A stretch of 64,000 bases of DNA from Enchytraeus crypticus (Eukaryota > Annelida > Clitellata > Enchytraeida > Enchytraeidae): the NCBI GenBank assembly GCA_905160935.1, contig CAJHZI010000512.1:602001-666000 (forward strand), read 5' to 3'. Of the stretch, positions 1 through 64,000 are shown one piece after another. A program made the position numbers and the translations under genes. The notes beneath the pieces were generated by a model. It worked only from the letters and a program-made list of their open reading frames with translations. It was not told where the DNA came from and ran no database searches. Every line of letters starts with the position of its first letter. Position 1 is the first letter of the stretch.

Positions 1-591
1 GAAGAAGACATCAATCAAATCAAAATCATAAATGCTTGCAGGAAAGATATCTATGTGGGGTATTTTCTCTATAGGCTTTATGAGATATATTTTTCGGTTC
101 CAATTTTGCTACGAAAATTGAGAATTGTTTAAGCTAAAGCGAAATATTGCCTACTTTACACTAATGCCTAATCGAGTAATGCCGATGTATAAGAACTATG
201 AATACAGCATACGTACTGGCCACAGAAATCTGCTTTTCTTAAAAAATGCAATCTAGATTGAGCTTCATAAAGCGCTGCTTAATGCAAAATGCTACAGTAG
301 CGCTGAATGGTCAGTGAAGGTAAAATTGCCTGGTGGTATATTGTCACAATTGGTCTAAACACAGAAATCAAAATCAGCACCACGTGGCTACAGGACTCTT
401 CACTGACACAGAAGCAAATCAAAAGGAAAATAAACATTCGAGAACATTTAAGAAGTCCCTCATATTCTGGCACTTGACAAAAAATGTACGGTAGAGTTTT
501 TATTTAGAATTACAAAATCCCATTTTATTAAAAATTATATAGAATTTTGATATCATAATAGTATATAAAGCTCAGTGGGTTCAAGGCACAC
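1..591. other. non-coding flank, no gene seen
   Basis: AT-rich sequence with no open frame that looks coding. A short minus-strand frame at 279-473 has no recognisable family, no splice context and a composition like its surroundings. It precedes, on the plus strand, the possible minus-strand exon at 592-711, so it would be that gene's intron or 3' side. Confidence 0.4.
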
Positions 592-711
592 CTGAAGATG
601 CTCATACTTGTTCTCAACCTGCTTCGGCTCATTTGAGTTCATGTCTCTGTCTGTATCAGGAGACTTATCCTGTTTCTTGGTCCTCAACACGATATGTATC
701 ACCGATCTTAT
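592..711 (-). CDS. possible internal exon (receptor-like cytoplasmic tail)
   Basis: A 40-codon minus-strand frame lies between a consensus acceptor (ATTTAG before 711) and a donor (CTTCAG/GTGTGC after 592). It has no stop and begins and ends in phase 0. The peptide is hydrophilic and charged (it includes KKQDKSPDTDRD and ENKYEHLQ), with a tyrosine in an acidic/polar setting. This resembles the intracellular tail of single-pass receptors, for example MEGF-type proteins. The family is not recognisable from 40 residues, and no flanking exon is visible in the window. The call rests on splice-site fit and composition only; a chance open frame is quite possible. Confidence 0.25.
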
Positions 712-1224
712 CTAAATGATAATTAATTATTAGCAATTGATTAGTAAAACAGCGGTGCAAACGTGATAAAAAAGGCGAGCAGCTACGCGTTACTTTACAC
801 AGCGATTCAAGCTTATAGAATATCAAATGGTGACTAAACAGTAGTTTGCGTAACTGTTAAGGTTTAAACAGTTGAGCTGTTGAACTTTAAACAGTTGATT
901 ATCTCACTAGTCAGTACGGCCATAAGTATAGAAAGTATAAAGTTTAAGTATAAATCTGTGCCGATCGTTTGGAAATTGGCATTAATTTTATAAATTGCCA
1001 TAGAGAATAAGCAGCGGTGTTTTGTAGCGCATTGACTGATAAATAAGAGGTTCTTGATTTGCATTCGCACTCACTTATCTAACGTTGCGCTCACTTGTGA
1101 GCAAGTACTCGATGCGTAAGTTGATCTCAAGACAGTGCAAACTTTTATGGAACGTGTATGCATGACGACAATAGTCATTATACATGTAGATGCCTTTTGA
1201 GATGTATTCTTATTCGTTTATATT

Positions 1225-1290
1225 TTTTCCTAATCCATCTTTTCTCCTAATCCATCTTTTCTCCTAATCCATCTTTTCTCCTAATGCATA
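1225..1290. repeat. short tandem repeat, about 17-bp unit
   Basis: Three to four copies of a unit containing CCTAATCCATCTTTTCT follow each other. The surrounding 712-2000 region holds no supportable gene. A SINE-II-like 3' end (GGAAACGGACGTTAAA) sits at about 1573-1590. Confidence 0.7.
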
Positions 1291-2019
1291 TTTTCTTCTA
1301 CAAGTAATCAATGTTATTTCCTAATGAATGTTGTCTCTTAAAGTTTCTCATATGATATTCTTCCCATACGTTTACTGCAGAAATTTTGTATGGTCAAGTT
1401 AAGTCATAATTCATAAATCTAGGCCTACATGCACATGTATGTGCAGCAACTTAGCTAATCTTCAGTAATGGCTACCGTGCTTGATCTAAACCATACACAT
1501 CATAATTGTTCTACTAGGCTGTATAGATCCAACCATCTATATGAGAAATCATATGTGACATTGCCTTATCTCAAGGAAACGGACGTTAAATTCTTATTGA
1601 TTGATTGACTGCAAAGAATGGTGGACAAAAGAAATTCAAATCATCGTGGGTATGTAGAGCATTTAAAAAATATTTTTGGAAACTTTTAGCTGATTCATTA
1701 TTGAAGATGTGCATAAACATCAAATATACTTTCGTGTTTAAAATAACTTTAAATAAAAAAGTTAATTAATTAAACCGATATGCAGTAGTTAATCCATTTA
1801 ACATAACCAGCATCTAGTTATATATTCAAATAGGCCAGATTTGGACTATATGTGACTGATCCTTTTAGTACATTGAAATATTAAATAAAATATTAGTTCA
1901 TATTACAAGATCTAACCTCTAGATGATATTAATAGTTGTACATGGCGTAGATAGTAATAAACCAAATTATAATAAATGTACAAAATTATTACAAATACCT
2001 CGCTGAGGCTGATACGAAT

Positions 2020-2988
2020 ATTATGAGTTCAGTCACAGTAGTTACAGAGTCCTAGTCCGTGCCTTCGAACATTCAACTTGCCTACAGATGCTATTACGTT
2101 TCTAATTTTATTGAATCAACTTCGCAGCATACAGCTCAACTATTGAGTGAAACAGGTGCAATAAAATAAACTGAAGCCCTCTGCACGAAAGAAAGTGCCT
2201 TTCTAGTTCCACGTATTGGTAACACAGGAGAGATGAGCGGTTTGGGAAACCCTGAAGAGTTTCATTAGTTAGTTAATTGATTAGATTAATGAGCTAATTG
2301 ATTAATTTCATTAATGAGAGAGAGAGAGAAGGAGAGAGAGAGAGAATTGTGTTTATTAATTTTTATCATGAATCAACACACAGATATAAGTAAGTTGATC
2401 AATCAAGATACAAATAAACGGTCATCAGTAAGAGAGAAATACACTCTATCTAGCTGATTACCTTATACAATGAAATAGCAGCAATGTGCATCTAAAATAT
2501 GACTAAAAACAAACGTGAAAAATCAAGTGAAGAAAAATAAAGATATTATCATAACTTAATGCAAGATTATAAAAATTGATATAAAGAAGTCTAATATTTG
2601 CTACTGTTGTCTGGGACTGTATTATTTCCACCAATCAGATGGTGCTTATATACATGTAATTTAGTAAGCCCTACTTATGAAGCACAGTTCCAGATATCAC
2701 TTGGAATTACATTCTAGATGGTGCAGCAAGAGTTGACAAATGAGTTTAAATCAGCTTGGTTAGATTTTTATATAGATACTTTGCGGATCTAATAAGCGTA
2801 GGGCAGTCATAGCAAGCAGGCTTTAAGTAGAATAGATTAACGGTTGAGCATGGCACAGAGCAAGGAGAGTTACAATTGTGGAAGATTATTTGCAAATCCG
2901 AAGATTTCTTAAGAATAATCTTATTATTATTATTAGGCAACGAATTATAAATAATATAGACCTAAAGGTAGTAGGCCCCCTATATGCA

Positions 2989-3019
<31 letters not shown>

Positions 3020-3023
3020 TTAA

Positions 3024-3066
<43 letters not shown>

Positions 3067-3560
3067 CAGTATATACATGTACATTACCTCACCCCCTCTC
3101 TTACGAATAATCTCACGTTGCTTGCATATTAAACAACCTTTATGCTCGATATTTCACACATTTTATCACTACTCATAAATGTGCCACAAAATATCACTTT
3201 AAGTCTTAAACGAATTCGCTCAAGCGAATTAAAATTTTCTTCCTTATGTTTGAGAGATATGGGCAACATGTAGGGCAAATATCTTCGGCTAAGCTTGCGA
3301 GCTATTAGTCTTTATGTAGCAATATAATGAAAATATATAAATCATATAATAAGTTATTTGTGTAATATATAATTTATATAATAATAATAGTAGCCTATTT
3401 TTGCTATACAATTAGGGTCCATGTAAGCTCAGGCGATTTAGGGGGAGCAGCATTTACTTTATTTATTAATTATCCTTTGCCTTATGCTTGTTCTTAGACT
3501 AAATTGTTTAATCCCTGTTGGGCCCGGGATACAATATATGACAAACCCCGTACGTATTTT
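2020..3560. repeat. diverged copy (X0) of a locally duplicated block
   Basis: Several stretches match the blocks at 8850-10600 and 20868-21900 in the same order. They include GATGCTATTACGTTTCTAAT at about 2088, the TTTGGGAAACCCTGAAGAGT word near 2241, the CCCTCTCTTACGAATAATCTC word near 3094, and a pair of words around CCGGGATACAATATAT near 3526. Divergence is strong and indels are many, so this looks like an old duplicate. A (GA)n tract at about 2317-2344 and a (TA)n tract at 2990-3062 are embedded in it. No coding capacity is seen. Confidence 0.45.
2990..3062. repeat. (TA)n microsatellite
   Basis: Nearly pure TA dinucleotides, interrupted by a short TTTAAAACA segment. The open frames across it are low-complexity artefacts. 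Confidence 0.9.
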
Positions 3561-4790
3561 AAGCGGTAACCAAAGAAACTAATGTTTGCATGGAAGAACT
3601 ACCACAGCAATTTAATTTGTTCCGACTTATGGGTTACATAGCACGACAACTTAAGGATAGCCTTCTCGATAACTTCAAATGGTTGCTCAAGTGAGTGATT
3701 AGATAAAGCACTCAGAATTCATTCCAACCATGTGTTCTTACAAATATTAAATTGTTCGTTGTTCCTAATCAATTCATAAAAGAGCAAAATGAGAATCAAT
3801 TTTGAATAAAATAGGTTCTTATTTAGCAATAAGCCGTTAGCATTCCAATATGCGGCACTAATAACATTCACAAATTTCAAACTTAGGCATAGCAAGTAGG
3901 CTATACTGTATATGTTAATAACTTAACATAGCATACCAAGTAGGCCATGTTGTTTCAATAAGTATTCTACATGTTGGCTGGTAATTAACCAACTCTTATA
4001 GAAGTCTTGATATTCGAGGTAGTTTAGACCTACTGCCTCATAAGTCCCAGCTTGGAGACGCTGTCTTTCTTGGTCTTGGTCTTGGTCTTAGTCACGAGGG
4101 GTCCAGTCTTGGTCTTGGATTTGGTTTTGGTGTTTTTATCTCGACTGCAAGTCTCAACTTATTGACAGCTTAGGAATAGTTATTAATTAGGAATAGTTAT
4201 TAATTAGGAATAGTTATTAATTAGGAATAGTTATTTAGTCATGGCGTCAAATGGTTCATCAAACTAGTGCTATTGCAAAACGTTAAATATGTTAATTTGA
4301 ATTGAATGATGTACATTTGACCTGCCTTTTGGCAGATATTAACATATTCAATTCATATATAGCCTACCTCTGTTGAATTTTAAAAAGTTATTCGTTTGAT
4401 TAATTTTAGCTCTAAGGCCATCTAAAAAGCGCTCCAATGATCAATAAGTTGTTCTCGTCATAACAATTATTTCCAATAGATACGAAAAACATTACAACTA
4501 CCAATATCTACGTAGAAGGGTATCGTCATTGGAAATAGTAAATATGCGGACTCATAAAACAGTCTTCATTCCATTTTGCTATTTTCTCAAAAGAATTTCT
4601 GTCATTGAGATGGTTAATTTAATACATGTATATCACTAACTATTTAATGCTTAATTCCATATTAGTTTGCCCATTACTTTTTCCATCACCCCGTTCATCA
4701 CTGTAAGCCCGTTAAGAATCGCCATATCAAATGGAACTACGTAAGTGTATTTTATAATATTGCCGGTTAGTAGTCAATCCAGGATGACAT
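3560..4790. other. intergenic stretch with a 17-bp tandem repeat
   Basis: No gene is supportable. There are four copies of the 17-bp unit TTAGGAATAGTTATTAA at about 4168-4232, and CTTGGTCTTGGTCTT-type slippage at about 4067-4130. The remainder is unremarkable AT-rich DNA downstream of the minus-strand gene at 4791-6401. Confidence 0.6.
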
Positions 4791-6401
4791 TTAGGGCGTA
4801 ATCACTTGAAATATCCTGAGAATGTTTGTTGCATTGTTTGAGATGCCCATCCAGAAGTAGTTAGGAGATTCTGCCAGAGCGAGTGTTCCGGATTCCTCAT
4901 CAAAACTCAATCCGACAATGTTACATCTCAGATCAAGAGATCCGTGACTATCGAAAACCTTGACCGTAGTGAGATCATGTCTCAACACGAGTATGAGAGG
5001 CTCGGGAACACAGTTAGCGAGAAAGATGTAGTCATCTGACACTGTGATATCGATATTGGTATTCAGAATAGGAAATATTTTATTCGCATATTCATCAGCA
5101 AGGTATCTTGCCTTGACGACGATACCGTCGCGGGTAACTGTGAGGAACGTTAAATAAAATATAAGGTCATAAGCGTAGTCCTGCGTAAGAGCTATTAGTA
5201 AAAACTGTCCGTTTTTAAGGAAGACTATTCGCAAAATAATAACGTATCTATTGTAAACTGGACGATAGTATAGCACTGTTCTGATTTGGTTTGCCATTTG
5301 ATTCAAGTGCGTTATATGCGTTTCATTGATCACCACGATATCTCCATTCTGTGCTAAACCTATACAATGAGCAGTGAAATCCAGTGTCTTCCATAATTCC
5401 CACCTGGAAAACTCTACCTCACTTGATCTCACTGACGGCCCCCATTTCCAGATCACGTGCCTACTGATAGTACGTCCTAGCAAGTAGGCTGAGTTCGTTT
5501 GAGGACTCATTAAAATCTGTTTTGCTTCGTAGAAATACGGGACGTCAGCAGATCGTAGAAGTCGGTGGCTTGAGGCGTCGTAGAAATAGGTAAGGTTTGA
5601 TGTTTCACATACAATAATTAACAGGTCCCTGGTGTTTCCAACAAAAACTCTCTGTCTCGGATGGGCATGAGATAGGCGATGAGCGTACGAGTTTCAAATC
5701 TACAAACATTTACATTTTAATACATTTTAAGATAGATATTAGGACGAATACTAACCAAATAAGTAAAATAGTTAAATAACTGCTCCATGGCTGAATTTGA
5801 GAATGACCGCCTTGATGTAGGCCTACCAATACAACCCTTTATGAATCAAAGGCCCACCTACTTGCAATATCGACGTGCATCGTTTGATTATAGGCTGACA
5901 ATCTGTAGGCCGGTATAATTTAAATTCTACATTTAGAATCAAACAAGCCTATAACTACAGCAAAATATAACATCATTGACTCGGAATGAAACTGATAGAT
6001 GAATTGATTGATGGAAGAAAATAAATTCATTCACTCAGCCATCCTTAAAGCCCTTCTTTATTTTGTGCATCCATTAGATATAAATCAGATACATAAACTT
6101 TGGAACATTGGACACATGAAATGAAGACAAATATTAGAATAAACGAAAACAATTAAAACCTACCAAAGCCAAAATATTGGTCGCTCTGGATTTTCTGCCC
6201 TAGCTGAATCGTATGCTGCGGTACGGTCGTCCAAACAATGACGTAGCAAATACTAACAGCTACAATGAGCGTAACGAGCTGGAGTATCAGAAATAGAGCC
6301 GCCGTGCGTCGAGTGAGTCCCGCTAATTTACAGCCACTCTCTTCCTCCAGTCCATCTGCTCTTGTACCTGCATGATTGGTGGAGCTAAGTGCAGCAGGCA
6401 C
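4791..6401 (-). CDS. hypothetical type II membrane protein with beta-propeller-like ectodomain
   Basis: Proposed two-exon gene. Exon 1 (6401-6164) starts MPAALSSTNH, has a polar N-terminus of about 32 residues, one hydrophobic segment at residues 33-58 (LFLILQLVTLIVAVSICYVI) with Arg-Arg just before it, and ends at a good donor (TTTG/GTAGGT, phase 1). Exon 2 is an open frame running down to the stop at 4791-4793; the last in-frame stop upstream is at 5694-5696. An acceptor ending GAGAG before 5647 restores phase and would give 364 aa in total. The exon 2 product has short repeated beta-strand patterns (GDIVVIN, GQFLLIAL, DGIVVKA, DDYIFLAN, GTLALAES), the sort seen in six-bladed NHL/SMP-30/TolB-like propellers. 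I do not recognise a specific family. The acceptor choice, and whether a middle exon exists, are uncertain. Confidence 0.4.
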
Positions 6402-6409
6402 CTTAGTTG

Positions 6410-6720
6410 ATAATCAATCAATCAATCAATCAATTAATCGATCAGTCAGTCAATCAGTAAAACATTAAATGTTGATCAATTTACCAACAAATCAATCAAT
6501 CTATCACTAAATCAAACAATCAATAAATTAATCAATCAATTTATCGATCGATCGATCAATCTATCAAGCAATTCAAAATGCAATCAAATAAACAATCAAT
6601 CAATCAATTAATACATTAAATCTATCAAACGATTAAATCTATCTATTAAATCAGTCAACCAACAATGTAATTAATCCATCAATTTAGAAAACTTGCAAAC
6701 AATCACTCAAACTGAATCAA
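6410..6720. repeat. degenerate (AATC)n array next to a start codon
   Basis: CAAT/AATC tetranucleotide repeats begin about 10 bp upstream, on the minus strand, of the start codon at 6401. They continue with decreasing purity for about 250-300 bp. Similar arrays stand just upstream of the start codons of P450 gene A (16985-17145) and pseudogene B (36885-37060). Confidence 0.85.
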
Positions 6721-7629
6721 AGCGCCACTAAGCAATAGTGTTTTTGAAATGATTACTAAAATTCTCATTTGAATTATAGCGAGCTACTACGAGTGCAATA
6801 ATTATAGTAGTCCAAGAGTAAAAGTGACGTCAAAAAGTCGTTGATGGCTGAGTGTAGGCGTGCAATTTATAAACTTATACCAGACAACTGCAAATTGAAT
6901 AAGAACAGCAGTAAACAAACACAAATTCGAATGACACAATCGACAATGACAACATCTAGCAAAGCCCATCCAAAATCTAATCCGACGAACAAAAAACCAA
7001 AATTTCTAAAACGATGCAAGTCGTATACCCAAAATGGCCGTCTGAAATAATGCTTCGGGGAAATGGAGGTTTACCTATCGGTTGAAACTCTGACGTGACG
7101 ATCCCCCAAGATTTAACAAATACATAGCAAATAGGCAAGTCTTCAAAGCAAGTCCTCAGTAGTCTATTGAATCTTTCATAGAAAGGCAAAGGCTGATGCT
7201 GATGAAAAGAAGTCTTACGAAGAGATGTTGGATTATTTATTTACAAAATCATCTGTACATGGAAAGTTCTCAAAAGTCCTTCTTCGTCCTACGCTGGAAA
7301 AGAAAGAATTCTATAATCGCGCTCAAAGGTAAAGTTAATCGATGGGTCCAAGACAAACCTGAGGGTATTCGTAATGGTGTTCATCAGTGGACTCCTCTTT
7401 CGAATTCATGTCTCTGCCTGATTCTGCAAATTGATCGAGATGCAGTGTCCTTAGAGCATTAGATACCACTGAACGTATTTAAGTAGATTACGTTTATCGC
7501 TGAGAAGTTATGAAGAATTCTAACAGCAGCTATACGAGTACAACACTACTACAAGAGTATAGTATGCCTGTACTCGACATATTTCGTATTATTTTTGCTT
7601 TGCTTCTAAATAACAGTTCAATTTGAATG

Positions 7630-7745
7630 TCTCGATAGTCTAGTGGTTGAAGGTGTAGATAACGTCATGAACTTTTAAATGACAGACTCTGAGATGAATT
7701 GAACTCTCGTGGGTTCGAATCCCGGCCGCGCTGATCTGAGAGTAA
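7630..7745 (+). mobile_element. tRNA-derived SINE (family SINE-I), 5' part
   Basis: A pol III B box (GGGTTCGAATCCC at about 7711-7723) follows a tRNA-like head. The sequence continues into the family-typical CTGATCTGAGAGTAAAAT. It matches the better-preserved copies at 7801-8040 and 52715-52960, so it is a SINE and not a functional tRNA: the acceptor stem and cloverleaf cannot be formed. Confidence 0.75.
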
Positions 7746-7800
7746 AATATTGGTCATTATTTAATACTGTAATCGGATGTCTAATATAATAATGATAATT

Positions 7801-8040
7801 GAATGTCTAAATAGCGTAGGGGTAACGTCATGAAATTTTAAATGACAAAGCCTGAGGTGAATTGAACCCTCGTGGGTTCGAATCCCGGCCGCGCTGCTCT
7901 GAGAGTAAAATATCGGTCATTCACTGGACTGGTTGCATGGAAAACGGACTAAATTGCCTAACGGATTTAACATGTGGTAATAAAAGTGATAGATAGCAGC
8001 GTAGTTGATCATTTCACTATAATTTGTGTCAATACTATTA
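7801..8040 (+). mobile_element. tRNA-derived SINE (family SINE-I), near full length
   Basis: An A-box-like TAGCGTAGGGG near 7813 is followed by the B box GGGTTCGAATCCC near 7874. Then comes a unique body with CATTCACTGGACTGGTT, a variant of the word TTTAAACATGTGGTA, and a 3' end TTGATCATTTCACTATAAT. Together with 7630-7745 it forms a tandem pair. Further copies are at 19945, 27843, 40700, 46230 and 52715. Confidence 0.8.
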
Positions 8041-8849
8041 TTATGACGTAAAGAGTTTTGTGAATATTAATCGAGATCTCTAGTTTATAAACTGACGGTT
8101 TCTCTTTAGAAATTCTGTAATGCGAAGATTTACTGGATGCATTAGTTTGATTAGAGTTCCTTATCAATCAATTTACTTCTACAACAATATTCTTAGAAAA
8201 TGTTCCGCTGATTCAGTCGTAATGTCTTACATAAACCACGTTACTTTCTTGATTTTGAATTTTATTTTACATGTTTTAAATTAAGAGAGTCTTTGATAAA
8301 ACTCACAGCGACGAACTTTGTCTATCTTAATTTTGACAATTTTATCTTTAAGAATTTTAGATTATACTGTTTAAATAAGCCTGTACATTTCTAACCGCTA
8401 ACTTTTAATATGTTTTTATGTGAATGGTTGTCGCGAGTGCCTGCCTGAGATTTACCCTGATTTTGCACATTTTATTTTGATGAATATCTGTATACGATGT
8501 TCTGTGGTGCAAAAATCAATGATTAAAATATGAATAAATATATAAAATAAAAACAAATAAATTGTTAGATGACTATATGGAAATTTTTGAAGAAGGAATT
8601 GATATTGGCGGTATACTTTAGAAAGATGTAAGATTTTCCCATGAAAAAGGTATTATTGCTAGCGGGTTAGCGACTGAACCTGTTAAAACCTTTTAATATT
8701 TTATATACGACGATCTAACCGATAAATGAAATTAATAGTTTAAATTACGTAAATAGTAAGAAATTGATTTTCAAAGTACGATAATAATATGACTAGTATT
8801 ACAAATTTTACTAGAGGTAAGCTATACTGGCTGCAGATTCTTATTTCAG
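8041..8849. other. intergenic, nothing recognised
   Basis: AT-rich DNA without a convincing open frame, splice context or repeat structure on either strand. Confidence 0.4.
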
Positions 8850-10600
8850 ACTTCAAAAATGTAAATTTTCTTGTAGATGCTATTACAATTCTAATTTTAT
8901 TTCGATAACTTCGCCGCATATTGCTTATCGACAGAGTGTTATTTACTGAATAAGTTAAATTAAGGATTGACCGAATAAGCTCAACTTGAGAGAGTCTTTG
9001 TATTCGTACCTGTTGGTATTTCCAGAAAGATTTTAGCAGTCACGTCTGTGAGATGAATGGTTTGGGAAATCCTGAAGAGTTTTTTTAATTGGTAAATTGA
9101 TTTATTCCCTTAATTAGTTAATTACTACTACAAGTAGTAATATCAACGCTGATCTGAGCATGTCTGGCTGAGGTGAATGACATGTTGTTTTTAGCTGACC
9201 TACAAATAAACTCCAGATCATAATTTTTGAATTAAAACCGTATCGTCCATGACTAAAACTTTATGGAACAATCAAACAAAATTAATTATAAATGGTTTAG
9301 TTTAAATTAACGACCAAGAGGTAAGCCAATCTTCTAAACAGACAGTCAAGAATGATAGAATTCGTCAATGGTGGTGTAAATGTACGCATACCTCGAAAAA
9401 ACCTCACCCCTCTCTTAGAAATAATCTCACAGTGACGAACAAACTGTTTCAGCTCGTTATTTCACAAATGTGTTGGATTATGTCATCATTACTCATAAAT
9501 TCACTGTTATCAAATGAATTCAAGCAAGCGAGAAAAGCGTTACTAGTCAGCAATTATAGGCCTACATCATCATCCTACCTTCAATGCCAGTTTAACTAGG
9601 GTCGAGATGTGAATAGACTTTCCCCTATCCTCTCTGCCCCACACCATAGCATCAGTCAATCCCCTATTTTTCATTCCCTTTTTAATCACAGTCAATATAT
9701 AAGTAGAGCACATTAGCCATTAATTACTCTCACATATAATGAAGTAGTACTTGGGTTACCTTATTGAAAATTTAGGCTCACGGTGTATTATTTTTACAGA
9801 GGAGCATTTACCTTTATAAATACTGATTCTCTTTTGCCTTAATGGCATTTGTTTTTAGATCAAAGCCCTTAATCCGTGTTGTGTCCGGGCTACAAACATA
9901 CTTAACCAACCGTGCACTGCACATGTACATTCATATTTTTGTAAAATTTCGAAGAAAGAATATGGGCTTACTGGAACAATTGATAAAATTATCAACAATC
10001 ACTAATAACAATGGAGAGGAATAGAGGAAATAACGAAACGCACGAATCAGCTATGTAGCACATGCGGTACGTCATGTGTGTAACTATACGAACAAAAAAC
10101 AAACAAACAGCAATCATTCATCATGAAAAATAAAATCTAATCGAAATGTGAGAGATGCAAAAAATTAAACTATCTCATAACAAATATGAAAATTTATGAT
10201 AAATTTCATTTATAAATTAGGTTTAAATTTTGTATTTGGGGTGTTTAATTTGTCTGAAATTTTCAGGAGTGTTCTAATGATCTTTGAATGATTTCATAAT
10301 TTCTTCATCTCCACAGCAAGGGGCTGTATTGATCAGCAGGTGGGTTTCCAATATACACGTATATGTGTTTTTAGGCAGTTAAATTTCCTTCCTTCTGCAA
10401 AATATCACAGGGTTTCGGAAAGCGTCAATTTTTAAAAAATTTCATATAGTTAAACACATGACATACAGCAAGTGTTACATAGTTTCCTTTCTTAGTTCCT
10501 GTTTTTGTAGTTTTCGTTAATTTCTCCTTTGAGTCGTAATTTTGTGAAATACTTGTATGTTCAAATCACAGAAGCGGTTTACGCCTCCAAGGCATTAGGC
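8850..10600. repeat. duplicated block X1, downstream flank of gene A
   Basis: From about 9400 to 10560 this aligns collinearly with 20868-21900. Shared words include GTTTAACTAGGGTCG near 9590, TAATGAAGTAGTACTTGGGT near 9738, AAAATAAAAT near 10127, and GGTGGGTTTCCAATATACA near 10340. Fragments also match 2020-3560 and 29800-29985. It holds no supportable gene. Part of it (about 9565-9665, minus strand) is a copy of the (GAT)n-tailed dispersed repeat Rep-III. Confidence 0.7.
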
Positions 10601-10809
10601 TACTTATTGATGGTTTTTAAAAAAAAATTTTTTTCAACATGTACAATAAGAAATTGTTGACAAAGTTGGAATGTATAATTAATTAAAATTGATTAAGACT
10701 AGCTTAACTTATTGTAACGCTAAATCGTTCTTTTTGATTTTAAAGTTACGAAGACAGGGTATGACATTCGCGTGTGAATTCAAAGTTCAATTCCTTATGT
10801 AAATCAATT

Positions 10810-10920
10810 CCTCATGTTACATCAATTCATTATGTTAAATCAATTCCTTATGATAAATCAATTCATTATGTTAAATCAATTCATTATGTTAAATCAATTC
10901 ATTATGTTAAATCAATTCAG
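10810..10920. repeat. 18-bp tandem repeat in the 3' flank of gene A
   Basis: About six units of ATGTTAAATCAATTCATT lie just beyond the putative poly(A) region of gene A. Copy B (31330-31370) has only one or two units, so the expansion is specific to copy A. The plus-strand open frame over it is a repeat artefact. Confidence 0.85.
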
Positions 10921-10943
10921 TTTAAGATACTGCGCTGGGATTA

Positions 10944-10949
10944 TTTATT
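10944..10949 (-). promoter_or_regulatory. poly(A) signal of gene A
   Basis: An AATAAA hexamer on the minus strand lies about 36 nt after the gene A stop codon. The equivalent hexamer in pseudogene B is at 31408-31413. No canonical hexamer was seen close after the stops of genes C, D or E. Confidence 0.5.
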
Positions 10950-10984
10950 TTAAATTAATAAAATTAGCCTTAAACATATTTTGT

Positions 10985-13900
10985 CTATCTCGGAAGAATG
11001 CGCAAGGTGTGTGGATCCGCCATTAGGGCCCTGGTGAAGTACCCATCATCCTTGATCTTGGTCACGCCCTCTGGTGGCAGAATATTGAACTGCTGGACGA
11101 AGGCCGCCAGTATCAGGAACATTTCTTGACGAGCCAGTATCTCTCCTATACAGGACCGCTTACCTGAAATAACAATGTGTGGATTGTATAATGTTCCTGA
11201 GTTTCACCCGTGTTGGATCCGGGTTGCTGAAAAGTAGACCAGAAGTAGACTACACGTGTCGTAAAGGACGACAAAGCACTAAGATCCAAACGAACGTCAG
11301 ATTGAGCATTCAGTTTGTGAACGGTTAGTATTCAGAAATTGCTATAAAATTTCTAAAATTAATGGAAAATTCCATAAACTAAAAAGATGAGTGGAGAAGA
11401 TCTATTCGTATCTCGACTTAACATGATAATGATGACGACGATATTGATGATGATAAAGAAGATAATGATAATGATGATGATGACGAGGATTATGATGATG
11501 ATAATGATGACAATGCACACTGTCTTTGCTTAAATGTCGAAAATAGATGAATTTATTTAAATATTTTACAAGATATATAAACTTCATTAGAGAACCTTTC
11601 TGATGTTGGTGAAATCTACATGTATTTATTTAACTTAAATATGAAAAATGATAAAATAAGCCATACGGAAGGCATAAATTATATAAGACTTAGTATAATT
11701 ATGCAAATTGTATAAAATATTACCTTGAGAGAAGCAAATCACTAGATCCCTGTGGATTATGGAGCCATTAGAATCCAGAAATCTATCTGGATTAAACTTT
11801 TCCGGTTCCTGCCAAACGTCTGGATCCATGTGAGCCGACCAGAGATTCACCAGGATCTAGACATATAAGACAATTAACGTCCGAGACAAACATTCCTATG
11901 TAGCTTTTCAAAGAATTGAAATAAGCTATAGACCTTTTGTAATATGTAGCGGTAACTCTGTTCGCATAATAAACAAAGCCTAGTGGGAGAGTGGGGAAGG
12001 GTGTGTGCTTCTATTGCCGGCTGGCAATATTCTATATATTCGTATATATTAATTATGTATTTCTTCATTTATTAACAGAATGGTATTTTCAATAAGTACA
12101 AAAAAATTATATTTCAATTTTTTGTCAAATGAGGAGAAATATATGTCTTATTTTACTGTTAGTAAATGTCTGGATAGAATATCTAGAGAGGATATAGGCC
12201 TACTACATTTTAAGGATATATTGCACTGCAGTTGCCTTCCGCAAAACAATCGATTTTATGATGCACAGTGGCGCCGCTCCAACAAATGAAATAATACATA
12301 AGGTGATTTATCAAAGTAAACAACTTTATAAAAGGTCTATTGAAAAACAGCAGCGCATATAGGATAAAAATTCAGGATGACTAATTAAGAAATTCTTTCG
12401 TTAAGCATCTTAATGGAATATTAAATAAAATAAAATGTTTCGCTTCAATGACACGCAAATGGGAATTTGAATTTTTATATTCAGAATGGGAACTTTAATT
12501 CTTATTTTCAGTTATTTTCAGAATTTTTGTACATCGCTTTATGTGGGAACAATTGACTTTACAATGGGCGATATCTCCCTCAAATGTTCTGCCAAGAGGC
12601 AGATCCATATTAAAAATACATATTTCTTCTATATTAAATGTAAATACACAAATATTATCTATACTCAAGAGTTTGCTTTAACGCTCCATAGAGAGCACTC
12701 TAAAAGTCAATAAGTTAATCTCCTCACAAATTGCTAAGCTTTATCCGCACCTGAAGATTGCGAATTAGTTCTTATCTCATTGCCAGCTGGTAGCCTATAT
12801 TATAATTATTATACTGCATGTATGTATAGCAGAAAAAGTAGTCTATAAAATAGTCCCTACATAAATGTCAGCTGGTGTTTCCAATAATAGACTAAAAATA
12901 GACTATTGAATAATCCCTATCTCAGTTTCTGCTGGTATTTCCAATACTGAATAAGATTATAAATAGACTACGGCATAATTCCCACCCCAGTTTCAGCTGG
13001 TATTTCCAATTCAAGAATAGAAATAGACTATAGAATTATTCCTACCATAATGTCCGCTTGAATTTCCAATACTGTATAAGACTATAAATAGACTACATAC
13101 TACCTCAGTGTCAGCTGGTATTTCCAATACTGTATAAGATTACAAATATACTGCAGAATGATTCCTACCTCAGTCCCGGCAGGTATCTCATATCCAGCTA
13201 TCACCGTGTCCACGGTGGTCATACGAGGCACTCCGAAAGGAAGATCAGGTCTGTAGCGGAACACTTCCAGTACCACAGCCTCCACCAGGCTCAACCGAGG
13301 TTTATCATCCAGGGATGGAAGTCGATCACGTGGTACAACGGAATCCACTTGCTCTTGGAGACGAGACTGGATATCCGGACGATTGGCCAGGAAGAGGAAA
13401 GCCCAGTCCAGTTGATAGGAGGTCGTCTCTGAACCGGCTAGCGTTATATCTCTGATCATGATTCACAGAGATTTAGTTTAGTTCAATTGTTTAGTATAAA
13501 AGCAACAAAGGACTGTTCATTAAAATTCATATAAAATTCGTATAAAAGGGTTCATATCCAGTGCTTGAACCGTCGCTGATGCACTTGCGAGGAGCCAGGA
13601 AACTAGCATTAAACTTGATTCTAGCTTTGGTTGTGTCTTCCGCTCTAGAGATAAGGTAAGCATTACAAATATTACGCAAAACTATTAATAAAGTATGAAT
13701 GATTTACTTTTAGCTAACTTTATATACAGTGGTCTTCATTTCGCGGAAACAATCCACTTATAGAAAGAAAAAATACAACATATTAGGCCCTAAAATAGTA
13801 GTAAAATTATTTTTTAAAACTATTAATAAAAATTTAAGCTGGGTTGGATCGCTAACCTTACAATGCAAGCCAGATCCCTGCTGTTATAATCCTCCTCTCC

Positions 13901-14837
13901 AGTAAGTGCAACGTACTCTCTAACGAAGTTACAAGTGGAATCATCCACCTTGCTGACACTATCCACCACTTTATTTTCCACAAAGTCGATGAACTTGAGA
14001 TAGCGCTGTCGGGATTCATTTAGCTGACGCTTTCCACTCGGAATTTTCGAGATAATCGGGAAGATATCGTAAACATAGTCCAGCGAATCCAGCAGTATCT
14101 TCCCGGCGCTCACTATCTCATGACCGCGTTCTTCGTCATAAGGAAACCTTTCATTGAAAAGAATATTGTAGATTATATTCCAAGTGGAGTATTCCAGAAT
14201 GTAGAGGGGTGACCAAGGTTTGTCTTTCATGGAGTGAGCGTAGTCCAGCAGATAGGAGAGTTCCTCGTGGATAACTTGCTCCATGATCGCCACGCTACCG
14301 AAACCAAACTTCTTCATTACGGCGTAACAGTTTGCGCGAACCTTGGCGTGCGTCTCACCTGTTGGTCTCATGGTCACTCCTGAAATTATAACGTAATTTA
14401 ATTAATAATATTTGATAAGAATAATAGTAATAATAATGGTAATAATAATTAAGGTAATTTAATTAATAATGTAATTTATCTAGTCAATTTACGAAATTAA
14501 TTTAATTATTGGCTCGAATGATTTGATATAATAAATTGTCTAATATACCTAAATAGTTGACCAAATTAATTTGGCTTTAGACTCAAATAAATTAATACAG
14601 TAAGTTGTCTAATTTATCTCGATAAATGACCAAACTGATGGCAATATTTATTTGACTATATTATACTTGCTTAATTAAGTTCCGGCCTCGATAAATAAGA
14701 ACTAATGTAAAGTTTCTCCGTTCAATCGCGGGTCTGAGCACCAGATTGTCAGAAAACAGCAGCAACTACATAATTAGAACGCTATTGTGGTCCAAGACAA
14801 CATCCAATATTATATAGAGTAAGTAACTTCTCTGGCA

Positions 14838-14898
<61 letters not shown>

Positions 14899-16969
14899 AC
14901 TTACTCTATTTTCTCTATTATTAATTGTTAAATATTAAATAAATATTAAATATTAACGTGATTTAATTTTTAAAAATGTAATTTAATAGATTGCACGTTT
15001 AATATCAAACCGTAGCCATGATCTCCCCAAATGTATTTCTCCACGTAAATGGGACCTCTTCCTGAAAATGCTTTAGAATTTTTCACCAAAGCTTCGTGGA
15101 GTATATCATATCCGTTCAATACCACCATATACCTAGACACAGAAAGCAGAAAATTCGCTGCCTATACATGTAGGTCCACATTTATAGTTTTTATAAATCT
15201 TTACCTTTCTTGAATTTCTTCAAACTGCTTCAGATATCTTCAAATTTCTTCATACTTTTAGCTAGTAGATCCCTATATGTAAATCTGTCTGTAATCATGG
15301 AACTGTCTACTTGCAGGTCCATGGTATATAACGCCTCCACTCTTCTCTGTCTTCCGCTTTCATCGTTATGTCCACTTACGAGTGTGCCCTTAAATCATCT
15401 AACATGCCTAATCTCGGCTTGCCGAACCATCCCTTTCCTTCCGTTCTACCGTCTATGACCTCTTTTCATGGACTTTCACCTCTTATGATGTGTCCAATCC
15501 AACTCTTATTCCTATTTCTTAATACATTTATCAACTGTCTATCTGTAACAACTCTCTCCAGAATTTCCTTATTTGTAAAGTTTCGAGTCTAGCTAATCCT
15601 CTCCATTCTTCTCCAAATCCAGATTTCCAGTGCCTCCAGTTTCCTAATATCTTCCTTCCTTAAGGTTCGTGTTTCACATCCATTCTATAGCGTGGTCCTA
15701 GCAAAGGTTTTCACTATCTTTATCTTTGTGTCTTTCTTTAGACCATTTATTAAAAGTTACCGAAGACCAATTTTGCTTTTGTAATCCTACTGCATATTTC
15801 CGTCTCACATTTCCCATCATCGGTTATAGTATAACCCAAATATTTGAAACTCCTTAACTGTACTAATTTCGTTCCATTTATTGTGATATTAACTTCACCT
15901 TTATGATTGGATACTCTCATCACTTTGGTCTTTTTGATATTAATTTTCATGTTAAATCTCAAAGCCGTATCATTCAGCCTATCCATTATCTTCTGCAGTC
16001 CAGTCTCGCTGCCCGCTGCTAATCCTTGATCATCTGCAAATCGCACATCTTGTAAAAATTTCCCTCCTACTTTCTCCATGTCTTCCATAGCTTCCTTCCT
16101 GGACAACATACTAACCTTAAAATCAAGCATTTATATATCTAGAGCACACCTGTCATGGCTCGGACCATTCTGCTTCTCAGAAAGAATGTGGCAGAATATA
16201 AGACTTTAGCAAATCTTAAAAATACTACAACGAATATGATTTAGAGCTACTCAATTTACCTATGTGAAGAAATTGTATATATTATATCTTATATAAATAA
16301 AATTTGAAGTCAATAGAGAGTAAGATTAATAATAACAATACGCTAATCTGTCGGTAGAGAGTTCCACTAAAGGGAACCTCAGTTAGTGATATGTTTTATA
16401 GACAGAAAACTGAGGCTAAACAAGGTTTTATCCAATATCTCTCAATCGGTTTAGATTAGATTAATCTTCAGAAAGATGTCATTAGGTTATCCCTGAGTTT
16501 TCAATAGTAACTAAATCTCTATGGATTCGAGGTCGATTGCTAATTGATCCGATCATCTTCTGTATGATTGGAGTGATTCGGTAACTCTTAAGTCCTTAGA
16601 TAATTCAGTTTAAATAATATTCTGATAGTTTTACTTAATTGGAGAGATTCAATCGAATCCAAACCCTAGTTAAACTGTGATTAAATGAAAGACGATGACG
16701 ATTTTCCTAATTAATTCACCTATCAGTTGCTGAATAACTTACTTGGAGCCAGCCATCATGGAGAAAATCTTGCCATATTTCTTGCATTTTGCCGTCAACG
16801 TCAGGTGGTGATTTGAAAGACCTAGAAAAGGCAGTGACCCGACCACGGGCAGACTGGGAAGAGCTGGCGGTAGTCTGTACTTACTCTTCGTCTTGTTTGA
16901 ACCAGACACAGCGTACAAGCATATGGCGAGGACAGCGATTACTGCACCGATTTCCGTTGAAGTTTCCAT
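10985..16969 (-). CDS. cytochrome P450, CYP2 clan (CYP17/CYP1-like), gene A
   Basis: Haem-thiolate monooxygenase, predicted ER-anchored; the substrate cannot be read from sequence. Exons (minus): 16969-16743, 15132-15011, 14379-13857, 13451-13169, 11856-11724, 11163-10985, all with GT-AG junctions, giving 488 aa. It has an N-terminal hydrophobic anchor ([16 protein letters not shown]), a proline hinge (PPALPSLP, then GSLPF), the I-helix oxygen-binding motif AGSETTS (about residue 296), K-helix ExxR (E353-VF-R356), PDRF (408-411), and haem signature FSQGKRSCIG with C434 as thiolate ligand. The signature is split by a phase-1 intron after [14 protein letters not shown] is typical of CYP17-type sequences. 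Intron positions 1, 2 and the last agree with those known in vertebrate CYP2/CYP17 genes. Sister copy: pseudogene B. The exon 4 donor is embedded in a minisatellite (12850-13172). No lesion was found. Confidence 0.93.
11205..11520 (+). mobile_element. dispersed repeat Rep-III with (GAT)n tail, in gene A intron 5
   Basis: Contains the family words CACGTGTCGTAAAG, AACGTCAGATTGAGCATT and AGAAATTGCTATAAAATTTC, and ends in a GATGAT/GATAAT microsatellite. It is antisense to the gene. The orthologous insertion is at 31655-31950 in copy B, so it predates the segmental duplication. Confidence 0.7.
12850..13172 (-). repeat. minisatellite built from the exon 4 splice donor of gene A
   Basis: About six units of 58-65 bp are marked by TACCTCAG-like words at 13166, 13101, 13043, 12983, 12918 and 12858. 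On the minus strand each unit carries the last codons of exon 4 (PAGTE-like) and the start of intron 4. Four of the downstream copies keep a GT at the donor position (13101, 13043, 12983 and 12858), and the copy at 12918 lost it. The same array exists in pseudogene B at 34290-34540. Confidence 0.85.
14841..14895. repeat. (TA)n microsatellite in gene A intron 2
   Basis: A pure TA run of about 27 units between exons 2 and 3 of gene A. Confidence 0.95.
15300..16135 (-). mobile_element. LINE fragment: reverse transcriptase C-terminal part, in gene A intron 1
   Basis: The minus-strand frame at 16130-15750 encodes a typical non-LTR reverse-transcriptase segment: FADD-like catalytic motif ([11 protein letters not shown]), [13 protein letters not shown] and KTKVM, then [18 protein letters not shown]. 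After frame breaks there are further segments ([20 protein letters not shown]) and the 3' end of the family near 15320 (TATACCATGGACCTGC). It lies in the same orientation as the host gene. Copy B (35470-35640) retains only the 3' end and the sequence right after an internal deletion. It is decayed and not autonomous. Confidence 0.85.
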
Positions 16970-16984
16970 TCTAGTGCATACATC

Positions 16985-17145
16985 AACTCAAACAATAAAT
17001 CAATCAATCAATTAATCAATCAATCAATATATCGTTCAATCTAGTAATTAATTTATCAATCAATTAATCAATCCATCAAATCAATCAATCATCAGTCAGT
17101 CAATAAATAAATTAATCAATCAATTAATCAATCAATTAAAAGTAA
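16985..17145. repeat. (AATC)n array upstream of gene A
   Basis: CAAT/AATC repeats start about 20-30 bp upstream of the gene A start codon and run for about 150 bp. If transcription starts beyond them, the 5' leader would contain ATTG repeats. Copy B has the corresponding array at 36885-37060. Confidence 0.9.
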
Positions 17146-17149
17146 ACTG

Positions 17150-18640
17150 TTTGATTCATTTCGGTTGAAGATGATAATTGCTTTTACAAATTAATAAAGG
17201 TATAGGATTAAAATGGCTTTGCATCTTTTTATTCTTTTGGGATAAGCTTGAAAGTACGATGGACTAAGTATTTGCTCAGGCCACATGTTTACGTTGTATA
17301 GTAGAATGTAAATGATTGGACAACATTACGCGAATGAAAGAAACTCGAGGACACCTTCATAAATTTGCCAACCATTGGTTTAATCTTTCTTATGATATTA
17401 TTTATCCATATCATACATGTACAATATGAGTGCATGCTTATCATGCATCATATCTTCTCTATTGTTCTGTTCTCTATTATTTACAGCACATATTATACAA
17501 TAGTAGGAACGTGCATGTAGTTATATAAACAAATAACAATACAAATGGGGCAGAGAGGCTACCACAAATGAGATCTGTTCGATAATACCATAATTAGTAA
17601 CTATAGCAGAGTCTAATTTTTGTCTGAAATCCAAAAAAATTCTATTACATTTCCAATTACAGTAAAGCTGTTGATGGACTTACAATTGAAAATTTTATAT
17701 TTATTTTTGCTTTAAAGATATGAATTGAGCATTCCTTTTATTGAGTTATAAATTTATTACACGTGGGTTCCTGAATATTTTTCGCTTTTAATTTAATAAC
17801 TAATTAAAAGAGGATTAGTGCAGAGAATACCCTTACAACGAAATATCATTGAAAATATTTTTAATAAACAAAAATGTAGAGAAAAAAATGTTAATCCATG
17901 TACATTCCTTTATACGATATTCGATGAATATGATTTTTCTTTTTTCATAATAATATTTGTTATCTGGCAAATGTAAAATGTCATAAGGTCGTGTAAATTA
18001 AATACCAATAATTATTTTTTGTTCTTTTCATTGAATTTATTTAGTTTGTTTCATCTAGCAACTCTTCTTTTTTCGGCTTCTGGCGTTAACATTAAATTTT
18101 TCAGCTTTAATACTTAAGAAATAGGCTACTAACCCTTTTGAAACTCTTCTAAGGATTAACAACTTTGTTACCCCAGCGACACTGAGAGCTCATAAACCGA
18201 AAAGACCTATATATAATAAATGGAATAATAATATATGGAATTTTCTATAGTAAATGGAACAATCTATAAAAATGGAACTCTCTGACTACTACACAAGTAG
18301 TATCTACAGTTCACTTAGGCCTAATCGCAATGATGTGATAGAGAACGAAAGTTTCCACTTATATAGCAACGTGTATCAGGTTATCAGACAGTCTGAAGTG
18401 AAGAAGCTATTCAGTGATAGAGGGATTTACGGCTAATCATATGTCGGGGGCGGTTTCTTCTGCGCCTCATTTCAGTTTTATTTAATAAATAATTATTATA
18501 AGTTCGCGTAGTTTCGGCTGTCCATCAACGGCTCTATCTTAAGCAGATCGGATGAAATTTTCACTGCATATTTAAACTATAATTTAATTATATAATGAAT
18601 TTTCAATTGCAAAATCGCAGATGCTACTGCAACATCCATT
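17150..18640. other. upstream region of gene A, no gene
   Basis: Collinear with 37065-39590 of copy B. It holds no supportable coding frame. At about 18213-18280 it has a few irregular ATAATAAATGGAA units, the presumed seed of the 63-bp higher-order array that has expanded in copy B (38440-39110). Confidence 0.6.
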
Positions 18641-18659
18641 AGAAAATTCTTTAATCATT

Positions 18660-18960
18660 CATGTAAATGAAGCCAAGCTTCCAGTGTTGTGTCCGGGTGA
18701 TTGAAGAATAGGTCAACCGTTAATTGTGCGTGTCATAAGAGGCGGCTAAGTCAAATGTGTGAATGCAAGGAGGACCCATCTTTGAAGCTTTTTCAAAAGC
18801 TATTTGGTGCATAAATCATGAGTGAGACATAACATTTAGTGAAGAGATTAACTCCTTGATCTATAGAGCGCTCTTTATGGAGCGAGAAAATCAAATCAGA
18901 CCACAAGTAGGAATATGACCATGGACCTACCATTCGTCTTAACACTAAAAGGAAACCCAG
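18660..18960 (+). mobile_element. dispersed repeat (Rep-IV family)
   Basis: Starts near GTGTTGTGTCCGGGT, continues through TGTCATAAGAGGCGGCTAAG and GATCTATAGAGCGCTCTTTA, and ends in the AGCGAGAAA region. The same order is seen in the clean insertion at 35777-36140. An orthologous copy is at about 39620-39930. Confidence 0.6.
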
Positions 18961-19009
18961 CTTCAGAATTTGATAGATCTCAGAGGAAAATCTACCGGGA
19001 TTAGATTTC

Positions 19010-19260
19010 GCATGGGATGAAGGTCCCTTCGCACGAATGGACCTTCTCCACTCCTCTTTGTCCCATACAATATCAAAATCTCTTCCATTTGTTTTAGAAA
19101 AATTTTGCGGCAATTTTCGGAGCCTAGGCGCTCACCAACCAAATGCCCTTTCTGACGCTGGTTTGAATCGTAGTGCGTTAGTCGCCTTCTATGACACCTG
19201 CTGTCATCGGTTGGTCAATTCTTCAAACAACCCGGACACAAAACTGGGAGTTAAACCTTC
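19010..19260 (-). mobile_element. dispersed repeat Rep-III, minus orientation
   Basis: On the minus strand it reads GTGTCCGGGTTG, GATTCAAACCAGCGTCAGAA, GGTGAGCGCCTAGGCTC and AAATTGCCGCAAAATTTTTC. This order matches the copies at 50720, 61835 and 53370. Open frames across it in both directions are repeat artefacts. Confidence 0.65.
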
Positions 19261-19944
19261 CATACACAACAGTTAATTTGTAAATCTACCTAACCTCAAT
19301 CTCTGTTGTACCCCTTACGGCATGTGTAAAAAAATTATGCTCAAAATTCTGAAATGAAACAGCGCATTGTTGTCCAGTTCTAAAACTACTCAATGGAATC
19401 TTTTGAGATATTTATAGTTAAAAACAAATCAATATATAATATCTTATCGATGTCATTATTTCAGTAAAACATTTTAGTCTTTTGATGCAAAGCCTACTGA
19501 TATGATTTTCTACATCACTGAATGTGTTTAGGTACTCAATGAGAAACCTTGTCGATTCTATTCAGCTAATGAAAGGAAACATTTATTATACCATTGAATT
19601 ATTTAATAATTAAAATTAAGTAAATGGTTATAAATAAAACATTAATGAAATTAATATTTAATTAATACGCAAGATAGGGCATTCGGTTAGTGAGCGTCTA
19701 GGCTCCAGAAATTACTTCAAAATGCTTTAAAAAGAATGAAAAAGTTTATCACGTCCCGAGTTTCGAGAAATTTTTCAACAGTGGTTTCGTTCGTTGTTAT
19801 GCATGCTATTATTTACTTGCAAGTTTGTACTTAAATTAATACAACTGCAGCCTCAGATTTTCAGTACTAGCGGAGCTATAAAGCTGAGTTTAATTGTAAA
19901 ACACGCCTTAAAGTGAAATGATGAACTAAGTTGATATCTATCTA

Positions 19945-20135
19945 TCTCTTTAATACCACATGTTTTAACCGTCAGTCAATTTAGATCATTTTCCGTATAA
20001 CCAGTCCAGTGAATGTCCGAGATTTTACTCTAAGCTTAGCGCGGCTGGGATTCGAACCCACGAGGGTTCAACTGACCTCTGGATCTGTCACTTAAAACTT
20101 CATGATGTTACCATTACGCTTTTAAGACATTCTAT
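19945..20135 (-). mobile_element. SINE-I copy upstream of gene A
   Basis: On the minus strand, the B box GGGTTCGAATCCC lies near 20048 (seen on plus as GGGATTCGAACCC), followed by a GAATGTC body. The copy at 40700-40895 sits at the equivalent place in copy B. Confidence 0.8.
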
Positions 20136-20867
20136 ATTCTATATTTATCGTCTGTCTTAGTTTCAAAAAGAATGCATTAATATTTATCATTTGAAGTAGA
20201 GTATTTTGCAAAATTTTGTCAACTTGTTATAATTAAACGACATGGACAAATATTTTGAGCTAATCAAAATTTCCTAAGCGCATCGCGGATAGTAGCCTAA
20301 GTGACGATAACGAGGTGACAGAACGTTTTGATACAGTGACATCAAAGCAGAGGTTTATCTGCTTAATTGTTTTAGTAACAGTCGGTCTCAGTTGTTGAGA
20401 TAAAATAAGATAAAGATATAAGTTCTTTAGAATATTTATTCACTCATAGAATTACAAATAGATATTGCTGGTCGTCGCACTCTCTATAAAATTTTTGACT
20501 GTTAGAAAATCAATTATTCATACTGTCAATGCAATTATTTCCATATCAGCTTATTCAGCATAATCTTAGGATAAGAATGATAGAATGACTCATTTAAGTG
20601 TCACTGAAGGCTTTGAAGTTCACATCACGTTCTCTCTCTCTGTGTGCCGTGCCTGTTCCAAGCCTGGGCGGTCATGGTCATATTCCTCCATATGTCTCTG
20701 TTCATTGTTGCTCTGATCATCTCTGTTTTAGTTAACTGCTTCCATTTGCTAAGACTCCTAATAAAACGTCATCCGCTGTCAATCCTTGCATCTTTTACCA
20801 TCTGTTCTTCCTGTCACTACGGTATTTTAAACTATTTTGTTCCGTATAATGTGTCCTAAAAACGTCA

Positions 20868-21900
20868 TCAAATGAAGTCACTCAAGCGAAATAAAAGGTT
20901 ATTTATTTAGTTAGCAGTTACAGGCCTACATCATCATTTTCCCTTCAGTTCCAGCTTAACTAGGGTCGGGATACGAATAGACTTTCCCCTATCCGATCTG
21001 TCCTACACCTTATCACCAGTCCATCCCCTATTTTTAATTTCCTTCTACTCATACTCAGTAGATGTATAACTAGAGAAAAAACTAGTAAATTATTAGTCTC
21101 ATATATAATGAAGTAGTACTTGGGTTACATTATTACTTAGGCTGGGGGTGCATTATTTTTAATTCGGGAAATTTACCTTTATAAACGTTGATTCTCCTTT
21201 CCCTTAATAAATGGTATTTGTTTGTAGATCAAAGTCTTTAATCCGTGTTGATTCCGGGCTACAATATATTTAACCAGCCTGGCAATGCACGTGTACATTC
21301 ATATTTTGTAAAATTACGAAGAAGAAATATAGGCTTATTGCGATTGATAGAATTATCAACAATCACTAATAAAAATTAAGAGGAATGGAGGAAATAACGA
21401 AAAGTACAATCAGCAATATGAAATGAAACTAGGTAGTACATGCGGTATGCCATGTGTGAATGTCATATACGAACAAAAACAGAACAAATGGAAATCATTC
21501 ATCGTGAAAAATAAAATTTCGTCGAAATATGAGAGATGCAAAAATTACACTAGCCCATTACTAATATGGAAAGTTGTGTAAAATTTAATTTGTAAATTAA
21601 GTTTTAATTTAATATTTAGGGGTTTATTTATTTGTGTGAAATTATCAGGAGTGTTCTTATAATCATAGAATGATTTCATAATTTCTTCATCGCCACAGCA
21701 AGGGGCTCTGTCGATAATCAGATGGGTTTCCAATATACATGTACATGTATTTTTAAATAACTTTATTTCCTTCTTCAAAATATCACAGGTTTTCGGAAAA
21801 CGTCAGTTATTAAAAAATTCAGTATAGTTACACACATTACATACTCAGCTTGTGTTACACAGTTTCCTTTCTTATGGTTGCTGTTTTTGTAGTCTTCGCT
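20868..21900. repeat. duplicated block X2, between genes A and C
   Basis: Collinear with block X1 (about 9400-10560) and adjoins the end of segmental copy A at about 20630. It includes a minus-strand Rep-III piece at about 20925-21040. X1 and X2 therefore flank copy A on both sides in the same orientation. Confidence 0.75.
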
Positions 21901-22525
21901 GTATCGTCCTTTCCCATCCATGGATATTAGTATTCGTTTCACTATTTGGCACTCCAATAGCAGCCGGCGCGGATTTAAGATTAACCTCCAACATCCTGGT
22001 GACTATTCACATTCAAAGCCGTCGACAATCGAGCTATCGATCCATCTACCAATCGATATCCAAAGATGTCGCCCACAGAGTACTAACCTCGCGCAACGTG
22101 GCTTTACCTCGTTCATTGACGGGCAGCTTAACTGAGTAAATCCCATCCATAAGTTATTTTTCAGGTATTTGGGGATCAACAGTATACATCTTAGATGAGT
22201 CATTGAGACATGTGAAACGTTGTTGGGTAGTAATAATTTTATAATTGAGCGCTGTCTGCAAAGTTGTTTTAAATAGCAGCGGTTTTGAATAGTCGTGATG
22301 TGAAAAATCAAAGAAAGCATACAAAAAATAAAAATAAGTTAACAATATAATCGCGTAAGAACATGTCAATGTCCTGAGTCTCTAAATATACATAAGTAGA
22401 TAGCCCAACATTAATTCTAAGAGTTATGTAGGCGAGAAGCGTCAAATTGCACGAAATAATAGTTTATATTGCGCGTAAGCTTAGCATTTAGCAACTGTTT
22501 ATCAACATATTTCAATCACCTAATG

Positions 22526-25500
22526 TCATACTCTGGGCACCAATCTTATCTTATGCTTGACAGCTGTCAGGGTTCTAATGAAGACCATATCGTCCTTGAC
22601 CTTGAGCTCGCCCTCTGGTGGCAGAATGTTGAACTGTTGAACGAGAGCTGAGAGAAAGAGAAACATTTCCTGACGAGCCAGTATCTCTCCCAGACACGAT
22701 CTCTTACCTGAATATAGACAAGTACTTTAAGTAATTCAATAAAATAAATTCTCCTAACTAAATAATTAAATATATAACACCGCCTCAAACATAATGTTAC
22801 AAATATGTGTAGCAGGAAAATTGAAATTAAACAATTCTTTTGACTAATAACCAATTTCAATCTGGTAGAGTTAACAATTATTGTAACATTTAAGTCAAAG
22901 CATTGATAAAATATGCCGCCATTTTGGGAATTGATAAATCACTTAAAAATAATATTCCCCCATTTTGTGATTTGATAAAGCACTGAGAAATTAGTTCACC
23001 ATTTTGTGATTTGCTAATGCTTTGAAAAATTAATCGACCATAATATGATTTGAAAAAGAGTTGAAAAATTATGTCACACATGTAAATGCACGAGGATTTA
23101 TTACCTCGAAATCAGTTCATAAATGAGTAAAATAAAAATCAATTAGAAATAAGAGTTTTAGTTAGGCTCGCACTCGTACCATGTGAGAAAGTAATCATCA
23201 GGTCTTTGTGGACTATGGATCCACTTGAATCCAGAAATCTTTCAGGATTAAACTTTTCCGGTTCATTCCACACTTTCGGGTCCATATGAGCCGACCAGAG
23301 ATTCACCATAACCTGATTCAATTAAATTTAAAGACCACAAAATATCATTAATGAATATAAAGTGTATATTAGAAGGAATCTATAATTATAGTCATTGTAA
23401 AGGAGAAATACTAAACAGAAGCCTTGCAATAATATTACCTGATATAATTAAATTTAAAGACTATACAATATAATTAATGAATATAAAGTGTGTGTTAGAA
23501 AGTATGTAATCATTATCGCCATTGCAACGGAGAAATACTAAACAGAAGCCTTTCAGCATGTTTTCTTAAGTAATTTTAAGTAAACACAACCTCTCCAATT
23601 CAGATATATTATGATAAAAATACATTTTTATCTGCATTTAACATTCCCTTTAGTGTTCTATATTTCTTGTATTCTATAGAATGACAATTCCTGAAGAAAG
23701 ATTTCAATTAGTTTCCTTTCCATGCATTTGTAAGCAAAAGATAAGGAAGAGTAACTATAAAAAGGTACAGCTATGGTAGACAAAACAAAAACAAAAAGTT
23801 ATAATAAATGATGATAATAAAAGTAGGCTAGATCATGGAATATCTCAACATCTATCTTAACTTTAGTAACTTATTGAAAACTTATTTTTAAAGTCCACCT
23901 CGACTCCTGCCGGGATTTCGTATCCTGAGATTACAGTGTCCTTCAGAGTAAATCTTGGAACCCCGAGCGGAACGGCTGTCTTCAATCTATGTACTTCCAG
24001 TATAACCGCCTCCAGGTAGCTCAGTCCTGGTTTATCATCCAGAGATGGAAGTCGATCACGTGGTACAACGGAATCAATTGCCTCTTGAAGACGAGACTGA
24101 ACATCCGGGTGATTGGCCAGTAGGATTAGAGCCCAGTTCAACTGACCGGAAGTTGTCTCAGTGCCAGCGATTATTAAATCCCTTGAAGAACAATACATTA
24201 TACAAATAAGCAACTGTAGACTTTCTTAATCATTATACTAAATATATGTTCTACAATTATTCATCCATTCCCAAAAAAACCCAATACCTATTCATGCCAA
24301 TTTCCAAAATCCTAGCGCAGTTGAATGTTCAGACTACAGAACAATGAGCTTAATAGTACACGTGTCTAAAGCCTGATTAAACTATTAAATAATCGTATTA
24401 AGACAAAATTAACAACAAGTCAGACAATTATTCTGATTCTTTACAAAATAGGAATTTATTTCGAGAATATCATAAGAAGCAATTAAGCTATTTTTGGGAA
24501 AAATTTAAGGAATCAACTTGAAGCCATCACAAATTATATCTTCTAAATCAAATACCTTCACTAGAATTTTACTAAAAGCATAGATTTGTTTTATTTTGTC
24601 TAATCAACGTGCTCACCATATAAAATGCGCTCTAGTTAGCCGGAAAGAAGACTGTTACGACTGGACCTGCTTTTTGGTAGGAAATAGAGAAAGAGAGAGA
24701 TAGAGAGAGAAGGGGAGACAGAGACAGAGAGAGATAAAGCGATAGAGAGAGAGAGAGAGAAAGAGACAGAGAGAAAAAGAGAGAGACAGAGAGAGAAAGA
24801 GAGATAGAGATTGAGAGAGGAAGCGAAAACATTAAATTAATACCTGACAATAACTGCCAATTCCCTGCTATTCTCTTTCTTCCCGGTTACCCTTAGATAT
24901 TCTTTGACAAAGTTACGGGACGAGTCATCTGAATCCTCCGAATCTTCTGGTTCATCAGGACTCTCATTCACTCGAGCCTCGCAGAAATTCAGACAGAAAT
25001 CATAGAACTCCTGCTGCTTCGCAAACTGTCGCTGGGAGCTCGGCAATCGAGCGAACAATGGAAAAATATCATAAAGAGGATCCACGGATTCAACGATCAC
25101 CTTACAAGCCGACACCAACTGTCGTCCTACTACGTCGTCGTAGCGAAACCTCTTTCCAAACATGAGATTGTAGATGACGTTGAGAGTGGAGAATTCCAGA
25201 ATATGAGCAGGATACCAGGATTTGCCATTCAAGGCACGGATGTGATCGATCAGGCGAGTTGCTTCTTCTTGAACCCTTTGTTCCATGACGGTGCGACTTC
25301 CAAACCCGAAGTTCTTGAGCACGGCAATGCAGTTAGTGCGTATCGTGCGCTGAGCGTCGCTCGCTTGTCGCATTACAATACCTAACATGAAACCAAGAAG
25401 CATGGAATTATTTTACATTGTTATGCACGAATATGTACATGTATATATGTGTAAAGGCCCTATGTGTATTAGATATTTTATGCTTCACTACTATACAGTC

Positions 25501-25708
25501 TCTTTCTCGATCCTTCTCTCTCTCTCTCTCTCTCTCTCTTTTCAATGTACTACCAAGTGGCAGGTTCAAAGTACATATACATGTACATACTTAAAGTCTG
25601 CCTTCTTTTTCCATAAGAGCACTTCTTAGATCAACAAGTTTTTCTATGCCTTATCCTGAAGAGAAAATTTTACCAATGCTAAATATACATATATATAATG
25701 TTTTTATA

Positions 25709-25751
<43 letters not shown>

Positions 25752-26601
25752 CCTATTTGTATAAGATTCATGCTTAGGTTATAACATTTGGAAAATTCCA
25801 GAATCTATAGTAGATAAAGGTAATTATAAGTTCATATTTTATAAGGTTTCCCTAACCTTTTCCATGATCTCGCCAGACGTACTTTTCTGCAAATAGCTCT
25901 CCTCTACCAGCAAACTCTGCGGAGTTCTTTATCAGAGCCTCTCTGATCAGATCATGCCCGCTCAGTACCACGATGTACCTGTCAGAGAAATTATATTAAA
26001 TGTTAAAATGATGTCATTCACTGAATCAATTAATAAATGAATCAGTCTGTCAGTCAGTCATGTCATCTCAATCGAAATGTTATTTTATAGATTCCATCTC
26101 TCTCAATGAGGAGCATATCGTCGATTCAAATGTTGGTGTCTGAGTAGAAAGCTTCACATTTACTCTAGACTTAGACTGTGAAATATACAATTAGACTATA
26201 GATGGCAGCTCGGCTTCATTTTTATACTGGCTTCCGCAATTTCCAGCAAGTATTAAAAAAGTAAATTATCAGCCTCTATATGTCAAAAGTGATTCAATTT
26301 CGGATTATTTTTTAACTATTTTTGATTGCAACATTCAGAAAACTGGTCCTAACTTAACAGAGGTAGCTGATACTTACTTCGAGCCAGCCAAGAAGGAAAA
26401 TATCTTTCCATATTTGTGGCACTTTTCCGTAAGACACAAGTGAAGGTTTGATAGGCCACTGAGGAAAGGGAGTGAGCCAAGGATTGGAAGATGTGGTAGA
26501 GAAGGAGGTAAATTTCTCTTCTTCTTATTAGAGCCAGATACAGCGTAAAGACAGATTGCAAAAGTAACTAGTACGGCCCCCATTTCCATTGACACTTCCA
26601 T
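22526..26601 (-). CDS. cytochrome P450, CYP2 clan (CYP17/CYP1-like), gene C
   Basis: Intact monooxygenase of 493 aa. Exons (minus): 26601-26378, 25978-25857, 25381-24844, 24181-23899, 23312-23180, 22707-22526, with consensus GT-AG junctions and matching phases (2, 1, 2, 0, 1). Visible features are an N-terminal anchor ([16 protein letters not shown]), hinge PPSLPHLP, I-helix AGTETTS (about 300-306), ExxR (E357-VH-R360), PERF (412-415) and haem signature FSHGKRSCLG with Cys438. Exon 3 is 15 nt longer than in A, D and E because of an acidic insertion ([12 protein letters not shown]) in the F/G-to-I region. It groups with D and E by [12 protein letters not shown] and [22 protein letters not shown]. 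It lies head-to-tail between gene A and pseudogene B. Start chosen because it aligns with METS and METV of the paralogues. Substrate unknown. Confidence 0.93.
24650..24828. repeat. (GA)n-rich tract next to the exon 3 donor of gene C
   Basis: GAGA repeats with GATA/GACA interruptions begin about 16 nt past the exon 3 donor (minus strand, therefore a pyrimidine-rich CTCT tract in the transcript). The Leu/Ser-rich minus-strand open frame is an artefact of this tract. Confidence 0.9.
25505..25540. repeat. (CT)n microsatellite in gene C intron 2
   Basis: A short pure CT run, followed by the Rep-IV-like word TACCAAGTGGCAGG, which is the usual neighbour of (CT)n at repeat ends in this window. A (TA)n run of about 36 bp follows at 25712-25748. 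Confidence 0.85.
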
Positions 26602-26854
26602 TTTGAAAGAAAATAGCTTTCGGTTCAGATACGATTATTGCTCGCTATTTTACAATTAGCTTACTTTCTCCGACATGTAATTCTGAAAACAGTAAAATTA
26701 GCAATCAACTAAACATAAAACTTTGATTCAACAATTAATATAATAGCATGTCACTTTAAAAGACCAACAATCTTTAAGGTTTAATGCAGTTTTCTTTGTA
26801 TAAATTTAATGTAAATGTATACTGTAAATGTTGTCATAAATGTTGTCTAATTGT

Positions 26855-26935
26855 ATATTGACGTCATCCCTGGATGAGGAAAAGGACGTTAAACCTCTAA
26901 TATTATTATTATTAAATGTAATATCCTAATTTCGC
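26855..26935 (+). mobile_element. SINE-II 3' end
   Basis: GACGTCATCCCTGGATGAGG is followed by AAAAGGACGTTAAACC and an (ATT)n tail. The same tail occurs at 41547-41593 (+), 56105-56152 (+), 56813-56866 (-) and 1555-1592 (+). Confidence 0.7.
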
Positions 26936-26939
26936 ATTA

Positions 26940-27840
26940 TACTTTGAAATTAACATCGTTAAAATTAAACCCTAGTTATTAACTCTTAAGTTGAGAAGAC
27001 ATTAAAATTGATAACTACACTGTCGTCTTTCTTCGTTAAGATTTAGGCTATATTATCTGATGTCAAAGTTGACAATTCTGACGACTGAACAAACCACGCT
27101 AATAATTGGTTAATGCTTTGAAATTTTTAGTCAGAAGGATTTATATACCTAGAGCGCTCAATTGCTCATACGGTTAGCAAATCAGTTTATTACATTGAAG
27201 TAACCAAAAAACATTATGTTATGAAAATTTGTGTCATTGCGAGGCGGTTGTCGAACCCAATAAAGTTCAAGCATCCCGTAGATTGTTTTCTTCTAGACAC
27301 GAAATGACGACAGACGAATGTAACTTAAATATGCGAAGGTTTTTAGCCAGGACGCTAGATAGGACCATGCTAAGAGAATGTTGTTTTCTTAATTTCCAAT
27401 TGGTTTGAATGAGGCGGAAATTAGCGCACTTGATTCAGTTGCGCATTAATAAATGATGTTAAATAACATCGAGCCCGATTAGTATATGGAAAGGTGACCA
27501 CATTGGAAGGTCGAGTGATGACAAAATCTCCAGATTTTGTTTTTACAGAACAGCTTATAGTGTAAAAAGCATACTGTACTTTGACTACTTAGTAGTCATC
27601 GAGTGGTGCTTTGGGGCCTGTTTGTGTAGAGTCTGCAAGAGACGTCCCTGACATTGCCTAATAGCGAGGAACTGACATTAAATCATTATTGAATGATTAA
27701 TTCTGCTAAATTTAAATTTAATAATGAAAACATTTGATTATATTTTATTTTAAAATAGTAGAATTGTCATTTCATAAAATTGATTTGATCTTTTTTGGAT
27801 ATAAGGATCTAACTTTAAATTAGAATAAAATGCTGCAGGC
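26940..27840. other. intergenic upstream of gene C, no gene
   Basis: No supportable reading frame. A weak SINE-II-like tail (GACGTCCCTGACATTGCC, then GAACTGACATTAAAT) is present near 27641-27682. Confidence 0.5.
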
Positions 27841-27842
27841 TG

Positions 27843-28090
27843 GGTGACCTAGTTAGCCGTACCACTTTGTTTAGCGTAGGGATAACGTCATTAAGTTAAA
27901 ATGACAGATCCTGAGGTGAATTGAACCCTCGTGGGTTGGAATCCCAGCAATACTGATCTAAGAGCACAATCTCGGACATTCAATGGACTGGTTATACAAA
28001 AGATGGTATGAATTGCCTAACGGATTAAATATGTGGTAATAAAAGTATTAGATATAAGCACAGTTGATCATTTCACTATAATGCTTGTTT
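27843..28090 (+). mobile_element. SINE-I copy
   Basis: The B box has decayed to GGGTTGGAATCCC near 27935. The body words CATTCAATGGACTGGTTAT and TTGATCATTTCACTATAATG match the other family members. Confidence 0.8.
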
Positions 28091-28771
28091 ACTTTTGCGC
28101 GATAATCAGAATCCACGGGTTCGACAAACGGCCTGTCTCTAACAGCAGCGCTGTTAGTGTAAAAAGTAAAGTATAAATTATACTATATAGGGGCCTATCT
28201 ATTACTCAATACGCGCGATTTTTCACCCGAATTGTAATTATTTTCTAAAAGTCTGACTACTAACTTGAAACATGTAGGCTTTGTAAATGTAGACTCTATT
28301 GTAGAATGAAATGTAGAAAATGTAGAACGTAATGCAGAAAAATATGTAGAAGGATTAGAGCATATAGATTATGTAGGTCAATGGTCTGAAGGAGCAACGA
28401 CCTATAAACAACGGTGTCAACGGGAGTAGACATACATGTAGTTCATACGAGTTTATTGACTTGATCGACTTTTAATGTTAGTCCTAGATAGAAACAGTAA
28501 ACACTGAAAGCTCCATTGCTTGGACACAATGCAGCAAGGCCTGACTGCGTTCAATCTAACAAGTCTGGTAAAATATACTGATAGAAGCACTTTCCCATAC
28601 CATATCGGCGACTAGCTAGATAGAGCAATGCTCTCACTAGGGATCGATTGAATGGTATTGGGCTTGTTTTAATTAATTGCATCATTGATTATGTTTGTTG
28701 TAAGCTTGTACTTTCATTTCTCTTTTTGTACACTTTGTATGTATGCGACTTTACAATGAGTTTGTTGAATA

Positions 28772-28773
<2 letters not shown>

Positions 28774-28822
<49 letters not shown>
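28774..28822. repeat. (TA)n microsatellite
   Basis: A pure TA run. Overlapping open frames on both strands are artefacts. Confidence 0.95.
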
Positions 28823-28826
<4 letters not shown>

Positions 28827-28924
28827 CTTTACCTGAAATAACATTATCAACAAATACCTACAAATAATATACATAGAGTCCAGAGTTGTGCACTAACGTT
28901 TCTAGTTGTTAAGAGTTTTGTCTC

Positions 28925-29225
28925 AAATGGTTACATATGAAGGAAGTTCTTAAGAGAGTTGATACAGATGGACAATTGATAAATGTATTAAGAAATAGGA
29001 AGAAGAGTTGGATAGGACACATTCTAAGGGGGGGAAGGTCTATAAAAAGAGGTCATAGAGGGTAGAATTGAAGGAAAAATTCAGAGACAAGCCGAGATTA
29101 GATAGGTTAAGTGATTTAAAGGCCCACTCATTTGTGGAAATGAAGAGAAAAGCGGAAGACAGAGAAGAGTGGAGGCGATATATACCATGGACCTGCCAGT
29201 AGTCAGTGCACTAAGAGAGAGAAAA
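28925..29225 (+). mobile_element. LINE 3' end fragment
   Basis: On the plus strand it encodes the C-terminal LINE peptide in broken frames (RRSWIGHILRG-like, then VIEGRIEGK-like, then [17 protein letters not shown]). It ends in the shared 3' sequence TATACCATGGACCTGCCAGT and an AGAGAG tail. Same family as 15300-16135 and 61300-61760. Confidence 0.8.
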
Positions 29226-29349
29226 AGTTTTGTAACTTAAAGCCTCCAGCCCTCCTCTCTTGTTACCAAATCCAATCCGATGTCGAGAGTGTGAGCTTCA
29301 GAAACTGTGCAAGCCATAATCCGGGAAGTCAACCGAGGAAGGGTAAGCC

Positions 29350-29555
29350 TACTAGTGGAATGGAGGTTTACGTGTTGGTCTCAGTTCCTGTTCAATGGTT
29401 GAATAGGAAATAAAAGCTAAGGTTATCGTCAGTTTCCTCACTCGAAAGCGAACTAAGTGACGGGGGAGCGCAGGATTTGAACCCCACACATAGTGATCCG
29501 TGGTCGAGTATCTTATCGACGTCGCCACTGGCTCCAGCCACTGTATATTCAAATA
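29350..29555 (-). mobile_element. SINE-II, near full length
   Basis: On the minus strand, a tRNA-like head (GCCAGTGGCGACGTCGATAAG) leads to the B box GGGTTCAAATCC (near 29475-29486). This is followed by CGCTTTCGAGTGAGGAAACT and GACGATAACC, the same tail as the short 3' fragments elsewhere. Other copies are at 36440, 54475 and 57655. Confidence 0.8.
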
Positions 29556-29799
29556 CATTCAAATACAACAGGAAACGGATTCAGCCATAGGCCGATAAGA
29601 ATTAGTCATGCAAATACGTGAACTTTTTGTTATAATCTGTATATTGATATAACCTAAATGAGAAACAAAAATGAGTAAATGTATATGCTAAGGTATGAGT
29701 ACTTGAACACTATAAGCATTCTTGCATAAGCGTACTAATTTTATAATGTTTTAAATTTTTTGAACCTTTGAACTTGTGAATAATTCAATATTCATATAC

Positions 29800-29985
29800 A
29801 TTTGTACATGAACCTTACACCTCAAGGAAGGAAGAAAAAAACAAAGGCAACGATTACTAACAACCATGAAAAGGAATGGAGGAAATAACGAAAACTACAA
29901 AAACAGAAACCAAGAAAGGAAACCATGTAGCATATGCGGTATGTCATGTGTGTAACTATACGACCAAAAAATATATTGAGACTAG
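29800..29985. repeat. fragment of duplicated block (X3), near the start of copy B
   Basis: Matches parts of X1/X2, with the words AATGGAGGAAATAACGAAAA, CATGCGGTATGTCATGTGT-like and a block related to 10480-10530. It precedes segmental copy B (from about 31230), as X1 precedes copy A. Confidence 0.55.
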
Positions 29986-30321
29986 AGGCATTGGAAATGT
30001 GGATTCTTAGAAGACTGGAGTGGATTTGCTAGACTCAAAGGTTACAAATGAGAAAGTTCTGGAGAGAGTTGGTACAGATAGGCAGTTGATAAATGTATTA
30101 AGAAATAGGAAGAAGAGTTGGATTTGACACATTCTAAGTGGGAAATTCTATTCAAAGAGGTCACAGTAGGTAGAATGGAAGGTAAAATAGGCAAGAGCAG
30201 GCCGAGATTGGTTTTTAGATGATTTAAAGACCCACTCATATGTGGACAAGAAAAGGAAAGCGGAAGACATAGAAGAGTGCAGGCGTTGTATACCATGGAC
30301 CTGCCAGTAGGCAGTGCACTA

Positions 30322-30350
<29 letters not shown>
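29960..30350 (+). mobile_element. LINE 3' end fragment
   Basis: Contains the family's 3' coding relic (TTGGTACAGATAGGCAGTTG, AGAAATAGGAAGAAGAGTTG) and the 3' terminus TATACCATGGACCTGCCAGT, followed by a (GA)n tail to about 30348. It is about 1 kb downstream of the similar copy at 28925-29225, in the same orientation. Confidence 0.8.
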
Positions 30351-30354
<4 letters not shown>

Positions 30355-30854
30355 GTGTAGCAATGCGGTAGTATGAACGTGTAATGCTCACTTCCTGAGT
30401 ATCATTGCAGAAGGTCACTGATTTATGCAGCTAAAACAAAGAACAACCAGCACATGAACCCAAAGTTCAGGGTCAATTCGTTACCGAAGACCATCGATGA
30501 GCGGAGGTAATTCATCTGAAATGAGCGTCTGGTATGTTGTTTACTGATCCCTAGGTGTTCCTACTAATCGTTCTACATTTTTCGATGTCTGTCTAGGAAG
30601 AAAGTAGGCAATTTTGTTTGCTAATAGGTCTTGCTGCGCAAGTTTAAGATTTATTAATATTATTTACCAATCTAAGAGATAAGCGGTTAAAATAGTTTAA
30701 CGTCAGTTTCTAGTTTCGTATGATATCAGTGAAGGAACTAGCGTTGGAGTTGAATCTTGCACCTACAGATCTGCAGTCAAACCACTTACCTACACGCTAT
30801 AGGCTCAGCTAGGCTATAATATAGATCAGTGAGATAGATCATATAGTATATATT

Positions 30855-30893
<39 letters not shown>

Positions 30894-31230
30894 AATAATA
30901 TATCTTTATGATGATAACGATATATTGCTGAGGCAAGTGAATACAAATACATTAATTCCTGTTACTTTGGATTGATTTTCTGAATTTTGGAATTTGCACC
31001 GTTTTTTGACCTTCCTTTTGCTTGATTTTTCGGCTTGACTTTGATTCAATAGTGCTCGATGTTGTCATTGATGACTTTAGCACTCTAATTGTTGTTATAT
31101 TTAATAGTTATTTAAATCAAAATGAAGTCATTTATAGACAGCTACTGCATTGTAATTTTGTAAAAATCCATTGGAAATAGCATAAAAAATTTAACTTGGA
31201 AAAATTCAATACTTCCGAAATGTTTAATTA
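30351..31230. other. intergenic, no gene
   Basis: AT-rich sequence with a (CT)n run at about 30859-30889. No coding signal is seen. It separates the LINE/SINE group from segmental copy B. Confidence 0.5.
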
Positions 31231-31654
31231 AATTTTATTAAGACTAGCTTAACATATTGCAACGCTAAATCGTTCTTTCTGAATTTAAATTTACGAAGAA
31301 AGGGTGTGGCATTCGCGTCTAAATTCAATGTTCAATTTATTACGTTAAATCAATTCATTATAACTATTTTGTTGAAGTCACGAGTATAAGATACTACGCT
31401 TGGATTATTTATTTAAATTACTAAAATTATTTTGTAAACATATTTTGTCTATCTCGGAAGAATGCGCAAGGTATGTGGATCAGCCATTAGGGCCCTGATG
31501 AAGTACCCATCGTCCTTGATCTTGGCAACTCCCTCTGGTGGAAGAATGTTGAACTGTTGGACGAAGGCCGCCAATATCAGGAACATTTCTTGACGAGCCA
31601 GTATCTCTCCCAGACAAGATCTTTTACCTGAAATAACAATCTGAGGATTGCACA

Positions 31655-31950
31655 ACATTTATGAGTTTCACCTATGTTGAAAAAATGGACCAGCCGCAGA
31701 GTGCACGTGTCGTAAAGGACGACAAAGCACTAGGATCCAAACGAACGTCAGATTGAGCATTCGGTTTGTGAGAGCTTAGGCTTCAGAAATTGCCACAAAA
31801 TTTCTAAAATGAAAGGAAAAATTTCATAAACTAAAAAGATGAGTGGAGGTCCATTCGTATCTCGATTAAACTAGGATTCAAGAGAAGATGATGATGATGA
31901 TAATAATGATGAGGATGACAATGATGATGATGATGATAATGATGACAATA
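31655..31950 (+). mobile_element. dispersed repeat Rep-III with (GAT)n tail, copy B
   Basis: Same position in the intron as 11205-11520 of copy A. It ends with AACTAGGATTCAAGAGAAG followed by a GATGAT array. This shows that the (GAT)n tail is part of the repeat. Confidence 0.7.
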
Positions 31951-33487
31951 CCTTTCTTATATGTCGAAAATGGAAGAATTAATTTAAATATTTTAAACGA
32001 CATATAAATTCATTAGAGAACCTTTCGAATATTGGCGAAATCAATATGCATTTATTTAACTTAAATAGAAAAAAATGATATAATAAGCTATACGGAAGGC
32101 ATAAATTATATAAGACTTAGTATAATTATGCAAATTGTATCAAATATTACCTTGAGAGAAGCAAATCACTAGATCCCTGTGGATTATGGAGCCATTAGAA
32201 TCCAGAAATCTATCTGGATTAAACTTTTCCGGTTCCTGCCAACGTCTGCATCCATGTGAGTCGACCAGAGATTTACCAGTATCTAGACATATAAGACAAT
32301 CGTCGTCAGAGACAAACATTCCTATGTAGCTTTTCAAAGAATTGAAATTATCTTTTGAAAAACTGCAGCACAAATGGGATAAAAAATTCAAGATGACCAA
32401 TTTAGAATTACTTTCGTTAAGCATCTTAAGGGACTACTTAAAAAAATGAAATGTTTTGTTTCAGTAACTAGCAAATGGGTACTTTAATTCTTTATTTTTT
32501 TCAGAAATTTTGTATATCGCTACATGTGGGCACAATTGGCTTGACAACAGCCTCTCTCAAGTGTTTTGCCAAGTGGCCTATCCATATTAAAATGCATATT
32601 TTTTCCATTTTAGAAGTAAATACAAATCTACATTCAAGAGTCTGCTTTCACGCTCCATAGAGAGCACTCTATAGGGCAATAAGTTAATCTCCTCACAAAT
32701 TGCTAAGCTTTATCCACACCTGAAAACTGCAAATTAGTGTTATATGGCCGTTATATGATATGATATTATATAAACATTTACTATAGTAACAGTATAACAT
32801 TTACCGTATAGCAGTACTTACATTTATTGTTGTGGGCATTCATTGTGCTCGCTTCGGTGTCTCTTGTGCAAACGAATTGGTTATAGTGTTAATACTATGG
32901 CATTCGTCTATGTACTTGTCCCTATGTGTCTTAATCATTGTGTGTCCTTGTATGCTTCCTTGTGTGTCTCTATGTCTCACTGAGTATCTGTGAGTGTCCA
33001 CTATACATAAAGGACCTCCCTTAGTGTTACGGGGTCTGTTGATTGTGAGTTTGCTGTTGAACACACGGCTCGAGGTTTGAATCCTGCATTATCTGATCAT
33101 TTCCTCTCCAGCTATAATCGCTCTATGCTAGACTTAGTCGTTATGGTTTGTCTGCATTATACACATCGCATGCTATCTACAACCTGTACTAGAAACCTGT
33201 GTTATCTACAATAAAATATAGTTATATCAACAACGGTGTCGTCATATTAACTACTGAACATAGTTGATATAGCAGGGCCTGCCCGCTTTGGTGGTCCAGA
33301 TCCCATACATACCTGAGCTCCCACTTAGCTAGTATTTCCCAGAAGAGCACACACTCGACTCTCATTAGTACATTAGTTTTTATCTCATTCTCAGCTGGTA
33401 TACCATATACAGTGTTTTATACATGTACAAGAGCAGAAATAGACTATAAAATAGTTCATATCTCATTGTCAGCTGCTATACCATATA

Positions 33488-34230
33488 CAATGTGTAGTAG
33501 TGCTGGGTTAGCATATTATTTCCCTAAGTTATCAAGTTTGGCTGTTTTCTAGAACATTGCATATTTTCCGGGAAGCTGCTGTTCTCATTCGGCATTCTCT
33601 CCAGGAACTGTGTAGTTGCTTAGCTTATAAGTTGGCTACTTTTACGGTAATGTTTTGGAAATAGGCTGCTCTGCGGCATTGCGTTGCGACGAGTGTTGGT
33701 TGGGCTTTAGGCCGCACAGTTTGTTAAGCTATTTGCTGTTCATTCTATTCATTCAATGCTGTGTTTCGAGGCAATGCGGTCGTTCTATTCATTCAGCAGT
33801 TACTATCTATTGGACTTCTCTGTTGAACGAATTAGAAGTGGGGCCTTCGGGCTCGGCCCGCGAAGGTGCCTTCGGAAATATACCCCTGCTGTGCTGGTTA
33901 GGACCTGGTCGATGCAGAAATTAACTATCAGCGCGTAATTGCTTTATGATACTGTAACTTAATATAGATTAATTATAAAGTAATAATAATAAGTATAGCA
34001 ATAAAATAGTAAAGTAATCTCTCGCGATAAGTGTGTTCTTCACAGTCTCTCACATTGTCAGCTGCCTATCTGGCTTTATGACTGCAGATCCTGTACCTGA
34101 GTTCTACGACTAGTTTCCCCAAACAACATCATCGTCGTCTTCCGAGACCGACGTTAAACTGTATCCACACCTAAGATACGACATGGTGGAGAACCGGATA
34201 TCGATCCACGTACCTCTCGCAAGATACGAC
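33488..34230 (+). mobile_element. possible degenerate LTR-type insertion in the intron 4 minisatellite
   Basis: About 740 bp interrupts the exon-4-derived minisatellite of copy B and has no match in copy A. It contains an AATAAA near 34000. An AAGATACGACA word at about 34171 is followed by TGGTGGAGAACCGG, which resembles a primer-binding region after an LTR end. The same AAGATACGACA occurs again at about 34218. A plus-strand open frame (33655-33924) has no recognised family. The element class is inferred, and other origins are possible. Confidence 0.3.
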
Positions 34231-34289
34231 ATTCTCTTATACTCTTCTATATCTTACATGTAGAAGAGTAGAAGAAGTCTATGAAATAG

Positions 34290-34545
34290 TCCCTACCTCA
34301 ATGTCAGTTGGTATTTAAAATAGTGGATTATAAATAGACTATAAAATATAGTGTCAGGTGGTATTTCCAATATTACACTATAAATAGACTGCAGAAAAAT
34401 AATACCTACCTCAGTGTCGGCTGGTATTTCAAATATTAGACTATAAATAGACTGCATAATAATCCATACCTCAGTGTCAGCTGGTATTTCCAATATAAGA
34501 CTATAAATAGACTGCAGAATAATCCCTACCTCAGTGCCAGCCGGT
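34290..34545 (-). repeat. 60-bp minisatellite at the exon 4 donor of pseudogene B
   Basis: Units of exactly 60 bp (donor-like TACCTCAG at 34527, 34467 and 34407, a decayed unit near 34350, and 34294) each contain the last codons of exon 4 plus intron start. Because 60 is divisible by three, the minus-strand frame stays open across the units. It reads as a 20-residue repeat ([20 protein letters not shown] and variants). Confidence 0.9.
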
Positions 34546-34904
34546 GTATCATATCCAGCTATCACCGTGTCCTCCATGGTCAAACGAGGTACTCCGAAAG
34601 GTAGGTCAGGTCTGTAGCGGAATACTTCCAGTACCACAGCCTCCATCAGGCTCAGCCGAAGTTTATCATCCAGGGATGGAAGTCGATCACGTGGTACAAC
34701 GGAATCCACTTGCTCTTGGAGACGAGACTGGATATCCGGACGATTGGCCAGGAAGAGGAAAGCCCAGTCCAGTTGATAGGACGTGGTCTCTGATCCACCT
34801 AGCGTTAAATCTCTGATCATAATTCACATAGACTTAGTTTAGTTTATTTGTTTATTAGAAAAGCAACAAAGGATTGTCAAGTAAAATTCATATAAGAGTT
34901 AATC

Positions 34905-35095
34905 ATGAGAACATTGAATCATGAGAATAGTGAATCGTGAGAACAGTGAATCATGAGAACAGTGATTAATGAGAACATTGAATCATGAGAATAGTGAATC
35001 GTGAGAACAGTGAATCACGAGAACAGTGATTAATGAGAACATTGAATCATGAGAATAGTGAATCGTGAGAACAGTGAATCATCAGAACAGTTAGC
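34905..35095. repeat. 16-bp minisatellite with 64-bp higher-order unit
   Basis: Monomers like GAACAGTGAATCATGA alternate with variants (ATAGTGAATCGTGAGA, ACAGTGATTAATGAGA, ACATTGAATCATGAGA) in a repeating order of four. It lies in copy B only, beside the place where exons 2 and 3 were lost. Confidence 0.9.
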
Positions 35096-35469
35096 TGTGA
35101 TGATAGCTTTTAGAATTGAAGTAAGCATTACAAATACTGCGATATTTTTTTAATAAAGTATGAATGATTTACTTTTAGCTCATTTAGGCTAATGTACGGT
35201 GCGTCTCTATATCTCGGAAAAATTCACATACACAAAGAACAAAAATAAAACATAGTATAATAGTCTTAATATTATTATTTATAACTATTCATCAAATAGT
35301 TATAAATAATAGTATACCCTATATGTAAATCTAAAGAAGAAATAAATTAGCTCTAAACTTATCACAGAAGATTTTTATTCATTGCAAAACTTTTATGAAG
35401 AAGATAAAGAAAAGAATGCGAACGTGAGAGAGAGAGAGAGATATCAAAGTTTGATCAACATCTCTCTCT

Positions 35470-35640
35470 CTCTCTTAGTGCACTGCCTACTGGCAGGTCC
35501 ATGGTATATAACGCCTCAACTCTTCTCTGTCTTTCGCTTTCTACTTCATGTCCGCGAATGAGAGGGTCTTTAAATCATCTAACATTCCTAATCTTGGCCT
35601 CGACCATTCTACGTTTTCTGTCTCTGCGGCAAAAATGTCA
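35470..35640 (-). mobile_element. LINE 3' remnant, copy B
   Basis: Equivalent of the gene A intron 1 LINE. On the minus strand it ends with TATACCATGGACCTGCCAGT and a GAGAGA tail. The reverse-transcriptase part is deleted: sequence jumps from the equivalent of about 15425 to that of about 16160 in copy A. Confidence 0.8.
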
Positions 35641-35776
35641 TGAAGTGTGTACGACTTTAGCAAATCGTAAAAAATACTGTACCGAACATGAGTTAGAGCT
35701 ACCCAATTTACTAAAATCAATAATTTTTTAAATTAAATCTTATATAAATGAAATTCCAAGTCAGGAGATAGTAAGA

Positions 35777-36140
35777 ACACTACCCGTGCTGTACTCGGAA
35801 CACAGCAGAATAGGGCACCCGCAAACAGTCTGCAGCGTATACGTAAGAGGCGACTAAGGCAGGAGCTGAGGATATCAAGAGGGGACCCTACTAACCATAA
35901 AATATGTTCCACCAGGATTAAATGTTAATTAATCCATCTAACTGACGAAGGCAATGGGAAACCACGTCAGAAGCCACACTTTTCCCAAGCTATGTAGTCG
36001 ACATAAGGTATGGATAAGGCATAGACTTTATGAATGGATTAACTTGTTGATCTAAGGAGTGCTCTTATGGAGCGAGAAAGCAGACTTTGAGTATGAATAC
36101 GTACCTTTAACCTGCCACTGGGCAGTGCACTGAAGAGAGA
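35777..36140 (+). mobile_element. 364-bp insertion flanked by 11-bp target duplication (Rep-IV)
   Basis: AGATAGTAAGA stands at 35766-35776 and again at 36141-36151. Copy A has a single related site (GAGAGTAAGATTAA near 16316) without the insert. The insert starts ACACTACCCGTGCTG, has the family word ACGTAAGAGGCGACTAAGGC, a GTGCTCTTATGGAGCGAG segment, and ends CACTGGGCAGTGCACTGAAG plus a purine tail. It has no coding capacity. The size, TSD and tail fit a SINE-like retroposon, or the trimmed 3' end of a longer element. Confidence 0.8.
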
Positions 36141-36439
36141 AGATAGTAAGATTAATATTAGCAATACACTAATCTGTCGGTGTAGGGTTACAGTAAAGGG
36201 TATCCTCCGTTAGTGACATGTTTTTTGACAGGAAACTGACGCCAAGCAAGGTTTTATGCAATATCTCTGAATAACCTTCGATGAGACTTATCTTCAGAAA
36301 GATTTTATTAGATTATCACTGACTCCGATGATAACTAAATATCTACGGATTCAAGGTCGATTGCAAATCGATCCGATCAGCTTCTGTATGAGCGGAACGA
36401 TTCGGAACGAATCGATAACTCTTAAGTCTTCAGATAGTT

Positions 36440-36590
36440 CAATTTAAATAAGCTAAAGCTAATGCTAACTTCAGCTTCCTCACTCGAAAGCGATGTCAGT
36501 GACGGGAGAGCCCGGGTTTTGAACACCGTAAATACTGATCCACGGTCGAATATCTTACCGCTATCGGCACTGGCTCCTGCCATTTTAGAT
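36440..36590 (-). mobile_element. SINE-II copy, specific to copy B
   Basis: On the minus strand there is a tRNA-like head with GCCAGTGCCGATAGCGGTAAG, a decayed B box, and a GCTTTCGAGTGAGGAAGCTG tail. It is absent from the equivalent place in copy A (about 16610-16650), so it inserted after the duplication. Confidence 0.8.
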
Positions 36591-36884
36591 TTTATTTAGA
36601 TAGCTTTACTTAATTGACTCAACTCTCAGTTGCAGTGTAACTTACTTGGAGCCAGCCAACATGGAAAAAATATCTCCATATTTCTTGCATTTTGCCGTCA
36701 ACGTCAGGTGGTGATTTGAAAGGCCTAGAAACGACAGTGACCCGACCACCGGCAGACTGGGGAAGAGCTGGTGGCAGTCTGTACTTACTCTTCTTCTTGT
36801 TTGAACCAGACACAGCGTACAGGCATATGGCGAGGACAGCCACTACGACACCGATTTCCGTTGAAGTTTCCATTCTAGTGCATA

Positions 36885-37060
36885 CATCAAATCAATCAAT
36901 CAATCAATCGATCGATCAATCATTCTAGTAATTAATTATTTAATCTATTAATCCATTAATAAATCAATACATCCATCAAATCAATCAATAAATCATTCAA
37001 TCAGTCAGTCAGTCACTCAATCAATCAATGAATCAATCAATTAAAAGTAAACAAATTGAT
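36885..37060. repeat. (AATC)n array upstream of pseudogene B exon 1
   Basis: AATC/AATCAG repeats begin about 15 bp upstream of the exon 1 start, as in gene A. Confidence 0.9.
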
Positions 37061-37064
37061 TCAA

Positions 37065-38440
37065 TGCAGCAGAAGAGGATAATTGCTTTTTCAAATTAAT
37101 AAAGATGTAAGTTTAAAATGGCTTTGTTTATTTTGTTCTTATCGGATAAGATTACAAATACGATGGACTAAAGATTTATTCAGGTCACACATTTACGTTG
37201 TTCAGTAGAATGTAAATGATAGGACAACATTACGCGAATGAAAGAAACCCGACGACACTTTTATAAAGTCGTCAACCATTGGTCTCATCTTTCTTATGAT
37301 ATGATATATCCATATCATACATGTATATGTTGAGTGCGTGCATATCATGCACCATATATGTATGCGTAAATCTCTCTCCTTCTCTAATGTTCTGCCAAGC
37401 GGCAGGTCCAAGGTACATATTCCTACTCACAGGCTGCTCTCACGCTCCATAAAGGGCACGCCATTGATTAATGAGTTAATTCTTCACAAATGGCTATGCT
37501 TTATCCACGCCTTAATTTAGCCTTACGGCTTGGGAATAATATGGCTTCTAAAATTGTTTCTCATTGCCTTCCTCGGTTTTGTAATGGATTAAGTGCCTTT
37601 TAATCCTGGGAAAAAATTTCATGGTGAGGTGGGCCCCTTCTGTGTATGTGTGTGCTGCATGCATATTAATCATCTTTAACTCTACTGACAGAAAGTTATT
37701 AAATATATTTTCTGAAAATAGGTTAAAATAGGTTGAAAATATTCTCTTGCTGAACTAAAGTATAATAAAACCAATAATATCACTACTAAATAGATTTCAT
37801 TCTAAAATACAGACCCTATTACACGGACAATTTACATTAGTCTTTTCAATGCAATCTGAGTGCAGGCCTACCATAGACAGTCTGATTAATGTGAATCTAA
37901 GAAGATGGTTTACCAGAGAGAGCAAGAGCTCTAGTATAGGAGTTTTGGGTTTAAAGATATGAATAGATCATTCTTTTTATTAAGTTACCTATTTATTATA
38001 TGTAGGTTCAAGAAGATGTTTCACTTTTAATTTTTTAACGAAAGAAGATTAGTGCAGAGAATAGTCTGGTCACGAAATAACAGAGAATAATTTTTTAGTC
38101 AAATGAAAACTTGAGAAATAATATAAATCCATGTACATTATTCTACAATGAATCTCATTATATTCGATGAATATGATTTATCTTTATTAATTAATATTTG
38201 TTAGGTGATAAATGTAAGATTTCATTAGGTCGTGTAAATAAAAATAAAAAAGTATTTCTTTGTTCTTTTCAATGTGTGTATTTAGCTTATTCATGTAGCA
38301 ACTCTTCTTCTTTTTCTGTTTCTGACGTTAAAATTAACTGTACCAGCTTTATTACTTAAAATACTAACTCTTTTTAAATAATTCTAAGGACTAACTAAAT
38401 TTTTACCCCAGCGACACCGAGAGCTCATCTACTGAAAGGT
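37065..38440. other. upstream region of pseudogene B, no gene
   Basis: Collinear with 17150-18210. It includes a Rep-IV-like fragment (GCCAAGCGGCAGGTCCAAGG and GCTCTCACGCTCCATAAAGG, about 37395-37515). No coding frame is supported. Confidence 0.55.
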
Positions 38441-39107
38441 ACTACCTATAATAAATGGAACTATCTATAATAAGTGGAGCTATCGATAATAAGTGGAACT
38501 ATCTACGTGCATAATAAATGGAACTATCTATAATAAGTGGAGCTATCGATAATAAGTGGAACTATCTACGTGCATAATAAATGGAACTATCTATAATAAG
38601 TGGAGCTATCGATAATAAGTGGAACTATCTACGTGCATAATAAATGGAACTATCTATAATAAGTGGAGCTATCGATAATAAGTGGAACTATCTACGTGCA
38701 TAATAAATGGAACTATCTATAATAAATGGAGCTATCGATAATAAGTGGAACTATCTACGTGCATAATAAATGGAACTATCTATAATAAGTGGAGCTATCG
38801 ATAATAAGTGGAACTATCTACGTGCATAATAAATGGAACTATCTATAATAAATGGAGCTATCGATAATAAGTGGAACTATCTACGTGCATAATAAATGGA
38901 GCTATCGATAATAAGTGGAGCTATCGATAATAAGTGGAACTATCTACGTGCATAATAAATGGAACTATCTATAATAAATGGAGCTATCGATAATAAGTGG
39001 AACTATCTACGTGCATAATAAATGGAACTATCTATAATAAATGGAACTATCTATAATAAGTGGAACTATCTACGTGTATAATAAATGGAACTATCTATAA
39101 TAAAAGG

Positions 39108-39110
<3 letters not shown>
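38440..39110. repeat. 63-bp higher-order array (three 19-bp monomers plus 6 bp)
   Basis: The 63-bp unit consists of three related 19-mers (ATAATAAATGGAACTATCT, ATAATAAGTGGAGCTATCG, ATAATAAGTGGAACTATCT) and an ACGTGC hexamer. About ten copies follow each other, with AAGTGG/AAATGG variants. The array then runs into a (TA)n tract (39110-39184). Copy A (18213-18280) has only a few irregular monomers. Confidence 0.95.

Positions 39111-39184
<74 letters not shown>
39110..39184. repeat. (TA)n microsatellite
   Basis: About 37 pure TA units directly abut the 63-bp array. Confidence 0.95.
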
Positions 39185-39189
<5 letters not shown>

Positions 39190-40699
39190 TGGAACTAACT
39201 ATAGTAAATGGAACTATCTGACTACTGCACATGTAGTACCTACTTAAGTGCAGGGAGGTAAGAGAAAGAAAGTTTCCACTTATACATGTATAGAAGACTA
39301 TATAAAGATATCTGATGGTCCGCAGTGAAAAAACTAACAAAAGAGTGATAAACTAAGAATTGAGTGATTGAGTGATTTGCTGTAAAAGATGTTCCGGGGA
39401 GATTTCTTGTGCGCCCGATTTCATTTTTAAAATAATTGTAATTTCGCTTAGTTTGGCTGTCCAACAAGGGCTAGCTGTCTAAAACAGATCATATGAAATT
39501 TTTCACGTCATATTTAAACAGCAATTTAAGTACATAATGAATTCTAAATTGCAAAATCGCTGATGCTACTTCAAACATCCATTAGGAAATTTTTTGATCG
39601 ATCATTTAAATGAAGCCACGCTTATCGTGTTGTGTCCGGGAAACTGAAGAATAGCTCAACCGTTAATTGCTCGTGTCATAAGAGGCGGCTAAGTCAAATG
39701 TGAGAATGCATAAAGAATCAATCTTTGAGGCTTTTTTCAAAAGCTATTGGCGGCATGAATCAAGAGTAATTCATAACATTTAGTAAAATGATTAACTCGT
39801 TGATCTATAGAGCGCTCTTTATGGAGCAAGAAAATCAGACAGCTGGAAAGAATATGACCACGATCGGCTTAACACTAAAAAGAGACCCTGCTTCTGAATT
39901 TGATAAATCTCTGAGGAAAATTTACCGGGAGTAGATTTAGTTGGGATGGGGAGTATTTTACACCCAGAGCTCAGTACGCCTTCTCATCTTTTTTTAAATA
40001 GAATACTCAACAAGTCAATCCATACACAGCAGTTAATGTGTAAATCTATCCAATCTCTGTTGTACCCCTTACGGCCCGTGTAATAAATTATGCTTGAAAC
40101 TCTGAAATTAAACAGAGCATTACTCTCCAATTTCAAAACTACGCAGTGGAAGCTTTAGACTTATTTATAGGTGAAAACAAATCAAGATATAGGCCTAATA
40201 TCATATCATCGTCCTTTTTTCAGTCAAACGATAAGTCTTGTGATGCAATACTGATATGATAAGCTATATCATTGAATATATAATACAGGCACTGAATGCG
40301 AAACCCTTCTCGATTCTAATCAGTTAACGAGAGGTCAAATTTATCATACCATAGAATTATTTAATAATTAAAACTAAGTACACGGTTAAAAGTAAAATAT
40401 TAATGAAATTAATATATAATTAACACGCTAGAAAGAGAATTCGGTTGGTGAGCGCCTAGGCTCCAGAAATTGCTACAAAATTCTCTAAAACGAATGGAAA
40501 AGTTTATCACGTTCCGAGTTTTGAGAAATTTTTCTACAGTTGTTACGTTTGTAATTATGCATGCTAATATTCACTTTCTAATTTTCTACTTATTAATATT
40601 GCAGCCTCAGATTTTCAATGTTAGCGGTACAATAAAACTGAGTTTAAAAATGTTAAACACGCATAATAGTGAAATGATCAACTATGTTGAAATCTAAAA

Positions 40700-40895
40700 C
40701 TTTCAATGCCACATGTTTAAACCGTTAGGCAATTTAGTCCGTTTTCCGTATAACCAGTTCAGTGAATGTCCAAGATTTCACTATCAGTTCAGCCCGGCTG
40801 GGATTCGAACCCAAGAGGGTTCAATTTACCTTAGGATTTGTCATTTAAAACTTCATGGCGCTACTATTTTGCTTTTAAGACATTCCATATTCTAT
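40700..40895 (-). mobile_element. SINE-I copy, orthologous to 19945-20135
   Basis: On the minus strand it carries the B-box region (plus: GGGATTCGAACCC near 40800) and the same body. It shares its position in the duplication with the gene A side. Confidence 0.8.
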
Positions 40896-41424
40896 AGTTA
40901 TCATCTAGGACTATCTTAGTTTCAAAAAGGATGTATTTACTTTGATAATTTTAAGTAGTCTATTTTTCAAAATATTGTGAACTTGTTATACTTAAAAGAC
41001 ATAGACATATTTTTTGGAGCTTATCAAATTTTCTAAGCACATAGCAAATAGTACGCGACATTAAGGAGATGACACGATGTTTTGAAACAGTGACATCAAA
41101 GCAGAGGTTTATCTGTTTAATGGTTTCTATCACTGTCGATCTCAGTTCTCGAGATAAAATAAAATAAAGATATAAGTCCAACAGAATATTGAACCTCTCA
41201 AAGAAGTGCAAATAGATACTACTGGTCGCCTCTCTTCTAGAAGGTAACTGTTCTATAGGATGTCTACTGTTTGTCCATCAATTATGCATATTGTCCTATA
41301 TAATGATTTCCTTATCAGTTTACTCAACATAATCTTAGGATAATAGAAATGTTTTCTTCGTTTAAGTGCCACTGTAGGCTTTGAAGTTCACGTCACATTT
41401 TGTGTTTCATAAAGACAGACATAC

Positions 41425-41510
41425 ATATAATAATAATAATTATTATTATTATTATTATAATAGTAATAATAACAATAATAATAATATTAATAATAATATC
41501 TATTGGAGTG

Positions 41511-41548
<38 letters not shown>

Positions 41549-41588
41549 CGTCCCTGACATCATCCCTGGATGAGGAAACGGACGTTAA

Positions 41589-41629
<41 letters not shown>

Positions 41630-41630
41630 C
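41425..41630. repeat. (ATT)n and (TA)n tracts around a SINE-II 3' end
   Basis: AAT/ATT trinucleotides (41427-41500), then (TA)n, then a SINE-II tail (GACGTCCCTGACATCATCCC with GACGTTAAACC, 41547-41593), then (TA)n again. It marks the right end of segmental copy B. Confidence 0.85.
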
Positions 41631-42127
41631 TGCCTAAAATGTGGGTCACTTTAAGTTCACTCCGTCGAACTATTGGGTATTGACCATGGTTAGAGAAAGT
41701 TGCATAGAAGTATGTGCTTCAGAACATTGTAATACCCTACCAGGAGACATCATTGTATTACCGAATGATTTATGCGAAAACTTCCTTACTCGATGAAAAC
41801 TATAAATAAATAGACTGATTTAGTGTATAGTGTAGCCCTATGTATAATTGATTAGCGTGCTCTTTTAGAAAATAAAAATTACTATGTTTGCTGTGTAATT
41901 ATGTAAAATGTAATTTTTAATTATTACAATATTAACTGGATATTTTGCCACAATTTGGATTTATCTCATCTTTTTGTTACTTGAATTTACTTAATTAATG
42001 GCCGTCAAGAATTGCTAATAAATGATATGGGTACTATTAGTAAATGTAAAGGGGTGGCAAAACTTCCTTAATTATATGCCATGTCACTGACAGCGCTTTC
42101 GCGTGAGGTAACTGATGTTAACCTTTT

Positions 42128-44520
42128 CCGGGCAACGTTCCCAAAGGGAACACCGACAAAAAGTGACTATAAAAATAAACTCTTGCAGTTACTCTTCTTA
42201 TTTCTTTATTTCACATTCTTTAGTACTATTTGAAAAGGTCCGAGACTATTGTCTACTTTCCTGAAAGAAAAGTTTTGGAATAAATATCTTTTCTACAGTG
42301 TACTGGCTATTTGAAGCCGATAATAATTGAGACAAATATAATATTTATGTATATCTTATCGAATGTGAATAAATATATCAAAGATTTGGTTTCCTTTCAA
42401 TAATATTATGATATATGGTAAAACAACGCCATTTAGTGACCATATCACGCGCTTTTAATCATAACTTATTGGCATCAATGCCACGTTCCTATTTGGGAAT
42501 GTTGCATGGCGAATAGCGTTGAATGGCATTTAATTTAAATGGATGGATCAACATGCATATCAGTTTGTAATTATTAAAAATGAGATTTAGTTAATTTTTA
42601 AATTTATTATTTAAAATTCTATTATATAGAAACTGTGAAAATTCGTAAAATACTTGATATATTTATCTATTTACACTTGAAAATACATTATATAGTATAT
42701 TATTTGAGAATAGGCCTACTGGATTTTCAGAAAATATTAGAAGAATGGATACCTCAAGAATATAACAAAGAGATAATAAGAAACAAACTTTCAACAAAAT
42801 TCAACAGAGCGACAGTCAATCGAAACCAATCAAAGCAAACAAAAGCTTGCATGACTGGTTGATTGCAGCTAATGGGCATAATTGACAATCAGCCAGTAAT
42901 ACAAACTAATTGCAGCTTATTGGCAATTAGCTGTAATAACATCAATTGGTTGATACGTCAACTAATTGATGTGCATGCGACCAATAGGAGAACAGTAATT
43001 AACCAGTGAGTGAAGACCTTGCCCCTTTTAGGAAAAATAAAGTGACGAAGATTTCACCTTTATAACGCTCTGAACAATAACATGGTTCAACTACGTATTT
43101 TCCACGAGAATCTAAGCATAGATGTATAAATAGTGCCGCAATAAGGAAAATTTTAAATAAAGATATTCATAAAGGGAAAACTCATAAGATTCGGGTAAAA
43201 TTATAATGCATATGTGGTAGCGATGGCTTTCGCTATTTCAAATTTATATATACCGGGAAAGATACGACTAATGCCACACCAGATCCACTAGGGACCAGTG
43301 CAGTGGATTTCGTGACAGAGACCATCGAACCTCATACAACTATGCCAACATACACCATCTTCTTCGATAACTTTTTCAATTATTACGGCTTGCTTTGCTC
43401 TATGGATAACATAGACATCAAAGCAATTGGTACATTTCGTGAGAATCGTACCAGTGGTGCAATCGAGAAGTTCATGTCTACAGAGGCATCAAGAAGAAAC
43501 AGCGAGGTTACGTTGAACTTCTGAACATTGGTAGAGTGCACATCGTCAAATGGAGTGATAGCATCGTAGTGAGTGTAGCTAGTAATTTCGCTAAACAAGA
43601 GCCAGTTCAACACACAGCACGTAAGCCATGTGAAAGGAGCTTCGAAAGTTACTATGCAGAAATCTTTCCACATTCGAAAATTCAATGAGCCTATGGCTGG
43701 GATTGACCTTCTGGATAGATTATTAGGCTATTATCGACCCTAAAATCGGGGAAAGATTCAATTGTTTCTGCCTGGCGTCTTCACTGTATAGTAAAATGTG
43801 AAGGTGTTTTGTCGCATCTTCAATTTCTACTAGAAATAACTCCGAGTCTGATCAAGCAGTCGCTACCAGAGGAGCGACCTCAGCACGTTGGTCACATCCA
43901 GCATAGATATCAAAGAAGAAGATACACCAGAGCTAATAAAATGATGACGAATTTTCACTAGCTTCCGGTTCGGTGATAATCCACTGAAAGCCTTTTAAAA
44001 CCAATTAACAGAGTTAATTAGTAACAGAGTTTCATCAAAATTTAATGTAAACAAAAGAGTTTATTTGTTACCATGGGACTATATTGTAGTTCTTGTTACT
44101 GAATCTTCTAGTTCTCTCTAACACTTCGTTGACATCCAAGTGGTCCCCTCTCGGGGCAGTACCACAAGATGTCCAGTGAGATGGCATGAAAAGGAAAGGT
44201 GATGGCATAAAGGAAACTTGTAAACAAGGCGGATGCCGTATCTGTTACAAAAATACTAGAAGTCAGTGTAGAAAATGTACTACCATTCTGAGCGCCGAGC
44301 AAACTGCTGGGACCTCTTTCACAGCAAATGAACTTCAACAGAAACTCATTAATCATTCAGATTTATAACAAATGTTTTCAAATGCTGCAGAATGATAGTT
44401 AATATTCCAAGGATCATAACATAGAAACATAATTGAGGTTATTCTATAAGAACTCTAACTTAAATATTTATGTTTTTAAAATTAGGACCTTCCGGGCAAC
44501 GTTCCCAGTAGGGAACATTT
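42128..44520 (+). mobile_element. decayed piggyBac-type DNA transposon
   Basis: Plus-strand relics of a DDE transposase appear in the order known for piggyBac proteins (DDE_Tnp_1_7). GKTHKIRVKL, then a stop and CICGSDGF (about 43160-43230); YTIFFDNFFNYYGLL and GTFRENR (43303-43524); after a frameshift KRGYVELLNIG and VKWSDSIVVSVASN (about 43497-43595); after another shift KFNEPMAGIDLLDRLLGYYR (about 43678-43740). A C-terminal cysteine-rich zinc-binding region follows (CKQGGCRICYKNTRSQCRKC, 44219-44278). CCGGGCAACGTTCCC words lie at about 42129 and 44492 in direct orientation, each followed by GGGAAC, and a TTAA precedes the first. At least one internal stop and two frameshifts are present, so it is inactive. 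The exact ends are uncertain. Confidence 0.85.
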
Positions 44521-45002
44521 ATCTGATATGATTTATATTGCATTAATCACCTTATGTGAACTTCTGCTTACTTTATTGAGACTTTACAAGTTATATTTAA
44601 CAATATAAAAAATTTGCAGCAAACAATTTCGCCCGATAAAGGGCTTACATTAGTTTAACCAGCTTTTAATAAAAAATAAAAAGGATTGGAAGATCAGCTA
44701 CACATAAATGTAATGCATAGTATTTGACATTGGCCGCCATTGCATGATTTGCTTCTAAAACGAAGTAACAAACAAAACTGCCAATGGTGTAAGACATACA
44801 GTATCACTAAAACGGAGTTTCACTGTTTTTGTATCACAAGGGTTACTGTAGGAGAGTCCAGTAGGGATTCTAACACCTGGACGCTATCCTCTCTTTCAAG
44901 CTTGCTATCCATTCGTCCATTCAACCAGTGCAGATAACAGAAATATTATATCTCGTCGACCCTGACATCACAGTAGCTGCTATACTACTACAGATGTTCT
45001 CA
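44521..45002. other. spacer between the piggyBac relic and gene D
   Basis: No coding frame with support. The plus-strand frame 44740-44937 shows no family features. It includes the 3' flank of gene D. Confidence 0.4.
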
Positions 45003-45091
45003 GTTACAGCTGCCGAGCCACCAGGCGCAATGTGTCCTGACAGCTGTCAGAGTTCTAACAAAGATTACGTCATCCTTGATCTTGACCTTAG
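45003..45091 (-). repeat. tandem duplicate of the 3' end of gene D coding sequence
   Basis: About 88 bp immediately after the gene D stop repeats the last about 29 codons and stop region (45092-45179). Shared words include GAGCCACCAGGCGCAATGT and GACAGCTGTCAGAGTTCTAA. The copy has substitutions and a small indel, so it could only be 3' UTR. Confidence 0.9.
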
Positions 45092-47108
45092 CTACAGCTG
45101 ACGAGCCACCAGGCGCAATGTATGCCTGACAGCTGTCAGAGTTCTAACAAAGGTCGCATCATCCTTGACCTTGAGCTCGCCCTCTGGTGGTAGAATGTTG
45201 AACTGCTGAACGAGAGCTGAGAGAAAGAGAAACATTTCCTGACGAGCCAGTATCTCTCCTAGACAAGATCTCTTACCTGAAAAATGAATTATGATTTAAA
45301 TGAAACATAGAATTTAAGATTTACCTCTTGTAATTTGTGCAGTTTTTAACTTAGTAAGCAAATCAATTGAATTCTATGGCGTTCAATTTAATATAATACA
45401 GTCCAAAAATCGTTATCACATTCGTTATCTCCTTATCACATAAAACTTTGCGAAGCTGGTCTATAAAATACATTAGAATTCAATGTAAGATAATATAAGT
45501 ACGAATAATATAAACAATAAAAATGTACAAAGGTACTGAAGTATTGAAGATATAAATGAAAGTATTTAAAATAAAATGCAATAAATTATGATATAACATC
45601 AAGCGATTCAACACATAAAATGACAATAGCATTTAGTGTAGCATTTTAAGTTACCCGGGTATGCGTTACAATGCACTGCAATGACTAAATGCGGAATATC
45701 TAAATCCAGTATAAAATAGTATAATCACACCATAATTTGGATTTAATTTTCGCTCAGTTCACCCTATAGTCCTACTAATCTTGGAGATGTTTTGGAATAT
45801 GTGACTCATCCAGTTAATGCAATCTGCACACAATTGATAATGTGTAATCCACGGCAAAACGAGATACGAATCCGTGCCAGTCCATTATCCATAAGAAGAA
45901 AGATACTAACGAAGGAAAAGCAAGCCATGAGAAGGAAAGGCTTACCTTGAGAAAACGCAATCATCAATTCTCTTTTTACAGGTTTTCCATCGACGTCCAG
46001 GAATCGTTCTGGATTGAAGACTTCCGGTTCATTCCACACATTCGAATCCATGTGAGCGGACCAGAGGTTGACCACAATCTGTAAAATTGAGAAAGATTAA
46101 AGAACTAGCGAAACATTTCAGTGTTGGGTCAAAAAGCTTTACGTTACTTGACAATGATGATATAGGGGATCGATTTTTAAACGTTCTATTAAATGTCGTA
46201 TAAATTAATTAGGCCCATTATATAATAATAACACACATTATAGTGAAATGATCAGCTACGTTGATATCCATCACTTTTAATACCACATGTTAAATCCGTT
46301 AGGCAATTTTGTCCATTTTCCGTGTAGTCAGTCCAGTGAATGTCCGTAATTTTACTCTCAGCTCAGCGCGGCTGGGATTCGAACCCTCAAGGGTGCAATT
46401 CACCCCAGGGTCTGTCATTTGAAACTTCATGACGCTATTTATACCTCTAACCATTGCGCTCTTGAGACATTCTAATAATGTACATATAATGTACAGTATA
46501 TCTAAATGTACTATGCTGTAGTGCAAATAGTGTTAAGTTTAGCTCTTACAAAATTTAAACCAGCAGAACCAAGACTCATATTTATATTAACATTCTGCTT
46601 GCAAACCTAGGCTTACTATATCAACAACAAATAGACCCCATAGAGGAAACAGGGTCATACAAATCTTATTGGCCTATAGCTTGGAAAATATAGGCCTAAA
46701 GGTTTAGACTGTTTAAAAATAATGCTCATAATATCAGTTTCAAAGGTAAGTTAAATATTAAAATGCATTAAACGAATATAAAGGAATTTAAACATTTAAA
46801 TGGAATATTCATGTCGGAATCTGCTGCTTTTAATGCCAGGTATATAAATATATTATAGTTCTCTAATTGATTGTTCACTATAAATGCAGTTTATAGCAAA
46901 TTATCAGCTACGATCCTACAAAATATCTGACATTGACTCAGTCTGCTTCAGCCAAGAGTCGGTCACTAACTTTTTTATAATGTTACTTGTTTCTCTACAC
47001 ACTTAGCTATTGTGACAATCAAAGCCATTGGATCAGTACGTCGAGATATCAACTAGTACCTCTGTCAATATAGTGACACTAAATTACGTCAAGATATCGA
47101 ATAGTATT

Positions 47109-47161
<53 letters not shown>

Positions 47162-50100
47162 AAAAGATTCAATCATTTCACTCAATAGAGCTAGAAAAGT
47201 CTCCCAAAATACATTAATAATTTTCACGTGAAATGAAAATAGCATAAAGGTCCGAAGACTCTAACGTGTACCTCTGTCCCAGCCAGTATGTGGAATCCAC
47301 CGATGTTGGTATCGTCCGTGGTAACTCGTGGTAGACTGAGTGGTACGGCTGTTTTAAGTCTCAGCACCTCTAGTACCACCGCCTCCAGGTAGCTCAGCCG
47401 AGGTTTATCATCCAGAGATGGAAGTCGATCACGTGGTACAACGGAATCTATTTCCTGTTGAAGACGGGACTGGACGTCCGGATGATTGGCCAGTAGGATT
47501 AGAGCCCAGTTGAGAGAGCCGGATGTTGTCTCAGTGCCAGCTAAAGTTAAGTCTCTGCAAATCAAAAGGATTACATATCATTACTAACATCTATAATAAT
47601 TTATAACGTCAATATCGGAGAAAATTCGAGAGGAAAGGCTGCGCTGATACGGCCATGTCATGAGAAGTGACGACCATTCGGTGATCAAGACAGCGATGAA
47701 TCTTAATCCACACGGTCGTCGTCAGAGAGGGAGACCCAAGAAGCGTTGACTGGAGAGAATAATCGAGGACATGCGCATAGTAAAGATCAATTCGGAAGAC
47801 GTCCACGAACGCGGAAAATGGCGGCAGGCATGTCGACAGGCGGACCTTGTAGAAATGCGAGATTAACGCTAAGAAAAAGAAGACTTAAATCTCTAAGTAA
47901 ATAGGCCTACCGCTCATTCTCTGGTATTTCCCGACACTAGCTATAGATTAATCAAACCAATATTGTGCATACTCTGGTTTTTACCATAACATCAACAACG
48001 CGCATGCTCTAGTATTGACCACTGATCAATATTGTACCTGCACGAGTAATGATCGTATTAATAGTATTGACAAGTAAATCATTATTATACACTCTCCAGT
48101 CGAGAATAATAAATATATATTTTGCATACCCTAGTAAAATAAATTTAGTTAGATATAATAATAATTTCTATACACTCTCCAATTCCCATAACTAGAAACT
48201 ATTTACGGGCAATGTTTCGTAAGTCCAAAGCCACATATCAATACATATATTTTAGCATATATCTTTAAAAATTGCTTCATATATGGCCCATTTTATAATC
48301 ATAGATAAAAGCATATCGTTGAGGAGTGACCTTTAACCTGCCTGCCGGGTGGTCTGTCTACGTTAAGCTGCCTCACAAGTGAAGCAGCTACCTGGATATA
48401 CGCTAAATGAAATTGCCTACTCATAGACGGTTAATGATTGATGTTTGTCTTCTATATTGAAGAACCAAATCACCTGACTATTGCAGACATTTCTCGTTTG
48501 TTAAAAGATTCCTTTCCATTTAGCTTTGTGTATTCGTTGACAAAATTTTCGCTTCCAGCATCCGCCGTATGGACGCTTTCTTCCACCGTACTGTCACAGA
48601 GATCCATGTACTTGCTGTAGATGTCCACGAGTGCCTTCAGCTTCCGCTTCATATGTGGCAGCTTGCCCACAACAGGGAATACGTCGAGTACAGTGTCCGC
48701 CGAACCTGTGTATTGAAATGATTTTGATTTTTCCTGTAATTTGTAGCTTCGATTTTTATTATTGTTAGAAACGGCTGGGAACTAATGGCTCATCAATTAT
48801 TCTTCTGTAAATTGGGCGCCACATTTATTGTAGCTTTGATTGCTATGTTTATTACAGATGTGTAACGAAATCATTAGATGCTAGACAGTTACTGGTGCGA
48901 ATTGAAGCATTATGAAATTCAGATCCAGAATTGCATTTAATTTTCGAGGACTGTATGTTTACGTTATTTCAAGCATGTTCATATAACTTTGCATTTAATG
49001 CAGTATAAAACTAATATTCTTAATATTTTCACAATTTAAAGTTTAACATATTAATAACGCACAAGTATGTTGAAATACAGGTGTTTCATTAACGTTTCTA
49101 TAGCAATTCCGATGATAACCCAATATACATGGACATAACCTGCAATCTTATGACAGAGCTCTGCCATTTCTAGCCCCACTGGATCGTCATAGTTGTATCT
49201 TCTACCAAACATCAGATTGTAGATGACATTCAGGGAAGTGTGTTCCAAGATTGAGGCTGGATACCAGGCTCTCCCCTCCAATGAGCGGAGATATCCCATA
49301 AGATGATCCGCCTCCTCGTGGATCCGCTGCTCCATCAGAGCTCGGCTGCTCATTCCGAAGTTCTTGAGCACGCTGAGGCAGTGAGAGCGAGTCCGGCGCT
49401 GAGTGTCGCACGTGGGGACGAAGATCACACCTGAGTAGTGACAACATCAACAACAACAACAATAACAGTTACAACAACAACAATAACAACAAAAGTATCA
49501 GTAGTAACAACGGAAAAGCAACAACAACAGCAACAACAATAGCAACGACAACAACTACAACATCAACAATGATGTGCTGAGTGTCGCACCTGGAGACGAA
49601 GATTACACCTAAGTAGTGACAACAATAACGTCAACGGCAACAACAGTAAAACCACCAGTAACAACAACAACAGCAACAATCTTGCGCTGAGCGTCGCACG
49701 TAGGGATGAAGATCACGCCCGAGCAGTGACAACAACAACATCAACAAAATCATCAACACCAACAGCAACAACTAAAATCCTGCGCTAAGTGTTTCAAATA
49801 TGCCAATTTGATTAAACCAATTCACATCCAAAAATGTACGAATACAATACATACAATAATAGAATACAGTACAATATAAAAGTATTGCACGAAACTGAGT
49901 AGCCCAATCCGTGATATTGACTAGCCCAATTCCTAGTAAAGGTGTGACCATTCATTGTCAAGGTTGAGATATATAGTCAATAGGAAATAAATAAGCAGAC
50001 ACTAGAAGGTGAAGGCCGGACGCAGTTTGTTGACACACAAATGTTGTTTTTGTATTGTCGATCCTAGGAGTTTGATCTTAGAAGCGCAGCATAATCGTTT

Positions 50101-51204
50101 TCAATGTGATAGAATAGGGCCTGTAGGAAATGGTAAAACGCTTTATGTAATTATCAGCATCTACGGGGTAAATACCAATATAAATGTCTATTTAAGGAAC
50201 ATTTTATAAATTTTCCTGTATTTATCATTGTGTTCAATGCATTGTTTATCAACAAACGACTATCAGCTGTAGCGTCGTCACTTAATTTAAGTTGATACCT
50301 TTTCCATGATCTGTCCAGACATGTTTTTCAACGTACACCTCTCCCCTGCCTGAGAACTCCGTGGAATGCTTCACGAGAGCCTCTCGAATCAAGTCATAAC
50401 CGTTCAGTACCAGGATGTATCTGAATTCATAATGTTTAAAAAACAAATACGAAGTTTAATTAAAGTGATTTCCATGCTCTTTAGTAGATCAGTGACGGGA
50501 AGAGTACTGGATTGGACACCCTGCACTTATTGACCATCTGTACCATTTGAACAGCTTGCCAACAGACCACAGGATCAGTCTATATACTTTATATTCTCGT
50601 TAAATTTTAAAATAGCAATGGCATGTGACATATCACCTTCTCCATCTGCAATGAATATAGTCAATCATACAAATTTTTTATTGAATTACAAATAAATCTG
50701 CAATAGTAATTTAATGCACACCAACGTCAGAAAGGGCATTCGGTTATTGAGCGCCTAGGCACCAGAAATTGCTACTCAAATTTAAACCAATGGAAAAGTC
50801 TCAAATAAGGTATTGATAGATGATTGATGTAGGACAGAGATGATTTGATACAGTCTATTCGTATCCCGACCATACTTTAACTGGGATTCAAGGAAAGATG
50901 ATGATGATGATGAGTAATTTAGTGCACATTGAAATACGAACTGCACTTAAATCAAACCAAAATATAAATCAAAACATAAATCTAACCTTGATCCTGCATA
51001 GAATGAGAATATTTTTCCATATTTCTTGCTCTTCTCCGTAAGACAGACATGAAGATTTGATAGACCGCTCAGGAATGGCAGAGAACCAACAATGGGGAGA
51101 CTGGGTAAGGAAGGTGGAGCATTTGGATTACTCTTTCTGGGGTTAAAGAGAACCCAACAAGCGACCACCACAACCAGAAGCACTGCCGTGCTGACCGTTT
51201 CCAT
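45092..51204 (-). CDS. cytochrome P450, CYP2 clan (CYP17/CYP1-like), gene D with extra intron
   Basis: Intact monooxygenase of 487 aa in seven exons (minus): 51204-50987, 50420-50299, 49430-49140, 48705-48474, 47554-47272, 46078-45946, 45276-45092. The region that is one 523-nt exon in A and E is split here by a phase-1 intron (49139-48706) after HKIAG and before [10 protein letters not shown]; the two pieces again total 523 nt. Features are an N-terminal anchor ([14 protein letters not shown]), hinge [16 protein letters not shown]-helix AGTETTS (about 293-299), ExxR (E350-VL-R353), PERF (405-408), and haem signature FSQGKRSCLG with Cys431. An upstream in-frame Met exists at 51264, but the METV start aligns with the paralogues. 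The 3' end ends LVARQL and is followed by a tandem copy of itself. Substrate unknown. Confidence 0.93.
46230..46475 (-). mobile_element. SINE-I copy in gene D intron 5
   Basis: The plus strand shows GATTCGAACCC near 46377 and the reversed body (ATTATAGTGAAATGATCAGC near 46233). It lies in the same orientation as the host gene. Confidence 0.8.
47108..47158. repeat. (TA)n microsatellite in gene D intron 5
   Basis: A pure TA run of about 23 units, about 115 bp downstream (minus sense) of the exon ending at 47272. Confidence 0.95.
47605..47880 (+). mobile_element. LINE C-terminal relic of a second family, antisense in gene D
   Basis: The plus strand reads, with in-frame stops, [16 protein letters not shown], [20 protein letters not shown], and [17 protein letters not shown]. 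This is the familiar C-terminus of non-LTR element polyproteins and differs from the MKRKAE family seen at 28925 and 61300. Only this tail is present. Confidence 0.8.
47885..48473. other. intron sequence of gene D, no further feature
   Basis: The intron between the exons at 48705-48474 and 47554-47272. Apart from the LINE relic it shows nothing recognisable. Confidence 0.5.
49431..49800 (-). repeat. exon 3 acceptor duplications and (CAA)n in gene D intron 2
   Basis: Copies of the exon 3 5' edge (GCGCTGAGTGTCGCACG, then GACGAAGATCACACCTGAGT on the plus strand, at 49397-49440) recur at about 49574-49620 and 49682-49730, with a shorter trace at 49780-49797. (CAA)n/(CAACAT)n tracts separate them. 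Each of the two longer copies keeps an AG in acceptor position. Confidence 0.9.
50720..50912 (+). mobile_element. dispersed repeat Rep-III with (GAT)n tail, in gene D intron 1
   Basis: AACGTCAGAAAGGGCATTCG, TGAGCGCCTAGGCACCAGAA and TTAACTGGGATTCAAGGAAA are followed by (GAT)n. Antisense to the gene. Confidence 0.8.
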
Positions 51205-51284
51205 TGTGTCGATGTTAAATACAACTGATGATCTTAGCACCTTTCCAGATTTAATGAAAATCAAATTCTAAAATCTATCATTAG

Positions 51285-51345
51285 TAATTTCTGACATTAA
51301 TTTCTGACATTAATTTCTGACATTAATTTCTGACATTAATTGAAT
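51285..51345. repeat. 15-bp tandem repeat upstream of gene D
   Basis: Four copies of TTAATTTCTGACATT start about 85 bp upstream of the gene D start codon. The same promoter-proximal position holds arrays in A, B and E. Confidence 0.9.
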
Positions 51346-52490
51346 ACAGTGAATCTCATGTCCCCCGTACTAGTCATTGCTTAGCCTGGTATGTAATCAA
51401 CTACAAAGAATGTACATCTCGAAAGCTTCGAAGAATTTCAGACTTGATACATATGAAAGATTAAAATGTAGGCTAAATATATAAAACTTTAAGCAAATTC
51501 ATGCAAAAATTGTAATTGTATAATTAATCCTAGATATGGTAAAACCCTTGCGAGTTTCTTTAACCAGTGTTTATGAAATTTGGGCTTAAAGCCAATATAA
51601 CTTGATTTAACAGTTTCGACTTCAGACTCTAATTTTTAATTTTCTGTAGACTTTCGATTTTAATGCAGCAGCATCATTTTAACGTTAGCTGAACTCTAAA
51701 CTTCTAAAGCTACTACAGCTGAACTCTAAAGCTACTGCAGCTGAACTCTAAAGCTACTGCAGCTGAAATGTAAAGCTACCGCTGTTATTTAACTGGTGCT
51801 TAGATTTAATGTTATTAATCTACTTCTGAACGTATGATGTTAATGACGAAAAATATTTAAAATATGTTTCGTTTTAAGTTGGCTCAGCAGAACAGTTCCT
51901 AAGTCGTAATTCGTATAAGATATAGCTTATCTTAACAATATATAAATGACACTGGCAATAATACCGACACAAACTATGTTCAATCACTACCTTAATAAGA
52001 CTAACAAGCTAACAGTAGACATCTGCACGTCTGTGAAATGTAGAACTCTCTGTTGATATACTGCCACATTTCGCAGCTGGCCCAGTATAATGAAAAGCCA
52101 TTAAATATCGACTTATATCCAAGGTAACTTATATTTTAGATTCTATACTTTTTATTTCACATGAAAAATTCATTTATAGAGATGTTCGAGGATTATAATC
52201 AGGGTTTATGTTAGGATTTGAGCAGTGTTCGGGTTATGGTCAGGTTATAGTGGATGCTTAGAGCTCCTGAAGATTATTTAATTGCAAGATTAGGTCGGTA
52301 TTTAACGGATAGTTATAAGCTAAACCTCTCAGGAGGGCAAAGACTCTTCAGACAACACTCAAGTATTTCACTGATCTACTCTACATGCTCTCGCTGCAGA
52401 CGTTAACCGTTACTATATCCAGGCTAGGAGATAGGACAGAATCAATCTGTCAAGAATGAAAGAGCATTTTATCTATAGAAAACTAATGTT
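51346..52490. other. intergenic upstream of gene D, no gene
   Basis: AT-rich DNA. A short tandem run of CTGAACTCTAAAGCTACTGC (about 3-4 units) lies at 51698-51775. No coding frame is supported. Confidence 0.5.
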
Positions 52491-52497
52491 ACAATGT

Positions 52498-52650
52498 TCA
52501 ACCCTGTGTTGTGTTCTGGCCACTGAAATATATATCAACCGTAGTCTCCATGTATCGTAAGAGACGAGAGACAAGGGGAAACCAGCCCCAAGCCATATTT
52601 TAATCACCTTTTAGACTAGGCTAATATCAGGTGCGGGTAAACCCTACCCT
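52498..52650 (+). mobile_element. dispersed repeat fragment (Rep-IV-like head)
   Basis: CAACCCTGTGTTGTGTTCTG, a degenerate centre, then ATCGTAAGAGACGAGAGACA, matching the heads at 18660, 35777 and 63030. Confidence 0.5.
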
Positions 52651-52714
52651 TTCAAAAAGGAATTAATTCACAGTCGATGCGGTGTGTGAATGAAGTACGA
52701 ATGAAAGCGTAATA

Positions 52715-52960
52715 TGCATAGAATGTCTTAATAGCGTAGGGGTAACGTAATGAAGTTTTATATGGCAGGATCCTGAGGTGGATTGAACCCTCGTGGGTTC
52801 GAATCCCGATCGCGCTGATCTGAGAGTAAAATCTCGGACATTCACTGGACTGGTTATACGGAAAATGGTCTAAATTGCCTAACGGTTTAAACATGTGGTA
52901 TTAAAAAGTGATAGATATCAACATAGTTGATTATTTACTATAATGCGTGTTTACTTTTTT
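52715..52960 (+). mobile_element. SINE-I, well-preserved copy
   Basis: AATAGCGTAGGGGTAACG (A-box-like), GGGTTCGAATCCC (B box, near 52796), ATTCACTGGACTGGTTATAC, TTTAAACATGTGGTATTAAA and a TATAATGCGTG end. It is one of the best references for the family in this window. Confidence 0.85.
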
Positions 52961-53369
52961 TAGGGATTTGTATCTCTAACATGACATGTATTTTTTCAAT
53001 TTTAGGAATTATATGTATCTAGGATATCCTCTTATATCATATATTATTTTTGGACTTGGAGGTACTAGTAGTTATTATACAATCACTTACGGACCAAATT
53101 TAAAAAATTATAAGTAAACTTGGTCAATTTTGCTTCTTTTTTAAAAATTTTATTTCAACATTTCTGAGATAGACAAGTAAACATATTTTATGAACATTGA
53201 TGAATAGTTACCACAAAACTTGCTAAGCAATTAAATGAAGGCTATCACTTTTTACATTCACTTATATTCTCCTCCAGATGTCCATTTTATACGATTTTCC
53301 TTGTTTATATTAATTACCATTAATTTATTATTATTACTTCTCTTTAAGGGAAGATGATGATGAGCTACT

Positions 53370-53610
53370 ATGACTATTACTCTTTTTATCATCATCCCAT
53401 GAATCCAAGTTTTACCAGGCTCATGATACGGTTAGATATTCTTTTCCAATCGTTTTAGAAAATGTTGCAGCAATTTCGGGAGCCTAGTCGCTGATCAACC
53501 GAATGTCCTTTCTAACGTTGGTTTGGATCTTAGTACTTCATTGACTTTTACGACACGCGCAGTTCACGGTTTGTCCATTCTTCAGCAACCCAGACGCAAT
53601 ACAGGTACTT
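53370..53610 (-). mobile_element. dispersed repeat Rep-III, minus orientation
   Basis: On the minus strand it has the GTGTCTGGGTTGCTGAAGAA head (about 53580-53600), AACGTTAGAAAGGACATTCG, and an end with AATCCATGGGATGATG, all as in other copies. Confidence 0.75.
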
Positions 53611-54195
53611 AATTGATGATTATTATATAATTAAACTTAATTATCTCTATTAATCTCATAACATAAAATGACTTTATTCTGAATCATGAATTGAATTATT
53701 CGATTAAGCCGATCAATTTGCTGAGGTAAGATAATGTCTTCCTTTTATAATCGTCTTCAACTCAACAAAAAGTATTCCTTAAACCGAATTTCGAAAAATA
53801 ATTGACTGATCGGTTCGGCCTTTTCAGAATCAGGGCTTGGGTTCGGTTCAGATACCGAGAGGACTGAGGCTTAAGTTCGGTTCGGTTCGGCCAAAATTCC
53901 AGATTCCAGTCTCTTCTCCAAATTATGTTAATTTATTTTGGTCATATCTATAGTTACACAACTGATGTTTATAAACTTAATGATTATGAGTTAGTTTAAA
54001 ACGTTCAAATAAGCAGTATACATGAGAAACATGAGTCAGATATGTTGATGAAAAGAAATCAAGCATTGCACAGGTTCATCGATCTGAAGAAATGGATTGT
54101 TTAGTATCCTTCTTTCAATTTATAAGTCCTTATATTGTGGGTTGTACTTCAGTTTAACATTAGAAAATGTAATCAATGAACACAGGCATCTGCTG

Positions 54196-57100
54196 TTATT
54201 TTCTTTCCACTAGACGCAGTGTATGCTCCACTGGATTCAGAGTTCTACCCAACGTCATATCATCCTTGACCTTGAGCTCGCCCTCTGGTGGTAGAATGTT
54301 GAACTGCTGGACGAGAGCTGAGAGAAAGAGAAACATTTCCTGACGAGCCAGTATCTCTCCCAGACAAGATCTCTTACCTAAATAGAACAACTACATGCTT
54401 GTAACAACCCGACCAATTCATCAGCATTGCCTCTATGCGAGCATTACCGACTGCTTCAGTTTTTAAGCAAAGCTGGTAAAGCTAAGGTTAACGTCACTCG
54501 AAAGCGATATCAGTGACGGGAGATACCAGGATTTGAACCCCGAATCATCTGATCCGCGATCTAGTATCATTCGGTAGCGTCTGGAGTAGCATAAGGTAAA
54601 GTCTACCTCATGTCGGATTACGAATATCAGCTGAATTATTGAAAAAGTATTCATTAAATTTCTCATTGTTAACTTTAGAACCACAATATAACAAGGTTGA
54701 ATGAACCGAAAATGTTTGTGTCGTCTTCTATTTCAACATCACCGGTATCAAGTTCTAAAAGCAACTATGAGTGTTCCAACATTTTAAATGCTGTACGTAT
54801 TGGTCATAACTTACCATGTGAGAAAGCTATCATTAAATCCCGATTGATAATTATTCCGTTTTCATCGAGGAATCGCTTCGGATTGAATTTCTGAGGTTCG
54901 GTCCAAACATCCGGGTCCATATGAGCTGCCCAAAAATTTGTCACGACCTAAATCGAAAATAGAATCAGTCAATTGCGAACTTGTGACTATTGTACCAGCG
55001 TTAACAGAACCAAACTGACTGATAAGTTAGTCATTTAAGAAAGAATTGTTTACAGGTACGATAAAGTTTGAATCGTTAACAAAAATTTACAACTAGAATA
55101 ACTTCAATTTAATTACGATCAACGAATTAATTACAGAAATTGGAAAAAAACAAAAATTATATATTTAAAATGGGACAATGTCGGTAAAATTTAGCAGCCA
55201 AAATTTGATCGTGAAGTAAGATCTCTTTCTCCCTCTCTCTCTCTCATCCATTAATCATACATTAATCATAACATTAATCATAACATTAATCATAATATTA
55301 ATCATATATAAATCCTACATTAATAAAAATTTAATCATACATTATTCATACATTAATCATATGTTAATCATATATTAATCATACTTTAATATTACATTAA
55401 TTATATATAATCATTTATTAATCATAACTTAATCATGCATTAATCATACATTAATCATATAGTACCCATACATTAATCGTACATTAATAATATATTAATC
55501 ACAATTTAATCATACTTCAATCAAATATTAATCATACAGTAATACTTAAGTTCATTAATCTTACATTAATCATTCATTATTCATTATTCATAGATTTATC
55601 CTACATTAATCCTACATTAATCCTACATTAATCATACATTAATCCTACATTAACTGTAAATGCCTACCTCAGTTCCTGCAGGTATATTAAATCCACCCAC
55701 TACTGTATCAGCCAGTGTGAGGCGAGCAACTCCCAGGGGGGCAGCTGTTCTGTACCTAAGAACCTCAAGGACAAAAGCTTCCAGGTAGCTCAGTCCTGGT
55801 TTATCATCCAGAGATGGAAGTCGATCACGTGGTACAACGGAATCTATTTCCTGTTGAAGACGAGACTGGACTTCCGGATGATTGGCCAGTAGGATTAGAG
55901 CCCAGTTTAGCTGACCGGATGTTGTCTCTGATCCAGCGCCCATTAAATCCCTGTACGAAACAACAAATTCATTTGACATAAATGCACTGAATTTAAAAAA
56001 TCAGCCGTTAAAGAGACAAAATTATTCAGTAAATTCCGTATTTCACCAACTATTTAGATGGATCAATAAACAGTCAATAGTGCAGGCCTACTTTTGTTTT
56101 TAAGTTAACTATCATCATCCTTGTATGAGGAAGCGGACGTAAACCCTTTATTATTTTTAATTAGCTTACCAACATGAATGCTAATAATATGACGGAATGT
56201 TAAAAAAAAATTCTAGGAATACTATTTTTATACTCTTCTCGATAAACACAACTTCAATAGTCGAACATAGCAACCGTAGCAAACCAAAGAAACTATGCAA
56301 GAGCAATTATTCAGATAGACATAGCTACTAAACAGGATCAAAAATAATAGTTAACAACTTCAAATCAAGAATAATAGGAAAGGCTACAATAGAAGAGTTA
56401 GGTAACTCTGTGTGTATGCATTGTCAGCTATGTATAATCAATTGTGATGTAAGTTAAAAATAAAATATTTATGCCTACTTTAGTATATTGTGGCAGTAAT
56501 AAGAGTAATTGATAAATAGCATAATGATAATTATGAAAAACCAAACACCAAGAAACATTTAAAGATAAGAGTATAGGATTAGTCAACCCTCAATTGAATC
56601 GACCCTAGTTAAATGGTGATGCAAGTGACGATGATAATGATGGTGATGATGATGATGATGATAATAATGATGCTAACAATCATGATGATGACGATGATGA
56701 TGGCAGTAGAGAATTGAGCTAACCAATAGAGAATTGTAATTAAATAAAAATGATCGAAATAGAAGCAAATTCAATTAATATGTGCATAATAATAACAACA
56801 ATAATAATAATAAAGGTTTAACGTCAGTTTCCTCATCCAGGGATGATGTCATGACGTCCCCCACAGCACAGATCACTATAAGGGCATATACATAATAGAT
56901 TTTCTGCACCTGATCATGACGGCCATATCTCTCTTATCAAAAGCTTCAGCTCCCACTATCCTACGATATTCATTAACAAAGTTGTCGTTTCCTTTATCGA
57001 CATCAGTAACGTATTGTTCTATTTGAGATTCCCAGAACTGCAGGTATTTGTCGTAGATCTTGTTACCAGAAGCTAAATAGTTCTTGAAATACGGAATCCG

Positions 57101-60100
57101 AGTTAAGATGGGAAAAACATCGAAAGCGGGATGAGCTATGTCTATTAAAACATGAGGATAAGTTCTTATCTCCTGACCCAGTTTATCATCATAGCGAAAT
57201 CTTTTGCAGAACAGCAGATTGTTGATGACATTCATCGTGAAGTGCTCAAGGATATGAGCGGGATACCACGCTCTTCCAGCCTTGTAGCGGACATATTCCA
57301 GTAGGTGTGTCAGTTCTTCTTGGATTCTTTGCTCCATCACAGCTCGACTTCCGAATCCCAGATTCTTGAGGACGGTGAGGCTGTGTGAGCGAACCTGGCG
57401 CTGTTCCTCGCTTGCTCGGCGAAAGATTATACCTAAATAAATTATATAAATATATAAATTATTAAATAAATAAATGATAAAATTGTTTTCTATTGTTAAA
57501 TTGCTTGGATAAAAATTAAATTTTAATATTTGGCGCTGCTCCTCGCTTGCTCGTCGAAAGATTTTACCTGAAGATACGAGATGTTATAAGCATTCAACCG
57601 CGATGACTACTAAAAGTATTTTCATTTAAGCAAGTTTCCATGCTTTAAATTAAAGCTGGTAAAGCTAGTGTTAACGGCAGTTCCTCACACGAAAGCGATG
57701 TCAGTAACGGGCGAGCTCAGGATTTGAACCCCACGCATACTAATCCGCGGTCGAACAGCTTATCGACATAGCCACTGGCTCCAGCCAGGGGCAATCATAT
57801 CTCAGCATGATTTGTTTAAAATTATAACTAAAAATCGATATTGAAAGGAAACATTCAAATGTAACGTTAGAATGCATGCAATACTTTTCAAATCAAATAT
57901 TATTACTCACGAATTTCGCGCGAGTTTCAATACTTATCGAGTCACATATTAAATAACTAACTCAAAATTTATTTAAATGTCTTCAGTCTTTCAGAGTAAT
58001 CGATTTAGTGCATCTCTAAATGCTATATACTTGAAGAGTAACGCATGGCAGTTTTAGTTACCCCGGTATGAGGGAATATTTTGGAATAACTTCAAAATAC
58101 ATCAACGTGTAAAGGAGCCATGCGCAACTAGAACTCTGCAGTTACCTCTACCGTGATCCGGCCAGATATGCTTTTCTGCGTAAAGCTCGCCCCTTCCAGA
58201 ATATTCTAAAGAATTCTTTATCAGAGCTTCACGTATCAGTTCATGGCCACTCAGCACCAGAATGTATCTGTAAGTATAAAAAAATAAGCAAAAGAAATGT
58301 CTACAAAAATAGAATGAGCCGGTGGCATTTTGGAAAGTTGTTCGACAGCGGATCAGCAGATGCAAATGCAATTCAGACTCTACCCGTCATTGATTTGCCA
58401 TCGAGCAGGTAACTGGCTTGGCTCTGTTGCATAACACAGTTAGTAGGAGGTTTACGTTATCTTTTCATGAAGCTAATGAATTATTCGTTTAAGAATTCTT
58501 CGAAATTATATAATTGAATTAGTAATAAATTAATAATAAATTAATAATAAATTAATAATAAATTAATAATAAATTAATAATAAATTAATAATAAATTAAT
58601 AATAAATTAATAATAAATTAATAATAAATTAATAATAAATTAATAATAAATTAATAATAAATTAATAATCAATTAATAATAAATTAATAATCAATTAATA
58701 ATAAATTAATAATCAATTAATAATAAATTAATAATCAATTAATAATCAATTAATAATCAATTAATAATCAATTAATAATCAATTAATAATCAATTAGTAA
58801 TCAATTAGTAATCAATTAATAATCAATTAGTAATCAATTAGTAATCAATTAGTAATCAATTAATAATCAATTAGTAATCAATTAGTAATCAATTAGTAAT
58901 CAATTAATAATCAATTAATAATCAATTAGTAATCAATTAGTAATCAATTAGTAATCAATTAATAATCAATTAATAATCAATTAGTAATCAATTAGTAATC
59001 AATTAGTAATCAATTAATAATCAATTAATAATATATTAATAATAAATTAATAATATATTAATAATAAATTAATAATAAATTAATAATCAATTAATAATAA
59101 ATTAATAATCAATTAATAATCCATTAATAATCAATTAATAATCAATTAATAATCAATTAATAATCAATTAATAATAATTAATAATCAATTAATAATCAAT
59201 TAATAATCAATTAATAATCAATTAATAATCAATTAATAATCAATTAATAATCAATTAATAATCAATTAATAATCAATTAATAATCAATTAATAATCAATT
59301 AATAATCCATTAAAAATAAATTAATAATCAATTAATAATCAATTAATAATCCATTAATAATCAATTAATAATCAATTAATAATCAATTAATAATCAATTA
59401 ATAATAAATAATTAATAATAATCAATTAATAATCAATTAATAATCAATTAATAATCAATAATAATCAATTAATCAATTAAAATCATTAATAAGCAATTAA
59501 TAATCAAGTAATAATCAAGTAATAATCAATAATAATCACTTATAATCAATGAATATCAATTAATAATCAATTAATAATCACCCCCCCCCCCCCATTAGTA
59601 AATCAATGTAAATACAATTGAAGAATCAATTAGTAATCAATAGTAATCAATTAATAATCAATAGTATCAATAGTAACAAGTAGTAATCAATCGTAATCAA
59701 TAGTATCAAGCAGTAATCAATTAGTAAATCAATTAGATCAATTAGTAATCAATTAGGAATCAATTAGTAATTCAATAGAATAATTCTATCAATAGTATCA
59801 ATTAGTAATCAATAGTAATCAAACTAATACTCAATAATATCAATTAATAATTAAATAATAATAAATTAATAATCAATGAATCAGTCAATTTATAATCAAT
59901 GAAATAATCATAATAATCAATTAATAATCAATTCTAATAATTATAATCAATTAGTAATCACTTAATACTCAATTAGTCTAATCCTAGAATCAATTAGTAA
60001 TCAATTAATAATCAATAAAATCAATTGTAATACAATTCGTAATCAATTAGTAATCAATTGAAAAAAGTCAAGTATATCAATTAGTAATCAATAGTAATCA

Positions 60101-62432
60101 ATTAGTAATCCTTCAGAATCAATTAAAAATATATAATAATAAATAAGATTATAAGAATCAATTAATAATAAATTAATAATCAAGTAATAATAAATTATAA
60201 TCACTAATAATCCATTAATAAGCAATTAAATAATCAATGAATAATCAATTAATAATAAATTAATAATAAATTAATAATCAATTAATAATAAATAATAATA
60301 ATCAATTAATAATAATTATAATCAATTAATCAATTAATAATAAATTAATAATCAATTAATAATCAATTAATAATCAATTAATAATCAATTAAAATCAATT
60401 ATAATACAATTAATAATAATAGTAATCAATTAATAATCAATTGTAATCAATTAATCAATTAATCAATTAGTAAATTAGTATAATCAATTAGTAATCAATT
60501 AGTAATCAATTAGTAATAAATTAGTAATCAATTAGTAATCAATTAGTAATCAATTAGTAATCAACTAATAATCAATTAATAATCAATTAATAATAAATTA
60601 ATAATAAATTAATAATCAATTAATAATCAATTAATAATCAATTAATAATCAATTAATAATCAATTAATAATCAATTAATAATCAATTAATAATCAATTAA
60701 TAATCAATTAATAATCAATTAATAATCAATTAATAATCAATTAGTAATCAATTAGTAATCAATTAGTAATCAACTAATAATCAATTAATAATCAATTAAT
60801 AATCAATTAATTATCAATTAGTAATCAATTAATAATCAATTAATAATTAATTAGTAATCAATTAATAATCAATTCAACTAATCAATTAATAATCAATTAA
60901 TAATCAATTAATTATCAATTAGTAATCAATTAATAATCAATTAATAATTAATTAGTAATCAATTAATAATCAATTAGTAATCAATTAATAATCAATTAAT
61001 AATCAATTAATAATCAATTAGTAATCAATTAATAATCAATTAATAATCAATTAATAATCAATTAATAATTTTAACCTTTGAGAAGATCACACGTGTACAC
61101 CATACTCTGGAATTTATAATGCATTACAATAATTATTTTCTAGAATCGTTAATTTGATAACTTATTTCACTTAGTGTATATGCTGTTAGCTAGGAAGATA
61201 TCAAGAATACCAGAGAATATAAGAAACTGAACGAAATGAATAAACGAAATAAATCGGAGAGATGTAATAGAAACTTAATACATGCAGATTTTCTTCCTCA
61301 GAGTGCTAAGAATCTCTCTCCTAGGTCACTGCCTACTGGCAGGTCCATGGTATATAACGCCTCCACTATTCCCTCTCTTCCGCTTTTCTCTTCATGTCCA
61401 GATATGAGTGGATCTCTAAATCATCTAGCATTCCTAATCTCGGCCTGCCTCTGCCTCGTTTTCCTTCCATTCTGCCTTCAATAACCTCTTTTAGTAGACT
61501 TTCCCCTCTTAAAATGTGCCCTATGCAACTCTTCTTAATAATTCTTAATGCATTTATCAACTGTCTTTGTGTACCAATTTGCTTCAGAACTTTCTCATTT
61601 GTAACATTTGCGTCCTGCTATTCCTTTCTATTCTATTCTATATCCACTTTTTCAATGCCTCTAGTTTCCTGATATCTTCCTTCCGTAAGATCAATTGTTT
61701 CACATCCATATAATAGCGTGGCCCATACAAAGGTCTTCACTATCTTTATAAGAATATGAAGTATAAATTTCGATAATAAACATGTATAATTAGCAATATT
61801 AATTCAAACAATATTTAGTCTATAGTACTGTATAATATCCCGTGTTGTGTCCTGGTTGTCGAAGAATGAATAGACAAACTGTGGACTGAACGAGTCCTAT
61901 AAGGCGAAAAAGCACTAAGACGCAAATCAACGTCAGATAGGGCATTCGATGAAGATGAGCGCCTAGCCTACAGAAATTCCTACAAAATTTTTGCACAAGT
62001 TCCCGAAACATAATTAAACTGGGATTCAAGTGAAGATGATGACGCTTTAAGCTCAAATGTATTCTGTATTATTATAGAATATTTTAGAATCTAAAGAAAC
62101 CATTTCTGCTAAACTATCTCGAATTTTGAGCCATTAAAATATGCAATAGCACCCGCCTGGTTCAATGTAGTTTATAAAAACAACGTATTTTACCTGGATC
62201 CGGCGTACATAGAAAATATTTTTCCGTATTTCTTGCACCTTTCTGCCAAACTTTTGTGAAGTTTTGAAACTCCGCCTATAAATGGTAGAGAACCCACAAT
62301 GGGTAGGTGTGGCAAAGATGGAGGAGCATTTGGATTCTTCTTCTTTCCAGAAATGCTGAAGACAAACCAGCACACGAACATAGCAGCCAGAATGACTCCA
62401 GTCGATGTGAATAACTCCATTGTTTCCAGCAT
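54196..62432 (-). CDS. cytochrome P450, CYP2 clan (CYP17/CYP1-like), gene E
   Basis: Intact monooxygenase of 493 aa. Exons (minus): 62432-62194, 58267-58146, 57432-56910, 55950-55668, 54947-54815, 54377-54196, all GT-AG with the same phases as A and C. A second Met at 62420 has a better start context (ACAATGG) and aligns with the paralogue starts, which would give 489 aa. Features (longer form) are an N-terminal anchor ([18 protein letters not shown]), hinge [16 protein letters not shown]-helix AGSETTS (about 300-306), ExxR (E357-VL-R360), PKRF instead of PERF (412-415), and haem signature FSHGKRSCLG with Cys438. NFWAAHMDP replaces the NLWSAHMDP of all paralogues. Intron 1 (about 3.9 kb) contains an 11-bp satellite and a LINE remnant. 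It is the most upstream gene of the cluster in transcriptional sense. Substrate unknown. Confidence 0.93.
54475..54595 (-). mobile_element. SINE-II copy in gene E intron 5
   Basis: On the minus strand the B box GGGGTTCAAATCC (plus GGATTTGAACCCC near 54530) is followed by CGCTTTCGAGTGACGTTAAC. Same orientation as the gene. Confidence 0.75.
55250..55660. repeat. 11-bp minisatellite at the exon 4 donor of gene E
   Basis: Units of about 11 bp (ACATTAATCAT and variants with ATA, CCT or GTA) fill about 400 bp of intron 4, ending only about 8-15 bp from the exon 4 donor. They are more diverged than in the intron 1 satellite. Confidence 0.9.
56105..56152 (+). mobile_element. SINE-II 3' end in gene E intron 3
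   Basis: CATCATCCTTGTATGAGGAA and GCGGACGTAAACCCTTTATT. A minus-strand counterpart (AGGTTTAACGTCAGTTTCCT then CATCCAGGGATGATGTCATG) is at 56813-56866, so this intron holds two tails in opposite orientation. A (GAT)n tract lies at 56630-56702. Confidence 0.65.
57532..57585 (-). repeat. duplicate of the exon 3 acceptor edge of gene E
   Basis: TTGGCGCTGCTCCTCGCTTG, then CTCGTCGAAAGATTTTACCT, repeats the sequence at 57398-57433 (first about 12 codons of exon 3 and its acceptor) with few changes. The copy has its own CTTCAG before the duplicated codons. Confidence 0.9.
57655..57790 (-). mobile_element. SINE-II copy in gene E intron 2
   Basis: On the minus strand, head GCCAGTGGCTATGTCGATAAG, B box GGGGTTCAAATCC (plus GGATTTGAACCCC near 57719), tail CGCTTTCGTGTGAGGAACTG. 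Confidence 0.8.
58525..61075. repeat. 11-bp satellite array, about 2.5 kb, in gene E intron 1
   Basis: Roughly 230 units of an 11-mer with three main variants, TTAATAATAAA, TTAATAATCAA and TTAGTAATCAA, occur in blocks. The left end is pure TTAATAATAAA, the rest is mixed. Between about 59400 and 60480 the array is irregular, with many single-base indels and a C13 run at 59581-59593. No coding potential. Confidence 0.97.
61300..61760 (-). mobile_element. LINE 3' end fragment in gene E intron 1
   Basis: The minus-strand frame at 61560-61366 encodes the polyprotein C-terminus ([20 protein letters not shown], then [16 protein letters not shown] and [10 protein letters not shown]). It ends with the family 3' sequence TATACCATGGACCTGCCAGT near 61334-61353. 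Upstream in minus sense are frame-broken RT remnants up to about 61760. Confidence 0.85.
61835..62045 (+). mobile_element. dispersed repeat Rep-III near exon 1 of gene E
   Basis: GTGTTGTGTCCTGGTTGTCG, CGTCAGATAGGGCATTCGAT, GAGCGCCTAGCCTACAGAAA and TTAAACTGGGATTCAAGTGA, with a short GATGATGAC tail. It ends about 150 bp from the exon 1 donor. Confidence 0.8.
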
Positions 62433-62464
62433 CCTATAGACAGACGTTAGCTTTCAGTGCACAA

Positions 62465-62625
62465 TCCAACCAGAGCTTAGGTTCTCGGGATGTACCTTCG
62501 AGAGCTTAGGTTCTTAGTATTACCTCCGAGACCTTAGGTTCTTAGGATTTACCTCCGAGAGCTTAGGTTCTCAGGATTTACCTTCGAGAGCTTAGGTTCT
62601 TAGGATTTATATCACAGAGCTCAAT
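62465..62625. repeat. 29-bp tandem repeat upstream of gene E
   Basis: Five units of about 28-29 bp (GAGAGCTTAGGTTCTTAGGA, then TTTACCTCC) begin about 40 bp upstream of the start codon. The plus-strand text contains repeated AGAGCTTAGGTTCT words. Confidence 0.9.
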
Positions 62626-62629
62626 GTTA

Positions 62630-63025
62630 GTAATGCTCTTATGTGGTTACCCTCTTCTTCCTAATTCTTTATATAATTTCTATTAAGTATGCTGTATTTG
62701 CTGCTTATTATGAAATGAAAAATAAATGAAAAAGTTTAAACATCAAAAAAATTTCAGGTGATGCAATTATATAATTATTACTTAGCAAATTGCATCAATC
62801 CAGAAATGTATTAGTTGATATATAATAAAACGTTGATATAGATCACATCTGCATGTGCTTCACGTACTCCGGTGCAGGAATTTTAGGGTTTTTATAAACA
62901 AGATGTTCTTGATCTTTCAGAGCGTGAAATGGCATATACTTTCATTGTTGACGCAAAATAGGTGTATCTGATACAAAATGCGCAAAATTGCGTAGGTTAA
63001 CAATTTTACATTAGATATTATTAAT
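62630..63025. other. upstream region of gene E, no gene
   Basis: No coding frame, repeat or recognisable element. Core promoter elements cannot be assigned without a transcription start. Confidence 0.4.
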
Positions 63026-63029
63026 TACA

Positions 63030-63370
63030 TCCTCGTATTGTGTCCGGGTGCGGTGTGGTCAAATGCTGAATAGGAAAATCGCAAGCAAACTGCCGCGTGC
63101 ACGTAAGAGGTGACTAAGGCAGATGTGAGGAGGGCAAAGTGGACACACCTTTCCATGTAATTTTACCCCGTTCATCAACGGCATACACAACTAAAGGATG
63201 TAATATAATGAAGAATGCAGGAGAAAAAAGTTAGAGAAAGACCAAGACATAGGATGTCGGATGATCTGATAACAAATTTAAGTATAAGGCTTAAGATAGA
63301 ATTTGACAGAAGTGTTATATGTAATGGGCCTGCCGTTAGGCCGTACACTAGAAGAAGAAGATCATTAAAT
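63030..63370 (+). mobile_element. dispersed repeat (Rep-IV head) with LINE-like tail
   Basis: The head CCTCGTATTGTGTCCGGGTG with GTGCACGTAAGAGGTGACTAA matches the 35777-36140 insert. About 100 bp further on, a plus-strand segment encodes KKVRERPRHRMSDDLI and ends TAGAAGAAGAAGATC, resembling the RERPRxRWxDDL-type C-terminus of non-LTR elements. Confidence 0.5.
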
Positions 63371-63399
63371 ACAATTAACACTCTTGGAGATTATTGCAA

Positions 63400-64000
63400 G
63401 CTTATCTAGCCTATCCGGCATTAAATTATCAGAATATAACAGTCAACTAATATAATAAATAACTTTTACACTAAGACAATAATTTCACTGCACTACACAA
63501 TACATTGCTGTACACACATTTCACTATCACTGCAGTGGCTAGACCGCTAAAGGACTGATAAATTACATATCAATCAATACATTGCTCTACACACCACTGT
63601 GTACATTAAATTACTAACTGTAAATAAGCCTACTTATTCAGACGACAATGGCATTTCGATTCTAAGTCGATAGAGAATTATAAATACTAGCAGTGATTAC
63701 GCATATTAGACATCTGCTAATATATACATGTAGACGTACAGCGTACGCTATAATTAATCGGTACATAAAATCTCTAATAGCCATAGTCTAAGCAAACATT
63801 TTGAACTAAAAGACATTTCACAATTACGATCACTGAGCGATTTTAAGCTGTTTCGATGTGATTAAGATGTTTACGAAATACTATTTAATCTTTGAATTCC
63901 TGTCTCTATCATGGCTGAATTTATAATATTTTTATAAGGAGGGGTCGTTGGGGTGAAGGATCGAAGGCTATCCAGGTTGTCATCAGGGTTTTGTCATAGG
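63400..64000. other. right flank, nothing recognised
   Basis: AT-rich DNA without supportable frames. Short repeats (CACTGCACTACACA, TACACACA) occur near 63490-63600. No sixth P450 exon is visible before the window ends. Confidence 0.4.

Follow-up and report, generated by a model that had tools for sequence, protein, structure and literature searches.

The locus raises the question of why copies of exon ends, most of them carrying a splice site, recur beside the exons of neighbouring P450 genes: do they reflect ordinary local duplication, a special liability of exon edges, or a store of functional splice sites? A sequence-only reading had proposed that exon edges were copied at four independent loci in four of five P450 genes, by a shared mechanism acting near microsatellites, and that alternative splice sites were supplied in this way. 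We examined these proposals in the window, a 64,000-nucleotide stretch of Enchytraeus crypticus DNA.

To judge by sequence similarity, the cluster is made up of five animal P450 genes, A to E, of the CYP1/2/17-like type (Table 1). Single-exon pieces of A, B, C and E matched PF00067 in Pfam (four of the five proteins queried; the fifth was an unrelated ORF). Exon 4 of E had P450 1B1, 1A2 and 2D6 as top matches among solved P450s (within the best 60 of 204 matches), and gene D was recognised as a P450 through its tblastn similarity to E. Splicing at the innermost sites gives intact P450 frames in A, C, D and E. Gene B is broken for other reasons: exons 2 and 3 are absent, and it is frameshifted, the frame being broken in both exon 1 and exon 5.

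Table 1. P450 genes and exon-end arrays of the window (window coordinates).
Feature	Position	Strand	Description	Basis
P450 gene A	10985..16969	-	six exons; frame intact; exon 2 end set at 15011	tblastn, splice edges, spliced translation
A, exon 4 donor array	12740..13196	-	true edge and six copies (A1-A6)	TRF, self-scan (12834-13196), unit analysis
P450 gene C	22526..26589	-	six exons; frame intact	tblastn, splice edges, spliced translation
C, exon 5 acceptor	23308..23555	-	126-bp tandem duplication of intron 4 end including AG	TRF, self-scan, alignment
P450 gene B	31449..36873	-	broken copy; only exons 1, 4, 5, 6	tblastn, spliced translation
B, two further decayed exon 4 donor units	33369..33493	-	about 0.8 kb beyond main array	
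B, exon 4 donor array	34230..34554	-	true edge and four copies	TRF, self-scan, unit analysis
P450 gene D	45092..51204	-	seven exons; frame intact	tblastn, splice edges, spliced translation
D, coding 3' end	44999..45177	-	88-89 bp tandem duplication directly past stop codon	TRF, self-scan, alignment
D, extra intron	48706-49139			
D, exon 3 acceptor	49396..49745	-	true edge and two copies in TTG/CAA microsatellite	self-scan, alignment
P450 gene E	54196..62417	-	six exons; frame intact downstream of unsettled start codon	tblastn, splice edges, spliced translation
E, exon 3 acceptor	57396..57572	-	one 42-bp copy, 135 bp upstream	self-scan, alignment

A self-comparison was run on the window blind to the genes. 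It yielded 20 tandem arrays, six of which contain a P450 exon end: the exon 4 donor in A and B, the exon 3 acceptor in D and E, the exon 5 acceptor in C, and the coding 3' end of D. Their best scores were 32.8-67.7, compared to a maximum of 26.7 among 8 block shuffles, and the exon-end tandem copies of the cluster are confirmed as real. All five sites reported earlier were present, but the array of C comes in addition, so five genes rather than four carry exon-end copies. Most of these copies include a splice site, and they lie on the outer side of the exon, in introns or beyond the stop codon. The other 14 arrays have no exon edge (one of these belongs to B's array as its distant part, and another two come within 10 bp of an edge), and the window is thus generally rich in tandem duplications.

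Dispersed and inverted copies were sought with the 58 exon edges at E values up to 0.01, rows at the matching edges of other genes being filtered out. Besides the local arrays, this search found the A and B arrays, matched from each other and from the edge of gene E, as well as the pair of distant copies in B. Further matches, which extend to 6404-6612, came from repeats around the starts of A1 and B1, and the outer copy of D was matched from the C edge. The remainder consisted of an 11-bp array of gene E itself and a handful of short matches; three matches (26-46 bp) lay on the opposite strand. Among viral contigs, 48 stretches matched a pattern, and none of the 48 encoded relatives.

The units of the A array begin with about 21 bp of exon end, followed by the donor and intron. 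The true edge unit is 65 bp long from 13189, A1 to A5 measure 58, 60, 65, 60 and 86 bp, and A6 is a decayed copy at 12795. In B, the true edge unit runs for 60 bp from 34550; three copies, of 60, 63 and 51 bp, come next, and the final one lies at 34316. Units A4 and A6 have AT in place of the former GT, and divergence among the A and B units is 10-55%. The distant B units are orthologous to A5-A6, and an independent origin of the two arrays was rejected. The exon 4 donor array is older than the A/B gene duplication, A and B together representing a single ancestral event. The proposal of four independent loci therefore holds in so far as local tandem duplication has repeatedly reached exon ends, but not for the independence of A and B; there were about five independent duplication events. 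Both the lengths and the arrangement of the units differ between A and B, which shows that the array has undergone turnover between the paralogs.

The C copies are identical at 98 of 116 bases, with the copied AG at 23438. In D, two to three exon 3 acceptor copies had been noted among CAA repeats, and two were confirmed beside the true edge, near positions 49608 and 49719. Pairwise local alignment of the three sequences gave 80/105, 61/72 and 70/87, and the outer copy has lost its AG. The single copy claimed for E was likewise recovered. It consists of 5 bp of intron and 37 bp of exon with 38 of 42 bases identical, and the 93-bp spacer between it and the true edge is 91% A+T. The copied coding 3' end of D also stood, at 74 of 83 identical bases; the 83 bp that align are all coding and include no UTR, and the array reaches the stop codon rather than a splice boundary. 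Divergence between aligned copies in C, D and E is 10-26%. Tandem copies thus span the exon-intron boundary at exon 4 of A and B and exon 3 of D and E, and at exon 5 of C in a block that is nearly all intron, with at most five exon bases. Codons had been described as copied together with adjoining intron or UTR, and this is not general, since the E copy holds only 5 bp of intron and the D 3' block lacks UTR.

We consider it likely that these arrays are ordinary local tandem duplications, minisatellites of the "mirage" type, that are most likely neutral and need no dedicated mechanism or function. A local duplication at the DNA level, by slippage or unequal exchange, would copy a segment that by chance reaches an exon end. 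Every array lies to the intronic or downstream side of the exon end, which leaves intact the innermost junction of exon and splice site, presumably the one that is spliced. Such duplications would be tolerated because the intact exon retains its own splice site. The copies would afterwards drift, and the units of the A/B array kept changing after the gene duplication. Selection would purge duplications within exons and tolerate those at edges and in introns, and edge copies may be recognisable for longer because protein selection holds one member of each pair.

Exon edges might instead be true duplication hot spots, owing to transcription, splicing-coupled DNA structure or the step in base composition at junctions. 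We regard this as unlikely, but not negligible. When all arrays were counted, 6 of 20 bore an edge against 3.9 expected (p = 0.14-0.17, not significant), and the six edges inside arrays did not exceed the 6.3 expected. Among the 10 arrays with units of at least 40 bp, 6 contained an edge, where about 2.2 would be expected; p was 0.003 in the shift test and 0.009 when arrays were placed independently. Omitting A or B changed the count to 5 of 9 (p = 0.007-0.025), and cuts at unit lengths of 55 to 100 bp gave p = 0.001-0.016. Without a SINE pair and the remote portion of the B array, the count was 6 of 8 against 1.9 expected (p = 0.0024 or less), and leaving out B as well gave 5 of 7 (p = 0.003-0.008). 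The distance to an edge was 15 bp or less for 7 of the 10 long-unit arrays (p = 0.001). This long-unit excess may mean a real edge preference. However, the length cut and the removal of the two non-edge arrays were chosen after seeing the data, in one window, and A and B are one event. If edge copies are assumed to be visible twice as long, p rises to 0.09 for 6 of 10, 0.16-0.17 for 5 of 9, 0.031 for 6 of 8 and 0.068 for 5 of 7.

The shared mechanism proposed earlier is thus suggested for long units, but 14 of 20 arrays are off-edge and the overall excess is not significant. An origin near microsatellites was not upheld: only one of the six edge arrays is flanked by one, compared to 5 of all 20 (p = 0.27), and microsatellite-driven slippage was rejected as the general origin. 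A broader version, in which junctions are real hot spots genome-wide that continually export splice sites, every gene of this P450 cluster shows raw material for introns and isoforms, and the E acceptor is already in use, seems to us quite doubtful.

It is improbable that the copies are functional alternative splice sites making P450 isoforms. The best candidate is the upstream acceptor of E, at 57567, which keeps its AG, has a score at the 95th percentile for AG sites across the window and would add 135 nt without a stop, or 45 residues before exon 3. However, the spacer has a probability of about 0.06 of being open by chance, and the insertion would fall at what we take to be the start of the region aligned with the P450 C helix. 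The donors of units A1, B1, B2 and B4 score at the 98th percentile or more, and the first two B copies would keep the frame (+60 and +120), but B is a broken gene. Use of the A copies would give +65 bp with frame loss, or stops; the C copy leads to a stop and the D copies to frame loss with stops. The suggested supply of alternative splice sites is therefore present in that copies exist and several score like true sites, but E is the sole one of the four intact genes in which use of a copy would leave the frame uninterrupted. That misplaced repeat reads created false copies is very improbable: genome assemblies are known to be weak at tandem arrays, but the copies differ by the amounts given above, and the orthologous distal units of A and B are not a product of mis-assembly.

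If ordinary, neutral duplication is the correct explanation, the cluster warns against taking copied splice sites as evidence of isoforms. As far as the excerpts of the literature go, exon-boundary minisatellites have already been reported for amphioxus and for recent human paralogs, and were proposed as a source of new introns. In the excerpted accounts of potato RdRp and of Drosophila cases, the duplicated segment carries splice signals (PMC4974935, PMC2891723), as do the P450 segments; unlike those cases, none of the P450 copies was seen giving rise to a new intron. For the extra intron of D, its flanks showed no similarity (score 7.8 vs. a shuffle mean of 8.2), and intron gain from a duplicated AG/GT segment left no trace; an old, fully decayed duplication is possible. 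Human genes in segmental duplications, in the extract of that report, likewise carry, in paralogs, minisatellite units at exon-intron boundaries, and splicing can be altered by them (PMC2812944). There, copy number varies between near-identical paralogs and transcript evidence is at hand, whereas the P450 arrays were read from genomic DNA.

The closest parallel is found in the amphioxus "mirage" minisatellites, described in the available portions of two reports for Adh3, the globin genes BflGb6 and BflGb9, TnC and PGBD5 (PMC3087553, PMC3902484). Their units of 10-160 bp lie at 5' or 3' boundaries, many copies keep AG/GT, and normal splicing is undisturbed by the copied boundaries. Their unit number is unstable, whereas the arrays here were read from one haplotype. 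The P450 cluster resembles them in its tandem, minisatellite-like copies across exon-intron boundaries, which lie outside the coding exon and leave the frames of A, C, D and E intact. It differs from what these portions describe in that five paralogs of one cluster carry copies, though not all at the same edge; one array is older than a gene duplication, and another concerns a stop codon. With every paralog affected and one array traceable through a gene duplication, the cluster offers a compact case for timing such duplications.

Exon-edge copies, in which an exon end is repeated in tandem outward of the true splice site or stop codon, are real, and their notable point is that every gene of the P450 cluster carries them. 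The whole window, and not exon ends alone, was scanned for self-matches at offsets of 20-500 bases. For this, 1,958 microsatellite bases were masked beforehand, and matches scoring at least 18 were merged into arrays. Best scores near this cut (18-20) are within the reach of chance (3 and 7 matches of at least 20 in two shuffles); the weakest of the 20 arrays obtained had a best score of 30.9. Six of the 20 contain an exon end: the exon 4 donors of A and B, the exon 5 acceptor of C, the exon 3 acceptors of D and E, and the stop of D. Their best scores are 32.8-67.7, as compared to a maximum of 26.7 in eight block shuffles. Because this gene-blind scan returned six exon-end arrays including that of C, the copying described by the sequence-only reading is confirmed and widened. 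That reading had placed it in four of the five genes; the arrays of A, B, D and E are present, but C also has one, which is new, making five of five.

The genes lie on the minus strand in the transcription order E, D, B, C, A, within DNA of 34.1% G+C. Spliced frames of A, C and D are intact (488-490 codons counting the stop). That of E is also intact, translated from an inner ATG, and its start codon is unsettled because the translation script began there. Each of these four spliced translations carries the heme-loop motif near its end. For A, B, C and E, pieces drawn from a single exon hit Pfam PF00067, and the nearest solved structures to E exon 4 are P450 1B1, 1A2 and 2D6 (among the best 60 of 204 matches listed). 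Gene B retains exons 1, 4, 5 and 6 only, and its reading frame is interrupted in exons 1 and 5. The extra intron of D was either gained in D or lost in A, C and E.

Features of the window and their coordinates
Feature	Coordinates	Strand	Remark
Tandem pair	7660-7921		tRNA-like SINE stretch in each copy, recognised by eye
69-bp repeat	14389-14639		ends 10 bp short of A exon 3 acceptor
Reverse transcriptase-like fragment	15753-16130	minus
Gene B	31449-36873	minus	broken copy of a P450 gene; exons 2 and 3 missing
Sequence matching that beyond unit A6	~32750-32616
B intron 4	32750-34284		relative to A, interrupted on both sides of the two distant exon-edge copies (~0.8 and ~0.6 kb)
Distant B units	33369-33493		two decayed exon 4 donor units, ~0.8 kb past the main B array
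DDE_Tnp_1_7 transposase-like fragment	43207-43521	plus	score just under family cut-off
D extra intron	48706-49139	minus	at CAG|GT; splits an exon single in A, C and E; protein length without evident change
11-bp array, E intron 4	55246-55661		37 copies (TRF); starts 7 bp past donor; same intron end as the 60-bp arrays of A and B
Satellite, E intron 1	58504-61069		2.5 kb, unit AATTAATAATC; occupies much of the intron

The A and B unit of ~60 bp runs from 21 bp of exon 4 through the donor into the intron. At the D exon 3 acceptor the repeated block comprises 33-35 exon and 39-49 intron bases within a TTG tract, and the outer copy is missing its AG. The E block is 42 bp long with only 5 bp of intron, and a 93-bp spacer (91% A+T) comes after it. 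The 3' end of D has a copy of 83 bp of coding sequence immediately past the stop. At the C acceptor the intron-end copies are identical at 98 of 116 positions, and the self-comparison carries the copy on through the AG, 5 bases into the exon.

The loci of A and B are not independent. Exon 4 of the two genes is 92.2% identical, and introns 1, 3, 4 and 5 are alignable in parts. The distant B units align with A5 and A6, the outermost units of A (112 columns, score 44.2), and match a B unit with a score of 25.9 (shuffle maximum 11.8-12.8). Because these units match A5 and A6, and the unique sequence beyond A6 also recurs in B, the array is older than the A/B gene duplication, so that about five independent events remain (A/B, C, D exon 3, D stop and E). 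The B array was presumably broken up later by insertions. A unit tree, with the distant B units left out, groups A5, A6 and B4 (support 0.97); its other branches are poorly resolved.

Enrichment at exon ends was evaluated under circular shift and independent placement. Over all arrays, 6/20 bear an edge vs. 3.9 expected (p 0.14 and 0.17, respectively), and 6 edges fall within arrays vs. 6.3 expected (p 0.61). With units of at least 30 bp the count is 6/15 (p 0.018-0.038), with at least 40 bp 6/10 (p 0.003-0.009), and at cuts of 55, 65, 80 and 100 p is 0.001-0.016. Dropping B or A gives 5/19 overall (p 0.28-0.30), 5/14 (p 0.05-0.09) and 5/9 (p 0.007-0.025). Two of the edge-free arrays with long units stand apart: one is part of the B array and the other is the SINE pair. 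Leaving them out gives 6/18 overall (p 0.10-0.12) and 6/8 for long units (p 0.0024 or less), and leaving out B as well gives 5/17 (p 0.21-0.23) and 5/7 (p 0.003-0.008). We assumed, by our own inference, that edge copies stay detectable twice as long as free intron pairs because one copy is constrained; p then becomes 0.09 (6/10), 0.16-0.17 (5/9), 0.031 (6/8) and 0.068 (5/7). Within 15 bp of an edge lie 8/20 arrays (p 0.021) and 7/10 with long units (p 0.001). This excess comes from a single window and from cuts set post hoc; it is suggestive but does not amount to proof. Microsatellites, earlier offered as an explanation of the copies, do not account for the excess: they adjoin one of the six edge arrays and 5/20 of all arrays (p 0.27).

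The copies had also been proposed as a supply of alternative splice sites. We scored them with a matrix trained on A, C, D and E (21 donors, 21 acceptors); it is rough, since two modelled true sites of A fare poorly when left out, the exon 2 donor at 1.5 and the exon 4 acceptor at -3.5. True sites of these four genes were in the training set and so are favoured in the percentile scan, whose stretches left out A6 and the distant B units. At least the 95th percentile of window GT sites was reached by copied donors at 13103 and 13045 in A (2/6 copies) and 34469, 34409 and 34296 in B (3/4 in the main array), and that of AG sites by acceptors at 57567 in E, 49608 in D (1/2 copies) and 23438 in C. 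The remaining scanned copies either scored too low to be listed or carry no GT or AG. Several copies are comparable to true sites in score, but use of those in A (+65, frame shift; +123, stops), C (+126, in frame with stops) and D (+178, frame shift and stops) would leave no uninterrupted frame. In B, itself broken, +60 and +120 are open and +233 shifts the frame. The E copy (+135) would leave an open frame; the chance of an open spacer is ~0.06 in dinucleotide shuffles.

The mechanism is likely ordinary: duplication, then drift and unit turnover, probably filtered by splicing at the innermost site. The sequence itself demonstrates duplication and turnover; we infer that splicing uses the innermost site and that the copies are neutral. 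Among the literature matches listed, judged by title and the start of the abstract, none concerned such copies in a P450 cluster. Related papers describe tandem repeats at boundaries in human paralogs (PMC2812944) and tandem duplication as a route of intron gain (PMC4974935, PMC2891723). The P450 copies are members of the exon-boundary minisatellite kind, known as 'mirage' minisatellites in amphioxus genes (PMC3087553, PMC3902484), for which the latter paper adds TnC and PGBD5, the PGBD5 copies being imperfect.
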